From Phycisphaerales bacterium (lineage in GTDB: Bacteria > Planctomycetota > Phycisphaerae > Phycisphaerales > UBA1924), in contig JALSHH010000032.1 in assembly GCA_026982335.1 (NCBI GenBank), positions 1 through 57,632 on the forward strand: a stretch of DNA of 57,632 nt, read 5' to 3'. Each line of letters begins with the position of its first letter. The stretch's first letter is position 1. A program made the position numbers and the translations under genes. This document shows, one piece after another, positions 1 through 57,632 of this stretch. The notes below the pieces were generated by a model. It saw nothing but the letters and a program-made list of their open reading frames with translations. It searched no databases and was not told the origin of the DNA.

Positions 1-58
1 CAGCCCTCTGATGGGACAAAGGAACGCCACTGCCCTAACATAGGGAGTGGTACAGAAT

Positions 59-220
59 ATGGGGGCAGGTCAGTATGATGACACAGGCAGATCCGTGATA
101 GGCATGGATACTGCTACGCGAGATGGGCAACCTCAGATATTTTTACGCGGCGTTGGGCAGGGCGAAATAGCATGGCGTGTTAGTGTAGATGAGCAGGGCG
201 ATCTTGTTATCACTCCTTAG
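59..220 (+). CDS. Possible small ORF or broken gene 3' end, 53 codons
   Basis: A short reading frame runs from the ATG at 59 to the TAG at 218 and ends in a beta-rich sequence (GQPQIFLRGVGQGEIAW, then VSVDEQGDLVITP) that looks like the end of a larger domain. An in-frame TAG at 41-43 closes it upstream. A different frame is open from the window edge to the TGA at 76-78, so a frameshifted gene entering from the left is also possible. There is no clear ribosome binding site. I do not recognise a family. It may be a degraded gene tail rather than a functional small protein. Confidence 0.25.
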   Translation: MGAGQYDDTGRSVIGMDTATRDGQPQIFLRGVGQGEIAWRVSVDEQGDLVITP

Positions 221-246
221 CGGTCTGCTAGATATAGGTTGTGACC

Positions 247-1047
247 ATGTACGATTCTGATGATGTTGTTCATTGCTGGCGTTGCGATTACGACTTGTTG
301 AATCTTGGTATGGATGCTGTGTGCCCTGAATGTGGTCTGCTCGTGTCGATCGCTCGGCAAGAGGCTCCATTTATCATCGAGTCGCGGACACAAAAGTGGA
401 TAGGTATCTTTGCATTGCTGAGCTTTGTGCCATTGGTCATGCTTGGCTTTGTATTTTATTTGGCAGCAGCATTCACAACCATTGGGCATGATACCGGCAT
501 GTACGGGGCGGTCGTTGCGTTGACCCTCGCCTCGATCGCGGGTACAACTGCGGGCTGGTTTATGAGAGTGCCCAAGCATGTATTGAGCGCATCTTCGTAC
601 GCTTCGATGGCGTTCTGTGGAGCCATGTTTCTTTGGCTCTGGCCGCTGCGGATTCTGATTACAGGTTCTGGTCTGGGAAATACTTGGGCGTTTAGTAATA
701 GGATGCTCTTTTTGGTTTTCACAATGTGCGCTCTTGGCTCGCTCGCACTTCAGGCAAAGGTGTTTGCTCGAACAATGGGTATGGCCGAGCCTGCAAAGCG
801 AAATATTTCCTTTCGCCAGATTTCGTCTCTTGCCTTTGTGTCTGCCGGGTTGATGGCTTTGGGTGGCATGCTCGCACTCGCGAGCCCGTTTTTTCCATTC
901 TCCCGTTATCTGCCAGGACGGATTGCCGGGGCTGGCATGCTTCTGGGTATTTTTTCCCTGGTTGTCTGGGGGACATGCCTCTTTTCGGTTATTTTCCGAC
1001 TTGCACGGTGGCCAATCGGGGAGGGCTCGAAATCAGTACATGCCTAA
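247..1047 (+). CDS. Membrane protein with N-terminal zinc-ribbon-like motif
   Basis: This is an uncharacterised inner-membrane protein of about 266 residues. Near the N-terminus are two Cys pairs (CWRCDYDL, then CPECGL) spaced as in a small zinc ribbon. They are followed by hydrophobic stretches giving about six predicted membrane segments and a short basic tail. The ATG at 247 is preferred because AGG lies about 8 bases upstream; a GTG at 241 in the same frame is an alternative. Zinc-ribbon plus membrane-helix proteins of this style are common and mostly functionally unknown in Planctomycetota (general knowledge). The next gene starts about 80 bases downstream on the same strand. No function is assigned. 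Confidence 0.75.
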   Translation: MYDSDDVVHCWRCDYDLLNLGMDAVCPECGLLVSIARQEAPFIIESRTQKWIGIFALLSFVPLVMLGFVFYLAAAFTTIGHDTGMYGAVVALTLASIAGTTAGWFMRVPKHVLSASSYASMAFCGAMFLWLWPLRILITGSGLGNTWAFSNRMLFLVFTMCALGSLALQAKVFARTMGMAEPAKRNISFRQISSLAFVSAGLMALGGMLALASPFFPFSRYLPGRIAGAGMLLGIFSLVVWGTCLFSVIFRLARWPIGEGSKSVHA

Positions 1048-1127
1048 AATTTTGAATAATCACTCGGACAAGTTTTCTCTCGGGTTTGGATCTTACATGG
1101 TAGACCTCAAGCGGATACAGTGGAGTT

Positions 1128-1829
1128 GTGAGTTGTCGTGCTTGGTCATTGTTGAGTTGGGTTGATCGCCATGTGATTGGGCTGGCGATCGGTGCTTCAT
1201 TGGCGACGATCGTGCTCGGTGTAGTGATCGGCATCGGCGTTGCCCGGCTCAACGATGTGCCCGCTTGGTGGATGCGGGCGCAGGAGGCGGTGCTTGATGA
1301 ATCGGCAACCCGCCTTCATGCCCAGCAACTCGAAAACGCGATCACGACCCAGCTCACCATGATCCGCAGCGAGGATGATCCGCGATGGACTGTTGCGATG
1401 GCTCCAGAGCAGGCCAACGCTTGGCTCGATACTCGGCTCGTCGATACCATCACCACCCACATGGGCCAAGAAGCCTGGCCCGATGAGATCGAGCGGGTGC
1501 TGCTCGGTGTGGTCGAAGACCAACTTATTCTCGGCGTGCGCACAAGGCACCAGCACGGATTTACGATTCTCTGGGCCCATGTGCAGCTTGAACTCGATAC
1601 CCAAGGCGAGCTCTGGGCCAAGCTTTCAAATATCCACGCCGGGCGGACACGCATGCCCAGAGGTGTGCTTGGCATGCTTGGGCGCGGGCAGTTGAACGGA
1701 TCAAAGCTTCGTATCGGATCGGCCCAACTTGAACTTGGCGACGGACGCACTGCCAGGCTTCTTGCTTTGCGGGTCAACGCCGGACGTGTGGAGTTGGCGC
1801 TCGAAACAACAAGCGGATCGACCCAGTGA
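1128..1829 (+). CDS. Uncharacterised single-span membrane protein
   Basis: About 233 residues, with one strongly hydrophobic segment at roughly residues 16-40 and then a soluble domain of about 190 residues rich in charged and beta-forming sequence. The orientation suggests a periplasmic domain anchored by an N-terminal helix. The start is a GTG at 1128; a GTG at 1173 just before the membrane segment would also work. It follows the zinc-ribbon membrane protein on the same strand and converges on the lipoprotein gene, whose stop is about 12 bases away. I do not recognise the soluble domain. Composition resembles the neighbours, with no sign of transfer. Confidence 0.7.
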   Translation: MSCRAWSLLSWVDRHVIGLAIGASLATIVLGVVIGIGVARLNDVPAWWMRAQEAVLDESATRLHAQQLENAITTQLTMIRSEDDPRWTVAMAPEQANAWLDTRLVDTITTHMGQEAWPDEIERVLLGVVEDQLILGVRTRHQHGFTILWAHVQLELDTQGELWAKLSNIHAGRTRMPRGVLGMLGRGQLNGSKLRIGSAQLELGDGRTARLLALRVNAGRVELALETTSGSTQ

Positions 1830-1841
1830 ACACACGAAGTA

Positions 1842-2465
1842 TCAAATCCCAGCACCAGACACAACGATTGGAAGTTTGCCTGATTTACGCACCGTGGTGT
1901 CGATGAGCTTGCGCGCCCCGGGGGTCTGAATTGTCCGGAGTGTATTGGCGTGCTGGGTGAAGCGCTCTTTGAACTGCGGGTCAGATTTGAGTAGATGCTC
2001 GATGGATTGGATGATCGAGGTTGCGTTGCGCTTGAGATTCTGTGAGCGCACCATCGAAGCGATTAGGGCAGCGCCCAGAAGTAACGGGCCTTGGGCGGGC
2101 GCAGGAATCCACGGCAAAATCGCGTCAGCAGCCTGAGTCAGCGAATCGGTCGGGTTGGCCGCCTCGTTGATGACCAAGGTTGCTTGATTAATCGCTGCGT
2201 TGAGCATCTCGAGTTTGGCTTGGGCATCGGCGATCGCTGTGTCGATCATCGTCACTTCAAGCGAGGTGCTCGGAAGTGTTTGACGCTTGGTTTCAAGGGT
2301 TTCGATCTGATTCACAAGTGCATCTTCGATGAGCATCGCATTGTCTCGCCAGGCGGATGTCTGGTTAATGGCGCCTTGTAAATCGGCACATCCGATTGAT
2401 ACAAGCAAGGTTGCTCCGCAGATGATTGCCAATCCGATTCGATTCCACTTTTGATCCTGTTTCAT
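1842..2465 (-). CDS. Predicted lipoprotein with helical coiled-coil region
   Basis: About 207 residues. The N-terminus has basic residues, a hydrophobic core and a lipobox-like LVSIGC, so the protein is probably lipidated at that Cys and exported. After it comes a long helical stretch (roughly residues 35-110) with heptad-like spacing and then a more hydrophobic segment (ILPWIPAPAQGPLLLGAALIA). The ATG at 2465 is chosen because GGGGAG lies 6 bases upstream and the signal starts there; the open frame continues about 50 codons further upstream without signal-like sequence. It lies downstream of lpxC on the same strand (about 209-base gap), but no shared function is evident. Family not recognised. 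Confidence 0.75.
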   Translation of the reverse strand: MKQDQKWNRIGLAIICGATLLVSIGCADLQGAINQTSAWRDNAMLIEDALVNQIETLETKRQTLPSTSLEVTMIDTAIADAQAKLEMLNAAINQATLVINEAANPTDSLTQAADAILPWIPAPAQGPLLLGAALIASMVRSQNLKRNATSIIQSIEHLLKSDPQFKERFTQHANTLRTIQTPGARKLIDTTVRKSGKLPIVVSGAGI

Positions 2466-2673
2466 ATCGTACTCCCCGCGTGTAATCTGCGCACGGGCCC
2501 GCCACGCGATCAGGCCGATGCGTTTGGGTGTTTGGCATTGGTTGCGGGGGTTTTCGTCTCGATCCGATCGGAACGATGGGTGATGCAATGGTACTTGAAA
2601 AATAGTCAAGAGCAATCACAAAGTGATCGAGCGCATGGTTTTTGCGCACAAGCATGTTGATCGGCTTCGAAAA

Positions 2674-3531
2674 TTAGTGAAGTTGTTCGACAATCGCCTG
2701 GGCGGCACGGTGGGTCGTGCTGTGTCCGGATTTAAGAGCGGTGACTTTGGCACACAGCGGCCGCCCGATCAGGGCCAGGTCCCCAATGAGATCGAGGAGC
2801 TTGTGCAGGGCGCATTCGTGTTCATGGCGATAGGTGTTTTCGATCGGCCCGGTGTTGCCGATGACCAGAAGATCGCTTATTTTCAAGTGTGAAAAGAGCC
2901 CGGCACTTTGCATCATCTGAGCTTCGCGCTCGAGACAGAAGGTGCGAGCGGGGGCGATGCGGGTGAGGTAATCGGTTCGATCCCCTGTCCAGGTGACGGC
3001 AACTGAAGGAATCGGATCATTCGGATACTCGATTATGTAGGTATAGCTCGGCGTGTTGCTCGGTTCGACGATGATCGATGCATCGTTTTCTTCGATGATG
3101 ATCGGCTTGGTGACAGTGACGGGCTCGATTTTTGATTCGAGCGTGCACACTCCGACTTCTTCCAAGGCATTGGTGAAATCACGGGCCGACCCATCCATGA
3201 TCGGGATTTCACAATGCGGACGAGGCGATCGGATTTCAATCGAGGCATCAGTAATCCCCATCCCAACCAAAGCGCTAAGCAAATGCTCGATGGTGGCAAT
3301 GTTGGTGGATTGGGCACAGATGCTTGTGCACCTGGGAGGCATTTGGGTAAAGGTTTGATGGACGGGGATGGTTGAGAGATTTGCGATATGGACGGGGATC
3401 TTAATGGCATCTCGGCAAAAAACAATTCCAGATTGATCGTGCGATGGACAAATCGTCAGCGTAACAGGATCGGCGGTGAAGAGTCCGGTGCCTGAGAAAC
3501 GGACAGTGTCATTGAGTGTGGTCCGGTTCAT
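2674..3531 (-). CDS. lpxC: UDP-3-O-acyl-N-acetylglucosamine deacetylase
   Basis: This cytoplasmic zinc enzyme removes the N-acetyl group from UDP-3-O-acyl-GlcNAc, the committed step of lipid A synthesis. The 285-residue product has the family landmarks: IEHLLSAL with zinc-ligand His 83, HKLLDLIGDLAL with His 243 and Asp 247 as the other ligands, and the late SGH with His 270. Length is close to the usual 300 residues, so this is stand-alone LpxC and not an LpxC-FabZ fusion. The ATG at 3531 is 8 bases after the lpxD stop, which argues for cotranscription and against the longer open frame overlapping lpxD. It is the last gene of the bamA-ompH-lpxD-lpxC group. Confidence 0.95.
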   Translation of the reverse strand: MNRTTLNDTVRFSGTGLFTADPVTLTICPSHDQSGIVFCRDAIKIPVHIANLSTIPVHQTFTQMPPRCTSICAQSTNIATIEHLLSALVGMGITDASIEIRSPRPHCEIPIMDGSARDFTNALEEVGVCTLESKIEPVTVTKPIIIEENDASIIVEPSNTPSYTYIIEYPNDPIPSVAVTWTGDRTDYLTRIAPARTFCLEREAQMMQSAGLFSHLKISDLLVIGNTGPIENTYRHEHECALHKLLDLIGDLALIGRPLCAKVTALKSGHSTTHRAAQAIVEQLH

Positions 3532-3538
3532 CGCAGGT

Positions 3539-4636
3539 TCAGGATGGCTTGTAGTCTGGGTCGAGTTTTTTGAGTGCTTTATCGACTCGCCGACAGAACT
3601 TGGCGAGGTTTCGACTCGCAGCTGCGTTGGCCAATGCGGTACGGGCAGGCATCGCGGGGACACCCAAGACTGTTTCACCATCGTGGATTTCATCGAGAAC
3701 GATTGCACCGCCTGCAATTTTGACATCCTTGCCTACGGTTGCCTGGTCATTGAGCACAACGGCTCCGCCGATCATGGTGCGATTACCAATGGTTGATGAA
3801 CCGCCGAGTGTGGTTCGTCCGCACAGAAGTACATCATCGCCGACGATGCAGTTGTGGGCGATGTGGACCTGGTTATCGATTTTGGTGCGATGTCCAATTC
3901 GGGTGACACCGAATTTAGCCCGGTCGATTGTTGAGCAAGCGCCTATTTCGACATCATCACCGATCTCGACGGTGCCGATTTGCGGAACTTTAGTTACCGG
4001 ACGATCTGGCGTCGCGATGAGAAACCCAAAACCATCGGCACCGATGACACAATTGGCAAAGATGAGTCCACGGTTGCCAATGGTGCACCGATCACCAAGA
4101 ACGACTCCTGGGTGCAAAAAGGTGTCTTGTCCGATCTGAGCGTTTTGTCCAACATAAACATTGGCAGTCAGGACAACGCCTGAAGCAATGAGACTTCCTT
4201 GACAGACCACGCACCCAGGGCCAACAGAAGCTTGGGGATGGACTTGGGCGTCAGGATGGACAGTTGCACAAGGGTGAATCCCAATATTTGGAGCCGCAGT
4301 TTGAGGTTTGATGGCTTTGAGGATTTTGATCACCGCGATGTCGGCGTCGGGGACAAAGATCAACGCCCGTGTTTCGGGGTCATGCCCGGGGACCTCGACG
4401 CCTTGAGTGACTAGGGCGGCCGAGCAACTGGAGCTTGCCCAAAGGCTGGCAAAATTCTTCGAGCGGATGAAGGTGAGCGAGCCCGGGTTGCCATCTTCGA
4501 TGGGTGCGAGTGTGCTCAGGATCAGATGAGGATTTCCGACCAACTGGCCCTCGACGAGGGCAGCGAGCTCGTCGGTGCGGATCGATACCAAACTAGATTC
4601 GGGCGATGTTGGTTGCTTGGTACCGGTTGTCATCAT
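3539..4636 (-). CDS. lpxD: UDP-3-O-acylglucosamine N-acyltransferase
   Basis: LpxD adds the N-linked acyl chain to UDP-3-O-acylglucosamine in lipid A synthesis, directly after LpxC in the pathway. The 365-residue protein has the N-terminal uridine-binding domain (GSLTFIRSKNFASLW). A long left-handed beta-helix made of hexapeptide repeats follows (for example IHPCATVHPDAQVHPQASVG and IGDDVEIGACSTIDR) and includes the catalytic-His region KIDNQVHIAHNCIVGDD. A helical tail follows. Two adjacent ATGs stand at 4636/4633, with AGGGG upstream. It sits between the OmpH/Skp-like gene (60-base gap) and lpxC (7-base gap), the arrangement of many Gram-negative genomes. Confidence 0.96.
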   Translation of the reverse strand: MMTTGTKQPTSPESSLVSIRTDELAALVEGQLVGNPHLILSTLAPIEDGNPGSLTFIRSKNFASLWASSSCSAALVTQGVEVPGHDPETRALIFVPDADIAVIKILKAIKPQTAAPNIGIHPCATVHPDAQVHPQASVGPGCVVCQGSLIASGVVLTANVYVGQNAQIGQDTFLHPGVVLGDRCTIGNRGLIFANCVIGADGFGFLIATPDRPVTKVPQIGTVEIGDDVEIGACSTIDRAKFGVTRIGHRTKIDNQVHIAHNCIVGDDVLLCGRTTLGGSSTIGNRTMIGGAVVLNDQATVGKDVKIAGGAIVLDEIHDGETVLGVPAMPARTALANAAASRNLAKFCRRVDKALKKLDPDYKPS

Positions 4637-4696
4637 CCGCTGGGCCCCTTTCTTGTTGCTCTTTCTTTGTCGCGATCTTTGGCCGGGCTTTTCTGA

Positions 4697-5314
4697 TCAG
4701 GGCGTGTTGAACTCGTTGTTCATCATGGTGACGACCTGATCGGTGATGTCCACACCCTCATGGCGATAGATCACGCTCCGCGAAACAATCGAACGGAATA
4801 CATCTTGGTACTGAGCACCCTCGGGGACTACGAAGAGTGAATCATCAAAGAGGACAATGTCGTATCCTTCACGATCGGCGATTCGTGCGATGGCATCGGT
4901 GATTTTTTCATAAGTCTCGCGAGTGACATTGCCTCGGTCGATCGAAAGGATCCGACCCAAAGCATTGCCCCGGGCTTCGTAGACCGCCTGGATTTCCATC
5001 ATTTGTCGGATTTTGTCCTCGTATTCATCGGTGCCCGGGGTGCCTGCTTCGAGGTCGGCCTTGAGGATGTTGATCTGGTCGGCGACTTCTTGAAGCTGGG
5101 CCTGGCGTGCGTTTTTGTTGGCCTCGAGCTCATCTTCGCGGACACGGAGTTCGTCGAGTTTCTCGAAAATTTCGACGATATCGACCGTAGCGACCGCAGT
5201 AGGCAAAGCAGGCGGTCGGACAGCATTGGCCCCGGCCTGCCAGACAAAGGCAGCCAAGAGTATCGCAAGAACTGCTGCGAGCATATGGACAGGACGGGCG
5301 TGATTCGAGTGCAT
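4697..5314 (-). CDS. OmpH/Skp-family periplasmic chaperone
   Basis: OmpH/Skp proteins are periplasmic chaperones that hold unfolded outer-membrane proteins before BAM-mediated insertion. The product (about 205 residues) has a signal peptide with a hydrophobic core (HMLAAVLAILLAAFVWQAGA). Next come a short beta strand (ATVDIVEIFEKL) and a long charged coiled coil (residues about 55-120) forming the tentacle, then a C-terminal return helix and strand (YDIVLFDDSLFVV). The ATG at 5314 is preferred because GGAGG lies 8 bases upstream; an in-frame ATG at 5338 lacks this. It lies between bamA and lpxD, the usual conserved context. Sequence is divergent, so the family call rests on architecture and context. 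Confidence 0.85.
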   Translation of the reverse strand: MHSNHARPVHMLAAVLAILLAAFVWQAGANAVRPPALPTAVATVDIVEIFEKLDELRVREDELEANKNARQAQLQEVADQINILKADLEAGTPGTDEYEDKIRQMMEIQAVYEARGNALGRILSIDRGNVTRETYEKITDAIARIADREGYDIVLFDDSLFVVPEGAQYQDVFRSIVSRSVIYRHEGVDITDQVVTMMNNEFNTP

Positions 5315-5493
5315 ATGAGAAACCTCCGTGCGTACCAATTGTGTGTCTTCCTACATGGTATACCGAAAAAGGGGGCGTTGGTTGACATTAAGTGGGCGAA
5401 TATATCTGTAACCATCGATTTCCGATAGATTTCATGCCCCGTCGAACCAGCGGGTAGAAAGTGAGCGGGGTTGGCAGCAAGGGTCGGCGGGGT

Positions 5494-8103
5494 TTAATTG
5501 AAAGGCAGGTCAATGGTGAAAGTGAAGAGGCGTTTGTTATCATCGTCTTCACTCAGGATCGGGAATCCAAAATCAAAAGCCAGCGGTGCAGGGCTCAGTG
5601 CCGGGATGTGGAACCGGACCCCAACCCCTACCGAAAGACGGAAATCATCAAATCCGGGATCAAAAGTGATTGTGCCGGCATCAACAAACCCAACAACAGA
5701 AAAAATATCCTCGTAGAGAGGCTGTTCGATTTGGGCGCTGGCGAAGAACTTCCATGTGCCACCAATCGAATCATTCGAAGGAAGCCCGTTATCGTTTCGG
5801 ATGCCTTTGGGTGAGATGGTTCGGAAATCAAATCCGCGGAAGCTCTGCCCGCCCATATAGAACCGTTCGTAGGTTGGGGTATTGTCTCGTCCTTGGGGAA
5901 TGTATCCGATGCTTGATCGCAGATTAAGGATGGTCGGTCGACTCAGGTAGTCTTCGCGCAGGGGGATAAAGGTTGAGTGGGAGGCTTCGAGCTTGGTGAA
6001 CTCGAAGTCACCAATCACCTGTTCGAGTGAGATGCTTGTGCGCGATCCCTTGGTTGGGCGGGTAAGCGAATCGAGCGTTGTTCGCTGAAGACGCCCGCGG
6101 AGTCCAACAAGCAAGTTCGCATCGGCGACGGCGAAAACATCGACCGGACGATCGGGCTCGATGTCCGAAAGCTCAACCTCTTCAGCCCGGAAGGTCAAAT
6201 TGCCGTTCCAGCGTGTACCAAAGCGTCTGCCGAGCCCAAGGCGGGTGCCCATGCGCTGTTCATCAAACTCATCAAAGTCCCGATTGCGGAAGAACAGGCT
6301 GGCGGAACCGGAATAGCTTGACTCGAGCAGGTAGGGCTCGGTGAGTCCGATTGAATAGGTTTGGATGCGGTTTCCAGGGAGGAGTTCGATCTGGAAGGTT
6401 TGCCCACCGCCTCGGAAGGCGCGTCCTGAGAAGAACTCACCTGGCGAATCGGGTGTATCGCGGATATCGAAGTTGCGTTGGGTTAGGGCAATGCGTCCTA
6501 CAACCCCCGAGTCGGATGAGACGGCACCACCAATATCAAATGAACCTGTGTTGGTCTCTTCGATTTCGATGAGCACATCACGGTAATTTGACTCGTCGTT
6601 GGGATCGAGTGTAATGCGTGTGCCGGGCATGGATTTGGCTTTCTTTGCCCGTGGAACAAACTCATCACCCCAGACCTCGGCGAAGAATTCGACGCCGGGT
6701 TGCTGGGGCGTGATGATTGCGCCGGTTCGACGGTTAAAAAGCTGAAGACGACGCAGCCGAATCTTTGAGCGCTCAATCGCAGTGGTATCAAGCGGGCGCG
6801 TCGGGCGGAGCTCGACATGTCTGCGAATGACCTCTTGTCGGGTGAGGTCGTTGCCTTGGATAATAACTTCGCCAACACGGTATCGTTTGCCTTCGCTGAT
6901 CATGACGATCAGGTCAACCAAAGGCTCAGTAGGATCTCGTTTTTCAATCCGGAAAACTTTTCGTGGACTCTCTTGTGCCGCATCGACATACCCCATCTGC
7001 CCATATGCCGAGCGGATGGCCTTGATGGAGTTATTGAGATCGCGGACCGAATAGACATCGCCCGCTTTGATACTCATGAGCCCAGCGATCTGGGCGCGAT
7101 TAAACACAGGATCGCTTCCGGGCTCGGTTTCGATATTGATTTGCACCGAACGAAGAAGATACAAAGGTCCTTCATCAATGAGATAAGTGATGATTGCCTC
7201 GCGTCCGTTAGGCGCAGGCTGAATCAGCCGATCGGCGCGAATGTCGAGGTATCCGCGATCACGATAAAAACTGATCAGATTGGCAATATCCGCATCGAGC
7301 TTGTCATCGTCGAGCTGTCCTTTACGAAAAAATGAAGCAACCTTGGTGTCGACCTCTCGCCGAAGCTGCTTGGAGGAGAATGATTCATGTCCGGAGAATC
7401 GGATCGCGGTTACTTTGAGTCGTTCGCCTTCGAGGATGCGAAAGAGCACCAATCCGGTGTCGGCGAGCTCTTCTTCGTCGACCGATACGCGGGCGTAGTA
7501 GTACCCTTTCTGGCGATAAAGATCTTCGATACGCCTGGCCGAGCGATCAATCTGGAATCGATCGATGGGCGTTCCCGAGGTCACATCAACCACAGCAGCG
7601 ATTTCTGAATCACTAATCTGCTCGTTGCCTGCGACTTGGACATCGACAATCAATTGGCGTTCGAGAACTTCAAAGACCAGATCGACCGAGCCATCGTCGT
7701 TTATCCCGGCATAGACCTCAACGCGTGCGAACGATCCGAGCCGATTGAGTCTGCGGATATCGCTTCGGATCATCTGTGCATCGAAGGTGGCACCCGGGCG
7801 TGAGCGGATGTTGTTGAGGGCTTCTTGCTGGGATTCGATGGTCAGTGGGCTCGGTGTATTGCCAATTATTACCGGTCGGACCGAAACGCTGGCAATCATT
7901 CGGTGTTCGTAGATCGCCATGCTCCGGTCTTGGTTCTGGTCTTGATTCGGTTCGGCAACTTGGATCGGATCAGGTGTGGGCTCGGGTGTTGGATCGGATA
8001 TGCTGGCATAAGAAACACTCGCGCACAAGGTGCCCGCAGCAGCGATGATCGCCAACAAAGGCGAAGTGGATGGATGTGTGGTGTGGGAAATCTTCAACAG
8101 CAT
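5494..8103 (-). CDS. bamA: Outer membrane protein assembly factor BamA (Omp85 family)
   Basis: BamA is the outer-membrane core of the machine that folds beta-barrel proteins into the outer membrane. The 869-residue product has a signal peptide ending near ASVSYAS, a Pro/Asp/Gln-rich linker, and about five POTRA-like units over residues 55-480. A C-terminal beta-barrel carries family-like stretches such as RTSISLEQVIGDF, FYMGGQSFRGFDFRTISP and ASAQIEQPLYEDI. The last residues are TIDLPFN, so the very end is Asn rather than the usual terminal aromatic, although Phe is next to last. The ATG at 8103 has AGAGG 3 bases upstream. It is the first gene of the group with ompH, lpxD and lpxC, joining outer-membrane protein and lipid A assembly. 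Confidence 0.95.
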   Translation of the reverse strand: MLLKISHTTHPSTSPLLAIIAAAGTLCASVSYASISDPTPEPTPDPIQVAEPNQDQNQDRSMAIYEHRMIASVSVRPVIIGNTPSPLTIESQQEALNNIRSRPGATFDAQMIRSDIRRLNRLGSFARVEVYAGINDDGSVDLVFEVLERQLIVDVQVAGNEQISDSEIAAVVDVTSGTPIDRFQIDRSARRIEDLYRQKGYYYARVSVDEEELADTGLVLFRILEGERLKVTAIRFSGHESFSSKQLRREVDTKVASFFRKGQLDDDKLDADIANLISFYRDRGYLDIRADRLIQPAPNGREAIITYLIDEGPLYLLRSVQINIETEPGSDPVFNRAQIAGLMSIKAGDVYSVRDLNNSIKAIRSAYGQMGYVDAAQESPRKVFRIEKRDPTEPLVDLIVMISEGKRYRVGEVIIQGNDLTRQEVIRRHVELRPTRPLDTTAIERSKIRLRRLQLFNRRTGAIITPQQPGVEFFAEVWGDEFVPRAKKAKSMPGTRITLDPNDESNYRDVLIEIEETNTGSFDIGGAVSSDSGVVGRIALTQRNFDIRDTPDSPGEFFSGRAFRGGGQTFQIELLPGNRIQTYSIGLTEPYLLESSYSGSASLFFRNRDFDEFDEQRMGTRLGLGRRFGTRWNGNLTFRAEEVELSDIEPDRPVDVFAVADANLLVGLRGRLQRTTLDSLTRPTKGSRTSISLEQVIGDFEFTKLEASHSTFIPLREDYLSRPTILNLRSSIGYIPQGRDNTPTYERFYMGGQSFRGFDFRTISPKGIRNDNGLPSNDSIGGTWKFFASAQIEQPLYEDIFSVVGFVDAGTITFDPGFDDFRLSVGVGVRFHIPALSPAPLAFDFGFPILSEDDDNKRLFTFTIDLPFN

Positions 8104-8268
8104 AAACCTCTTGGTGTGGACGATACCCGCCTACCTTGCCCAACACAAACGGTTGGCATGATTGATCTGCCTGTTTTGTCCAAATCCTGTTTCAAATCTC
8201 AACCCTGGGCCTTCTGATTAGGGTAGAGTATCCGTATTGGTGCAGGGATGCATCAAGATCAACGCAGA

Positions 8269-8298
8269 GGGACATTCTTTGAACAATCACGGTATAAT
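8269..8298 (+). promoter_or_regulatory. Candidate sigma-70-type promoter
   Basis: A perfect TATAAT stands at 8293-8298 with GGGACA (4 of 6 matches to TTGACA) 18 bases upstream. It would start a plus-strand transcript near 8305. This fits the ATG at 8372 as start of the following small membrane protein rather than the upstream TTG/GTG starts. It is read from sequence only. Confidence 0.4.
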
Positions 8299-8371
8299 AT
8301 ATGCCCGGGTATTGAAGGGTCTTGCTGGTAGGTTGTCGTGGTGGGCTCGTGTTCGTCGGGGACTTTTGGCA

Positions 8372-8731
8372 ATGATCGGGTGCGGGTGTTTGGTGTTGGG
8401 CATTGTGTTGATGGGTGCAGCGATTCGTCCGGAAATGCTTAGGACATTGCATACGGCCGAACTCTTTGCCATGATCATCCTCTTGGTGATGCCTCCTTTC
8501 ACCATGCTGAGCCTGAAATACGACCAAACAGTTGCAAAATATATCCAAAAAACAAGTTATCAACAATCGGCATATCAATCAGGCGTGACCCATCAAGCCC
8601 ATGAACGAGCCGAACACTTGATGTGTCGCATTTGGCAGACCGACACAACGCAGACCGACACAACCAGGCGGCAGGTTCAATCAAGGTGTGCACACGATGG
8701 TGCAGCACGATACACAGCACGGACAAAGTGA
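8372..8731 (+). CDS. Small uncharacterised membrane protein
   Basis: About 119 residues from the ATG at 8372, which has GGGGA 9 bases upstream and lies after the candidate promoter. Two hydrophobic segments (IGCGCLVLGIVLMGAAI and FAMIILLVMPPFTMLSL) are followed by a polar tail of about 70 residues with a Gln/Thr/Asp-rich stretch (TDTTQTDTTRRQVQ). The open frame extends up to a TTG at 8237, adding 45 residues, so the true start is uncertain. It lies between bamA and dnaN, pointing away from bamA and converging on dnaN. No family is recognised. The polar tail is low complexity and the gene may be lineage-specific. Confidence 0.5.
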   Translation: MIGCGCLVLGIVLMGAAIRPEMLRTLHTAELFAMIILLVMPPFTMLSLKYDQTVAKYIQKTSYQQSAYQSGVTHQAHERAEHLMCRIWQTDTTQTDTTRRQVQSRCAHDGAARYTARTK

Positions 8732-8777
8732 CCGCAAGAGGTGTTGGTGCATAAGCGACTGTCTGACAACCACTTGC

Positions 8778-9947
8778 CTAACTGAGATTCACTGGCATTA
8801 CAACATAGAGGAAATCGTTTCCAGCTTTGAACAATCCCGGTTTGTTCGGAGCTTTGAGCTCGATCATAACTTCTGGGTCGTGAACGACCTTGAGCGCATC
8901 GGTGATGAAGGTGGGATTGAACCCGATTTCGATGTCATTGCCGTCATAGGCAACGAGATCAACTTTGATATTCGCCTCACCCATTTCTGGTGCCCTGCTT
9001 GAAAGCTCAAGCGATTGGTCTTCGTTGGTGAAGGCAAGCCGAACACCCCGGGATTCTTCATTGGTCAACAGCGCTGCCCGTCTGACGGCCGAGGCGAGGG
9101 TGTCGCGGTTGAAAGTAACCTTGATGTCGAGATCTCGTGGGATAACATCCTCGTAGGGCGGGAAAGTGCCTTCGACGAGATTGGTAGTCAGGATGGCCCG
9201 CGAGTCGGTGGGCTCATCGCCAAAGGCGAAGACCGCTTGATTATCGGTGACGGCAATATGGACGGGCTCCTCTTCATCAACAGTGAGTTTCTGGATCATC
9301 GAGAGTGCCTTGGAGGGGATGATACACTGGGCATCTTCACCGGTGGCCGAGATGACGACGGATGATTTGGCGAGCCGACGCCCGTCGGTGGCGATCATTT
9401 CAAGTTTTTTGCCCTCACGGACCATCAATACGCCATTAATCGCGTATCGAGAATTTTCACGGGCTGCTGCAAAGAGTGTACGGGTGACAAGCGAGTCGAT
9501 GACGCCTGCTTGGGTGGTGAAGAGTGATTTCGCTGCAGCCGAGGTGGCCGAGCCTTCGGCAATTACCTTGTAATCGGCCAGTGCGGGAAAATCAGCAACA
9601 TCGAATCCATGGAGTGAGAAGAGGGCATCTTCGCCTTTGATTGTGGTCGTTTCACCTGTGGTTTCGAGGGTGAGTGTCGACTCATTATCCTCGGCCGAGA
9701 TAATTTGGCGGAGTTTGTCCGCCGGGATCAGCGCAGAGCCTTCTTGGGCGATATCAACACGCCCAATGCGGACGGTAAGCGAAATTTCGGCATCGGTGCC
9801 CGAGAGGGTGAGCTCAGCGCCTTCGTCGTTTTTGGTGGCGGCAAGTTTGATGCAGGTAAGCTGGGGGCGGGGTGAGCGTGATGCGACGACCCCAGAGACT
9901 TGATTGACCGCCTCGAGGAGAGCGGCTCGTTCACAGATGACTTTCAT
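8778..9947 (-). CDS. dnaN: DNA polymerase III beta sliding clamp
   Basis: The sliding clamp encircles DNA and tethers polymerase III and repair factors. The 389-residue product begins MKVICERAALLEAVNQVSGV and shows three successive clamp domains: the N-terminal one, a central one around FAAARENSRYAINGVLM and the motif TDGRRLA, and a C-terminal one ending FLYVVMPVNLS. The last segment matches the family ending (YvvMPmrl). The ATG at 9947 fits the family start; a longer open frame to 10031 has no homology-like sequence. dnaA, recF and gyrB are not next to it in this window, so the gene is not in the classical origin cluster. It is divergent from the transketolase gene across about 425 bases. 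Confidence 0.96.
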   Translation of the reverse strand: MKVICERAALLEAVNQVSGVVASRSPRPQLTCIKLAATKNDEGAELTLSGTDAEISLTVRIGRVDIAQEGSALIPADKLRQIISAEDNESTLTLETTGETTTIKGEDALFSLHGFDVADFPALADYKVIAEGSATSAAAKSLFTTQAGVIDSLVTRTLFAAARENSRYAINGVLMVREGKKLEMIATDGRRLAKSSVVISATGEDAQCIIPSKALSMIQKLTVDEEEPVHIAVTDNQAVFAFGDEPTDSRAILTTNLVEGTFPPYEDVIPRDLDIKVTFNRDTLASAVRRAALLTNEESRGVRLAFTNEDQSLELSSRAPEMGEANIKVDLVAYDGNDIEIGFNPTFITDALKVVHDPEVMIELKAPNKPGLFKAGNDFLYVVMPVNLS

Positions 9948-10372
9948 CGCGTAACTCCACATGCTGCCCGACTTTCGATTCAGAAAGGGGCTGCTGGTTC
10001 TGGTTCGTTTCGTGTGCGGTATGGTAGGCAATTAGGGGGGGCTGAGGGATATCTTGCAGATGGGTAATGGAAAATCCATCAGGTTGCGGATTGTGTGCAA
10101 ACAAAAACAGGACAACAAGGTCTTTTACGGATCGGCTGTGGGTGGAATGAGCAAACTGCGCGCCAAATCAAGAATTGACGCCGAATCAAGCCTTGGGGTC
10201 TCGCATGGGTCGGGCAAACGAGCTAGGATGGAGGCACAATTTGAATGTACGCTGCGCCGTGCTCTAGGACTCCAAACTCCTCGTGTAGAGGCGCGGGGAA
10301 TCCATAGAAACCACGGCGTTGGTCGTTTTTGAACGCGACGATGCTCGTTCAACAATAAAAAGGAATACACAC
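9948..10372. other. Intergenic region between divergent dnaN and tkt
   Basis: These 425 bases should hold the promoters of both genes. Short open frames cross them, but none has a ribosome binding site and coding-like composition. I see no convincing paired promoter boxes, no RNA gene and no DnaA box cluster. A purine-rich AAAAGGA just before 10373 is the tkt ribosome binding site. Confidence 0.5.
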
Positions 10373-12343
10373 ATGTCATACGAAGCTGCAGTGCACGCAC
10401 AGGCATTGGAACTTGATCGGTTGAGCTTAGAGATGACGGCTGCTGCGGGCACTGGCCATCCAACCAGCGCCATGAGTGTCGGACACCTTGTCACCACGCT
10501 GATGTTCACTTCAATGCGGTGGAGTCCGGATTATCCCAACTATCCAACTTCCGATCGACTGGTACTCTCCGAAGGGCATGCTGTTCCCGCGGTGTATGCT
10601 GCGATGGCATCGTTGGGTGTGGTCGTTGGCAAGGGCGATGACAAACGCAAGCTTACCGTTGATGACCTCTCGACCTTGCGCGATTGGCACTCGGTGCTCG
10701 ATGGACATCCCAATCCAATGGAAGGCGTCGATTTCTTCGATGCAGCGACGGGTTCACTTGGGCAGGGGCTCAGCGTTGCTGCTGGCGTTGCCAAAGCAGC
10801 ACGGATCGACAGGCTCGATCGACGCGTCTACTGCATCATCGGCGACGGCGAAGCACGCGAAGGACAAGTTGGCGAAGCACTCGACTTCATTGTCGATCAC
10901 CAACTGACCAATGTCTGTACCATTTTCAACAGCAACGAATTTGGGCAGGCCGATCGGGTTTCAGGTCAGCAAAGCCCAGAAGTCCTTACCCACAAGCTCC
11001 AGGCGTTTGGATTTGAAGTCATTGAGATTGACGGACATGCACCCACTGAGATCAAAGATGCGTTTGACAAGTTCATCAGCATCTCGGCCGATGAAAATGC
11101 CAAACCAATTGCAATCATCGCCAAGACCATCAAAGGCTGGGGCGCCCCATCAATGCAAGGTGGCGGGTGGCACGGCAAACCCGCAACCGGCGAGGCGCTT
11201 CAGAAAGCACTCGCCGAGCTCGCCGAGCGCCGCATCGAGCTCACCAGTGCACTAAGTGGCACCGATGAGTTCACCATCGAACCACCGACCGAAGCACCAG
11301 TCAAACCAGAGAACGATGCCGAGCTGCCGCCTTTGAGTGCAGCCATGGAGTCAATGGACATGGGACATGTGCTCCAATCGGGCCGATTTGCCACCCGCAA
11401 AGCCTATGGCGTGGCGCTGCGGGCATTGGGCAGCATCAACCCCGATGTCGTCGTGCTCGACGCCGATGTGTCCAATTCGACTTTCGCAGAAACCTTCAAG
11501 AAAGACGCCTCGCTGGAATCACGGTTCGTTGAGTGCAAAATCGCCGAGCAGAATATGGTTTCGGTGGGCGCGGGCATGAGTGCTGCGGGCAAGATGCCCT
11601 TCTGCTCGACTTTCGCCAAGTTCATGAACCGGGCCTACGACCAGATCGAAATGGCGATCAATTCAGGAGCAAATATCAAACTCATCGGTTCGCACGCCGG
11701 AATTACACTGGCAGCCGACGGACCAAGCCAGATGTCGCTTCCCGATGTTGCCTGGTTTCGTTCGTTCTCGACGATGACCGATCATCACGGCAACCCCGGA
11801 TGTTATATCCTTCAGCCCGCCGATGCCTACGCGGCCTACGCCCTCACCGGGGTAATGGCCGAGTATGAATCCATGTGCTACATGCGAACGATTCGAGCCG
11901 ATACTGAGCTGCTCTACTCCGATGACCATGTATTCAACCTCGGCGGATTTGAAACACTCGCCCAAGGACGCGACATCGTGCTCGCGGCATCGGGGATCAT
12001 GGTCCACGAAGGGAATAAGGCGGTCGAAATCCTCGACAAGGCAGGCGTGAGTGCGACGCTGCTCGATATGTACTCGATCCCGTTTGATACCGACAAGCTC
12101 CTCGATATCGTCGGCGAGAACGGCGGATTCATCATCTCACTCGAAGACAACTACGGCGGCGGGCTCGGCTCGGCAATCGCCGACGCATTGATGGAATCTG
12201 GCGACGGATTCGAACTGGCACAGATGTTCGTCAAACGAATACCCAAGAGCGCCCGTACCGCTGACGAAATGCTCGAGATGTGCGGGCTGACCGCACAAGA
12301 TATTGCCAACAAGGTGATGGAACTCCTCGGTGTTGCCGTCTAA
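10373..12343 (+). CDS. tkt: Transketolase
   Basis: Transketolase moves two-carbon units between sugar phosphates using thiamine diphosphate in the pentose phosphate pathway. The 656-residue single chain has the N-terminal substrate/TPP region (GTGHPTSAMS, SEGHAVPAVYA) and the GDGEAREGQ...N TPP-binding motif. The pyrimidine-binding domain (CKIAEQNMVSVGAGMSAAGK, with the Glu that contacts TPP) and the C-terminal transketolase domain follow. The ATG at 10373 has AAAAGGA upstream; an in-frame ATG at 10319 is less likely. It is followed by a strong hairpin with a T-run, so it appears to be transcribed alone. Confidence 0.93.
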   Translation: MSYEAAVHAQALELDRLSLEMTAAAGTGHPTSAMSVGHLVTTLMFTSMRWSPDYPNYPTSDRLVLSEGHAVPAVYAAMASLGVVVGKGDDKRKLTVDDLSTLRDWHSVLDGHPNPMEGVDFFDAATGSLGQGLSVAAGVAKAARIDRLDRRVYCIIGDGEAREGQVGEALDFIVDHQLTNVCTIFNSNEFGQADRVSGQQSPEVLTHKLQAFGFEVIEIDGHAPTEIKDAFDKFISISADENAKPIAIIAKTIKGWGAPSMQGGGWHGKPATGEALQKALAELAERRIELTSALSGTDEFTIEPPTEAPVKPENDAELPPLSAAMESMDMGHVLQSGRFATRKAYGVALRALGSINPDVVVLDADVSNSTFAETFKKDASLESRFVECKIAEQNMVSVGAGMSAAGKMPFCSTFAKFMNRAYDQIEMAINSGANIKLIGSHAGITLAADGPSQMSLPDVAWFRSFSTMTDHHGNPGCYILQPADAYAAYALTGVMAEYESMCYMRTIRADTELLYSDDHVFNLGGFETLAQGRDIVLAASGIMVHEGNKAVEILDKAGVSATLLDMYSIPFDTDKLLDIVGENGGFIISLEDNYGGGLGSAIADALMESGDGFELAQMFVKRIPKSARTADEMLEMCGLTAQDIANKVMELLGVAV

Positions 12344-12368
12344 ATGATCTGACCCAGAGTCACAATCC

Positions 12369-12400
12369 AATCCCCAGTTCAAACGAGTTGGGGATTTTTA
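12369..12400 (+). terminator. Rho-independent terminator after tkt
   Basis: Arms AATCCCCA (12369-12376) and TGGGGATT (12389-12396) form a perfect 8-bp stem with a 12-base loop and are followed by TTTA on the plus strand. The hairpin starts 25 bases after the tkt stop codon. Confidence 0.8.
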
Positions 12401-12411
12401 TTTGCGCGCAT

Positions 12412-12434
12412 AAAAAACCGGGCCCAAGGCCCGG
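12412..12434 (-). terminator. Rho-independent terminator after the peptidase gene
   Basis: Arms CCGGGCC (12418-12424) and GGCCCGG (12428-12434) with a 3-base loop are followed on the minus strand by six T residues (12417-12412). It lies about 34 bases beyond the stop of the dockerin-tailed peptidase gene and faces the tkt terminator. Confidence 0.85.
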
Positions 12435-12467
12435 GTTGTGTGTTAAAGAGATGGATTCGACAATTTT

Positions 12468-14612
12468 TTATGGACAACCTGCACCAAAGGCAGCAAGGAA
12501 GGCTGAGACATCGAAGAAGTTGAATGCTCCGTCATTGTTGAAGTCCGCGACTGGATCCATCGCGTTGAATGCGCTGAGGAAGGCTGAGACATCAAAGAAG
12601 TTGAGCACGCCGTCGCCGGTGATATCGGGCGGACATGGGGCAAGGACCGTGATGGTATTGGTATCCGAGACCCAGTTGTTGTCAAGGGTTGGGTCAAGCC
12701 CGAGTGACTCGTCCACGATCGTTCCAATGTAATAAGTGCCCGGAGCCAAGTCATTTGGAATTTGAACCAATGAGTTACTCCAAATGCTGTTGCCTACGGG
12801 AATCGGTCCGTAGGACCGGTCTTCCATGAAGGTGTCGAAAGTCGAGATGATCTGGTTGGTCGATGCACGGAACTCGAGAGAGACATCGCCCGAAATGCGT
12901 TCGCCAACATTGAATGTTCGATGTGTGACCGAGACATATTCACCGGGGTAGTACGAACCGGCGACAGCATCGCAGAGGGTGGCTTCAAGATCAGGTCGTG
13001 CGAGATTGACCGTGATCTGCTGGGCATCCCAGGTGTCGGTGTCGTTGTTGGATGAAAAACTGTCGGTGCCCGAATCAAGAATCGCGCCGATCCAGTAATC
13101 ACCCGGAGGCGTATCAAGCGGAATGATCGGGGCGGGTACATGGAAATTTATTGTCTGCATCGCTGCGAAGTCAACATCATAGATCCAAGTCGCCAAGAGT
13201 GTGTCGGCAGAAGAGATGTTGTTGTTGGTCGAAAGGTAGATCCGCAGCGTGTATAAATCAGCAGCAGGGTCGTTGTTGGTTGCATTGGCGATCGCGACAA
13301 GTGCGCCTGCATCCATCGCCTGCCCTTGGAGCACGCTGGTCGATCCGCTTGCGCGGAACCTGAGTGCTTCGAGATCGAAAGTGTTGCCTCGGGTATTGTT
13401 TTCAAAGGTCTGCATGTCGGTGACAAATGTTTGCCAGAGTTTGCAATAGCGTCCCCAGTTATTTCGATTGGAAGTTGAGCAGACCGCATGGACATACCGG
13501 TTGTCATCGACAATGTAATACATGCCCGAACCCGACATGCCGCCCCAGACGGTGTCGAGGCAGTTTCCTCCAGTGGCCAGTTCCATTTGGTTGTTGGGGC
13601 ATGAGTCGATCGTGCCGTTCCAGTAGTACATATCTGTTCCGGTGTGGAGTCCTGGTGTTGGGCAGTTTTCTGTCGGGTATGAGAAGTTGTGGTAGGTGCG
13701 CGACTGGATTGTGGCGCAGCTTTGCCCCCATGCCCAGCCGTACCACCCAGTAAGCATCCCGATATTTCGACTGGATCCTCGGGTAATGCGGATAAGTCCG
13801 GCGTCTGCATCAAAGTCACCGTTGTTGATATAGTTCGTGCCGGCGAGGAACACAGAACCAAAGGCATACCCGAAGTTTTCGATCACTTCGTTGCTATCAG
13901 GGGCATTAAACTGTCCGTTGTTCGAGACACCATCCCATGCTGGATAGATATACACAATGTCGGCCCAGTCATTGATGACGATTCCGTTGGGGGTGCGCGC
14001 ATAAACACAATGGGCAGCAGTAAGTACAACACCTGAGTCTTGCATTGAACCCGAGCAGACAAACCAGCGTTGAATACCGTTGATGTCGGTGAATCGCATC
14101 ACAAGTTTGACATTGCCCGAGCGAGGCCAGGAATCAAGGCTACTTGCGAGGACCATGTTTCCGAATCCTCGCCCGATTTCATCCGAGTTGTCGATCAGGT
14201 TTCCGAATCCCGGATAATCTCCTTCGATACTCTGCCCACCGATGGCATTGGTGTTTGAGAGGGGGATCGGGAGTTCGCGGGTTTCGCCAGTGACGGCATC
14301 ATGGAAAGTCATTCCTGATTCGCCGCCCGCAGGGGTGATTCCCGGTGCGACCGGATCGGGCATGGGCATCCACGGAATCTGATCGATTGGTGGATGGGGG
14401 AGTGCGAGCTTGCGATCTTGGGAAACCTTGGATCGAAAGAGCTCGCCGGCGTGCTCGCCGGAGACTGGTGAGACGGGGGCTCCATCAGTGGCGACGGGGC
14501 GTTGTCCCTCTCTGAGCATTGAACCTTGGTCGGCTGCCAATGCGCCTGTGGTAACCAAGGCGCTTATCGCAGCGATGCCAGCAATGGCGCCATACAAATT
14601 GCGACAATTCAT
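12468..14612 (-). CDS. Secreted trypsin/V8-like serine peptidase with CARDB-like repeats and GC-type dockerin tail
   Basis: This 714-residue exported protein has a signal peptide (residues 1-27, ending ALAA) and a serine peptidase domain. The triad can be read as His 201 (LTAAHCVY), Asp 270 (FDADAGLIRI) and Ser 360 (GGMSGSGMY), the last in the GxSGS form typical of V8-like/glutamyl endopeptidases. Two CARDB-like beta-sandwich domains follow at about residues 415-535 and 537-655 (STNNNISSADTLLATW; ASTNQIISTFDTF). The last 55 residues are the double FFD tail shared with the next seven minus-strand genes, ending GCP. AAGGAG lies upstream of the ATG. It probably acts outside the inner membrane; the substrate is unknown. 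Confidence 0.9.
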   Translation of the reverse strand: MNCRNLYGAIAGIAAISALVTTGALAADQGSMLREGQRPVATDGAPVSPVSGEHAGELFRSKVSQDRKLALPHPPIDQIPWMPMPDPVAPGITPAGGESGMTFHDAVTGETRELPIPLSNTNAIGGQSIEGDYPGFGNLIDNSDEIGRGFGNMVLASSLDSWPRSGNVKLVMRFTDINGIQRWFVCSGSMQDSGVVLTAAHCVYARTPNGIVINDWADIVYIYPAWDGVSNNGQFNAPDSNEVIENFGYAFGSVFLAGTNYINNGDFDADAGLIRITRGSSRNIGMLTGWYGWAWGQSCATIQSRTYHNFSYPTENCPTPGLHTGTDMYYWNGTIDSCPNNQMELATGGNCLDTVWGGMSGSGMYYIVDDNRYVHAVCSTSNRNNWGRYCKLWQTFVTDMQTFENNTRGNTFDLEALRFRASGSTSVLQGQAMDAGALVAIANATNNDPAADLYTLRIYLSTNNNISSADTLLATWIYDVDFAAMQTINFHVPAPIIPLDTPPGDYWIGAILDSGTDSFSSNNDTDTWDAQQITVNLARPDLEATLCDAVAGSYYPGEYVSVTHRTFNVGERISGDVSLEFRASTNQIISTFDTFMEDRSYGPIPVGNSIWSNSLVQIPNDLAPGTYYIGTIVDESLGLDPTLDNNWVSDTNTITVLAPCPPDITGDGVLNFFDVSAFLSAFNAMDPVADFNNDGAFNFFDVSAFLAAFGAGCP

Positions 14613-15151
14613 CGTTTTCTCCTTTCACTGTTGTGTGGTTTGCTCGTGGGCAACAAAGCATTCTGCCTGATGTGTTCCGCATGCTCATTAAGAAACGGGA
14701 CTCAAAAATCTTCCTCGCTTCTGCACACAACACAGCCGAGCCACAAGGCTCAGTCATGAAAAAGCTGTCCAAGCTCAAGCTACAGTTACCGCATATGCCC
14801 CTGCGGAGCGATACCCCGCTTTTGGCAAAGTTTTCCGTGACATCGAGAATAATGTTGACGAAAACAAAACACTTTGAACATTCTCAAAGGTGCTGCGTAT
14901 TTTAGAGTTGGCACATCAAGATTACGAGCTGCCCCATACAAAAAATCCCTCAAGAAAAGACACTGTGGTTCTAGTGTAGCAGGAAAACACGGACAAATTT
15001 GCGAAAAAAGACAAAATATAACCAGAATGATCATTCAGGAATGGGTGTGCCCCTTGTTTGGGTGGTTGTGTGTGTGGAAATTGTTTTGAATAGAGTATGT
15101 GGAGTATTGGGCGGAGCGTGCCGGGGTGGTTGAGGGGGTGGATAGCGAGGT
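14613..15151. other. Intergenic region between divergent peptidase and regulator genes
   Basis: These 539 bases separate the peptidase gene (minus) from the winged-helix regulator (plus). A 5-bp hairpin GAGCC-ACAA-GGCTC lies at 14738-14751. On the plus strand TTGAAC (14874-14879) and TATTTT (14898-14903), 18 bases apart, form a weak promoter-like pair. The region is AT-rich and no open frame in it looks coding. It is the obvious place for operators of the regulator, but I see no clear palindrome. Confidence 0.4.
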
Positions 15152-15739
15152 ATGATGAGTCAGGTATGTAAAGTGATTAAAAATGAGCATGTAATTTCTG
15201 CACCCAAAGATATGTGGGTTTTGGCAAGCCCCGTTCGAATGGAAGTGCTCAATGCGGTGTGTGCACTCGAAGAATGTTCTGCGGGTGAGATAGCAACATT
15301 TACTGGTCGGTCACGCACTTCGCTTTATCCTCATATCGAACAACTCATCAAAGCAGGATTGATTCTTGAAGGTGAAGTTCGTTTGGCAGGCAAGCGATAT
15401 GAACAACTCTACCACCCAATTGCACGAACCATACGTATTAAACACAATCCGAAAGATCCGGAGGTGGTGGCTTATCACCAAGCTCATGGTAAGGCGGCGG
15501 GGCGGATGATGACCCGATTGCATGAACGAGCCATCGACGATCCGAAGGCGGTTGTTCGCGGACCATTGCGCGATACTTACTTGGGGATTATTTCTGCCTG
15601 GGTGAATGACGATTCACTCGAAGAGATTAATGAGTTGGTCGGGAGGATTTGGGAAATATGCCGAAATTCTCACCCTAGTGATGACAAGCGATTGGTTAAT
15701 ATTGGGATCATGCTTGCGCCCAATCGCCGTAAGGATTGA
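15152..15739 (+). CDS. ArsR-like winged-helix transcriptional regulator
   Basis: A 195-residue DNA-binding protein. Residues about 25-90 form a winged helix: LASPVRMEVLNAVCALEECS, the recognition helix in GRSRTSLYPHIEQLIKAGLI, then a wing with YEQLYHP. This fits the ArsR/PadR-like winged-helix superfamily. The remaining 100 residues are helical and charged, without metal-binding Cys/His clusters, so an effector cannot be named. Two ATGs (15152, 15155) follow GAGG closely. It is the only plus-strand gene inside the cluster of eight dockerin-tailed genes, divergent from the peptidase gene and convergent with the multiheme cytochrome gene (about 20 bases apart). It could control the cluster; this is inference from position only. 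Confidence 0.8.
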   Translation: MMSQVCKVIKNEHVISAPKDMWVLASPVRMEVLNAVCALEECSAGEIATFTGRSRTSLYPHIEQLIKAGLILEGEVRLAGKRYEQLYHPIARTIRIKHNPKDPEVVAYHQAHGKAAGRMMTRLHERAIDDPKAVVRGPLRDTYLGIISAWVNDDSLEEINELVGRIWEICRNSHPSDDKRLVNIGIMLAPNRRKD

Positions 15740-15758
15740 TTGTTGATTTTGATCGCTT

Positions 15759-17654
15759 TTATGGACATCCGCTCTCAAAGGCAAGCAGGAACACGGAGAT
15801 ATCAAAAAAGTCAAATTTGCCATCATTTGTAAAATCGGCGATCGGATTTTGCTGTCCAAAGGCGGTCAGGAACGCAGAGAGATCAAAGAAGTTGAGCAAC
15901 CCATCGCCAGTCATATCTGCCGGGCATGTCGATGGGAAGATGAAGGTGCCTACATCCATCTCAACGATGGGGCTTTTTCCGGTGATGACCCATTGGTCAT
16001 AAACCTCTTGCCCACGCGAGTCGGTGACATTTTGGTCTCGGAGAAATTCGATGTATTCTTTGCTGGTGGTTTGGAAGTAGACTCGGACATCGGCCCTCAC
16101 TGCTCCTTGCGGGACTGTGTATTGGGTGTCGTCCCAATATTCACCATCGGCATAGGTATAGGCGACAGGCTCTGCCTGGACAGACTGAAAGTTGGCGTTG
16201 GTAAATCCGCGTGGGGGGATGCGATTGTCCTTGTAGCGTACATTGCTGAGGACAAAGTGGAAGTTTGGTCCTGCGGGTACGCCGGTCAGTGCACTGACGG
16301 CTTCATCTGGTCCAAGTTTTGCCTCATAGACCTTGGTGTCTTCTGTGGTGAGCAAAGCGGTTTCTTGGTCATAGGCACCGTGCTCGGCGATCATGGTATT
16401 GTTGGCATCAAAAAACTGGACATTGATCCACATGCGCCGCCCTTCGGGATAACCAGTGGGGAGTTTATGTCCGGTTTGGTTGATGATGCGAACATTGAGT
16501 TCGTCGCCGACCATTGAGAGCTCCATATCTGAAGCGTCGCGGAGCATTTCTTCTGCTCGCTCGATGGATTGGGCGACAAGTTCAGGCTGGAGCCCGGTGA
16601 CAAAGTCGTTGGGATTAAGGTTGCGAATAGCATTGAGTACCCAGTTGTTGCCGCCACTGAACGAGTGGGTGGAATAGTTGGGCCTATTTTCCTCGAATCG
16701 GCACGCCTGGAGGTCGGTTTCAGGCATGTGACAATCCTGACAACTCGATACGGCCGGGAGCGCGGTTTCGTACCGATCCCCGATTGGAACGGGGCCTTTG
16801 GCAAAATCACTCATCAGCCACTCGGAGTAAGTGCGCTCGATGGGGAAAGTATCGTAAACATTGTTAGTAGGGTGGGGGGCATCGAGTTCGTTGAGCACAT
16901 AGGTGCCATCGGGTTGGGCGGTAAAAACGGGGTTGGAAACATCATGGCATGTTTTGCACAGGTTCGAAGTCTGATGGAAGGGCGATTGTTCCCAATCGTG
17001 GTAGAAGAAGTCAGGTCCTTGGTCATATGGTCCACGCCGACGATCGAGCGGGTCGATCACAAAGGCTCCCGAGTGTGATTGATCCTGGGTTGGCGCATCT
17101 GCCCCAAGATTGTTGAGGATATCGAGGTCAACAACCGGCGAGATTCCGGGTTTGTAATCCGGGTCGGCCATACGATGACAGACGCTGCACGAGACACCTT
17201 GTAAGTCGATATCGAGCAGGGCCGATCCATCGGTTGGGGTCGATCGTCCTTCAAGCCATCCGCCGGGGGTGTGGCAACGAAGACACAAGTCGCCCGCAAA
17301 GGCTGCGTCTTGGTTGGCGATGGTCAAGGCTGCGAGGAACAGCGGGTCGCGCATCGATTGCCCCATCATCGAAGCCGACCATGTTGCGAAAATATCATGT
17401 GCCTCGTCATAGAACCCGTGACAGCTGGCGCAGGTATCCGAGCCAACAATTTCATGGGTCAATGAATTTGGCTGAGTTCCAGGCATGCGGAAGTCGTTGA
17501 GTGTGGTCGGAACCTGGACCTGAACCTGCTCCTGAGGCTCGCCGACAAAGCCCATCGCAATCAGCCCGACACTCAACCCAAACCCAACAAAAAAAGTGCC
17601 TTTGCCAGTGCGCATGGCGCTCGTCAGGGTGCTGATAGAAAAACCGCTGTGCAT
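15759..17654 (-). CDS. Exported five-heme cytochrome c with GC-type dockerin tail
   Basis: A 631-residue exported protein with a hydrophobic N-terminal segment (about residues 20-38) and five CxxCH heme-attachment motifs: CASCH (75-79), CLRCH (124-128), CSVCH (156-160), CKTCH (233-237) and CQDCH (305-309). This marks a multiheme c-type cytochrome for electron transfer in the periplasm or outside the cell. Residues about 340-570 are a beta-rich region (RIINQTGHKLPTGYPEGRRM is a recognisable stretch seen in related cytochromes). The tail of 55 residues ends SGCP. GGAGA lies upstream of the ATG at 17654; an internal ATG (Met 14) is possible. Redox partners are unknown. Confidence 0.9.
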   Translation of the reverse strand: MHSGFSISTLTSAMRTGKGTFFVGFGLSVGLIAMGFVGEPQEQVQVQVPTTLNDFRMPGTQPNSLTHEIVGSDTCASCHGFYDEAHDIFATWSASMMGQSMRDPLFLAALTIANQDAAFAGDLCLRCHTPGGWLEGRSTPTDGSALLDIDLQGVSCSVCHRMADPDYKPGISPVVDLDILNNLGADAPTQDQSHSGAFVIDPLDRRRGPYDQGPDFFYHDWEQSPFHQTSNLCKTCHDVSNPVFTAQPDGTYVLNELDAPHPTNNVYDTFPIERTYSEWLMSDFAKGPVPIGDRYETALPAVSSCQDCHMPETDLQACRFEENRPNYSTHSFSGGNNWVLNAIRNLNPNDFVTGLQPELVAQSIERAEEMLRDASDMELSMVGDELNVRIINQTGHKLPTGYPEGRRMWINVQFFDANNTMIAEHGAYDQETALLTTEDTKVYEAKLGPDEAVSALTGVPAGPNFHFVLSNVRYKDNRIPPRGFTNANFQSVQAEPVAYTYADGEYWDDTQYTVPQGAVRADVRVYFQTTSKEYIEFLRDQNVTDSRGQEVYDQWVITGKSPIVEMDVGTFIFPSTCPADMTGDGLLNFFDLSAFLTAFGQQNPIADFTNDGKFDFFDISVFLLAFESGCP

Positions 17655-17891
17655 GCTCGTTCTCCGACAGATTTGATTTCAACAAGTTCGGTGTGGAGTC
17701 ACACCGCGTCATGTATAGATTCTTATTTGGTCGGCTTAGTGTTGCAAGAACTTCGATGAATTCCTCGCAAAACAAGGCAATTTTCTCCGATTTCCTCCCG
17801 CAGTCCAAACGAAGACAAAGCAGCACAAACCAAGATAACGGAGGTGGTTGTCAAGAATGAGTGGTCATGGATAATATGGTTCTCTTTGCAA

Positions 17892-17915
17892 GAAAAAACC
17901 CGGGGAAGCCCGGGT
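17892..17915 (-). terminator. Rho-independent terminator
   Basis: Arms AACCCGGG (17896-17903) and CCCGGGTT (17908-17915) with a 4-base loop are followed on the minus strand by a T-run (17897-17892). It lies 27 bases beyond the stop of the beta-repeat dockerin gene. Confidence 0.85.
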
Positions 17916-17942
17916 TGCAAGGTAAGGGTGGTTTTAGTGTTG

Positions 17943-20432
17943 TTATTGGCAGGGTGCGGAGAAAATCTGGAGGAATGCGGAGATATCGAAAAAGTTAAAG
18001 CTGCCATCGCCATTGATATCGGCTTCGGGATCCTGAGCGCCAAAGAGCTCGAGGAACTTGGAAACATCGAAGAAGTTGAGCACCCCATCTCCGGTGTAGT
18101 CCGCGTCACAGGTAAGGATTACAAAGACCCGATCCGATTCGTAGATCACACGGTAGACCTGTCCGATCGGGGCGCTGGGCACATGTTTTGTTGCGAACTC
18201 ACCGGTGATCGTGCCGCCGTCGATGATGTCCCATGTGTCGCCAAATACAGGGGTGTACCCTGCGTCGAGATTAACCGTCAGCGTGCCGTCGAGGTCGATG
18301 GTGTCCGCTGTGCCAAGGAGCAGCCGGTCAAACTCACCAGCCAACAAGCCTCCGAGGTCTGCGATCATCGCCGAGGTTGGCGAGAAATGCAAGACATCGA
18401 TATCGAATCGGCGGTGTGTCGAGTCAGGGTCGAGCGTGCCGTTCATGTTCATTTCACCTTGAAGTCGTCCGCTTCCGGTGATGGTTTGTCCTTCACCGAT
18501 GGTGCCGATGAATCCCTGGTTGCTGAGGATTTGGGCATCGCCGAAGTCGCCATTGACGAACATCTCGATGGTTCCATTGCCATCAACTACAGTCGCTGCA
18601 TCAAAGCGAAGGTGGGCATTAAAAACAGCGCCATTGGAGTTGATGGTGATGGTGCCGTTGTTGGTCATCGGCCCGGTGAGGCCGATGGTTCCACCTTGTC
18701 CACGAATTCCCATCTGTCCAAGGTTGGTGATATTCGAGAGGGTCACAAGGCCGCCTTGGGTCATCTCCACGATTCCACCCCCGGAAGAATCAAAGGTGCC
18801 CCCGTCGAGGATCAGGCCACCGCGGAGATCAATCAGCCCATCATCAGCGCGATAGGTTCCACTGCCACTGTGATTACCTGCCAACCCTAAATCGGCCGTT
18901 GGGTCATTCCCGTTAATGATGCCGAGGTTGACAATCGTGCCGTCGTTGGCTCCGGTAATGAGCCCGCTCCCTTCAACAACTTGGTTGGTACCAATCGTGC
19001 CGTCGAAGGCGCCGCCGGTCAGGATTTGAGCGTCGCCCAAATCGCCATTGCTGACCATGACGACATTACCCGAACCACCAAGCACAGCTTCAACATCGAA
19101 TTGGAGGTGAGCGTTAAAAACAGCGCCATTGGAGTTGATGGTGATGGTGCCGTTGTTGGTCATCGGCCCGGTGAGGCCGATGGTTCCACCTTGTCCACGA
19201 ATTCCCATCTGTCCAAGGTTGGTGATATTCGAGAGGGTCACAAGGCCGCCTTGGGTCATCTCCACGATTCCACCCCCGGAAGAATCAAAGGTGCCCCCGT
19301 CGAGGATCAGGCCACCGCGGAGATCAATCAGCCCATCATCAGCGCGATAGGTTCCACTGCCACTGTGATTACCTGCCAACCCTAAATCGGCCGTTGGGTC
19401 ATTCCCGTTAATGATGCCGAGGTTGACAATCGTGCCGTCGTTGGCTCCGGTAATGAGCCCGCTCCCTTCAACAACTTGGTTGGTACCAATCGTGCCATCG
19501 AAGGCGCCGCCGGTCAGGATTTGAGCGTCGCCCAAATCGCCATTGCTGACCATGACGACATTACCCGAACCATCAAGCACAGCTTCAACATCGAATTGGA
19601 GGTGAGCGTTAAAAACAGCGTCATTGGAGTTGACGGTGATGGTGCCGTTGTTCACAATATTGTCATTAAGCAGCAAGGACCATCCTTGCCCTGGAATTTC
19701 CAGATCACCAGTATTGATGATATTGCCGATGGTGGCGGTGTTCTGGACCTCGATAAGCCCCTCATTGATTGTTGACATGGTGCCACCGGTCGTGACGGAA
19801 CCGTTGCCGAGTAAAAGTTTCCCAGCATTTGCACCAACACTTCCATTTGCTGCTTGTGTCAAGGTTCCAGCAAGCCTTAAGCCCGCTCCGGCAGGATCAT
19901 CTGCAATGATGTTTCCCGAATTGAACATGGTGCCAAAGATGCTGCCCGAACCTCTAATCGTGTGGCCGTTGGTGTGGGTGATGGTGAACCCATTGCCCAC
20001 GACTTGCGCATCGCCCAGGTCGTTGAGGGCATTAAGTACGATTGTCCCTGTGCCAGAGATCGTCGCGTCGGCTGCAAAGCTCAAATGCGTATTGAGGAGT
20101 GCTCCGGTTGGGTTGATGACCATCAATCCGTTGTTGAGTAAGTTGTCATTGAGTGTGAGCGTTCGGTTCGATCCGATGTTCAGTGTTGCAAGAGGGTTGG
20201 TGATGGATAATCCGCCGATTGTCAAGTTGGCGAAGGCATCAACGGTATAGGAAATGACAAACCCAAGGACAGCATCTTCGCCGATCGTGTCGGGAATATT
20301 GGCACCGATCCAGTTGGCCGAGTCGCTCCAATCACCATTAACAGGCGATGCCCATCCGATAACCTGTGCTCCTGCTGAAGTTCCTGCCAAGGCAATCACG
20401 GTGCAGACCGATAAACAGAATCGTTTTTCCAT
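17943..20432 (-). CDS. Exported beta-repeat (autotransporter-like) protein with internal duplication and dockerin tail
   Basis: An 829-residue exported protein with a signal peptide (cleavage likely near SAGA-Q) followed by an NGDWSDSANW motif common at the start of autotransporter-type beta-repeat passengers. The body is a chain of Gly/Asn/Thr-rich strands (NNGTITINSNGAVF, GSGTYRADDGLIDLRGG), expected to form a right-handed beta-helix. Residues about 275-440 and 440-605 are near-identical copies, matching a 495-bp DNA duplication. There is no outer-membrane barrel; instead the protein ends in the shared 55-residue tail, here finishing APCQ rather than GCP. GAGGAAATG lies before the start. 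A surface structural or adhesive role is plausible but not shown. Confidence 0.88.
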   Translation of the reverse strand: MEKRFCLSVCTVIALAGTSAGAQVIGWASPVNGDWSDSANWIGANIPDTIGEDAVLGFVISYTVDAFANLTIGGLSITNPLATLNIGSNRTLTLNDNLLNNGLMVINPTGALLNTHLSFAADATISGTGTIVLNALNDLGDAQVVGNGFTITHTNGHTIRGSGSIFGTMFNSGNIIADDPAGAGLRLAGTLTQAANGSVGANAGKLLLGNGSVTTGGTMSTINEGLIEVQNTATIGNIINTGDLEIPGQGWSLLLNDNIVNNGTITVNSNDAVFNAHLQFDVEAVLDGSGNVVMVSNGDLGDAQILTGGAFDGTIGTNQVVEGSGLITGANDGTIVNLGIINGNDPTADLGLAGNHSGSGTYRADDGLIDLRGGLILDGGTFDSSGGGIVEMTQGGLVTLSNITNLGQMGIRGQGGTIGLTGPMTNNGTITINSNGAVFNAHLQFDVEAVLGGSGNVVMVSNGDLGDAQILTGGAFDGTIGTNQVVEGSGLITGANDGTIVNLGIINGNDPTADLGLAGNHSGSGTYRADDGLIDLRGGLILDGGTFDSSGGGIVEMTQGGLVTLSNITNLGQMGIRGQGGTIGLTGPMTNNGTITINSNGAVFNAHLRFDAATVVDGNGTIEMFVNGDFGDAQILSNQGFIGTIGEGQTITGSGRLQGEMNMNGTLDPDSTHRRFDIDVLHFSPTSAMIADLGGLLAGEFDRLLLGTADTIDLDGTLTVNLDAGYTPVFGDTWDIIDGGTITGEFATKHVPSAPIGQVYRVIYESDRVFVILTCDADYTGDGVLNFFDVSKFLELFGAQDPEADINGDGSFNFFDISAFLQIFSAPCQ
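18619..19608. repeat. Tandem duplication of a 495-bp unit inside a coding region
   Basis: Copy one is 18619-19113 and copy two is 19114-19608. By direct reading I find only two differences: G at 19002 versus A at 19497, and C at 19078 versus T at 19573. A third, more diverged start of the unit continues from 19609 for about 40 bases. The period is a multiple of three, so the frame is kept and 165 residues are duplicated. Confidence 0.95.
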
Positions 20433-20628
20433 TTTTTTACATTTCCTCTATTAGTGTGATGTATGTAATTGATTGATGCCACGACGACGAACACAGTCCG
20501 CGCAACAGCAGGCGGGCAGCGGCGTTTTATTTTGCCGAGACAAGATATGACGAGAGGGTATCATAGGTTCCACGCTTCGGAAAGATTTGTTTTTAAATGG
20601 AGCAACAATTTTGCCTAACGCACTCAAA

Positions 20629-20653
20629 GCCGGCCACATTCCATGTGGCCGGT
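20629..20653 (-). terminator. Hairpin after dockerin gene (terminator-like, weak T-run)
   Basis: Arms CCGGCCACAT (20630-20639) and ATGTGGCCGG (20643-20652) give a perfect 10-bp stem with a 3-base loop, about 30 bases beyond the stop of the gene ending at 20683. The minus-strand sequence after it (TTTGAG) is a poor T-run, so it may stabilise the RNA end or act with Rho. Confidence 0.6.
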
Positions 20654-20682
20654 TATAAAAAGAATTGGTTATTGGGCGTTGT

Positions 20683-21747
20683 TTATGGGCACCCAACAGC
20701 GAATGCAGCAAGAAAGGCCGAGACATCGAAGAAGTTGAAGAGCCCATCGTTGGTAAAATCGGCAGCCGAATCCATCGCACCAAAGGCACTCAAGAAATTT
20801 GAGACATCGAAAAAGTTGAGTTGTCCATCGCCATTGATATCAGCGGCGCACGATGCTGTCCCATTGGCCACGATCACCATCCCCAGCGACGCATCAACAC
20901 CAACCGATTCGGGTACCGAAGAGTAAATCACCGAAGCGGTTTCAGTACCAAAGGTCGGGAGTTCAAAGGGCACATCAGGTACCGCAGCGCCATCGAGCGG
21001 GATCACCATCGAGATCGGATCGGGTGTCAACTCAAGGGTAATAAGTACCGATCCATTTCCGAGGATTTCGACCTGTCCCCCAACCGGAAGCATCATCGGC
21101 AGTGGGTCGATTGGTGTAGGGAGCGGATCTTCTCCAGGTAGTGCGGTGTCCACCACCATATCGAGTTGTGCAGGGATGAGGAGATCAATGGTGAAGACAT
21201 CAGGGTCTCCAGTGGGGGTCAACGTGCCCGCACCCAAATTGGTCTGAGTCAAGATGGCTTGGGTGATTCCACCAATTTCCCCGATGGGAACATCAATGGG
21301 TGTTCCACCCAAATAAATAAAGGAGGGATTGATGGTGTGGAAAGTGTTGTAGAGCATGGTGGCGGTGAGGTTGGTCGTGCTTGGTGCTCCATTAATCAAA
21401 TCAGCCACAAGACCATCGATCTCAACAAGTCCTGCGTCGAAGTCAGGCACGAAGTTAAAGGACCCCGCAGGGTTGGTATCAAGAAGTGTGTCCGCGCTCA
21501 ATGAGACGGAGGTGTTGATTGGCTGGTTGCCCGATCCGCCGAAGATTCCTGGGCGGGTCTGTGTTCCCCCGGGATTCATTTCCGGATCATAATCGCCGAT
21601 GATGGTGCCTGAAGAATCAAAGACGATGACCGAATCAAGGGTCGAAGTGCTTATTTTCGAGTCGATGGTACTTTCAAAGTTCTGGGCCCATGTGCTCGAG
21701 CTCAAGAAGGTTGCTGTGCAAAGCCATGCATATGTCGAGGCGTTCAT
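20683..21747 (-). CDS. Exported protein of unknown function with GC-type dockerin tail
   Basis: A 354-residue protein with a signal peptide (residues 1-22, ending TWAQ). About 270 residues of acidic, Pro/Thr/Ile-rich beta sequence follow, and then the shared 55-residue tail ending VGCP. The middle region has no heme motif and no catalytic motif that I recognise; stretches such as INTSVSLSADTLLDTNPAG and GGQVEILGNGSVLITLEL suggest beta-sandwich folds. AGGGA lies upstream of the ATG. It sits between two other dockerin-tailed genes with a hairpin on each side, so it is probably transcribed alone. It could be a structural or binding component. Confidence 0.85.
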   Translation of the reverse strand: MNASTYAWLCTATFLSSSTWAQNFESTIDSKISTSTLDSVIVFDSSGTIIGDYDPEMNPGGTQTRPGIFGGSGNQPINTSVSLSADTLLDTNPAGSFNFVPDFDAGLVEIDGLVADLINGAPSTTNLTATMLYNTFHTINPSFIYLGGTPIDVPIGEIGGITQAILTQTNLGAGTLTPTGDPDVFTIDLLIPAQLDMVVDTALPGEDPLPTPIDPLPMMLPVGGQVEILGNGSVLITLELTPDPISMVIPLDGAAVPDVPFELPTFGTETASVIYSSVPESVGVDASLGMVIVANGTASCAADINGDGQLNFFDVSNFLSAFGAMDSAADFTNDGLFNFFDVSAFLAAFAVGCP

Positions 21748-21785
21748 TTTTTTCCCTTTTCTGTTTTGGTGGTGTCAACAATGAA

Positions 21786-21818
21786 ATCAGGCCAAACCTC
21801 GCTGAGGTTTGGCCTGAT
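21786..21818 (-). terminator. Long hairpin between two dockerin genes
   Basis: A perfect 15-bp stem (21786-21800 with 21804-21818) and a 3-base loop lie about 27 bases beyond the stop of the sugar dehydrogenase gene. The minus strand continues TTCATTG, a weak T-run. It is probably a terminator or 3' stabiliser. Confidence 0.7.
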
Positions 21819-21844
21819 CTGGATGTACGAAACGGTGATTTCAA

Positions 21845-23206
21845 TTATGGGCACCCAGCACTGAATGCTTTGAGGAATGCCGAGATGTCAAAAAAGTTGA
21901 ACATCCCGTCATCGTTAAAATCCGCCACCGGATCCTCATTGCCAAAGGCGGTGAGGAATGCCGAGATATCAAAGAAGTTCAGATCACCATCGCCGGTGAG
22001 GTCAGGTGCACACGCGGTTTCGCATGCGTCAGGAATCCCGTTGTTGTCGTCGTCAGGTGCAGCCGGATTCACCAATTTGAAGACCTGCCCGGAGAACACA
22101 TCCGAGATATAAAGTTCACCTGCTTCATCTTCGCCCCATGATGAGAGTCCAAACCCAAAGTTGAACTCGGTGGTGCGTGAATAGTCGGTTGGATCAAGCG
22201 TCCAGATCGATCCGCCGCAGTAATCTCCAAAGAAGTAGAGCCCCTGATACGCTTCGCCGAGTTCACACCCGCGATAGACATACCCGCCGATGACCGAGCA
22301 GTTGCCACCCGAGAGTGGATAAGCATGGACTGGATCGGTCCAGTCAGTAGCGCCACACGAGAGCCCCGTTGCCTGAAACGCCTCTCGACAGCGCCATCCA
22401 TAGTTCACCCCACCAACATTGCCGATGTTGTGGTTGACTTCTTCAAAAGCGTTCTGCCCGACATCACCGATCCACATATCGCCCGTTTCGCGGTCGAAGC
22501 TTGTCCGCCAAGGATTCCGAAGCCCATAGTGCCAGATGGATTCCACAGCACCAGCGACACCAACAAAGGGATTATCCGCAGGGACTTCATAGTTCTGAAG
22601 GTTATCACTAGGGAAGTCATCCCCACCATCGATGTCGATGCGGTGAATCTTGCCCAAAGGCTGGCTGAGTCTTGCTGCCCGGTTGCCCGGGTCATTGGCC
22701 GAGCCGCCATCGCCTGCTGCGACATAGAGATATCCATCGGGGCCAAATCCAAGCCATCCACCATTGTGATTCCCGAACGGCTGGCTGTGGAACAGGATGA
22801 TCCGTGCGGTGCCCGGATCAGCAATGTTGGGATCACTGGCGGAAACCTGATACTCAGCAACCCGGGTGTCGCCACCGCTACCGATGTAGTTTACATAGAA
22901 CTTGCCGTTGGTTTCGTAGTCAGGGTGGAAAGCAAGTCCGAGCATTCCTTGTTCATTTCCGCCACTGGTTCCGCCAACCACAAGTGGGTCGATATCAAGG
23001 AACGGCGTTGGTAACAGGTTGCCATTGGCATCGATAATACGAATGGCGCCCTCCTGCTCGATGATAAACAAACGCCCAGAACCATCGCCCGCATGGGTGA
23101 CGAACACTGGACGGTCAAGCCCGTTGGCAATTTCCTGGGTGGTTAATTGCGCACTGGCAACGGACCCGGTGGCGGCAATGAGGCACGCACAAAGTAAACG
23201 ATTCAT
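21845..23206 (-). CDS. PQQ-dependent sugar dehydrogenase-like beta-propeller protein with dockerin tail
   Basis: A 453-residue exported protein of the glucose/sorbosone dehydrogenase family, which oxidises sugars with PQQ on a six-bladed propeller. Family landmarks are GLDRPVFVTHAGDGSGRLFI, EQGMLGLAFHPDY, LYVAAGDGGSANDPGN, GLRNPWRTSFDRETGDMWIGDVG and YRGCELGEAYQGLYFFGDYC. The Asp/His pattern is compatible with an active enzyme. A signal peptide spans residues 1-19. The ATG at 23206 is preferred because GGGAGAG lies upstream and the signal starts there; the longer open frame upstream has no export signal. The 55-residue tail ends AGCP. Electrons could pass to the nearby cytochromes (inference). 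Substrate unknown. Confidence 0.9.
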   Translation of the reverse strand: MNRLLCACLIAATGSVASAQLTTQEIANGLDRPVFVTHAGDGSGRLFIIEQEGAIRIIDANGNLLPTPFLDIDPLVVGGTSGGNEQGMLGLAFHPDYETNGKFYVNYIGSGGDTRVAEYQVSASDPNIADPGTARIILFHSQPFGNHNGGWLGFGPDGYLYVAAGDGGSANDPGNRAARLSQPLGKIHRIDIDGGDDFPSDNLQNYEVPADNPFVGVAGAVESIWHYGLRNPWRTSFDRETGDMWIGDVGQNAFEEVNHNIGNVGGVNYGWRCREAFQATGLSCGATDWTDPVHAYPLSGGNCSVIGGYVYRGCELGEAYQGLYFFGDYCGGSIWTLDPTDYSRTTEFNFGFGLSSWGEDEAGELYISDVFSGQVFKLVNPAAPDDDNNGIPDACETACAPDLTGDGDLNFFDISAFLTAFGNEDPVADFNDDGMFNFFDISAFLKAFSAGCP

Positions 23207-23390
23207 GTTGGTTCTCTCCCTTGATCCGTCGTTCGGATCCTTTTGCGTCTGGTCGGATATCTCAATCCCACCTGAAAACTGAAAAACGCTGTTCGGACGG
23301 GCGAATGCCCGTGGAGTATTATTCGTCATCCCGACGAATCGGGTTGCTTGGAAAGCCATTTCCTCATCATCAATTGTATAAATTGTACCC

Positions 23391-23420
23391 AAACAAAAGC
23401 GAGACAAAAGGCTCGTTTTT
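23391..23420 (-). terminator. Rho-independent terminator
   Basis: A stem pairing AAAGCGAG with CTCGTTTT around an 8-base loop sits just after the gene ending at 23423. On the minus strand it is followed by TTTTGTTT. The stem includes one G-T pair, so strength is moderate. Confidence 0.6.
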
Positions 23421-23422
23421 TG

Positions 23423-24433
23423 TTATGGGCACCCCAGACTGAAAGCCTGGAGAAATTCTGAGACATCGAAAAAGTTGAAGCTGCCATCATTATTGAAGTC
23501 TGCAATTGGATCTTGAACGCCAAATGCACTAAGAAATGCTGAGACATCGAAGAAGTTGAGTGTTCCATCGCCATTGATATCTGCCGGGCATGGTGTTTCG
23601 CATTCGGTCGTCCCAGGCCCGCTCCAGACCCCGCCAACGATATCGCAAGTTGCCCGATCAAACTGCACGCATTGCTCAGTCGCAGGGATATAGCACGCCC
23701 CAAGGCACAGTGCATCAGCACAGGTCGAACCCGCGCCATTCCAGAATCCTCCGAGATCAATCGTCTGGGCCTCGGTGAGTCCCTCTACACATGAACCATC
23801 AGGCAGACATGCAGCGCCGGTAGGTTCGCCTGAACATTCGATCACCGCACGGATGACCCAGTCGCCTGAAACCCCCAGGGCGCACGCATCCATCCACACC
23901 GATCCATTAACCTTGACTGTATTTTTTCCGCTTTGGCATCCTGAATCATCAGAGACAACACTGGGTAAAAACTGGTTGGTGTTATTGGCATTGAAAAACT
24001 TGAGCGAGACAACAAACTCCTCACCAGCAGCGACAGGGATCGAAATGGGGATGGTCTGATTCTCGTCTTGATACCGAAATTCGTTGAGCCCGCCGTCGAT
24101 CAATGCGGGGGCATCGAATGAGTCTTTGACAGGTCCCGGATTGGGGAAGTTTCCACCTTGATAGACAATGATGGAATCTTCAAGTGAGATTTGTGCCCCA
24201 CCCAAGAATGATTTCCAGAAGATCTGGATCGCCACGATATCGCCATCGCACGGGCTCGTTAGCCAGACGGCTGCCTCTTCGTCAGCAGCAAAGCATGGAC
24301 AAATTGCCACGGTTCCGCCATCAACGAGCGAATCATTTTGCACCGTGATCTCATCGCCCAGCGCTGGGGTGTACAAAACGCCCAGACACACAAATGTAGC
24401 GCCCACACGGGTAGACAGAATGGATTGATGCAT
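23423..24433 (-). CDS. Exported Cys-rich protein with GC-type dockerin tail
   Basis: A 336-residue protein with a signal peptide (residues about 1-26, ending ALGD). A beta-rich domain of about 170 residues follows, then a Cys-rich stretch with related units (ACLPDGSCVEGL, CLGACYIPATEQCVQFD, CDIVGGVWSGPGTTEC) likely held by disulfides. The 55-residue tail ends LGCP. The ATG at 24433 is chosen because GGAGG lies upstream. I do not recognise an enzyme motif. The Cys units resemble short modules seen in other planctomycetal secreted proteins, but the exact family is uncertain. Confidence 0.85.
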   Translation of the reverse strand: MHQSILSTRVGATFVCLGVLYTPALGDEITVQNDSLVDGGTVAICPCFAADEEAAVWLTSPCDGDIVAIQIFWKSFLGGAQISLEDSIIVYQGGNFPNPGPVKDSFDAPALIDGGLNEFRYQDENQTIPISIPVAAGEEFVVSLKFFNANNTNQFLPSVVSDDSGCQSGKNTVKVNGSVWMDACALGVSGDWVIRAVIECSGEPTGAACLPDGSCVEGLTEAQTIDLGGFWNGAGSTCADALCLGACYIPATEQCVQFDRATCDIVGGVWSGPGTTECETPCPADINGDGTLNFFDVSAFLSAFGVQDPIADFNNDGSFNFFDVSEFLQAFSLGCP

Positions 24434-24533
24434 CGGGTTTTCCTCCGAAAAAATACGGCTTACCGGTGCAGTACACAAACACCCACAGGCCGCTGATCGA
24501 TCTGAGTGTATCACAAAAATAAAATACCAAAAG

Positions 24534-24561
24534 AAAAAACCCTTCAGTTTGAGGAAGGGTT
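24534..24561 (-). terminator. Rho-independent terminator
   Basis: Arms AACCCTTC (24538-24545) and GAAGGGTT (24554-24561) with an 8-base loop are followed on the minus strand by TTTTTTCTTTT. It lies about 54 bases beyond the stop of the cytochrome c peroxidase gene. Confidence 0.85.
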
Positions 24562-24614
24562 GATGGACAAAAAACAGCGTTCTGTCGGACGATCTGCCTT
24601 GTGGAAAGCCGGTC

Positions 24615-26504
24615 TTATGGACAACCCGCAGCGAAAGCAGTCAGGAATGCCGAAATATCGAAGAAGTTGAACTCTCCATTCTCATCGAAGTCTGCTGCAG
24701 GATCTGTTTCATTGAAGAGGGTCAAGAAAGCAGAGAGATCGAAGAAGTCAAGCTCGCCATCACCAGTAAGATCCGCAGCACACGATGGAGTGCACGAAGC
24801 GATCATCGAACAGAACGGCGTCACCGTGGCAACCTGCGAATACGCAAATCCGCCCACAGCTCCTGGGTCGGCGACGATCCATTGCATATAAAATACCTGC
24901 CCATCCATCGCCGGGTCGTCGAGCGGATAGATCAGCGTCCCGAATCCATCACCCGCACCCATCCCATTGAGTGCGATCGGGCCAACGAGTTCGTCTTGAG
25001 GCACGAGTCCGTCCGACGGTGGATTTGATGAAATTGCCACCCAAGCTTGTGCTCCGCCAAGGGCAAAATCAATTCCAATCTTAAATCCCAAGTTCCCAAT
25101 ATTGGGCGGAACAATCGCGATCATCTTGGGCGTATATCCACCGGTGCCCACGACCCCGGGTTCGGTGATCATCGGGTTTGGTGTGTCGAGCTCGGAATGA
25201 AGTGTTGGACGATCAAATGGAAAAGTTTCGTTGGCGACACGGGGGTCGGTTAGTGCAGTATTGATGAAGTTCTTGACAATTGCTTCATTCTCAGGTGAAA
25301 AGACAATCGGTGAGTTAAGCCTGAAATCTCGGTTTTCAGGCAGAGGACCCAATCCATTACGATGAGCATAAAAATCAAAAACATCATCCATCGTTTCAAT
25401 CATGCCCGTGTGCATAAACCGGTCGCGCAAACCAACATTACGAAGCGAACTCATTCGGAAAGCGCCTCGCTCAAAACTTACCCCAGTGACACCTGCACGC
25501 CCGATATCTTCTTCGATTGGTCGGACACCTTCCACAATAAAATTATTGGTGGTAAACAACGGCGCGGTATGGCAGTTGTTGCAGGTTGATTCACGATAGA
25601 GCGTCCATCCGAGCTGTTGTTCAGGAGTCATGGCTGAGTCATCACCCGCATTCCACAAATCCCAAGGCGATTCGCCTGGGACGAGCGTCCGCTCATAAGT
25701 TGCAATCGCAAACCCAATACGGGCAGGAGTGACCTGGGGATCGCCAAAGGCCCACTCAAAGAGCGCTGGGTAAGTCTCATGCGTCGAAATAGCATCAAGC
25801 ATATCCGGAGGAATATCCGACGCTAAAGCCAAGGGCTTGGCGTTGGCGATCTTGGTGGTGACCGAATCCCAGTCTCGGTCCTGATGGGCCATTTCAATAT
25901 CATTGAGAATTGGAGCCAACGATTGAATCTCGAGGGCAGCACTTGAAACAGCAAGGGTTTCGCCAGTGATCGGGTCAATAAAATCTCCCTCGGCCCGCCC
26001 ATCCCAAAAAAGGTTGCCGACATACATCGACACATGGTTGTTCATCGAACGCCGACCAGTGACCTGAGGCTCAAGATCATACAAAGGCGAACGAATATAA
26101 AGTCCATCAACATCTGTCGCAATGAGTCCGGGTGATCCGTCGACATCATCGGGCGTTCCAAAAATACCATCAAAAGCCGGGTTGAGTCCAACGCGAGGAT
26201 CAACCCCACCTTCCGATGGAATATGGCAGGTGCCACATGAGATGGTGTTGTCGCTCGAGAGTTGCTCATCCCAAAACAAAATTTTGCCCAACACCCGTTT
26301 CTCTTCTGTTACCGGGTTCTCAGGCGGGGCAAAGGGTTCCCACAATCCAATCACTGCCTCATCAGCTCGGTCGATTTCTCGCTGGGTTTGTGCCACTGTG
26401 TTTGACACGCCCACACTTGAGAGTCCCAGAAAGGTTGCTGCCCCAATAAGAACCCTGTTTTTCGACAAGGGTGCTTTGGATAATGCGAAAAGAAAATTTT
26501 TCAT
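24615..26504 (-). CDS. Di-heme cytochrome c peroxidase family protein with GC-type dockerin tail
   Basis: A 629-residue exported protein related to bacterial di-heme cytochrome c peroxidases/MauG-like proteins, which reduce H2O2 or carry out heme-based oxidations. Two CxxCH motifs are present, CGTCH (90-94) and CNNCH (308-312), in the family order. Family-like stretches between and after them are KILFWDEQLSSDNTISC, NHVSMYVGNLFWDGRAEG, FRMSSLRNVGLRDRFMHTG and DDVFDFYAHRNG. Residues about 460-570 are an added beta-rich domain, and the last 55 residues are the shared tail ending AGCP. AAGAGG lies upstream of the ATG. It acts outside the cytoplasm. The linked five-heme cytochrome and PQQ enzyme suggest a redox partnership (inference). 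Confidence 0.92.
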   Translation of the reverse strand: MKNFLFALSKAPLSKNRVLIGAATFLGLSSVGVSNTVAQTQREIDRADEAVIGLWEPFAPPENPVTEEKRVLGKILFWDEQLSSDNTISCGTCHIPSEGGVDPRVGLNPAFDGIFGTPDDVDGSPGLIATDVDGLYIRSPLYDLEPQVTGRRSMNNHVSMYVGNLFWDGRAEGDFIDPITGETLAVSSAALEIQSLAPILNDIEMAHQDRDWDSVTTKIANAKPLALASDIPPDMLDAISTHETYPALFEWAFGDPQVTPARIGFAIATYERTLVPGESPWDLWNAGDDSAMTPEQQLGWTLYRESTCNNCHTAPLFTTNNFIVEGVRPIEEDIGRAGVTGVSFERGAFRMSSLRNVGLRDRFMHTGMIETMDDVFDFYAHRNGLGPLPENRDFRLNSPIVFSPENEAIVKNFINTALTDPRVANETFPFDRPTLHSELDTPNPMITEPGVVGTGGYTPKMIAIVPPNIGNLGFKIGIDFALGGAQAWVAISSNPPSDGLVPQDELVGPIALNGMGAGDGFGTLIYPLDDPAMDGQVFYMQWIVADPGAVGGFAYSQVATVTPFCSMIASCTPSCAADLTGDGELDFFDLSAFLTLFNETDPAADFDENGEFNFFDISAFLTAFAAGCP

Positions 26505-26599
26505 GAGAAAACCTCTTTTGAGACGGGTATACAGGCAGGCCCAGCGAGCCGATGCCCCTTGTGCTCAGAGTATACACCAAGTGTAAAAATCAACAAGAC

Positions 26600-26622
26600 A
26601 AAAAAATGGACCTTTGGGTCTG
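26600..26622 (-). terminator. Weak terminator-like hairpin with long T-run
   Basis: A short GACC/GGTC stem is followed on the minus strand by seven T residues, about 35 bases beyond the stop of the gene ending at 26654. The stem is only about 4-5 bp, so the call rests mainly on position and the T-run. Confidence 0.5.
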
Positions 26623-26653
26623 CTTCTGGGGTTGAAAGCCGTTTCTTATTGGT

Positions 26654-28060
26654 CTATGGGCATCCGGCTCCAAATGCTTCAAGGAAGGCTGAGATATCGA
26701 AGAAGTTGAGTTTTCCATCGTTGGTCAGGTCTGCATCGAGGTTTGCATCTGCAAAAAGTTTGAGAAAAGCGGACACATCGAAAAAGTTGAGTTGGCCGTC
26801 GTTGTTGAAATCGACCACACATTCACTTTGAACTGGCGTGGCAACAAAGACACCAATGGTTCCATTGCGGAGAAAGAGGCTCATTGCGATCTGTCCTTGG
26901 TCGTTGATGTCAATGACGCCGTTGACCACTTGTCGCCCTGTGAATCCTCCAAAATCATACCCCAAAGCGATCGGGCCCAAATCCGTGTCAATCATCTGGT
27001 CCCACTCGACGAGTTTGGTCAAATCAGTTCCATTGCCAACCCAAACTGCGGTTGAGTCATTGGATACATCACTTGCCCGGAAGGCAACAGTCCCGCTCGA
27101 GTTAATTACCGGCGGGAAGTTGGCGATCGACCCGTTTTGGATATCAGGATGGTCTCCCGAGCCAATTGTCGTTGTCGTCATTGTCATTCCATCCCACCGG
27201 AGAACCTCCCAGATAGATCCTGCCGATCGTCTTGCCGAGAAGGCGACAGACCCACTTTGAGCAATTGCAGCGGAGTTGACAAACGCATTCCATTGCCCGC
27301 CGGTCTCGGCGATGGTCGTTGGGACGCCTTGGGTATCAAACCGTACGATGCGTCGTGTCGATCCTTGGGCGATGGTGTTGGCGACAATTTGGCGCGCGTC
27401 GTTGATCTCGGGTGAAAAAAGAAAACTGTATGTTCCTGTGCCTGTTTCGGCGATTAGTGTTTGGGTTCGACTGCCTTGGGCAAATTCGTCGACAATAAGC
27501 TTGTCGACTGCTCCGGAATCTGCCCGATAGCAAATCGCTCCATCGCCAGTCAAGGTGATGCCTGTGAATCCGGAAACACCTTCATCGCCACCGATGCCAA
27601 AGTCGTGCATGAGCGTACCATCGGTTGTATAAAGTTGAGCTCCGTCACCAAAGCCACCCATTTCGATTGCGATCATGTTGTTCCGAAGATCGAGCGATGA
27701 AGACCAGACAGGATTGCCCGAAGTATTGGCAGTAAAGATCACACTTCCAGTCCCACCTTGGCCGTAGAACACGCCTTCAGCTCCACCGAGAATGACCCGT
27801 ATACCCACCGCTCCATCTTCTGCAATCGAGACATATTGCGACGAGAGCGAGCTTGGGAAAGGCAAGTTGAATGCCGGAATCCCGCCATCGAGGCTCGATC
27901 GGCATTGAAGTTCGAAAATCCACTGGGTTGTCGCTTGGTCAGCAACAGCAGATATCGTTGAACTTGTCCGGGCCGGTAGGATTTGGGCCTGGACCAATCC
28001 GGGCGAACCAGCCCACAAGCCAACGACCCCCGTAAGGGTGCAAATAGGGACACTGTACAT
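26654..28060 (-). CDS. Exported propeller-like repeat protein with GC-type dockerin tail
   Basis: A 468-residue protein with a signal peptide (residues 1-25, ending VQAQ). About 380 residues contain recurring strands of the form GxxAFRA/FSA (AICYRADSG, SVAFSARRSAGSIWEVLRW, TVAFRASDVSNDSTAVWVG), spaced as in beta-propeller or related repeat proteins. The 55-residue tail ends AGCP; its linker reads ADANLDAD instead of the usual DPxAD form. GGAGA lies upstream of the ATG. Similar repeat proteins with variable anchors are common in Planctomycetota (general knowledge), but their role is not known. It is the first dockerin-tailed gene downstream of rho on the same strand. Confidence 0.87.
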   Translation of the reverse strand: MYSVPICTLTGVVGLWAGSPGLVQAQILPARTSSTISAVADQATTQWIFELQCRSSLDGGIPAFNLPFPSSLSSQYVSIAEDGAVGIRVILGGAEGVFYGQGGTGSVIFTANTSGNPVWSSSLDLRNNMIAIEMGGFGDGAQLYTTDGTLMHDFGIGGDEGVSGFTGITLTGDGAICYRADSGAVDKLIVDEFAQGSRTQTLIAETGTGTYSFLFSPEINDARQIVANTIAQGSTRRIVRFDTQGVPTTIAETGGQWNAFVNSAAIAQSGSVAFSARRSAGSIWEVLRWDGMTMTTTTIGSGDHPDIQNGSIANFPPVINSSGTVAFRASDVSNDSTAVWVGNGTDLTKLVEWDQMIDTDLGPIALGYDFGGFTGRQVVNGVIDINDQGQIAMSLFLRNGTIGVFVATPVQSECVVDFNNDGQLNFFDVSAFLKLFADANLDADLTNDGKLNFFDISAFLEAFGAGCP

Positions 28061-28237
28061 GTGGTATTCTCCAGCCGAGTTTGATGCAGAAGTGCTTGTT
28101 GCCTTGACGATACCGAAAAAAAGATCATTTACAAGCCTTTTCTACCCAGAACTTTTCCCCAGAACCCTTTGTTTGAGGACTGGTTTTGATGGTCGGTTTT
28201 GAGCGCTGGGCTTACGGGCCGATTGAACCGGCATGAC

Positions 28238-29452
28238 TCAGGCACCCACAAGTGCTTCGTTGGTCTCAAACCGTTCCAGTGCAGCAAGCAACTGCTCAAC
28301 CTGTACAGGCGGAGGCATGTTGAGCATCCGTCGGCGAAGGGCTGTGATCGTTTGCAAAGGCTTGTCCTCGATGAGCAAATCTTCTTTGCGTGTACCGCTG
28401 GCTGCGAGGTTAATTGCGGGGAAGAGCCGTTTTTCGGCAATCTTGCGATCGAGGATCAGCTCCATATTTCCGGTGCCTTTAAACTCTTCAAAGATCACCT
28501 GATCGCCTTGGCTGCCGGTATCGACCAAACAGGTCGCAATGATCGTAAGCGATCCCCCTTCTTCAGTATTGCGTGCTGCACCGAAGATCTGTTTGGGAAT
28601 TTCAAGGGCCTTCGAATCAATCCCGCCCGACATTGTGCGCCCAGAGCTGGCATGCTTATTCGAACGGTTAAATGCCCGTCCGATCCGGGTAAGCGAATCA
28701 AGCACAATAAACACATGTTTACCCGCTTCAACCATCGCCTTGGCGCGTTCAATGGTGGTGATCGAAAGCTCAATATGCTTGGCAACATCATGGTCGTTGC
28801 TTGAAGCAAAAAGCTCGATCTGTTCACGCTTCCAAGGCTTATCCCAAGGCTCCTTACCGTCGCGCTGGGCAGCATTACCATGGAATGTACGGAGAAAATC
28901 CGTCACCTCTTCAGGACGCTCGTCGATCAACAGCGCCATCACATGCACATCGGGGTGATTCATCAGCACTGCAGTGGTGATGTCTTTGAGTAAAGTCGTT
29001 TTGCCTGCTTTGGGAGGCGAGACGATCAGCCCACGCTGTCCTCGCCCGATTGGGCAAAAAAGGTCGATTAACCGACACACCGGCGGGCAACCCGGATATT
29101 CAAGCGTCAGCCTTGGCGATGGATCAATACTCGTGAGATCGGCGAATTGCTTGCGCGATGCAAAATCTTCGGGGCTCATCCCCTCAATCTCGATGAATCG
29201 TTCGACCACCGGGCGAGGCTTACGAGGCCCAGGAGAGCCTCGTCCTCTTCGGCGGCGACGGGGTTTCTTCTCGACCACCTCCACCTCGACACGCAAGCCA
29301 TCGCGCAATGGTAACTCCTCTCCAAAATGAACAGGAACAAACGGATCGTCAGGAGCTTGAAGCGTCTTGGCGGTGGTATTCGACAACTGCCGAACACGCC
29401 CCTCCGAACGCTTTGGCCATTCCAATATGCCAGTCAGCGTGGTTGTAGACAT
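28238..29452 (-). CDS. rho: Transcription termination factor Rho
   Basis: Rho is a hexameric RNA-dependent ATPase that ends transcription. The 404-residue product has the ATPase core with Walker A PPKAGKT (147-152 region), ALLIDERPEEVTDF, VLDSLTRIGRAFNR and the family ending around LLIEDKPLQTITALRRR. The N-terminal helical domain of E. coli Rho is absent. The RNA-binding part begins TGILEWPKRSEGRVRQL, where the usual GFGFLR RNP1 motif is not recognisable, and a basic stretch (KKPRRRRRGRG, residues 63-73) follows. The ATG at 29452 is taken as start; the open frame extends upstream without homology-like sequence. It is divergent from ptsI. Confidence 0.94.
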   Translation of the reverse strand: MSTTTLTGILEWPKRSEGRVRQLSNTTAKTLQAPDDPFVPVHFGEELPLRDGLRVEVEVVEKKPRRRRRGRGSPGPRKPRPVVERFIEIEGMSPEDFASRKQFADLTSIDPSPRLTLEYPGCPPVCRLIDLFCPIGRGQRGLIVSPPKAGKTTLLKDITTAVLMNHPDVHVMALLIDERPEEVTDFLRTFHGNAAQRDGKEPWDKPWKREQIELFASSNDHDVAKHIELSITTIERAKAMVEAGKHVFIVLDSLTRIGRAFNRSNKHASSGRTMSGGIDSKALEIPKQIFGAARNTEEGGSLTIIATCLVDTGSQGDQVIFEEFKGTGNMELILDRKIAEKRLFPAINLAASGTRKEDLLIEDKPLQTITALRRRMLNMPPPVQVEQLLAALERFETNEALVGA

Positions 29453-29750
29453 GTGTTTTCTTGTTTCACAACAGATTCCATGCATAACACACATTGAAAC
29501 CTGAAGCGTGGTTCGTGCACCGCGTTCGCGTGACTCAACAGTTGAGCAAGTCAAACCATCAAGTGAGTGACGGCCGCCGGCGCGCTCTGTACGATTATAC
29601 ACCAAGTATTGACAGAATCCTACCCCAAATCCACAAGCACCATCTGAGAGGTCCAATTCGTGTTCTTGTCCCACGCCTTGCTAAGATAAAGGAGGCAGTA
29701 GTACTCTCAATGAGACTTTTATCACTCCTTTGATCACTCTTGGAATACAC

Positions 29751-31511
29751 ATGCAGACCTTGCGAGGCATCCCAGTTTCTCCCGGATTTGTGATCGGGCG
29801 TATCTTCGTGATCGAGGACGAGTCTCGACCACGCGTCAAAAAACGCAATATAGACCTTGCGGATATCCCTGCCGAGCTTGAACGCTATGAGTTTGCTCGA
29901 AACGCTTCAATTTGCGAGCTCAATGAGCTTCACAAAACCGCAGCCGATGAGATGGGGAAAGAGGCTGCGAAAATCTTCCTCTTTCATATCGGTGTGCTTT
30001 GTGATCCAACCGTGATGACCCCGATCAAAAAAATGATTGAGGAAGATCAGGTCAATGCTGAATATGCGATTTGGAATACCTTCAACACCCTTTCCAAGAA
30101 ATTCGCCAGTCACCCAGATTCTACTTTTCAATCCAAGGTCGATGATTTGCGTGACCTTGCATCACGCCAGCTTGGAAATCTTGATACAAAGAAAAAAGTC
30201 TCCATTACCAACCTGAATGAAGGAACAGTGATTGCCGCTCGTGATCTGACTCCGTCACAAACCGCCGGGTTTGACCGAACCAAGGTTGCCGCCTTTGTGA
30301 CTGCCCTCGGGGGGCGGACGAGCCACACCGCGATTGTTGCTGGTGCCTTGAATTTGCCCGCGGTGGTGGGGGTCAAGGGGCTTTTGGCCCAAGTCAGCGA
30401 TGGGCAGAAAATCATCGTCGATGGCCAAAAAGGGCTCATCATCCTCGACCCCGACGAAGAAACCATCGAACACTACCACCAGGCGCAAATCCGCGCTCGC
30501 CAAGTCAGCCTCTCGCTCCACGAATATGCCAAACTCCCCGCCATCACCGCTGACGGGGTCCGGATCACGCTGTTGGGCAATATCGAGTTCGCCCACGAAA
30601 TCGACCAAGTCATCAACGACGGCGGCACCGGGATCGGGCTCTACCGAACTGAATTCCTCTTCCTCACCCAACGGGCCAAACCCACGGAAGAAGATCATTA
30701 TCGGGCGTATTCCGAATGTGTCAAACACCTCAAAGGCAAACCTTTGACCATCCGCACAATTGACCTTGGGGCTGACAAATATACCCAATCGCAAGAAGAA
30801 AACCCCGAACGCAATCCATATTTAGGGTTGCGGTCCATCCGGTACTGTCTGGTGCATCAGGATATTTTTCGCACCCAACTCCGCGCCATTTTGCGCGCCA
30901 GCGCCCATGGCCCAATCAAGGTGATGTTCCCGCTGGTGACCAATATTGCCGAGTTCCGTACGGGGAAATATTTCATCCGCGAAGAGATGGAAGATCTTGA
31001 CGAGCAAGGGGTTGCGTACGATAAGGATATCGAGATCGGAATGATGGTCGAGGTGCCGGCCGCCGCCCTGATGGCTGGTTCGTTCGCTCGAGAAGTCGAT
31101 TTTTTTTCCATCGGAACCAACGATCTTGTGCAATACACCCTCGCGGTTGACCGAACAAACGAACGGGTGGCGTCTTTATACACCCCGATTCACCCGGCGG
31201 TGCTCAAGCTCATCCGCGATGTGACTCGTGCCGGCCGTCGCCATGAGGTCCCAGTCTCATGCTGCGGGCAATCGGCAGCAGATCCCGCCTTTGCCGCGTT
31301 GCTGCTGGGACTCGGGGTGCGTACCATTTCAGCGACCGGGTCTTCGCTTCCGATGCTCAAGAAGACGATTCGCGGGTTGACCGTGTCCCGATGCGAACGG
31401 ATTGCTAAAAAAGCGATCAGTTTCGATTCCGAAGCCGAAGCCGCCAGTTATGTGCGGTCTAGGCTCAGAAAACTTGTCCCCGAGGTATTCGACGGGCGTC
31501 CCGTCGGCTAG
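29751..31511 (+). CDS. ptsI: Phosphoenolpyruvate-protein phosphotransferase (PTS enzyme I)
   Basis: Enzyme I takes phosphate from PEP and passes it to HPr at the head of the sugar phosphotransferase or regulatory PTS chain. The 586-residue product has the phospho-His domain (GGRTSHTAIVAGAL, His 192) and the PEP-binding TIM-barrel (IGLYRTEFLF, FSIGTNDLVQYTLAVDR). The active-site Cys lies in VSCCGQSAADP, where the usual CGEMA reads CGQSA. The ATG at 29751 begins MQTLRGIPVSPG, the normal family start; an in-frame ATG at 29730 is less likely. No HPr or enzyme II gene is in the window, so a regulatory rather than transport PTS is possible. Confidence 0.93.
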   Translation: MQTLRGIPVSPGFVIGRIFVIEDESRPRVKKRNIDLADIPAELERYEFARNASICELNELHKTAADEMGKEAAKIFLFHIGVLCDPTVMTPIKKMIEEDQVNAEYAIWNTFNTLSKKFASHPDSTFQSKVDDLRDLASRQLGNLDTKKKVSITNLNEGTVIAARDLTPSQTAGFDRTKVAAFVTALGGRTSHTAIVAGALNLPAVVGVKGLLAQVSDGQKIIVDGQKGLIILDPDEETIEHYHQAQIRARQVSLSLHEYAKLPAITADGVRITLLGNIEFAHEIDQVINDGGTGIGLYRTEFLFLTQRAKPTEEDHYRAYSECVKHLKGKPLTIRTIDLGADKYTQSQEENPERNPYLGLRSIRYCLVHQDIFRTQLRAILRASAHGPIKVMFPLVTNIAEFRTGKYFIREEMEDLDEQGVAYDKDIEIGMMVEVPAAALMAGSFAREVDFFSIGTNDLVQYTLAVDRTNERVASLYTPIHPAVLKLIRDVTRAGRRHEVPVSCCGQSAADPAFAALLLGLGVRTISATGSSLPMLKKTIRGLTVSRCERIAKKAISFDSEAEAASYVRSRLRKLVPEVFDGRPVG

Positions 31512-31904
31512 TTCAATCCCGCGGGCCTTTGCTGCTGATCGATACCCAATCGCAGCGTGCCAACGATTGATCCTCGGCCACGAACAACAAAGCAGCCGTC
31601 GATTGAACCCAACTTATGTTCAGTTGACAGGCCGCCGAGTCATCCCGGTGTGCTCGTCGAGCGATGTGATTGATTTTTGCGATGAATCTCGCGCAGAGCC
31701 AAAGCCCGTGCCCCAACTTTGTGGAGTGGGCGCGCACCGAGAGCACCACGCCGGCTGCTGCCACATTTCAGTGAGCATCGAGTGCACACGCACCGCGCAC
31801 AACCAAAGACTCGACCAAGCCCACTCCGGCGCACCTCTGCGCCTGTGTTGGTTTGTCTCTGCGCATCACAGCACGCTCGCTGACCAACAAGGTCAGAAAC
31901 ACCA
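31512..31904. other. Intergenic / possible long 5' leader of the RNase E/G gene
   Basis: These 393 bases between ptsI and the RNase gene hold no open frame with coding character in the right context. In many bacteria RNase E controls its own mRNA through a long leader, so this may be such a leader, but I could not identify a conserved hairpin set. A promoter could not be assigned. Confidence 0.35.
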
Positions 31905-34757
31905 ATGACAGACTTTTCAGAAAACAACGACAACCAATCTAACGAACTCCAACCTGAAACAACCTCCAAGACAACGAAAAAAACCACCAAGAAATCTGCT
32001 TCAAAGAAGACCACGAAGAAATCCGCTTCAAAGAAGACAACCAAGAAGAAGACTTCCAAGCGGGTGACCAAAAAAACCACCAAAAAATCCGTGAGCATGA
32101 AAACGGATCCAGAAACTTCAGAGCAAGACATCCCAACGCCTCAGCCTGTTGAGGAAAACTCTGAGCAGCTGTCCGAGCAAACACCCGAGCCAGAAACTCA
32201 AGAGAAGCCGTTTTCGCGCCGCGCATCAACCCAAAAAACCACAAAGAAATCCGCAACCAAAAAGACCACCAAAAAAACAACGCGCAAAGTATCATCATCC
32301 AAAGCCGCCGTCCCTGTGTCACAAGCCGAGATGATTATCAATTATGTACCCGGCGAAGAGTGCCGGGTGGCGATGCTCGAAGATGGCAAGCTCGAAGAGC
32401 TTATGGTCGAACCCACCGATCGCGTCTCGCGTGTGGGTAACATCTATGTCGGCAAGGTCACCAACATCGAGCCTTCGATCCAAGCAGTTTTTGTCGACTT
32501 TGGCACCGAAGAAAACGGGTTCCTCCATGTCTCGGACCTGCACCCACAGTATTTTGCCAAGGGCGACGAGAAAACCGAACGAGTTGGCAAAAAGACCCCA
32601 CGCAAAAGTCGCCCGCCGGTGCAAGACTGCATCAAGCGCGGACAAGAGATCATCGTCCAAGTGCTCAAAGAAGGTGTGGGCACCAAGGGTCCGACCCTGA
32701 CAAGCTACCTCTCGATCCCGGGGCGGTTCTTGGTCATGATGCCCGGGATGGATAAGGTCGGCGTCTCACGCAAGGAAGAAGACGAAGACAAACGCAAGGC
32801 AGCCAAGCAGATTCTCTCTCAACTCGAACTCCCCGAAGGGTTCGGATTCATCCTTCGCACCGCCGGGTTCGATCGCACCAAAGCCGAGCTCAAGCGAGAC
32901 CTTGCATATCTCGGTCGGCTCTGGAAAGACATGGAATCCCGCCGAAAAGGTGGCAACAAACCTCGCCTGCTCTACACCGAATCCGATCTTTTGGTCCGCT
33001 CAATCCGCGACCTGCTGACCTCCGAAGTCTCGCGCGTGGTGATCGACTCCGAGCCTGCGCTCAAGCGCGTCGCCCGGTTCGTCAAGATCGCTGCTCCTCG
33101 CTCGGGCGCCAAGCTCTCACACTACACAGGCACCAAACCAATTTTCCACGCCTTTGGCATCGAATCCCAGATCAACGAAATCCACGCTCGTGAGGTCATG
33201 CTCCCTTCAGGCGGGCGACTGGTCATCGATCAAACCGAAGCACTGGTCGCCATTGATGTCAACTCGGGCAAGTCCCGCGCCGCGCGCGATGCCGAGACCA
33301 ACGCCTTTAAGACCAATATGGAAGCGGTCGATGCGATTTGCCGTCAACTACGCCTGCGCGATCTAGGCGGATTGGTTGTCAACGACCTGATCGACATGCG
33401 CTACCACTCGCATCGCAAGGAAGTCGAAGCCAGGTTCAACGAGCGACTCAAACGCGATCGCGCCAAATCATCCACCGCACCCATTTCACCCTTCGGGCTC
33501 TTGGAGATGACCCGCCAGCGGATGCGTGGGTCAATGGAGTCCCAACACTTTGCTGACTGTCCCATGTGTCATGGGCGAGGGCTCATCAAGCGCCCCGATT
33601 CAGTCGCAGCAACAGCATTGCGCGATCTGGCAGCTTTGCTCGATTACGAAAAAGTCCATCGTGCCGAGCTGGTCGTCAATCCCCGCGTCGCCAGCGCTTT
33701 GCTCTCGACCAAACGCTCGAGCCTGATGCGCATCGAACTGATCTCAGGAAAAATGCTCGATGTTCGTGTGTCCGAGTCACTTCCAATCGACCGTGTATCG
33801 TTCTATGCCTACGACGAGTCAGGCTCAGACATCAACATCGAAAAGCTCAAACCCGCCAAGCGGGTCGAGCCCAGTGTGGTCGAATGGCGCGACGAGAGTT
33901 CACCCGATGGATCGTGGGCGATGGATCCACTCGATGAAATCGATGAAACCACTGTCCAAAAGCTCGCTGAGGAAATCGCTCGCAAGGCCGAATCCGCCGA
34001 GCATGTCGAACTGCCCGTCGAAGGTGCACTCGATGAGAGCAGCGAAGCCTTCAAGAAAAAACGCCGCCGCCGTCGAGGCGGACGCGGACGAAGCCGACCA
34101 GACGAGGAGTCAGAAAGCAGCGAATCGCGACAGGACGACCGCCCATCAAAGAGCGAGCCTAACCAAGGCCAATCCAGCGAATCAAGCCAATCCGATGAAC
34201 CAATCGAACTCGATGAAAACGGCGAACCCATCAAGAAGAAACGCCGCCGCCGTCGAGGCGGGCGTGGTCGGAGCCGATCGGGCGAAGAGAACGCGCAAGA
34301 GAATGATCCATCAGGTGCAACTGTTTCGTCGAGTGATGAGCCCCAACCCGTTGCTCAAAGCGCTTCCGAAGAATCACCCACTGAGTCTGATGAACCAAAC
34401 GAATCATCCCCACGCCCCCGCCGTCGTCCAAGACGCCGACCATCGAAGAAGGGGTCATCGGACGAGGGGTCTTCACCTGAGTCGGCCTTGGATAAAGCCC
34501 CAAACACACCAGACGATAAACCTGAAGCCAATCGTGTCACCGAGCCCAAACCCAAATCTCGTCGTCGATCACGCTCAAAAAAACCAATATCCGAATCGAG
34601 CGCCGAATCCGCACCCGCACGCGAAGCAAAGTCCGAGCCTGCCTCCAACGCTCAACCCGCAACCGACAAGCCCAATCTCAAGCCCAAGCGTGGACTCTAT
34701 TCCAATTCCCGTCGAATCCTATCTGCCAGCGAGTTGGCCAAGTTGGGGCTTGAATAA
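31905..34757 (+). CDS. Ribonuclease E/G family protein with basic extensions
   Basis: A 950-residue endoribonuclease for mRNA decay and rRNA processing. The N-terminal 140 residues are a Lys/Thr/Ser-rich histone-H1-like extension (TKKTTKKSASKKTTKK units at about 22-62 and 110-130). The S1 RNA-binding domain follows (RVGNIYVGKVTNIEPSIQAV, about 172-270). The catalytic DNase-I-like subdomain carries Asp 451 (AIDVNSGKS) and Asp 494 (VNDLIDM), and the zinc-link is CPMCHGRG (552-559). After about residue 710 the chain is disordered, with two copies of KKKRRRRRGGRGRSR at 717 and 777. Length and ends differ from both E. coli RNase E and RNase G. dxr follows 9 bases downstream. Confidence 0.93.
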   Translation: MTDFSENNDNQSNELQPETTSKTTKKTTKKSASKKTTKKSASKKTTKKKTSKRVTKKTTKKSVSMKTDPETSEQDIPTPQPVEENSEQLSEQTPEPETQEKPFSRRASTQKTTKKSATKKTTKKTTRKVSSSKAAVPVSQAEMIINYVPGEECRVAMLEDGKLEELMVEPTDRVSRVGNIYVGKVTNIEPSIQAVFVDFGTEENGFLHVSDLHPQYFAKGDEKTERVGKKTPRKSRPPVQDCIKRGQEIIVQVLKEGVGTKGPTLTSYLSIPGRFLVMMPGMDKVGVSRKEEDEDKRKAAKQILSQLELPEGFGFILRTAGFDRTKAELKRDLAYLGRLWKDMESRRKGGNKPRLLYTESDLLVRSIRDLLTSEVSRVVIDSEPALKRVARFVKIAAPRSGAKLSHYTGTKPIFHAFGIESQINEIHAREVMLPSGGRLVIDQTEALVAIDVNSGKSRAARDAETNAFKTNMEAVDAICRQLRLRDLGGLVVNDLIDMRYHSHRKEVEARFNERLKRDRAKSSTAPISPFGLLEMTRQRMRGSMESQHFADCPMCHGRGLIKRPDSVAATALRDLAALLDYEKVHRAELVVNPRVASALLSTKRSSLMRIELISGKMLDVRVSESLPIDRVSFYAYDESGSDINIEKLKPAKRVEPSVVEWRDESSPDGSWAMDPLDEIDETTVQKLAEEIARKAESAEHVELPVEGALDESSEAFKKKRRRRRGGRGRSRPDEESESSESRQDDRPSKSEPNQGQSSESSQSDEPIELDENGEPIKKKRRRRRGGRGRSRSGEENAQENDPSGATVSSSDEPQPVAQSASEESPTESDEPNESSPRPRRRPRRRPSKKGSSDEGSSPESALDKAPNTPDDKPEANRVTEPKPKSRRRSRSKKPISESSAESAPAREAKSEPASNAQPATDKPNLKPKRGLYSNSRRILSASELAKLGLE

Positions 34758-34766
34758 GGAGTCGGC

Positions 34767-35999
34767 GTGGGCAAGCACTCAGGGTTCCAAACCAAACGCG
34801 TCATTATCCTCGGCTCGACCGGGTCGATCGGCGCGCAAACCGTCGAGGTCATCGAACACCTCAACACCCTCACCCATCAGAGCGAATCGAGCATCCGTTT
34901 CGAGATTGTCGGGCTCGCTGCCGGGTCGAACCACCGCCAGCTCATCGATCAAGCGGACAAATTGGCGGTGCGCGATCTGGCCCTTGCCAATGCGCCCGGT
35001 CGATTTGATCAATCCGGGCTCAACTTTCGCCTCGGGCACGATGCCCCCCGCCGACTGATCGAGGAGGTCCCTTGCGATCTTGTTGTAGGCGCCATTGTTG
35101 GCATCGCCGGGCTCGATTCTGTGCTGCGCGCGATTGAATTGGGCATTGATGTCGCCCTGGCCAACAAGGAAACCCTTGTTGCCGGGGGGGGGCTGGTGAT
35201 CGACGCCGCATGCAAATCCGGAGCGTCGTTGTTTCCAGTTGATTCTGAACACGCCGGCGTCTGGCAATGCTTCAGCGCCATGACACCAATGTCCTACGCT
35301 CCGCCGATGCCCGCGCCCGAGTCAATCGAGCGCGTCATCCTCACCGCATCGGGCGGAGCCTTTGGCACCCAATCCCGTGATCAAATCATGCACGCCAAAC
35401 TTGCCGAAGCACTCAATCATCCCAACTGGTCAATGGGTACCAAAGTGACCATCGACAGTGCGACCCTGATGAACAAAGCACTCGAACTCATCGAAGCCCA
35501 CTGGCTCTTCGGGCTCAACGCCGATCAACTCGGCGCGGTCATCCATCCCCAGTCCATCGTCCACGCACTTGTCGAATGCGCCGACTCATCGGTCATTGCC
35601 CAGCTGGGTGCACCCGACATGAAAGTCCCGATCCAACATGCCCTGACCCACCCGATGCGCTCGCGCGCGTGCGCCGATCGGCTTGATCTGGCAAAGCTCG
35701 GGATACTCGATTTTCACGAAGTCGACCCCGACCGCTTCCCCGCGATCAATCTGGCGATGAATGCCATTCGAGCCCAAGGATCTGCTGGCGCGATGCTCAA
35801 CGCTGCCAACGAACGGGCTGTCGAGCACTTCATCGCCGGCCAACTTCCCTTCGGCCAGATCGACCATTGTGTCGCTTCAGTGATGGACGAACTTTCAATC
35901 GAGCCCATCCATACCCTCGCCGATGTCTACGCAGCCGATGCCCGTGCCCGTGCATGTGTCGACCAATGCTGCCCAAACAAAGCAGGGGAGACGCGATGA
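34767..35999 (+). CDS. dxr: 1-deoxy-D-xylulose 5-phosphate reductoisomerase
   Basis: Dxr converts DXP to 2-C-methyl-D-erythritol 4-phosphate with NADPH, the second step of the MEP isoprenoid pathway. The 410-residue protein has the NADPH-binding GSTGSIGAQT, the NKETLVAGG stretch and the metal/substrate loop VDSEHAGVWQCF. It also has LTASGGAFGT and the MGTKVTIDSATLMNKALELIEAHWLF region typical of the family. The start is a GTG at 34767 with AAGGAG 5 bases upstream, overlapping the stop region of the RNase gene, so the two are probably cotranscribed. Its stop overlaps the ATG of the next gene (ATGA). Confidence 0.95.
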   Translation: MGKHSGFQTKRVIILGSTGSIGAQTVEVIEHLNTLTHQSESSIRFEIVGLAAGSNHRQLIDQADKLAVRDLALANAPGRFDQSGLNFRLGHDAPRRLIEEVPCDLVVGAIVGIAGLDSVLRAIELGIDVALANKETLVAGGGLVIDAACKSGASLFPVDSEHAGVWQCFSAMTPMSYAPPMPAPESIERVILTASGGAFGTQSRDQIMHAKLAEALNHPNWSMGTKVTIDSATLMNKALELIEAHWLFGLNADQLGAVIHPQSIVHALVECADSSVIAQLGAPDMKVPIQHALTHPMRSRACADRLDLAKLGILDFHEVDPDRFPAINLAMNAIRAQGSAGAMLNAANERAVEHFIAGQLPFGQIDHCVASVMDELSIEPIHTLADVYAADARARACVDQCCPNKAGETR

Positions 36000-37810
36000 A
36001 CCGATCTTTCAAACCATCAAAATCAGGAAAAATCACACCCGAGCAGCACACCCGCGTCCGCGAACAGCTCACCAATATCCTCAAACAACTTGCTGCAGGA
36101 CAAGGAACCAAAGTCGCCCCGGCCATCACCGCATTGATCAAAAAATATCCAATGCTTGCCGAGGTCAACCATACCGCTGCCGGGTTCTACGACCAGACCA
36201 ATGCGCCCGACAAGGCCCTCTACTACGCCACACGCGCAGCCGAGCTCGAACCCAACGAGCCTCAATACCTCAGTGCCCTGGGCACACTGCTGGTTCAAAG
36301 CAACCAAAGCCAGCAGGCCATCGAGCACCTCGAGCACGCCTTGTTGATCGATCCCGACCATGCCCAAGCGATGGGCGCGATCGGCATTGCCTATCTTGAA
36401 ACCGGGCGCATCGCCGATGCCAGAACAATCCTCACCCGATCCATCGAACGCCACCCCGACGATCACGAACCGATCATGAACCTCGCCTTGCTCGAATCCG
36501 ACATCGCCAACGCAGGCAAAGCCATCGAGCTGATGCGCACCGCGCTGACCCGCTTCCCCGACAATCCGATCCTCCATGATTCACTGGCAATGTTCAGTTG
36601 CTACGACGATCAGCTCACTCCCCAAGAAGTCTTTACCATCCATCAAGACTTCGGACGATGCGTCCAGTCCAAGGTCCGCCCGCCAAGGTTATATCCAAAC
36701 ACTCCCGACCCAGATAAACGCATCCGTATCGGGTTCATCTCACCGGATTTCAAAACCCATTCAATCGCCTATTTCATCGAACCCCTCTTCGAGCATCTCC
36801 ACCGGGACCACTTCGAACTCTTCGTCTATTCCACCACCACCCATGCCGACACCATGACCGCCCGGATCAAGTCCCACGCGGATCGCTGGCGGGACTGCAC
36901 CCAAGGCATCGCCGCTACCCACAAACAGATCGTCAACGATCGGCTCGATATCCTCGTCGAACTCACCGGCCACTTCGCATCGAATCAACTCCCCCTGATG
37001 GCCGCCAAGCCAGCACCCATTTCGATTTCCATGATCGGGTACGCCAACACCACCGGGCTCAAATCCATCACCGCCCGCATCGTTGATCACATCACCGATC
37101 CAGAACCCGAAGCCGACGACCTGGCAACCGAACAACTCATCCGAGTCGAAGGCTGTTTCCTCTGCTACCGCCCGCCGACCGGTCTGCCCGAACTCATCAT
37201 CAACCCCGACCGCCCCTTCACCTTTGGCTCGTTCAACGACCTCCGTAAAATGTCCCCAAGCACCCTGCGCACCTGGGCCGACATCCTCAAAGCCAATCCA
37301 GAGTCCAAAATCTTACTCAAAACGGCCCGCCTAGGTGAACCCGAAGTCTGCGCCGACATCCTCGCCCGATTCGCCACGCTTGACATCGACCCCTCGCGCA
37401 TCGAACTTCTCGGACGCACCCCAACCACCCAAGGCCACCTCGCCCTCTACAATCGCATCGACTGTGCCCTCGACACCTTCCCCTACACCGGCACCACCAC
37501 CACCTGCGAAGCCCTCACGATGGGTGTACCGACCATCACCCTGCTTGGCCGATCTCATGCCGGGCGCGTGAGTGCTTCGCTACTTGAAACCATCGGCAGG
37601 CGTGATCTCGTCGCCGAGCATCGACAAGCCTATATCGAACTGGCCACCCAACACGCACAGCTTGGTTTGCGCACCATCGACGCCCGCGTCAAGCTCAAAG
37701 ATCAGCTCGCCAACTCGCCTCTGGTCGATGAACAAAGCTACACACGCAAAATCGAAGCTGCCTATCGGTCCCTCTGGAGATCGTGGTGCCAAACACAGGA
37801 GACGAAGTAA
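35996..37810 (+). CDS. TPR protein with O-GlcNAc-transferase-like (GT41) catalytic domain
   Basis: A 604-residue protein. Residues about 45-230 are tetratricopeptide repeats (DKALYYATRAAELEPNEPQY, QAIEHLEHALLIDPDHAQAM). From about 240 comes a GT41 domain as in SPINDLY/OGT, which transfers GlcNAc or another sugar from a nucleotide sugar to Ser/Thr or to other proteins. Family landmarks are RIGFISPDFKTHSIAYFIEP, DILVELTGHF, FGSFNDLRKMSP, LLGRTPTTQGHLALYNRIDC and ALDTFPYTGTTTTCEAL. The ATG at 35996 overlaps the dxr stop (ATGA) with AGGGGAG upstream, and the stop overlaps the next start (TAATG). There is no signal peptide, so it should act in the cytoplasm. The acceptor is unknown. Confidence 0.9.
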   Translation: MNRSFKPSKSGKITPEQHTRVREQLTNILKQLAAGQGTKVAPAITALIKKYPMLAEVNHTAAGFYDQTNAPDKALYYATRAAELEPNEPQYLSALGTLLVQSNQSQQAIEHLEHALLIDPDHAQAMGAIGIAYLETGRIADARTILTRSIERHPDDHEPIMNLALLESDIANAGKAIELMRTALTRFPDNPILHDSLAMFSCYDDQLTPQEVFTIHQDFGRCVQSKVRPPRLYPNTPDPDKRIRIGFISPDFKTHSIAYFIEPLFEHLHRDHFELFVYSTTTHADTMTARIKSHADRWRDCTQGIAATHKQIVNDRLDILVELTGHFASNQLPLMAAKPAPISISMIGYANTTGLKSITARIVDHITDPEPEADDLATEQLIRVEGCFLCYRPPTGLPELIINPDRPFTFGSFNDLRKMSPSTLRTWADILKANPESKILLKTARLGEPEVCADILARFATLDIDPSRIELLGRTPTTQGHLALYNRIDCALDTFPYTGTTTTCEALTMGVPTITLLGRSHAGRVSASLLETIGRRDLVAEHRQAYIELATQHAQLGLRTIDARVKLKDQLANSPLVDEQSYTRKIEAAYRSLWRSWCQTQETK

Positions 37811-38592
37811 TGGGCATCATCTGGCTCGCATCCTATCCAAAATCAGGAAACACCTGGGTTCGATTTTTGCTCTACGCCGCGATCTTTGGCCCGCCGAAAA
37901 ACTCACTTGATATTGCCCGTAAAATTCCTGATATCCATCGCCCGATTCCCTTTGAACCTTCAAAGAGCGGAAATCAACTCTGCAAAACCCACTTCGCCCA
38001 TTCACCCAAACACCCAAAGGCCGCCCAGACAACAAGCGCAGTCCTCATCATTCGCGACCCACGCGATGTTTTCTTTTCCGCCCTCAACTATCGTCGACTT
38101 TCAGGTCTTACAGAACAACAGATGTCCGACGAAACCTATGCCAAACGATTCATTGCCGCGATGGGCGATCCGGATTTCCTCTCGCTCGGCTTCGGTACTT
38201 GGGAATCACATATCCGCTCTTGGAAAGAAAACAACACCTTCCCAGTCCACACCATCAAGTACGAAGACCTCAAAACAAACCCTGCCAAAGCACTCAAAGA
38301 CATCGGTGAGTTCATCGGATACACATTCGACGAAGAAACCGTCCGCACAGCCATCAAAGCCAGCTCCTTCGATGCGATGCGCGCCATGGAAATCCGCGAA
38401 AAACACCAGCAAAAACGCCAACCCAAAGCACAATCACTCTTCGTTGGCACCAATCACGCGCGCCAATCCAAAACATACTTCATGAACGCCGGAAAGAGCG
38501 GCCAAACGCTCGAATCCATTTCACCCGCAATCGCCGAAGCATTCAATACCGCGTTCGAGCCTGCAATGCAGGCCCATGGCTATGCCAATTAG
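37810..38592 (+). CDS. PAPS-dependent sulfotransferase
   Basis: A 260-residue cytosolic-type sulfotransferase that moves sulfate from PAPS to an acceptor. The 5'-phosphosulfate loop is ASYPKSGNTWVRFLL (residues about 7-21) and the 3'-phosphate site is IIRDPRDVFFSALNYRR. The KYEDLK stretch and a helical end with a KSGQ loop are also typical. The start ATG overlaps the stop of the GT41-like gene (TAATG), so the two are translationally coupled and probably act on a related substrate. It converges on a second sulfotransferase gene about 30 bases away. The acceptor cannot be named. Confidence 0.92.
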   Translation: MGIIWLASYPKSGNTWVRFLLYAAIFGPPKNSLDIARKIPDIHRPIPFEPSKSGNQLCKTHFAHSPKHPKAAQTTSAVLIIRDPRDVFFSALNYRRLSGLTEQQMSDETYAKRFIAAMGDPDFLSLGFGTWESHIRSWKENNTFPVHTIKYEDLKTNPAKALKDIGEFIGYTFDEETVRTAIKASSFDAMRAMEIREKHQQKRQPKAQSLFVGTNHARQSKTYFMNAGKSGQTLESISPAIAEAFNTAFEPAMQAHGYAN

Positions 38593-38622
38593 TTTCATCT
38601 CAACGAGCACCTCTTGCTCATT

Positions 38623-39435
38623 TCACATCTCATACCCAAGCAACTCGCATGCTCGCCGATAATCCGCATTTACTCTGAACGATTCAAGTAACGAGTCCTC
38701 AACCGGCTTACGCCCGAAAAACTCGATTGTCTTCTTCATCGACCCCCGTCCAAGTGCAGGCACCGTATCACCCGTGATTGTCGTGTATTGAGGCCATTTC
38801 TCGCGATACCCCGAATCAAAGGGCAACTCGAGATCATGGCAAATTGATTCAAGCACCGCATCAGGATCCTTCGTAAAATCTTCATACCGATAGAACCCAT
38901 GCACACTGGCATACTCGCTCATCTTGAGGCACCCAAAACAGTACCGGTCAAAATCCAGCTTCTGCATCACCATCGGTAAACCAAAAAGCGACAAATACTG
39001 ATCCACCGGATGCCGAACCGTCGTCACCACTCGCAAGTCATAGGCAGCTTCAAGTATTTCCCCGAGCGCAAAACCATACTCCGGCTTGACAAACGGCACA
39101 CCCAGATAATCCAGATGTGACCAGTCTCGAAGTACCAGGTTTTCGCCGCGCGCACTCGCCCGTAGTTCACACATCGACACAAACTGAAGCACACTCGGCG
39201 GACGCACTTTCCATTGAACGATATCCTTGCTGGTAATCAACCCAAACCACTGTTGAGCTTGCATCATCGGGTTCGTCGTGCTTAGCTCACCAGGATGAAT
39301 CTCCGAAATCAGCGTCACCTTGTCCATGCACCCGAGGCACTTGCCAAAGAGCGTCCCCCCCGATCGTGCCATGTTTCGCACAATCCGTATGACAGGCCGA
39401 CCAGATTTTTTGGATTTCTTGAGTTTGTTTTCCAT
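38623..39435 (-). CDS. Sulfotransferase family protein
   Basis: A 270-residue protein with a P-loop-like IRIVRNMARSGGTLFGKCLG near the N-terminus, a 3'-phosphate-site-like VTTVRHPVDQYLSLFG and FYRYEDFTKDPDAVLESICHDLEL. This pattern fits the wider sulfotransferase superfamily rather than the plus-strand neighbour's subgroup. The start ATG at 39435 overlaps the stop of the epimerase gene (TGATG), which indicates coupling. The protein carries an unusual number of Cys and Met residues. A carbohydrate acceptor is suggested by the epimerase partner, but this is inference. Confidence 0.82.
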   Translation of the reverse strand: MENKLKKSKKSGRPVIRIVRNMARSGGTLFGKCLGCMDKVTLISEIHPGELSTTNPMMQAQQWFGLITSKDIVQWKVRPPSVLQFVSMCELRASARGENLVLRDWSHLDYLGVPFVKPEYGFALGEILEAAYDLRVVTTVRHPVDQYLSLFGLPMVMQKLDFDRYCFGCLKMSEYASVHGFYRYEDFTKDPDAVLESICHDLELPFDSGYREKWPQYTTITGDTVPALGRGSMKKTIEFFGRKPVEDSLLESFRVNADYRRACELLGYEM

Positions 39436-40436
39436 CAAGAATCCACCACTTCCCGATGCGCACACATCCACGCCCATTGTTGTTCAAGCCCATCACGCAC
39501 CGAAGTGCTCGGCGAGTACCCAAGCTCGTCTCGGCTGCGCGATAAATCCGCCCAGGTTCGCTCTACATCCCCAGGCTGCACCCCCATCTCATGGACCGTC
39601 GGCTCACGCCCGACCACTTCCCCAACCGTTGCAATCAACTCATTGAGCGTCGTCGGATGATCCCCACCAAGATTCCAAATCCGATACCCATGCCCATCAA
39701 TCCGCTCGTACGACCGAACAATCCCATCAACAATATCATCCACAAAGGTGTAGTCCCGGCTTGTCGTTCCATCACCAAACTTGTTGATCGACTCGCCTGC
39801 ACCAACCTTCGAGAGGAACAAACTCATCGCCAAGTCTGGACGCTGCCGGGGACCAAAGACCGTAAAAAACCGAAGCATGGCGATGGGCAACTGCGTCAGA
39901 TGATGATGCGCATGGGCAATTAACTCACAACTCACCTTTGTGGCCGCATACGGCGAGATCGGACGATTCACCGCATCAGTCTCAGCAAAGGGCACCTTCG
40001 TATTGTTCCCATACACCGAACTTGACGATGCACACACCGCTCGCTTGCACCCGGCCTGTGATGAAGCACTGAGCACAGATTGCGTGCCAAGCACATTGCT
40101 CATCGCATACCCGCTCGGATCAGCAATACTGGGTCGAACCCCCGCCTTGGCTGCCAGATGCACGGTGCCCGTGACCCCGGCTTTATTCATCATCTCCGCG
40201 AGGACTTCTTGGTTGCAGATGTCCATGTCGTGGAAGACGAACCGGCCATGGGCATCGCTTTGTGCAATCATGGCCAGATTGTGTTCCTTGCGAGCTCGCC
40301 CATAGAATGGATCAAAGCTATCAACTCCGACCACCGCTGCACCCTGCTCAAGCAGTGATTGGCAAAGATGCGATCCGATGAACCCAGCGCACCCGGTGAC
40401 AAGTATGTGTTCATTTTTGAGCATCAAACAATCCAT
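39435..40436 (-). CDS. NAD-dependent nucleotide-sugar epimerase/dehydratase (UDP-glucuronate 4-epimerase-like)
   Basis: A 333-residue extended SDR enzyme. It has the NAD-binding TGCAGFIGSHL, the early GVDSFDPFYGRARKEHNL typical of UDP-glucuronate 4-epimerases, the SSSVYG active-site Ser region and the YAATK catalytic Tyr/Lys pair. FFTVFGPRQRPDLA and DYTFVDDIVDGIV are further landmarks. It probably interconverts UDP-hexuronates or hexoses. Candidate starts are the ATGs at 40436 and 40424; neither has a clear ribosome binding site. It is coupled to the downstream sulfotransferase (TGATG overlap). A terminator-like hairpin on the same strand lies 85-120 bases before the start. Confidence 0.9.
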   Translation of the reverse strand: MDCLMLKNEHILVTGCAGFIGSHLCQSLLEQGAAVVGVDSFDPFYGRARKEHNLAMIAQSDAHGRFVFHDMDICNQEVLAEMMNKAGVTGTVHLAAKAGVRPSIADPSGYAMSNVLGTQSVLSASSQAGCKRAVCASSSSVYGNNTKVPFAETDAVNRPISPYAATKVSCELIAHAHHHLTQLPIAMLRFFTVFGPRQRPDLAMSLFLSKVGAGESINKFGDGTTSRDYTFVDDIVDGIVRSYERIDGHGYRIWNLGGDHPTTLNELIATVGEVVGREPTVHEMGVQPGDVERTWADLSRSRDELGYSPSTSVRDGLEQQWAWMCAHREVVDS

Positions 40437-40894
40437 AGTGTGCCGGTGATTGTGTTGGAATGGTATTGGTGATCCACGCTCGTTGCCGATTTCTGCCCTT
40501 GAGAATGTGCCAAAGCAAGAAAAAAGCAGGGCGCCATGTGTCCACGGCGCCCCGCTGGAGGAGAGAGAGATCTGTCTACAATGTACGATGAAACTAAGTC
40601 TCAAATGCTTGGATCGACCTTTTCTGCGGAAAGATTGCCCATTTTCCATAGAAACACGGCTTGTTTGGGCGGTGTAAGCGTTAATTTGTAGCCATGCTTT
40701 GTGGATATTCGTGTTGGCTTACAGGGTCTTTCACGATAAAGTATGGGCTCGTTGTGAAGTTGTGTCGGTTGGTTTGTCCGTGAAAGGACGCCGACACACT
40801 ACTCCAGACGCCCAGTCAAAAGCCAGTCAAACAGAAGACAGCCCGGCGGAATTTCACACCAGTACGCGACGACACACCGCGATGAACCGCCTGC
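40437..40894. other. Intergenic region upstream of divergent epimerase and ybeY
   Basis: These 458 bases hold the upstream regions of both genes. The only clear structure is the minus-strand terminator-like hairpin at 40520-40555. No protein-coding frame here is convincing, and no tRNA or known riboswitch is recognised. Confidence 0.45.
40520..40555 (-). terminator. Terminator-like hairpin without an upstream gene (possible attenuator or sRNA end)
   Basis: Arms GCAGGGCGCC (40526-40535) and GGCGCCCCGC (40546-40555) pair at nine of ten positions, with a further GTG/CAC pairing inside the loop. On the minus strand the hairpin is followed by six T residues (40525-40520) and CTTG. No minus-strand gene ends nearby upstream; the epimerase gene starts about 85 bases downstream. 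It could attenuate epimerase transcription or end a small RNA. Confidence 0.65.
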
Positions 40895-41473
40895 ATGCAA
40901 CACACACCACTCATGGACGAACCCGAGCGATCTTCGAGGCCTCAACCTGAGGCCGACGACCAACCCCCCCCGGCAAGACCTGGCTCGCTTCAGGTTGAAA
41001 TCATCGACAGGCTTGAGCTCGTTGGGGGTAGGGTGCGCCAAAAACTTGTCGACATGGCATCACTTGCTTTGGCCGGCCTCCCGAATACAGGACAAGTTCG
41101 CGTTTGCATCGTCAATGACCGACGCATGTCCATTGATCACGAAAAATTCTCAGGAATCACCGGGACCACTGATGTCCTCACCTTCGACCTTGCGCCAAAG
41201 ACGGCTGACTTCAACCAAAAAATTCTTGATGCAGACATCACAATTTGTTTCGATCAGGCAGTGCGCCAAGCGAAACGACACGGACATTCTGTCGAACAAG
41301 AACTCCTCCTCTACATTATCCACGGCACACTTCACTGCCTGGGCTACAACGATCATACCCAAGCCGACTATAAACGCATGCACGAAAAAGAAGATGAGCT
41401 CCTTGCCCAAATAGGCTTTGGCGCAACCTTCTTTTCCAAACCAGATACCGCATACAAGGAACATCAATCATGA
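40895..41473 (+). CDS. ybeY: rRNA maturation endoribonuclease YbeY
   Basis: YbeY is a metal-dependent endoribonuclease for 16S rRNA maturation and ribosome quality control. The product (192 residues from the ATG at 40895, or 186 from 40913) has TTDVLTFDLA and the metal-binding HGTLHCLGYNDH. His 143 and His 147 are spaced normally, but the third His follows GYND rather than the usual GYD, one residue later than in E. coli. An N-terminal extension of about 30 residues rich in Pro/Arg/Glu is unusual and suggests the true start may be internal. Its stop overlaps the next ATG (ATGA). Confidence 0.92.
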   Translation: MQHTPLMDEPERSSRPQPEADDQPPPARPGSLQVEIIDRLELVGGRVRQKLVDMASLALAGLPNTGQVRVCIVNDRRMSIDHEKFSGITGTTDVLTFDLAPKTADFNQKILDADITICFDQAVRQAKRHGHSVEQELLLYIIHGTLHCLGYNDHTQADYKRMHEKEDELLAQIGFGATFFSKPDTAYKEHQS

Positions 41474-42804
41474 TTGCCGGATGGTGGCTTATCGCAGGGA
41501 TTTTGTTTGCTTTTGTTTCTGGGCTCTTCGCTTCACTGGTGCTTTCGTTACATACGATTTCACGCATCCGCATTGCGCCATTGCTTCAGGAAATCGAGCG
41601 AGAATCAATTACCGAGCGAATCAAATTTATTCTTGAAGACATCCAAGGGCACGCTGCTGCTTTGGCTTTCATCCAATCAGTTTTTCAATTTGCAACAGCC
41701 TTGTGCATGATCTACTGGGCGGCTTCAATGCAGGGACAGACGATTCCGACCGGAATTTCCATTGCGGTGGGAATCGCAGCGTCGCTCATCCTCCTCTGGA
41801 TCATAGGGACATTGGTTCCGATGGGAGTTGCCCAATATGCAGGTGAGCAGGCAGTGATTCGCTTTGCATTACCCATCAGGGTTATCCATACAATCTTTGT
41901 TCCTGCGCTCCCTTTCTGGAGATTTACAAATGAGGTTGTTCGTAGACTCGCAGGAACCGACCAAAGGACAAAAGATTTGGCGATCACCGGATCAGACCTT
42001 CGTTCGATTGTTGCCGATAATGAGGTTGAAGATAAACTCGATGAGGCCGAGCGAGAAATGCTCGAAGCCGTTGTCGAATTTCGATCAACATTTGTTGAAC
42101 AAATTATGACGCCAAGAACCGAAATCAACGCCCTCGAATATACCGATGATCTTGATCAGGTCCAAAGATTTATCAACGAGCACGGACACTCCCGTCACCC
42201 AGTATACTCCGAAAATCTCGACCATATCGAAGGTATGCTCTACGTCAAAGATCTCCTCAAATGGATCATCAACCACGGGAACAACGGCAAGCCCTTCATC
42301 CTCTCCGAAATCCTCCGCGAACCATCCTTTGTCCCCGAGACCAAAACCGTTCGCGAACTTCTCGCCCAGCTTCTCGCCGACCAAGTTCATATCGCCATTA
42401 TCCTCGATGAATACGGCGGCACCTCAGGGCTTGTCACCGTCGAAGATATCGTTGAAGAAATCTTCGGTGAAATCCAAGATGAATACGAAGAACCAGAAAG
42501 CGCCGACAGTGTCACGATCGACCAAGACGCCTCTCGAGCCGAAATTGATGCACGGACCGAAATCGATGATGCCAACGACCAACTCGAAACCCTAGGAATC
42601 GTGCTTCCCGAATCAGACGACTACGATACTGTTGGCGGATTTATCAACACGATTCTCGGACGAATCCCGGAACAAGGGGAAGAGTTCAGTCACCAATCAC
42701 TCCACTTCGAAATTCTTGAAGCCGAACCCACTCGTGTTGTTCGATTACGCGTCTCGTGTGCACCCGAAACAGACCATCAACTCGTAGACACAGAAGCAAA
42801 CTAA
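41470..42804 (+). CDS. CNNM/CBS-domain membrane protein (CorC/HlyC family)
   Basis: A 444-residue membrane protein with an N-terminal CNNM-type region of about four membrane segments (residues 1-135) and a linker with FVEQIMTPRTEINALEY. Two CBS domains follow (about 205-330; HIAIILDEYGGTSGLVTVED is a landmark), then an acidic linker and a C-terminal CorC/HlyC transporter-associated domain (ESDDYDTVGGFINTILGRIP). Family members are linked to Mg/Co export or resistance, and ybeY-corC pairing is widely conserved. The ATG overlaps the ybeY stop. The ion specificity is not visible here. Confidence 0.92.
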   Translation: MIAGWWLIAGILFAFVSGLFASLVLSLHTISRIRIAPLLQEIERESITERIKFILEDIQGHAAALAFIQSVFQFATALCMIYWAASMQGQTIPTGISIAVGIAASLILLWIIGTLVPMGVAQYAGEQAVIRFALPIRVIHTIFVPALPFWRFTNEVVRRLAGTDQRTKDLAITGSDLRSIVADNEVEDKLDEAEREMLEAVVEFRSTFVEQIMTPRTEINALEYTDDLDQVQRFINEHGHSRHPVYSENLDHIEGMLYVKDLLKWIINHGNNGKPFILSEILREPSFVPETKTVRELLAQLLADQVHIAIILDEYGGTSGLVTVEDIVEEIFGEIQDEYEEPESADSVTIDQDASRAEIDARTEIDDANDQLETLGIVLPESDDYDTVGGFINTILGRIPEQGEEFSHQSLHFEILEAEPTRVVRLRVSCAPETDHQLVDTEAN

Positions 42805-42820
42805 ACCGACCAGTATGTGC

Positions 42821-43474
42821 TCAGGCATCGTCAAGACGCTTGCGAGTCGAGTCTTCGACAACAAGGCCGGCAATATGAGCAATACATGCAAGTTCGATTC
42901 CTCGGGTTTTTTTGAGTTTGCGACCGATGGATTCACGGTGATTTTCAATTGTTTTAACCGAGCGAAACAATGCCGCTGCGATTTCTTTAATCGACATCTT
43001 CTGCCCAAGCAAAGCAAGGACCTCAAGCTCTCGAGGTGTCAACGATTCAAGCTCCCCAAGCCGAATCACATTGGAATTAACCACCTCATATTCACCTTCA
43101 AGAAGCTCCTTTGTTGCTTCCGTTGTTGCAATTCGGCGGGTGATCACCAATACTCGCTGACGACTGTCATCTTCGTCGCCTTCGATCGGGCTCATCCAAC
43201 TGAACTGCTGCTTCCCATTCCAAACCGTCCGCAAAAGAATCGAATCGCCAGATTGAGCCATCTTGTGAAAAAGTTCAATTCGTTCATTGGCCCATTCCTT
43301 GGGTAAGCCAATGTCAAGAATAGATTTGCCGACCAAGCTTTCAGGGGCCAGTGGCTCATCAAAGAAAATCTTTGCGGACTGCTCGTTAATGTAGAGGATC
43401 ACGCCTTCAACAGTGAGCAAAGTCACTCCAGTCGTGGGATCCGTCGTAAAGTGTTTCCAAATCTCGGCGTTCAT
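42821..43474 (-). CDS. PAS domain LuxR-type transcriptional regulator
   Basis: A 217-residue regulator. Residues about 10-115 are a PAS-like sensor (GVILYINEQSAKIFF, LVGKSILDIGLP, a strand with FSWMSPIEG). Residues about 142-200 are a LuxR-type helix-turn-helix (LTPRELEVLALLGQKMSIKE, then KTIENHRESIGRKL). The ATG at 43474 has GAGGA just upstream; an in-frame ATG at 43495 also exists. There is no receiver domain, so it is a one-component sensor of unknown signal. It is convergent with the CorC-like gene (16-base gap) and divergent from cysS, whose start lies about 110 bases away. Confidence 0.88.
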   Translation of the reverse strand: MNAEIWKHFTTDPTTGVTLLTVEGVILYINEQSAKIFFDEPLAPESLVGKSILDIGLPKEWANERIELFHKMAQSGDSILLRTVWNGKQQFSWMSPIEGDEDDSRQRVLVITRRIATTEATKELLEGEYEVVNSNVIRLGELESLTPRELEVLALLGQKMSIKEIAAALFRSVKTIENHRESIGRKLKKTRGIELACIAHIAGLVVEDSTRKRLDDA

Positions 43475-43583
43475 TGTTCCTCGCTCAAAAAGCATGGCTA
43501 TGGTGAACCCGCTGGAGGGATATTCTAGCATCGAGAAGCAGACCAAAGAGGCCGCCACCCAATTCCCTCCTACCATACGGGTG

Positions 43584-45236
43584 ATGTATCTCAAAATGTA
43601 TAACACGCTGACAAAGCAACTTGAAGCGTTTGTCCCCACAAACCCTCAACAGGTCTCGTTCTACTCCTGCGGACCGACCGTATACGACGACGCCCATATA
43701 GGCAATTTTCGGTCGTTTCTCGCGGCTGATCTTTTACGCCGTTGGATCGAATCTCCACTTTGTACGCTCAAAAATCTTGACGGTTCACTCCACACTCAAA
43801 AGAGAACCGTGGTTCAAATCATGAACATCACCGATGTCGGACACATGACAGACGACGAAAACGCCGATGGAGCAGGTCAAGACAAAATGGAAGTCGCGGC
43901 CAAACGCATCGAGCAAGCGAAAAAAACGGGTAAAATCCCCCTCGACGAAGGCATCGATCCTCAAGACCCTTTCGCCATCGCACGCTACTACGAAACCCGC
44001 TTCAAACAAGACGCCATCGAACTCGGGCTCACCGTGGCCATACAGGCCCAACGAGATCCATCGCTTATGCCTCGTGCTACCGATAACATACAAAATATGA
44101 AAATCGTCATCGAGCAACTCCTCAACGACGGCCACGCGTATCCCGCAGGCGACCCCGGATCACGAGCCGTCTACTTCGATGTCCAACGCTTCAAACCCTA
44201 TGGCCAACTCTCAGGCAACACCATCGACCAACTCAAAGATGGAGCCGGAGGCCGAACCGACGATACGAACACAAAGCAAAAACACCACCCCGCCGACTTC
44301 CTCCTCTGGAAAGAAGACGCCACCCACAAAATGAAATGGACTTCGCCAAAAATTCCAAACCAAGAGCAGTGGGGGATGGGTTACCCAGGGTGGCACATCG
44401 AATGCACTGCCATGGCCCTTGCACGCCTCGCAGACAAAGGCCTCGAAGGTGCACGAAAAAACCACGCCCAGATCGACCTCCACTCCGGAGGAGAAGACAA
44501 CATCTTCCCCCACCACGAATGCGAAATCGCCCAATCCTGCTGCTTCACCGGCCAAGTTGATACAAACAGCCCCACCTTCGCCAAACACTGGTTCCACCCA
44601 AGGTTCCTCAAGGTCGAAGGCCAAAAAATGTCAAAATCCAAAGGCACCATGTACACCCTGCGCGATCTCAAAGCCAGAGGCATCAACCCCGCCGCCATCC
44701 GCCTCGAACTCATCAAGACCCATTACCGCGCCAACGCCGACTTCTCCATGCAGGGGCTCAAAGACTCTACCCGTACAATCGAACGCTGGCGCAAGTTTGT
44801 TGATGCAGGCAAGGGAGGCGAAATAGGCACAATGAACAAGTTTGTTCGTGATGCGGTTACCCAAGCGATGCACGACGATCTCAACATCGCAGGTGCACTC
44901 GGGGCGATCAACAAATGGATCAAAGATACCCCGAACCCAACCCAGGCCGATGCAGAACTTTTCGAAGTCTTTGACGGCTTCTTGGGTGTGCTTTCACTCA
45001 AGCAACTCGAACAACCATCATCCACCTCTTCCACCTCTTCCACCTCTTCCATCGCCCTCTACCAACCCGGTGTCACCCCCTCACCCGAAATCGAATCCCT
45101 CCTCATCGCCCGTCGCGACGCCAAAGCTGCCAAAGACTTTGCCGCTGCCGACGCCATCCGCGACCAGCTCAAGTCAATGGGCCTCTCCATCATGGACAAA
45201 CCCGCCGGCCAAGTCGAAGTCGCCCCTCTCAACTGA
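43584..45236 (+). CDS. cysS: Cysteinyl-tRNA synthetase
   Basis: CysRS charges tRNA-Cys. The product (about 550 residues) has the class I signature as DDAHIGNFRSF (HIGH-like HIGN) and the zinc-site Cys in FYSCGPTVYD. WHIECTAMALA, DLHSGGEDNIFPHHECEIAQS and the KMSKSKGT catalytic loop follow. A C-terminal helical domain ends at PLN and includes a Ser/Thr-rich linker with repeated STS units. Starts at 43584 or 43596 are both possible; the longer open frame to 43413 overlaps the regulator gene and is unlikely. An LptF/G-like permease follows after about 115 bases. Confidence 0.95.
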   Translation: MYLKMYNTLTKQLEAFVPTNPQQVSFYSCGPTVYDDAHIGNFRSFLAADLLRRWIESPLCTLKNLDGSLHTQKRTVVQIMNITDVGHMTDDENADGAGQDKMEVAAKRIEQAKKTGKIPLDEGIDPQDPFAIARYYETRFKQDAIELGLTVAIQAQRDPSLMPRATDNIQNMKIVIEQLLNDGHAYPAGDPGSRAVYFDVQRFKPYGQLSGNTIDQLKDGAGGRTDDTNTKQKHHPADFLLWKEDATHKMKWTSPKIPNQEQWGMGYPGWHIECTAMALARLADKGLEGARKNHAQIDLHSGGEDNIFPHHECEIAQSCCFTGQVDTNSPTFAKHWFHPRFLKVEGQKMSKSKGTMYTLRDLKARGINPAAIRLELIKTHYRANADFSMQGLKDSTRTIERWRKFVDAGKGGEIGTMNKFVRDAVTQAMHDDLNIAGALGAINKWIKDTPNPTQADAELFEVFDGFLGVLSLKQLEQPSSTSSTSSTSSIALYQPGVTPSPEIESLLIARRDAKAAKDFAAADAIRDQLKSMGLSIMDKPAGQVEVAPLN

Positions 45237-45351
45237 GTTTTCATTCCTTCCTCTTCCTCTTTTTTCTTGTCTCTCACCCCTCACCCCTTTCAAGCTCTTC
45301 GCGAACTTCGTGCTAAAAAACATTGCTCTCTCTCCTTCCTACCATCTCCCC

Positions 45352-47058
45352 ATGCTTCTCACCCTCTGGCGGGCCATCACATTTGAGTTCTGGCGACTCC
45401 TCCTCCTCACGACCTCCGTGCTCGTCGCCATCATCTCGTTCGCCATCACCATCAAACCCCTCGCCGATGGCAAACTCTCCGCAGATCAAGCCATACGCTT
45501 CATGTTCTACGCCATCCCTCCGATGCTTGCCTATGCCCTACCCTTTGCTGCCGGGTTCGCCGCCACCATCACCTACCACCGTATGGCCGCGGAAAACGAA
45601 GTTGCCGCCGTCTACGCATCAGGTATCTCCCACAAAAAACTCCTCTTCCCCGCACTCGCTTCAGGTATCATCCTCGCTTCGGGCATGTTCGTCCTCAATG
45701 ACCAGGTGATTCCACGCTTTCTCAAAGAGATGGAGCGAATGGTTACGCAAGACTTTGCCAAAATCTTCGTCAACCAGCTCCAGTCCGGCCAATCCGCCCA
45801 GATCGGTAACAATGAAATCCACGCCGATTTCGTCGAACGGGTTCCGCCCAAACCAGGCTCACACATCATCGACCAATACCTCCTCGGAGGCGTCGCCCTC
45901 GTCAAAGCCCAACCCGACGGCACCGTTACCATCGACGGCACCGCCAAACGCGCATGGATCCTCCTGCTCCCCGCATGGGCACTGGGCGATGAAGACCGCG
46001 CCCGTATCGGAAACGACCAGGCCACCACCATCCTGATGAAGTTCATCGACCTCACCATCAACCGCCAAGGATCGCCCATCACCGTCGACCCTTTCACCCT
46101 CCCCGCCTTCCCCATCCCGCGCGTTTTCAAAGACGACCCCAAATTTATGACCAGCACCGAGATGAAATCGCTGCGCGAACACCCAGATCAGATGAACTTT
46201 GTCGATATCCACCGCATCGAACTTGCCAAAGGCATCGCCTCGATGCAGGCCTTTCGAAAAGTCGCAGCCCAGGCCAAGGACGGTAGCGCCATCAAATTCG
46301 TCTCATCGCACGGCGGAACCATCACCATCCTCGCAGGAGGATTCAGCACCGCCAAAGGTCAATGGACCCTGCTCCCTCAACCACAAACACAAAAAATCGA
46401 AATCGAAATCGTTGATGCTTCAGGAAGAACAGACCGTCTTCGCGCATCAGAAGCTTCGGTTCGTCCCCAAGAGGCTGCTTCAGACGATCCACTCATGGAC
46501 ACTTCATCAGGAAAGCCAACCCTCACCTTCACCATCGATCTCATTGGCGTCGAAGTCCTGGGATCATTCGATGGCGATCGACCAACCACCGAAGCAGCAT
46601 CGACCCAATACACCGGGCTCCAACTCAAACACAACCCCCTCGATGAGCTCTTGGCTATGCCCAGTGCCGAACTCTTGGCTTACGCCAAGCCGTACATCAC
46701 GCCGGGAACCGACGAGTATGCCGAGTTCCTTGTGCAAAGACACTTCATGCTCGATTACAAAATCAACAGTCTCCAAAACGAAATCCTCTCCAAACTCAAT
46801 GAACGATGGGCAATGGCACTGGCAGCATTGGCCATGGTCCTCGCCGGATCAGTCATTGCCCTTGGGCTCAAAGATGCCCAGCCACTCGTGGTCTACCAGT
46901 GGTCCTTCTTCCCCGCATTAGGTACCATCGTTCTGATCTCAGGGGGACAACAATCCATCCATAACTCGGGTGTCTTCGGAATTCCCATCATTTACTCGGG
47001 TATCCTCATCCTTCTGGTTTACACCTGGTTCGCACTGCACAAAGTGAGCAAACACTGA
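45352..47058 (+). CDS. LptF/LptG-family permease, long form
   Basis: A 568-residue inner-membrane protein of the LptF/LptG family, the membrane part of the LPS export ABC system. It has N-terminal membrane segments (LLLLTTSVLVAIISFAITI, MLAYALPFAAGFAATITY), the family-like AAENEVAAVYASGISHKKLL, and a large beta-rich periplasmic part. Three C-terminal membrane segments follow (MALAALAMVLAGSVIALGL onwards). Typical members are about 360-390 residues, so the periplasmic part is about 180-200 residues longer here. The ATG at 45352 fits the start of the first helix; the same frame is open far upstream inside cysS but is not coding there. The next gene starts 2 bases after its stop. Confidence 0.85.
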   Translation: MLLTLWRAITFEFWRLLLLTTSVLVAIISFAITIKPLADGKLSADQAIRFMFYAIPPMLAYALPFAAGFAATITYHRMAAENEVAAVYASGISHKKLLFPALASGIILASGMFVLNDQVIPRFLKEMERMVTQDFAKIFVNQLQSGQSAQIGNNEIHADFVERVPPKPGSHIIDQYLLGGVALVKAQPDGTVTIDGTAKRAWILLLPAWALGDEDRARIGNDQATTILMKFIDLTINRQGSPITVDPFTLPAFPIPRVFKDDPKFMTSTEMKSLREHPDQMNFVDIHRIELAKGIASMQAFRKVAAQAKDGSAIKFVSSHGGTITILAGGFSTAKGQWTLLPQPQTQKIEIEIVDASGRTDRLRASEASVRPQEAASDDPLMDTSSGKPTLTFTIDLIGVEVLGSFDGDRPTTEAASTQYTGLQLKHNPLDELLAMPSAELLAYAKPYITPGTDEYAEFLVQRHFMLDYKINSLQNEILSKLNERWAMALAALAMVLAGSVIALGLKDAQPLVVYQWSFFPALGTIVLISGGQQSIHNSGVFGIPIIYSGILILLVYTWFALHKVSKH

Positions 47059-47060
47059 GT

Positions 47061-48680
47061 ATGGATACACCCGCCGTTGACAAACCGATACAAGTTCCTT
47101 GGTGGAATGCCTTGGCCAAAAATCCGGCAGCACCGTGGACACTCATCCTCGCCGTCCTCGCCATGCGCATCAGCTGGCAACTCATCTCACCCTACACCCT
47201 CATCGAAGACGAAGCCCACTACTGGGAATGGTCTCGCAACCTCGACTGGTCCTACTACTCCAAGGGTCCAGGCGTCGCATGGATCATCTGGGCCTCGACC
47301 CAAACCCTCGGCTCGACCGAATACGCCATACGCATCCCCGCCGCCATCGCCGCCGCAGTCGGAGCTTTTGCCGTCGCGCGCATGGCCAAAGATCATTTCG
47401 ACGACCAACGCCTGGTCTTCATTAGCGCCCTCCTCTACGCCTGCGTCCCCGGCTTCGCCTTCGCTGCAATGGTCATGACCATCGACTCCCCCTACATTGC
47501 CTGCTGGGCATTCGCCTCCTTCTACGCCCTGCGCGCGATCCTCAAAGATTCCCCAACCAGTTGGCTCCACTTCGGCCTCTGGATCGCCATCGGATTCATC
47601 TTCAAATACACCATCCTCCTCCTCCTTCCTGGCGTCCTGCTCGCACTCCTCATCACCAAATCCTATCGACCCAAACTCAATCGCAAGTGCTTCACCCTCG
47701 GCCTGCTTGTTTCAACCCTCGGGCTCCTCCCCGTCCTCCTCTGGAACGCCAACCATGACTGGGCCACCATCCGACATTTACTCGGGCATCTGGGCGCACC
47801 CGGAGGAGACACCCAGCCAACCGCGGCCTACCAAGCCGACCCATGGACCGTCCTCTGGATGCTCGAATACATCGGGCTCCAACTCGTCGTCGGCGGCCCC
47901 GTCGTCTTCCTCGCCATCTTCGCCCACCTCAACGCCCGCAAACACGCCTCGATTCAAACCCAACGCGTCATCGTCACCTGCATCGCCCTCTCATTACCCA
48001 TCCTCGCCTTCTACTTCCTCGTCTCGCTTGTCACCCAAACCGAAGGCAACTGGGCCATGGCCGGATTCGTCACACTCATCCCACCCGCTGCGTGGGCCGT
48101 CATCGACGGCGTACAACGCACCGATCACCCCGTCAAGTTTGCGTGGGGCGCAGCCATCGTCATGGGCACCGCCATCTTCCTCATGTTTCCAGGCGCCACC
48201 TGGCTTGCCAAGCAACCAATCATCGGGCAATACCTCCCCCTCAACCGCATGAACGGCATGCGCGAACACGCCGCCGCCGCTGCCAAAGTCATCGACGAAC
48301 TTCGCCAATCCACAGGACTCGAACCCCTCATCATGTCCGAACACTACGGCCGAGCCTCCCTCCTCGCCTTCTACCTCCCAGGACAACCCACCGTCTACAC
48401 CACCAGCGCACAAGTCGGAGGCCGAAAAACCCAATACGATATGTGGATACACACCGACCTCTCAAATCCAGAGACCCTCGCCCCCCTGCTCGGACGCCCA
48501 GGCATTCTCTTCGGCGGGCGACCCGACCAATGGAACTGCGCATTCGACAACCTCACCGACATCGGCCAACTCGAAAACGAACCCAAAGACCACCGAACCA
48601 CATACATCGGCGAGAACTTCCACACCTTCAACTCATGGACACCCCTCAATAAACTCGATAAAGAACACACAACTCCATGA
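47061..48680 (+). CDS. ArnT/PMT-like membrane glycosyltransferase
   Basis: A 539-residue membrane glycosyltransferase of the GT-C type (GT39/GT83-like), which uses a polyprenyl-phosphate sugar and transfers it to a lipid or protein in the periplasm. The first periplasmic loop has the acidic motif LIEDEAHYWEWS followed by SYYSKGPGVAW, as in ArnT/PMT_2 proteins. About ten membrane segments follow, then a soluble C-terminal part (residues about 430-539). The start is 2 bases after the permease stop, and its stop overlaps the PAP2 start (ATGA). The sugar and acceptor are unknown; the neighbours point to lipid A or an envelope glycolipid. Confidence 0.88.
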   Translation: MDTPAVDKPIQVPWWNALAKNPAAPWTLILAVLAMRISWQLISPYTLIEDEAHYWEWSRNLDWSYYSKGPGVAWIIWASTQTLGSTEYAIRIPAAIAAAVGAFAVARMAKDHFDDQRLVFISALLYACVPGFAFAAMVMTIDSPYIACWAFASFYALRAILKDSPTSWLHFGLWIAIGFIFKYTILLLLPGVLLALLITKSYRPKLNRKCFTLGLLVSTLGLLPVLLWNANHDWATIRHLLGHLGAPGGDTQPTAAYQADPWTVLWMLEYIGLQLVVGGPVVFLAIFAHLNARKHASIQTQRVIVTCIALSLPILAFYFLVSLVTQTEGNWAMAGFVTLIPPAAWAVIDGVQRTDHPVKFAWGAAIVMGTAIFLMFPGATWLAKQPIIGQYLPLNRMNGMREHAAAAAKVIDELRQSTGLEPLIMSEHYGRASLLAFYLPGQPTVYTTSAQVGGRKTQYDMWIHTDLSNPETLAPLLGRPGILFGGRPDQWNCAFDNLTDIGQLENEPKDHRTTYIGENFHTFNSWTPLNKLDKEHTTP

Positions 48681-49309
48681 CCTACCGATCCCCCATCGAG
48701 AAAAAACGCCGCCGATCGGCCCGCTTACGCACCGCCGCGATCATCCTCGCTGGGTTCATCATCCTGACCCTCCTCGATTTTCCCCTGCTCCATCTCTTCC
48801 ACATGGGCGATGACCGATCAATCGAAAACCACGACTGGTACCGCATGCTCCGCGTCATAGGCTACCTCGGCACCTGGGCCGTCATCGGGATCATCTTCAT
48901 CCTCCACGATCGCAACCGCCACCGCGGAGCCGCCGTGTTCTTGAGCGCATTCACCGCCGGCGCACTCGCCGAACTTATGAAACTCATCATCGGACGCGAA
49001 CGCCCTGTCGATGGCAACCAAATCCAAGAAGGCTGGTACCACTTCCGCCCCTTCCTCTCAGGATTCACCGACGGCTCAAACCTGGGCCTGCCCTCATCCC
49101 ACGCCGCCACCGCCTTCGGCGGCTGCCTCATGCTCGCCGCCTTGATCCCCCATACCCGAAGATTCCTCATCCTCCTCGCATTGGGCTGCGGGATCACCCG
49201 CATGCTCACCGGCGCTCACTTCGCCACCGATGTCTACACCGGCGCCATCCTCGGCTACCTCATCTCTCTCCTCTACACCAAACTCACCCCACCCCAAATC
49301 CTTCCCTGA
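48677..49309 (+). CDS. PAP2-family membrane phosphatase
   Basis: A 210-residue membrane phosphatase with the three family motifs: KLIIGRERP, PSSHAATAFG and RMLTGAHFATDVYTG. Five or six membrane segments are visible. Such enzymes remove phosphate from lipid phosphates such as undecaprenyl diphosphate, phosphatidate or lipid A. The ATG overlaps the stop of the ArnT-like gene, so it probably recycles or trims the lipid carrier used there (inference). It is followed by a convergent gene and a short GC-rich repeat at 49331-49357. Confidence 0.9.
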   Translation: MTYRSPIEKKRRRSARLRTAAIILAGFIILTLLDFPLLHLFHMGDDRSIENHDWYRMLRVIGYLGTWAVIGIIFILHDRNRHRGAAVFLSAFTAGALAELMKLIIGRERPVDGNQIQEGWYHFRPFLSGFTDGSNLGLPSSHAATAFGGCLMLAALIPHTRRFLILLALGCGITRMLTGAHFATDVYTGAILGYLISLLYTKLTPPQILP

Positions 49310-49330
49310 TTTTTCATCTTCCGCCTCCCC

Positions 49331-49357
49331 GGCGTCCCCGCGGACGGAGGGGGTCTT
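49331..49357. repeat. Short interspersed GC-rich repeat, copy 1
   Basis: GGCGTCCCCGCGGACGGAGG followed by GGGTCTT resembles the sequences at 54837-54892 and 55246-55290. It lies between two convergent genes. Confidence 0.5.
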
Positions 49358-49367
49358 CAAGAACTTG

Positions 49368-49958
49368 TCAAGGTGTTGGCGTGCTGGTGTCGGTCATCGA
49401 CTCGATTGAATCATCAAGATTCCTGAATGAATAGACAATAGAATCGTATCTAAACGAACCATCTGATTCACCCAATTCCTCAGCCTCATCGTTCATTCGG
49501 AGCGATACCACCCCATCGAGCCGCCATCGTTCTTGATCTGTCAATCCGTCTTGTCCGGCATCAGGATCACCATACAGGCCAATAATTGCAAGCTCACTCA
49601 ACGGGCATTGGGCATATGAACCCGCCCAGTTCAGATCACGCTGGCTTGTTCCGCACCAGTTATAAAACATGGGTTCGACGCGAAGAAACACTCGTTTTTC
49701 ATCAATCATCCGGTCAATCACAACACCCTGAGCAGTCGCGATTCGCAAAAAGAAGTCAAACTGTTCTTGATTGACATCCTCACGCCTTTGAATGCCGCCA
49801 GGTATGAGTCGCCGTCCATCAACGAGTGAGATCACCCCATCGGCCACACCGACGACCTCAATCGCATCGACCAACGGGTTCGGCCGATCCCATGTCGGGT
49901 TCGACACGAATACCTGATAGCCAAACACAACCAAAATAACGACATCACGGATATTCAT
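49368..49958 (-). CDS. Uncharacterised protein with N-terminal hydrophobic segment
   Basis: A 196-residue protein with a short hydrophobic start (VVILVVFGYQVFVSN) that may be a signal or anchor. An acidic, mixed alpha/beta domain follows (VISLVDGRRLIPGGIQRRED, DRMIDEKRVFLRVEPMFYNW, LAIIGLYGDPDAGQDGLTD). Composition is slightly more AT-rich than the flanking permease genes. The family is not recognised. It is convergent with the PAP2 gene and divergent from the second LptF/G-like gene. Confidence 0.7.
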   Translation of the reverse strand: MNIRDVVILVVFGYQVFVSNPTWDRPNPLVDAIEVVGVADGVISLVDGRRLIPGGIQRREDVNQEQFDFFLRIATAQGVVIDRMIDEKRVFLRVEPMFYNWCGTSQRDLNWAGSYAQCPLSELAIIGLYGDPDAGQDGLTDQERWRLDGVVSLRMNDEAEELGESDGSFRYDSIVYSFRNLDDSIESMTDTSTPTP

Positions 49959-50054
49959 CTCTCGAACCTATACGAAACCATGACGAGACAGGTTTCAAAC
50001 AAGCATCAAGATCGAGCCTTTCCATCTTTTTCCCCTCTTCCCACTCCCCCCTCT

Positions 50055-50115
50055 TCTCTGCACCTCTGCGTGATCTTCGCGCCCTCTGCGTTGAACTCTT
50101 CTCCTCCTCTTTCCC
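50055..50115. repeat. Interspersed pyrimidine-rich intergenic repeat, copy 1
   Basis: This 60-base sequence (CTCTGCACCTCTGCGTGATC and onwards, through CCCTCTGCGTTGAACTCTTC) matches 53228-53289 at about 85% by eye, in the same orientation. The CTCTGCG...CTCTGCGTT pattern is a type of intergenic repeat seen in many bacteria, and its reverse complement often gives spurious frames with NAEVAK-like sequence. Confidence 0.75.
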
Positions 50116-50170
50116 ATTCATGGTAATTGGCCAGTGGCTAGTCCCCTCTCCCCCCCTATCCTTACACTCC

Positions 50171-51295
50171 ATGACCATCCTCGACCGCTACATTGCTCGC
50201 CAATACTTCTTCAATGTGCTTGCACTCCTGCTGATCCTCTTCAGCTTCGTACTCGTCATTGATGTCTCGCTTAATATGGATCGCTTCCTTCGCCTCGCCG
50301 ACAATCTCGCCACCCAAGACTCCGGCGAGGCCCCTTCAACCATCCGACGATGGATCGTCACCATCCTGCTCATCTTCGATCTCTGGTGGCCAAAGCTCCT
50401 TCAACTCTACAACTTCCTCATCGGCATGGTCCTCGTCGGCGCCATGGGGTTCACTTTCGCACAAATGACCAAGCACCGCGAGTTCATCGCCATGATGGCT
50501 GCCGGCGTCGGGCTCCACCGCGCCATGCCCCCCGTCATCGTCGTCGCTCTGGGGTTCACCACACTCCAAATCATCAACATGGAACTCATCATTCCCCAAA
50601 TCGCTCCCCTGCTCGTCCGAGACCACGGCGAAGCCGGCACCCACCACCTCGGAGCCGCCGCTGTCCCCCTCACCCTCGACGGCTCAGGACGCCTCTTTCG
50701 CGCCGCTTCCTTCGATGCCGATACCGACACACTCACAGGCGTCTACATCCTCGAACGAGATGAACAAGGCAAAGCCAAACGCACCATCACCGCCAAATCC
50801 GCCGTTTACAACAAAGGCGGATGGGATCTCACCGCAGGCCAAGAACAAACCCGAGGCTCCGCCACCATCGAACCCCCAACCCCACTCGCCCGCATCGAAT
50901 CCTCGCTCGATCCCAACGAACTCCGCATGAACCGCTACGAGTCCTATTCGCAGGCCTTGAGCTTTCGCCAAGTCTCCCAAATGCTCAACCGCAAAACCCT
51001 GACTGACCCGGTGAAGCGTGCCCGCTACACCCGCATCAAATGGGGCCGATTCGCTGTGATGATTTCGTCTCTGCTTGCTTTGGTGATCGCCATGCCTTTT
51101 TACATCACCCGCGAACCCAAGAACATGGTGATCCAATCCCTCAAATGCGCCCCCATCGCCATCATCGCCCTCATCGGAGGCATCCTCGGCGCCAGCGCCT
51201 CCATCCCCGGCCTCCCCCCGGCATTGGGCGTCTTCATCCCCGTCATGCTCCTGAGCGTCATCGCCCTCGCCCAAGTCAGCTCCATGAAGACCTAG
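50171..51295 (+). CDS. LptF/LptG-family permease
   Basis: A 374-residue inner-membrane protein of normal family length, starting MTILDRYIARQYFFNVLALL, very like LptF/LptG starts (xxLDRYIxRxxL). N-terminal membrane helices, AAGVGLHRAMPPVIVVALGF, a periplasmic beta domain (SKSAVYNKGGWDLTAGQ) and a C-terminal trio of helices (FAVMISSLLALVIAMPFYI) follow. The ATG at 50171 is chosen from the family start; the frame is open to 50120 upstream. With the long paralogue at 45352 it could form the LptF/LptG pair, but which is F and which is G is not clear. A GH57 3'-end remnant lies just downstream. Confidence 0.88.
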   Translation: MTILDRYIARQYFFNVLALLLILFSFVLVIDVSLNMDRFLRLADNLATQDSGEAPSTIRRWIVTILLIFDLWWPKLLQLYNFLIGMVLVGAMGFTFAQMTKHREFIAMMAAGVGLHRAMPPVIVVALGFTTLQIINMELIIPQIAPLLVRDHGEAGTHHLGAAAVPLTLDGSGRLFRAASFDADTDTLTGVYILERDEQGKAKRTITAKSAVYNKGGWDLTAGQEQTRGSATIEPPTPLARIESSLDPNELRMNRYESYSQALSFRQVSQMLNRKTLTDPVKRARYTRIKWGRFAVMISSLLALVIAMPFYITREPKNMVIQSLKCAPIAIIALIGGILGASASIPGLPPALGVFIPVMLLSVIALAQVSSMKT

Positions 51296-51388
51296 CTTCC
51301 CCTTCCCAGTCTTTTTGGGAAGAAGAACAAAGAGGAAGATTTTCGCGTAAAAACAAGCCGTCAGACACGACCTAATCCAAACCATCAA

Positions 51389-51458
51389 CGACGGCTACAT
51401 CAACTTCATCAATGTCCTCGACAATGTAAAAACACGCTTCGCCAAGGTGTGATTCAGG
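51389..51458 (+). pseudogene. Remnant of a GH57 gene 3' end
   Basis: About 70 bases match the last codons and stop of the intact GH57 gene (54611-54682), with only a few differences by eye. The remnant reads DGYINFINVLDNVKTRFAKV then TGA, against DGYINFMNILDNVKTRLAKV then TGA. The match runs a few bases past the stop (TGATTCAGG). The rest of the gene is absent upstream, where the sequence is the lptF-like 3' end. Confidence 0.85.
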
Positions 51459-51468
51459 ATTAAGGTAC

Positions 51469-52044
51469 TCAACACATAACCCAGCTCCGCAATAGATCGG
51501 CGGAGTCTTTGTCGAGAAACAACAATGTTGATTGTTGTTTATGTCGCAAGACACATGCGTGAGTTTCATTTCCGATTTGGTTTATCCATATCAAAGTGGA
51601 TTCTCGTGGATACGAGATTATAGAAAATATTTTAGGGACGCAGATATGAGTCTGGTCGATGAGAACATATCCGTTTCGCGGCGGGAAAAAACCGAATACT
51701 GGCAGTGTTATCGCAATGAAGCTTAGCATTATTGTATCGTTGAAGTCGAACAGGTAGGTGTATGATTTGTTTGTATAAGTCAGTTGATACAAATGGCTTG
51801 CAAGTAGAAACAAAATGGAGAAAGCCACACCGAATTTTGTGCGGTCAAACTTCAATCCGCTGAGACGATGGACTTCGTTAAAGAGTTCGGGGCTAGGTTT
51901 AGAGCGGGCAGACAGCCTTGGGAATTTTGTGTGCACCGAGTTTTTGTAAAAATAAGGCACAGAGAAAAGGACCACGACGGAAAAAATCAGTGTTATCACT
52001 CTGGTCCTTCTCTCTGCGTTTGAATTTATGCGGGATCTGGACAA
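51469..52044 (-). CDS. Uncharacterised membrane protein in AT-rich patch
   Basis: A 191-residue protein with two or three hydrophobic segments (VITLIFSVVVLFSVPYFY, FGVAFSILFLLASHLYQL, TIMLSFIAITLPVFGFF) and a C-terminal mixed domain (TLIWINQIGNETHACVLRHK). The coding sequence is clearly richer in A and T than the permease and glycosidase genes around it. The start at 52044 overlaps the end of the upstream gene by about 19 bases; no good ribosome binding site is seen. The family is not recognised. It may have been inserted with its upstream neighbour. Confidence 0.6.
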   Translation of the reverse strand: MSRSRINSNAERRTRVITLIFSVVVLFSVPYFYKNSVHTKFPRLSARSKPSPELFNEVHRLSGLKFDRTKFGVAFSILFLLASHLYQLTYTNKSYTYLFDFNDTIMLSFIAITLPVFGFFPPRNGYVLIDQTHICVPKIFSIISYPRESTLIWINQIGNETHACVLRHKQQSTLLFLDKDSADLLRSWVMC

Positions 52045-53060
52045 TCGTCACCGAATTGATCACGAGCGGCTTGTACTGCTCGGTTGTAATCGCGAACGAT
52101 GGCGTCTGTAGTGTTTTCGTATGCGTCAAAGCAACTGTTTAATGTGAGTTGCGCCCGTGCGGTAGCCGCAATTCCGCAGGCTCCCATAGTAACTAGTGTT
52201 GCCAGGGGAGCTATCCAACGAGTGAGAAAAGTCCCGCCTATGCCTACTGCTGTGCAATCAGCGAGGTCGCCAATAAGTTTATTATTCAAGTTTTTTACAC
52301 AGAGATTGTAATCGCCGATTGCGCCCTCCCAATCTGCTACTTGTTGATTGGCAGCATCTACAAGGGCTTGAGCACAATCTATTGGGGGCCCAGGGTCTCC
52401 GATTGCATACTGAGGCAGGAAATACACCATTTCCAGATCGTCAATAAATGATTGGTTGACAGTGTCTAGTATGTGCAGAAATCGTACACGCTCATTGCCA
52501 TCGAGCCGTGTTCCCTGCCAAACAAGTCCAGCAATATTTATAGTTGAATTGGCGGTGCTCATAGTTCCGACAAATGAAAGTATGTTGGAATCGTGTTCAG
52601 CTAAAGAAGCGATGTCGCCAGGGGCCAAGCTACCACCGGTGAGGTTGACATTGGTCAGGCCTGCAAACCGAACAACAAATTCATTGCCGATAGTTGTTGA
52701 TCCTATAAAATCAAAAAACACACCGCCCTCATTGATTTCATCGTCGAGATAATAGCCAGATTTGGAAACATCGAAAGCATCGTCGAACAGGGTGTTGTAA
52801 ATTGTCGCGTGGAACTTTATAAAATCTCTGAATGGGACAGGCTGGATATTAAATGCTTCATCTACAGAAACTCCGGCTTCGACGGCATTCAGCGCATCAA
52901 CCACATCCTCCCCATTCAACGCCATCGGCTGCACCGGCTCCGCAACCCTCGCCGATGCCTGAAACACCGGAAAAATCGTGGCACTGACAATCAACATCGC
53001 CCCAAAAATTGGGTTCGAATACGCTCTTCTCTCTTGAATCCACTTTGTGATTCGATTCAT
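52026..53060 (-). CDS. Exported protein of unknown function
   Basis: A 344-residue protein with a signal-like N-terminus (GAMLIVSATIFPVFQASARV). A beta-rich domain of about 190 residues follows (FDFIGSTTIGNEFVVRFAGL, INIAGLVWQGTRLDGNERV). A helical C-terminal part has six Cys (CAQALVDAANQQVADWEG, then LCVKNLNNKL, and DCTAVGIGGTFLTRW), probably forming disulfides. The ATG at 53060 has AAGGAG upstream. There is no dockerin-like tail. AT content is higher than in flanking genes, as in its downstream neighbour. The family is not recognised. Confidence 0.72.
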   Translation of the reverse strand: MNRITKWIQERRAYSNPIFGAMLIVSATIFPVFQASARVAEPVQPMALNGEDVVDALNAVEAGVSVDEAFNIQPVPFRDFIKFHATIYNTLFDDAFDVSKSGYYLDDEINEGGVFFDFIGSTTIGNEFVVRFAGLTNVNLTGGSLAPGDIASLAEHDSNILSFVGTMSTANSTINIAGLVWQGTRLDGNERVRFLHILDTVNQSFIDDLEMVYFLPQYAIGDPGPPIDCAQALVDAANQQVADWEGAIGDYNLCVKNLNNKLIGDLADCTAVGIGGTFLTRWIAPLATLVTMGACGIAATARAQLTLNSCFDAYENTTDAIVRDYNRAVQAARDQFGDDCPDPA

Positions 53061-53117
53061 ACGAAATCTCCTTTGTATTGTACGCACACTGCGTGCGCAA
53101 GATTTGGAGATAAAATA

Positions 53118-53147
53118 CCCTCTCCCTCTCCCTCTCCCTCTCCCTCT
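53118..53147. repeat. Simple hexanucleotide repeat (CCCTCT)5
   Basis: Five perfect CCCTCT units in tandem, immediately upstream of the exported-protein gene (its 5' side). Such tracts are prone to slippage. Confidence 0.9.
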
Positions 53148-53227
53148 TTTTTTCTTGTTTCCGTGTTCCCGCACCAACAAACAGGTCACAGGAAAAATCT
53201 TCCAAAGCACTTATCCACAATCTTCCC

Positions 53228-53289
53228 TCTCTGCGCCTTTGCGTGATCTTGGCGACCTCTGCGTTCAACTCTTCTCCCCTTCTTTCCCT
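53228..53289. repeat. Interspersed pyrimidine-rich intergenic repeat, copy 2
   Basis: The sequence TCTCTGCGCCTTTGCGTGAT and onwards matches copy 1 at 50055-50115, with the same orientation and similar length. The two copies bracket the AT-rich patch. Confidence 0.75.
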
Positions 53290-53381
53290 CCCCTCCCCCA
53301 AACTTTCACACCAAAGTTCTTGCCTCCAACCAAATAAGTACGAAGATACAACTGTTCCCCCATATATCCCGGAGCAAACCC

Positions 53382-54674
53382 ATGGCCTCAATCGTCTTCT
53401 ATTTCCAAGTCCACCAGCCACACCGCCTCAAGCCCTACTCCGTCTTCCATACCGACCCCTTCTACTTCCACGAAGAAGCCAACTGCCAGATCGCTGAGAA
53501 AGTCGCTGACAAGTGCTATCGCCCGACGACCAAGCTCATGCTCGATCTCATCAAACGCCATGAGGGCAACTTCCGCATCTCCTATTCCATCACAGGCACC
53601 GTCATCGAGCAGTGGAAAAAGTTCACCCCCGATGTCCTCGACCTCTTCGTCCAACTCGCAGACACCGGCTGCGTCGAGTTCGTCGCCGAGACCTACTACC
53701 ACTCGCTCTCGTTCCTCTACTCCCAAGACGAGTTCCAAACCCAGCTCGATATGCACACCAACCTCATCGAGCAACACTTCGGCCAGACCCCCAAGGTCTT
53801 CCGAAACACCGAACTCATCTACGCCAACGCCCTCGCCAGCACACTCACCAAAATCAAAGACAAAGACGGTAACCAACGATTCCTAGGCACCATCTGCGAA
53901 GGCACCGACACCCACCTCGGTTACCGCTCCCCCGCCTACCTCTATCAACCACCCGCACACGACGGCCAACCCCTCGTGGGCCCCAACAACCGCCCCTTCG
54001 CCCTCCTCCTCAAAAACTACAAACTCTCCGACGACATTGCTTTCCGATTCGGAAACAAAGCTTGGGAGGAATACCCACTCACCGCCGAGAAGTTCGCCCG
54101 GTGGGTCCACCAAATCAACGGCAACGGCTACCTCTGCAACCTCTTCATGGACTACGAAACCTTCGGCGAACACCAATGGGCCGACACCGGCGTCTTCCAA
54201 TTCCTCGAAAAACTCCCCGAAGCCGTGTTCGATGTCGCCAAAAAAGCCGACGGCTCAACCGAAAACCACTTCATCACCCCAACCGAAGCCTTGCAACAGT
54301 TTGAGCCCATCGGCGAATATGATGTCCCCGATTTCATCTCATGGGCCGACACCGAACGCGACCTCTCCGCCTGGCGAGGCAACGCCATGCAACACAACGC
54401 ACTCGAAGAAACCTACCGTGTCGAAAAAATCCTCAAAGATCGCATGATCGAGATCAAATCCAAAGCCGACCCCAAGCAGATCGAGGAAATCGAATACATC
54501 GTCACCGACTGGCGCAAACTCACCACCAGCGACCACTTCTACTACATGTGCACCAAATACTGGGCCGACGGCGATGTCCACAAATACTTCTCCCCCTACG
54601 ACTCCCCCTACGACGGCTACATCAATTTCATGAATATACTCGACAATGTAAAAACACGTCTCGCCAAGGTGTGA
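53382..54674 (+). CDS. Glycoside hydrolase family 57 protein (alpha-amylase type)
   Basis: A 430-residue cytoplasmic-type alpha-glucan hydrolase or transferase of family GH57. The N-terminus VFYFQVHQPHRL is the first conserved GH57 motif. EFVAETYYHSLSFLY, GTICEGTDTHLGYRSPAYLY and NLFMDYETFGEHQWADTG correspond to later conserved motifs with acidic catalytic candidates. There is no signal peptide. Length is near that of short GH57 amylases. The start ATG is at 53382. It probably degrades or remodels glycogen or maltodextrin. A copy of its last 70 bases lies 3.2 kb upstream at 51389-51458. Confidence 0.92.
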   Translation: MASIVFYFQVHQPHRLKPYSVFHTDPFYFHEEANCQIAEKVADKCYRPTTKLMLDLIKRHEGNFRISYSITGTVIEQWKKFTPDVLDLFVQLADTGCVEFVAETYYHSLSFLYSQDEFQTQLDMHTNLIEQHFGQTPKVFRNTELIYANALASTLTKIKDKDGNQRFLGTICEGTDTHLGYRSPAYLYQPPAHDGQPLVGPNNRPFALLLKNYKLSDDIAFRFGNKAWEEYPLTAEKFARWVHQINGNGYLCNLFMDYETFGEHQWADTGVFQFLEKLPEAVFDVAKKADGSTENHFITPTEALQQFEPIGEYDVPDFISWADTERDLSAWRGNAMQHNALEETYRVEKILKDRMIEIKSKADPKQIEEIEYIVTDWRKLTTSDHFYYMCTKYWADGDVHKYFSPYDSPYDGYINFMNILDNVKTRLAKV

Positions 54675-54779
54675 TTCAGGCTCAAGATATGGGTTTAAGC
54701 GCACCCCATCCGTGCGCAAAATCCTTGCACTTCCCAACTTCCCCCTTGAGCCGACAAGCCGATCTGCGAAAATACCCTC

Positions 54780-55907
54780 ATGCAGATTAACACACAACAC
54801 ATCGAATCAATCCAATCCCCCTCTTCCGCCTTCCTCAGGCTTCCGGGGGAGGTGTCCGCGTCCCCGCGGATGGAAGGGGCCTTCTCTTCCCCTCCCCCTC
54901 TTCCCAACGCTCTCTTGGAAGACCTCATCAACCCTTCCCTCTCCGCATTCGAGATGTGTCAAATCCACAACCTTACCTTCACTCAACTCGCCGATATTCT
55001 CGAATCCGAATCCTTCCAACAAGCAATCAATGCACTCGAGCGCATCTCTCAAGCACGCATCAAAGTCATTCAACCCGAAGCAACAGCCCTCGCAGCCGCC
55101 CGCCTCGCCGACATCCTCAAAGACAAACCAACCACCCCCGCCCACGCCGAGACCCAGCGCAAAGCCGCCACCAAACTCATCTCTTCTTCTTTTTCCCGCA
55201 GCACAAGCGCCCTGCCGGTGATCCCACCCCATCTCTTCCCCCAAGCCCCCAAGAGAGGTGTCCACGCCCCCACTGACGGAGGTGGCTTTGCTGATGCAGC
55301 AGTTGAAAATCAGAACCCCGCTCTAATCACCGCCTCCTCGCGCAAAGACCAGCCCATGGCGAACCGCAATCCGCTCAAATCGGGCAGCGTGTATCGCCGA
55401 GGTGCCGAGCAACTCACCGAGCCCGCTCCGGGTCACAGGAGGCGTGCCGTCGAATCCGAACCGCCGAACGAGAATCAGCCGATCCCGTTCATCGAGTCGA
55501 TCGAGAATCGACTCGATCCGTCCGTCGGGCATCAACCAGCGGTGCCAAGGGGTGATCTGGGCAGTCCAGTCGGCAATGACATAACCGGCCGAAACTCGAC
55601 GGGTGGCCTTGCCGGTCGATTGGGGAACAGCGACATCAGGCTGCTGAGAGACAAATCGGGTAACTGCCAAGCCGACCGGAGCAGCGATGCGGGCCTTGTG
55701 CGAAGGATCAAATCGATCAATGGCATCGCTGGCGACCCGGATGCTACCAAGGAGAAGAAAAGCAGCACGCGACGGATCGAGCGTATCAATGGGCCCTTGG
55801 ATCTGGTGTTCGATTGTCGAAATAAGAAGAGGAAATTGGGCACGAATAAGAAGGGCTTTGAGCATCTGTGCCCAGCGCAAATCAGTTTCAATTTGATCAA
55901 GAACTGA
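54780..55907 (+). CDS. Doubtful ORF, antisense to the multi-HTH gene over its 3' half
   Basis: The first 180 codons include a coding-like helical segment (FEMCQIHNLTFTQLADILES, then QARIKVIQPEATALAAARLA). They also carry two in-frame copies of a GC-rich short repeat. From 55323 the frame runs antisense through the sigma-like gene and reads as non-natural sequence. There is no ribosome binding site at 54780. It may be a real short protein whose stop was lost, a decayed phage-type small protein, or chance. No function is assigned. Confidence 0.3.
   Translation: MQINTQHIESIQSPSSAFLRLPGEVSASPRMEGAFSSPPPLPNALLEDLINPSLSAFEMCQIHNLTFTQLADILESESFQQAINALERISQARIKVIQPEATALAAARLADILKDKPTTPAHAETQRKAATKLISSSFSRSTSALPVIPPHLFPQAPKRGVHAPTDGGGFADAAVENQNPALITASSRKDQPMANRNPLKSGSVYRRGAEQLTEPAPGHRRRAVESEPPNENQPIPFIESIENRLDPSVGHQPAVPRGDLGSPVGNDITGRNSTGGLAGRLGNSDIRLLRDKSGNCQADRSSDAGLVRRIKSINGIAGDPDATKEKKSSTRRIERINGPLDLVFDCRNKKRKLGTNKKGFEHLCPAQISFNLIKN
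54837..54892. repeat. Short interspersed GC-rich repeat, copy 2
   Basis: GAGGTGTCCGCGTCCCCGCG then GATGGAAGGGGCCTT is the fullest copy of the repeat also seen at 49331 and 55246. It lies in frame inside the doubtful ORF starting at 54780. Confidence 0.6.
55246..55290. repeat. Short interspersed GC-rich repeat, copy 3
   Basis: GAGGTGTCCACGCCCCCACT then GACGGAGGTGGCTTT is a diverged copy of the repeat at 54837. It is also read in frame by the ORF starting at 54780 and lies just beyond the stop of the multi-HTH gene. Confidence 0.5.
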
Positions 55908-56978
55908 GGATGATAATGTGGCATGACTCAGCGTGCCGATCCTGAAACCGGCATTGTGAATCAGCGTGTGATAGGCGCAAGCACGCATGTGTTCTTCGTA
56001 AACAACTGTCGGTTGGCGGATGCGCATATCTTCGATCAAGGCGCAGAGATCAGTTTGAGGCAGCGTGCGCAGGTTGGTCGTTACAGGGATCGACTTGAGG
56101 GCATCGGCGAAGCGATCAACAGTGTTGGGATCAGTAACAACAGGAAGATCGTAGGATGTGAGCAATGAAAAACGGGCAGCATTAATGGCGCGGACGATGA
56201 CGCTGGGGGGACGGTTGGTGTGCGTTGCGATGAATGAGGGGCCGATACCGCGCAAGACGGCGCGAAGAGCAAAGCGTTGAACGCGGGTCGTCGTTGGCCC
56301 CAGATCGGTAAAAATTGGAGATGCGGATTGTTCGTCAATGCGGATGAGCACTTTGCGAACACCTTCGTGCGAGTGGCCGGTGCGAAGAGCGATCCGAGCA
56401 GCAGTTTGGGATCGAGAGAAGTTGAATCGGCGACGGTAAGTTTTTGCCCAGCGCTCGAACTTCGCAATCTGGGTGTCAGGGATACGATCAAAGCGGGCAG
56501 CTTTGCCCAAGCGATGGGCATTGAGAGACTCAAACCATTGAGCTGTGGATTGCAGGAAAATGATGGACCGGTGTCCTTTGCCAAGGTCGAGCCGTCTGGC
56601 AATGAGTCCAAGTCGGCGGTAACGCTCGATGGTTTTGCGCGAGACACTCCAACGCTCGGCGAGCGAGTCGATGGTTTCGTAGGGCTCGGCAAGGTCGGCG
56701 GGTGTGAGATGGGCGTATTCAGAGATGTGCTCAGCAATGGCGGATAAGTCGCCTCGAAGTGCATCGCCCGGGACCAAGGCGGGGGTGTTGGTTTCGGGTC
56801 GATAGCCTGTGATCCGAAAGACGATCCAGTCTTGAGGATAGAGTCCCTCAGGGTCGATTTGTGGGGCAAGTTTATCGATGCGATGGAGGTGGCGAAGGAG
56901 CGTTGGTTTGGAAGCAAAGCCGAGCTCGGAAGCAAGCTGGGCGATGCAGGGGACCTTGGCTTTGGAGATGGCGGGCAT
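55323..56978 (-). CDS. Multi-HTH DNA-binding protein with sigma-70 region-4-like C-terminus
   Basis: A 551-residue protein with no single known family evident. The C-terminal 60 residues (about 490-541: LDERDRLILVRRFGFDG, then SGLGELLGTSAIHAARFERI) match the layout of sigma-70 region 4, which binds the -35 element. Other helix-turn-helix-like segments lie at about 8-35, 101-125 (ETIDSLAERWSVSRKTIERY, MerR/excisionase-like), 192-215 and 239-270. No region 2 (core-binding, -10 melting) motif is recognised, so it may be an atypical sigma factor or a regulator that borrowed region 4. The ATG at 56978 has no strong ribosome binding site. It converges on the GH57 side and is divergent from the gene pair at 57495. 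Confidence 0.8.
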   Translation of the reverse strand: MPAISKAKVPCIAQLASELGFASKPTLLRHLHRIDKLAPQIDPEGLYPQDWIVFRITGYRPETNTPALVPGDALRGDLSAIAEHISEYAHLTPADLAEPYETIDSLAERWSVSRKTIERYRRLGLIARRLDLGKGHRSIIFLQSTAQWFESLNAHRLGKAARFDRIPDTQIAKFERWAKTYRRRFNFSRSQTAARIALRTGHSHEGVRKVLIRIDEQSASPIFTDLGPTTTRVQRFALRAVLRGIGPSFIATHTNRPPSVIVRAINAARFSLLTSYDLPVVTDPNTVDRFADALKSIPVTTNLRTLPQTDLCALIEDMRIRQPTVVYEEHMRACAYHTLIHNAGFRIGTLSHATLSSSVLDQIETDLRWAQMLKALLIRAQFPLLISTIEHQIQGPIDTLDPSRAAFLLLGSIRVASDAIDRFDPSHKARIAAPVGLAVTRFVSQQPDVAVPQSTGKATRRVSAGYVIADWTAQITPWHRWLMPDGRIESILDRLDERDRLILVRRFGFDGTPPVTRSGLGELLGTSAIHAARFERIAVRHGLVFARGGGD

Positions 56979-57494
56979 TGCGGGTGAGTTTATGCGGAGG
57001 GGAAGTCGGGGGCTGGCAAAGGATCAGTGGGCGAAAAACCGCGATTGTGTGGCACAGGCGTTCGTGAAATGTCAAGGTTTTTTCGGGTGTGGCCGAGACT
57101 GATGTGCGAAAAAGGCCAGTCGGGCCTGTAATTTGAAGTATGGTCGACTGGCTGGGCAAAAACCTTATTGTTTTTCAGTTTTCCTGTTTTCTGCCGATTC
57201 AATTTTGTGCAGAATCCTGAGGCGCGGCGGCAGGCGGCAGGCGGCAGGCGGCAGGGAGCTAGGGAGCTGGAGCTAGTGTTGGTTTGGCGGGTGCCGGTCG
57301 CGTTTTGGGGGCTAGGTGTGGTTTGGGCGTTGTGGGGTCGGCAAGGCCTTGGAAGTCCGTGAGGGAGAGATCCGTAAAGTAGAATAGGGGTAGGCAAGTA
57401 AAGTTTTGTAGTTTGGGGTGTGTGCATTTGGTTCAATGCGTGTTGATGCCTTGTGCAGGCCCGGTTCTCGACGAAGAGAAAGCGAGAGAAGAAG
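56979..57494. other. Intergenic region between divergent genes
   Basis: These 516 bases separate the multi-HTH gene (minus) from the coupled ORF pair (plus). Apart from the tandem repeat at 57226-57274, I see no gene, RNA or clear promoter. Open frames here look like noise. Confidence 0.45.
57226..57274. repeat. Tandem GGCGGCA repeat followed by GGGAGCT-like units
   Basis: Four perfect GGCGGCA units (57226-57253) are followed by imperfect GGGAGCT units (57254-57274). Such a tract can vary in copy number. Confidence 0.85.
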
Positions 57495-57596
57495 ATGAAA
57501 ATGAATAAGAAACTATCTCAAAACGGTCAATCGTTGAAGTCTTCTGTACCAGATCAGGATACAAGCGAGTTTGATCGAAGCGAGGTCGTTCGATGA
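57495..57596 (+). CDS. Small ORF of 33 residues, coupled to the next gene
   Basis: It starts ATGAAAATGAATAAG after a purine-rich GAGAGAAGAAG and ends with a TGA that overlaps the next ATG (ATGA at 57593-57596). The peptide is polar (KLSQNGQSLKSSVPDQDTSE) with no signal. The clear ribosome binding site and the overlap support translation. It could be a leader peptide, a small regulator or part of a toxin-antitoxin or defence operon; the sequence alone does not decide. Confidence 0.5.
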   Translation: MKMNKKLSQNGQSLKSSVPDQDTSEFDRSEVVR

Positions 57597-57632
57597 CTTC
57601 TTCGCATAACGCACCAAAATACCACGCCATTG
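57593..57632 (+). CDS. Start of a gene cut by the window end
   Basis: An ATG overlapping the stop of the 33-residue ORF begins MTSSHNAPKYHAI and stays open to the last base. Only 13 codons are visible, so no family can be named. Confidence 0.5.
   Translation, partial: MTSSHNAPKYHAI

Follow-up and report, generated by a model that had tools for sequence, protein, structure and literature searches.

A GC-type dockerin tail on diverse exported proteins of Phycisphaerales and its genome-specific helix motif

Eight neighbouring genes and their shared tail

The window analysed here is a stretch of 57,632 nucleotides from a Phycisphaerales bacterium (contig JALSHH010000032.1), in which all eight minus-strand genes between positions 12468 and 28060 end in a shared 55-residue C-terminal tail (Table 1), as a sequence-only reading of this DNA had proposed. 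That reading called the array uninterrupted; the eight genes are otherwise neighbours, but a plus-strand HTH_20 gene intervenes between genes 1 and 2. It also took the N-terminal parts to be unrelated, which holds for most of them, although BLAST links the upstream parts of genes 2 and 8 weakly, in a single match of 67 columns at 34% with E about 1e-5 (1.6e-6 when the two are compared pairwise). The five-heme cytochrome it recognised in gene 2 is borne out by five CxxCH motifs (gene 7 carries two), while the peptidase it named in gene 1 corresponds to a trypsin match under the cut-off. The beta-helix-like protein of gene 3 had no Pfam match at E 0.01, and gene 8 resembles a MYXO-CTERM-anchored family model (E 1.9e-24) at 86 bits, below that model's cut-off of 500. 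Export signals of the array proteins were assessed by eye, and in genes 5 and 6 the true start is probably downstream of the annotated one, at a signal-peptide-like start. Promoter and terminator scans returned 9 promoters against 13.0 expected and 22 terminators against 17.0 expected.

Table 1. Genes of the array, their tails and the intervening regulator.
Feature	Coordinates	Strand	Product	Remark
Gene 1	12468..14612	-	putative exported protein + tail	weak Trypsin match, E 0.006, under cut-off
Tail 1	12471..12635	-	tail, 55 aa
HTH_20	15152..15739	+	ArsR-like regulator	inside array, between genes 1 and 2
Gene 2	15759..17654	-	five-heme cytochrome + tail
Tail 2	15762..15926	-	tail
Gene 3	17943..20432	-	repetitive putative exported protein, beta-helix-like by sequence, + tail
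Tail 3	17946..18110	-	tail	C-terminus PCQ
Gene 4	20683..21747	-	putative exported protein + tail	without Pfam match
Tail 4	20686..20850	-	tail
Gene 5	21845..23407	-	GSDH (glucose/sorbosone dehydrogenase-like) + tail	probable start 23206
Tail 5	21848..22012	-	tail
Gene 6	23423..24514	-	Cys-rich putative exported protein + tail	without Pfam match; probable start 24433
Tail 6	23426..23590	-	tail
Gene 7	24615..26504	-	MauG/CCP-type di-heme enzyme + tail
Tail 7	24618..24782	-	tail
Gene 8	26654..28060	-	MXAN_5453-like and NxxGxxAF choice-of-anchor-like + tail	both under cut-off
Tail 8	26657..26821	-	tail

As a gene cluster the array is conserved: with the five-heme cytochrome, the MauG-type enzyme, the GSDH enzyme and others, it was found again in 9 of 12 related assemblies, and relatives of the HTH_20 regulator lie in 8 related loci. 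The eight genes are colinear in the order rho - 8-7-6-5-4-3-2 - HTH - 1 - transketolase, a cluster of redox and other exported proteins that is probably held together for separate reasons of its own.

Each tail opens with C-x-x-D, continues with two loop-helix units and carries a Cys at position 54, in agreement with the layout first read from the letters; seven end in GCP and one in PCQ, and 23 of the 55 columns are invariant among the eight. All eight window proteins scored 39.2-46.3 bits with NF041540, the NCBIfam model of the GC-type dockerin (curated cut-off 29 bits), which confirms the suggested domain type; the domain is therefore already known, and no paper using the term 'GC-type dockerin' was found in the literature searched. 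With PF00404, the type I dockerin model, the five of the eight tails that were tested gave 13.9-20.2 bits, all below the gathering score of 22.9. In a set of 293 tails, Asp occupies tail positions 4, 15, 31 and 42 in 288, 290, 292 and 293 cases, respectively, and these are positions 1 and 12 of the loops, that is, calcium-ligand positions. The AF2 model of the tail is a folded domain with two helices (pLDDT 96.5), and in Foldseek the five best rows were all dockerins, at TMq 0.57-0.62, although their E values of 1-2 are weak. Two loops, calcium-ligand positions and a dockerin fold, as expected of a type I dockerin, are thus present in the sequence and the AF2 model, and the tail would be expected to bind calcium.

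Both Cys residues are present in 270 of the 293 tails, and the N-terminal one never occurs alone (0/293). Among 30 orthologous cytochromes, five have a Cys pair placed in the linker, four of these five being devoid of the terminal Cys; the pair sits either at the tail ends or at the equivalent place in the linker. This co-conservation and joint relocation uphold the early idea of a disulfide and suggest that Cys1 and Cys54 form a clasp, head to tail.

Genome-wide spread and a lineage-specific motif

A profile search of the window's genome returned 55 tail matches, 54 of them over the cut-off, on 28 of 56 contigs; 8 are in the window and the other 47 are spread over 27 further contigs. The tails of the array are no more alike than others sampled, the similarity being 0.666 within the array and 0.659 between the array and 21 of the 47 tails elsewhere, taken from the best-scoring loci. 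These data do not support the dedicated sorting or scaffold locus envisaged by the sequence-only reading, nor does tail similarity support tandem duplication as the source of the array. On the question of clustering or scatter the outcome was mixed: tails are spread over the genome, yet 19 of 55 have a neighbour within 3 kb, more than expected by chance (P 0.00085), and 55 tails placed randomly never gave at least 8 within 14.35 kb in 20,000 trials. In genome G095 the candidates number 224, and all 150 that were scored exceeded the cut-off.

When 90 tails from 7 genomes were compared, loop positions 9-21 proved to carry a lineage code. Identity there was 0.74 between different proteins of the same genome (652 pairs) and 0.30 between genomes (3353 pairs), a difference of 0.44 against a maximum of 0.04 in 2000 label shuffles. 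The two halves of one tail were nearly as alike (mean identity 0.71 in the 90 tails), a similarity which in cellulosomal dockerins is taken, in the cited passages of PMC6780208 and PMC4728124, to indicate dual binding. Genome-specific motifs, composed after the tails were seen, occurred in both halves of own-genome tails in 8/8, 18/18, 19/20, 16/16, 15/17, 4/5, 2/6 and 1/1 cases, and in no tail of another genome (91 tails). A single motif served all 18 tails read in G095; in G425 the motif was present in both halves of 2 of 6 sampled tails and in either half of 3 of 6. The cytochrome tail was likewise nearer to the other tails of its own genome than to the tails of its orthologues in 6 of 6 genomes, in G425 barely so (0.38 vs 0.34). 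To summarize, a helix motif specific to the genome and common to both dockerin halves and to unrelated proteins is a new observation in the genomes sampled. The positions that vary by lineage coincide only partly with the known recognition positions 10, 11, 17, 18 and 22: three of these (10, 11 and 17) are among the five most variable of 22 positions, but the mean enrichment of the code at the known positions was not significant (P 0.06, or 0.16 when calcium positions are left aside).

At identical residues, codon identity between tails departed from the random expectation by at most 0.023 in each of the 7 genomes (0.487 vs 0.473 for the window). Since the tails are alike while their synonymous codons are randomised, selection, and not recent copying, preserves the likeness; an ancient spread of the tail followed by selection is possible. 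The halves of one tail share codons in excess of random by 0.01-0.07, and therefore some duplication between halves is possible.

A possible docking role and its alternatives

We consider it probable, at roughly 0.6, that the tail is a docking tag which depends on calcium and co-evolves with a single partner common to the tagged proteins. According to this proposal, a GC-type dockerin with two calcium-site loop-helix units, closed by a presumed Cys1-Cys54 disulfide, would act as a genome-wide docking tag of exported proteins and not as a feature of one locus. Its two similar helices would present a lineage-specific recognition surface fitting one shared partner, perhaps bound either way round, as in the dual binding of cohesins and dockerins, and the partner would be located outside the cytoplasm or on the surface and would be missed by the Pfam cohesin model. 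From the way the whole set changes from one genus to another, a single co-evolving partner is predicted; its binding face would have to follow the lineage code, and this offers a route to it.

The early remark that the window holds no recognisable cohesin extends to the whole genome, in which the Pfam cohesin model PF00963 had no match, a new observation for this genome. The same search gave no match in 7 of 8 tag-rich genomes, G095 and the window's among them. The exception, G278, had one match below the cut-off, which was rejected as a candidate: the protein that holds it is exported, shows by eye a zinc-protease motif, has dockerin-like loops and is not evidently a scaffold. A BLAST scan for internal repeats was likewise negative in all 83 untagged putative secreted proteins of at least 450 aa from loci L040-L116, which cover part of the genomes, so that neither search yielded a partner gene. 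A special case of the docking proposal, in which a divergent cohesin that escapes the Pfam model is the partner, gains from the planctosome proposed for freshwater Phycisphaerae of the Nemodlikiaceae (cited part of PMC6461901) and from the sub-cut-off match in G278, but the seven empty genomes and the nature of that match leave it doubtful.

Type IX secretion reads the C-terminal domain of its cargo, and the tail could similarly be a secretion signal and not an anchor, with a translocon as the shared partner reading a folded C-terminal domain. Such a partner would co-evolve equally well, and the tails are indeed C-terminal, 308 of 379 HMM domain matches ending at most 4 residues from the end of the open reading frame; the present measurements do not speak against such a role, but dockerins elsewhere are docking modules (cited passages of PMC4728124 and PMC6780208), and we regard it as rather unlikely. 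Less likely again is a partner-free, stable C-terminal cap. A compact fold closed by calcium and a disulfide would shield exported proteins, and the searches made produced no partner, but a cap leaves unexplained why unrelated proteins carry the motif of their genome in both halves with randomised codons.

The tags of PEP-CTERM and MYXO-CTERM proteins consist of a signature followed by a membrane helix and a basic end. Neither a hydrophobic segment nor a basic end was found in the eight array tails. Covalent sorting as with MYXO-CTERM or LPXTG, in which a dedicated enzyme acts at a Cys, would account for the penultimate Cys (Cys in that column in 284 of 293 tails) and is in line with the resemblance of gene 8 and the presence of exosortases. 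Against it, and against the covalent anchoring raised by the sequence-only reading, stand the predicted folded two-helix domain with calcium positions, the single residue after the Cys, the missing hydrophobic segment, the linker-placed pairs and the lack of any Cys in 3 of the 30 orthologous cytochrome tails, all from another family, f4; we judge this explanation very improbable. Recent copying or conversion as the sole cause of within-genome likeness (mean identity 40-82% over the two loop-helix units) is hardly credible given the randomised codons and the array tails being no closer to one another than to other tails.

PEP-CTERM matches numbered 0-13 in 14 tag-bearing genomes and 20-102 in 6 of 7 relatives of the order without NF041540; in the seventh tag-free relative, G220, they were also 0. 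Exosortase was found in 22 of 22 genomes, and its loss is therefore not the driver of the tag change. This scarcity of PEP-CTERM despite persisting exosortase is a further new observation, and the dockerin tag may have largely replaced the PEP-CTERM tag of relatives. That the few PEP-CTERM proteins found in tag-bearing genomes might serve as large scaffolds was rejected, as the 52 matches listed sit in open frames of 63-647 aa. Probes from genes 7 and 8 found few relatives across the 22 genomes, and they therefore gave no case of one orthologue that exchanges the tag for PEP-CTERM; the matches listed for the cytochrome probe include one f3 genome and zero f2 genomes.

We tentatively advance, at somewhat less than even odds, a broader statement: that in one Phycisphaerales family a disulfide-clasped dockerin is common to tens to about 200 exported proteins per genome, its recognition helices evolving in step over the whole set as an address code for one non-cohesin partner, that this code differs by lineage, and that docking has replaced PEP-CTERM as the main export tagging. 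Such a system would supply docking tags that are closed by a disulfide and naturally distinct from one another.

Comparison with known systems

Cellulosomes are the main setting in which dockerins are known. In the present case a genome carries tens to hundreds of them, attached to redox enzymes and other exported proteins, and has no cohesin that the Pfam model recognises. The window tails share with the type I dockerins (PF00404) of cellulosomes the duplicated calcium loop-helix units, the similar halves and a head-to-tail clasp, which in the Clostridium thermocellum dockerin is described, in the cited part of PMC4728124, as Tyr-Pro ring stacking and here would be a Cys pair. They differ in that the array cargo is not cellulases, the genome lacks the Pfam cohesin of a cellulosome and the five tested tails fall below the PF00404 cut-off. 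In number, the 224 candidates of G095 are comparable to the 222 dockerin proteins of Ruminococcus flavefaciens FD-1, which, as given in the cited part of PMC2930009, fall into six groups and are served by cohesin scaffoldins, in contrast to the one motif and absent PF00963 match of G095. The proposed planctosome is a non-cellulosomal dockerin system of the same class, Phycisphaerae, but cohesins are reported there (PMC6461901, in the part cited) and the window's genome has none by PF00963. PEP-CTERM/exosortase and MYXO-CTERM sorting (for the latter, PMC11980579) likewise place a single C-terminal tag on many unrelated exported proteins, although the window tail is predicted to fold as a domain and has no membrane segment. 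NF041540 itself, whose cut-off all eight window proteins pass, is a named model, to which the present analysis adds the lineage code, the linker-placed Cys pair and the scarcity of PEP-CTERM.

The tagged array as a conserved gene cluster

The eight 55-residue tails that the sequence-only reading had placed at the ends of the array genes were present there, and in a gapless alignment of 55 columns 23 were invariant, with Cys fixed at columns 1 and 54 as claimed. Their identity as GC-type dockerins was borne out, all eight proteins scoring over the cut-off curated for NCBIfam NF041540 (dockerin_GC); the five of the eight tails tested against Pfam Dockerin_1 gave matches below its cut-off. The phrase 'GC-type dockerin' itself was not found in a literature search conducted mostly without subscription papers. 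The array is not uninterrupted, as had been supposed, being broken by a plus-strand regulator gene, HTH_20 (coordinates are collected in the table below).

Among 77 loci from 12 assemblies (nine titled Phycisphaerales) fetched by tail similarity, three or more of the eight gene families shared one locus in nine assemblies; in the fetched loci of the remaining three assemblies the counts were two, two and none. Nine of 12 is not a rate, since this way of fetching favours relatives of the array. As a gene cluster the array is conserved, and its order, assembled from overlapping loci, is rho, 8, 7, 6, 5, (extra tagged gene), 4, 3, 2, HTH, 1, transketolase, with rho at one end in five loci, transketolase at the other end in five and the HTH gene found in eight. 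Further tagged genes join the cluster in some loci. The extra tagged gene in the order above, which in relatives separates gene 5 from gene 4 and encodes about 290 aa, is missing in the window, where these two genes as listed are only 97 bases apart. OFTM189 (L084) largely keeps the cluster content in a different order. Of 201 genomes of the order, 96 carry the family of gene 2, the five-heme cytochrome. Gene 7, encoding a MauG/CCP-type di-heme enzyme, gave no match at E <= 1e-10 in any of the six other genomes of the window's family (f1) among 22 genomes tested.

Near the array, the window also carries LpxC, LpxD, Omp85/POTRA and two LptF/LptG-type genes, which are signs of a diderm envelope, and elsewhere a TPR and glycosyltransferase-41-like protein adjoins a sulfotransferase.

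Coordinates of features in the window and in loci of relatives
Feature	Genome or locus	Position
HTH_20 regulator gene, plus strand	window	15152-15739
Envelope genes (LpxC, LpxD, Omp85/POTRA, LptF/LptG-type)	window	2674-8103 and 44842-51295
TPR + glycosyltransferase-41-like protein, sulfotransferase	window	35867-38592
Extra tagged gene (also in relatives of L063)	L063	9344-10168
Run of Dockerin_1 matches	G431, C1	3225407-3245182
Single-loop half-dockerin tail	L071	5909-7513
Single-loop half-dockerin tail	L057	10314-11510
Single-loop half-dockerin tail	L089	10256-11896
Single-loop half-dockerin tail, perhaps	L078	7328-7483
Protein with neither terminal Cys in its tail	L072	14645-15709
Protein with neither terminal Cys in its tail	L076	14757-15857
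Protein with neither terminal Cys in its tail	L116	12791-13900

Genome-wide tails and a lineage-specific helix motif

The window's own genome (2.56 Mb in 56 contigs, 92% complete) held 55 tail matches, 54 of them over the cut-off. The earlier suggestion of a dedicated sorting or scaffold locus found no support: the tails are scattered on 28 contigs. Still, the array, with eight tails against four on the next contigs, is denser than chance (eight in 14.35 kb arose in 0 of 20,000 random-placement trials), and clustering elsewhere is mild (12 of 47 tails with a neighbour within 3 kb against 4.9 expected, P 0.02, contig ends ignored). Because the array tails are as like tails elsewhere in the genome (65.9% mean identity to 21 of the 47, from best-scoring loci) as one another (66.6%), they are a sample from a set spread over the whole genome. 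In a survey of the phylum scoring up to 19 candidates per genome, NF041540 matched at E <= 0.001 in 20 of 294 genomes, 11 of them over cut-off; the strongest matches lay in f1, and G251 (family f4, best E 4.8e-10) and G287 (family f7, best E 1.8e-8) of the same class also exceeded the cut-off. The single-contig f1 genome G095 had 224 candidates, with all 150 scored ones over cut-off, and G431 has a run of 13 Dockerin_1 matches in 20 kb, bigger than the window array, among the 86 listed of 100 matches.

All 30 cytochromes examined, from 30 of the 96 matching genomes, have five CxxCH motifs and dockerin-like tail ends of differing kinds. To sample tails of other proteins, the general models PF00404 (six genomes) and NF041540 (G095) were used; 83 of 90 stretches yielded a C-terminal tail with two loops, for 91 tails including the window's eight. 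Motifs, defined after viewing each genome's tails, recurred across unrelated proteins of one genome as tabulated here, and in every case each was found in 0 tails of other genomes.

Approximate helix motifs and their occurrence in both tail halves within their own genome
Genome	Motif	Tails
window	NFFDxS	8/8
G095	TIFDFL	18/18
G431	TPTDFTAW	19/20
G477	DFNDFL	16/16
G374	VxPxDIA	15/17
G398	GGVDGxD	4/5
G425	DFFDxQ	2/6
G461	DILDFL	1/1

For 90 tails from 7 genomes, identity at loop positions 9-21 was 0.74 within genomes, 0.30 between genomes and 0.71 between the halves of one tail, and label shuffles never exceeded 0.04 against the within-minus-between difference of 0.44. The cytochrome tail was nearer its own genome's other tails than its orthologues' tails in six of six genomes, barely so in G425. 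Recent copying or conversion does not account for this likeness, as codon agreement between different tails at identical residues lay within 0.023 of random expectation in 7/7 genomes; halves of one tail shared codons above random by 0.01-0.07. Since codons are randomised at identical residues, the likeness is accounted for by selection on the protein, and a shared partner would be its simplest cause.

Genome-specific information was highest at positions 14, 10, 17, 21 and 11 of 22; judged by spacing, positions 10, 14, 17 and 21 could occupy one helix face. Three of the five predicted recognition positions of cellulosomal dockerins (10, 11, 17, 18 and 22; PMC6780208) rank in this top five; mean information at the five did not rise significantly above chance (P 0.06 and 0.16).

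A profile search for cohesin PF00963 found none in the window's genome, and among 22 genomes only G220, G127 and G287 exceeded its cut-off. No partner candidate emerged among the fetched loci, internal repeats occurring in 0 of 83 untagged secreted proteins. The three genomes with cohesins over cut-off (loci L117-L119, L121, L122) are class relatives with few or no GC-type dockerins. A planctosome with cohesins has been proposed for freshwater Nemodlikiaceae of the class Phycisphaerae (PMC6461901).

Probable tag exchange with PEP-CTERM

PEP-CTERM (TIGR02595) matches numbered 4, 7, 13, 4, 11, 1, 1 and 0 in a first set of eight tag-rich genomes and 3, 4, 0, 2, 2 and 0 in six further genomes of the family, classed as tag-bearing by PF00404 matches and cytochrome tails, against 102, 62, 57, 38, 0, 20 and 58 in seven relatives from the order that have no NF041540. 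Mann-Whitney P was 0.02 for the first eight against these seven and 0.001 against fourteen that include seven relatives from the class in which NF041540 matches were weak, both values being a guide only given shared descent. Exosortase was present in 22/22 genomes. Gene 8 resembles MXAN_5453, of a family named MYXO-CTERM-anchored (E 1.9e-24, far below cut-off), a likeness that fits a tail module in anchor position. Neither this proposed exchange, with the dockerin tag largely in place of PEP-CTERM, nor the lineage-specific motif was found described in literature searched mostly at listing level, with few subscription papers.

The Cys pair and dockerin symmetry

Both Cys are present in 270 of 293 distinct tails; 16 have the C-terminal Cys only, none the N-terminal only and seven neither. 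The Fisher value for co-occurrence (7e-9) is overstated, since the tails are relatives of one another and came from searches whose queries contained Cys. By eye, the 16 comprise five with a Cys at least one residue outside the counted columns, six without the first Cys, four single-loop tails and one truncated by a contig end. The single-loop tails still have a Cys ahead of the loop and another at the end, one unit apparently having dropped out while the Cys pair stayed.

Two further variants were seen: L041, L052, L053, L055, L087, L109 and others have a first loop in which calcium-ligand positions have been lost (ADLAEPYGELNFFD type) and keep both Cys, and three similar proteins in L072, L076 and L116 have neither terminal Cys in the tail and a single Cys within loop 2.

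Inspection of the 30 cytochromes by eye gave 22 with the terminal Cys pair, four with a linker pair (W-G-P-C or a similar motif at the helix end, followed by C-x-x-D ahead of loop 2), one with the linker pair plus a terminal Cys and three, all f4, with none. The terminal and linker placements are equivalent under the internal two-fold symmetry of the dockerin, and because of this equivalence the two placements fit a putative disulfide that would close one of two seams. For C. thermocellum, PMC4728124 describes the head-to-tail contact as a Tyr-Pro clasp, whereas the tails here have a Cys pair.
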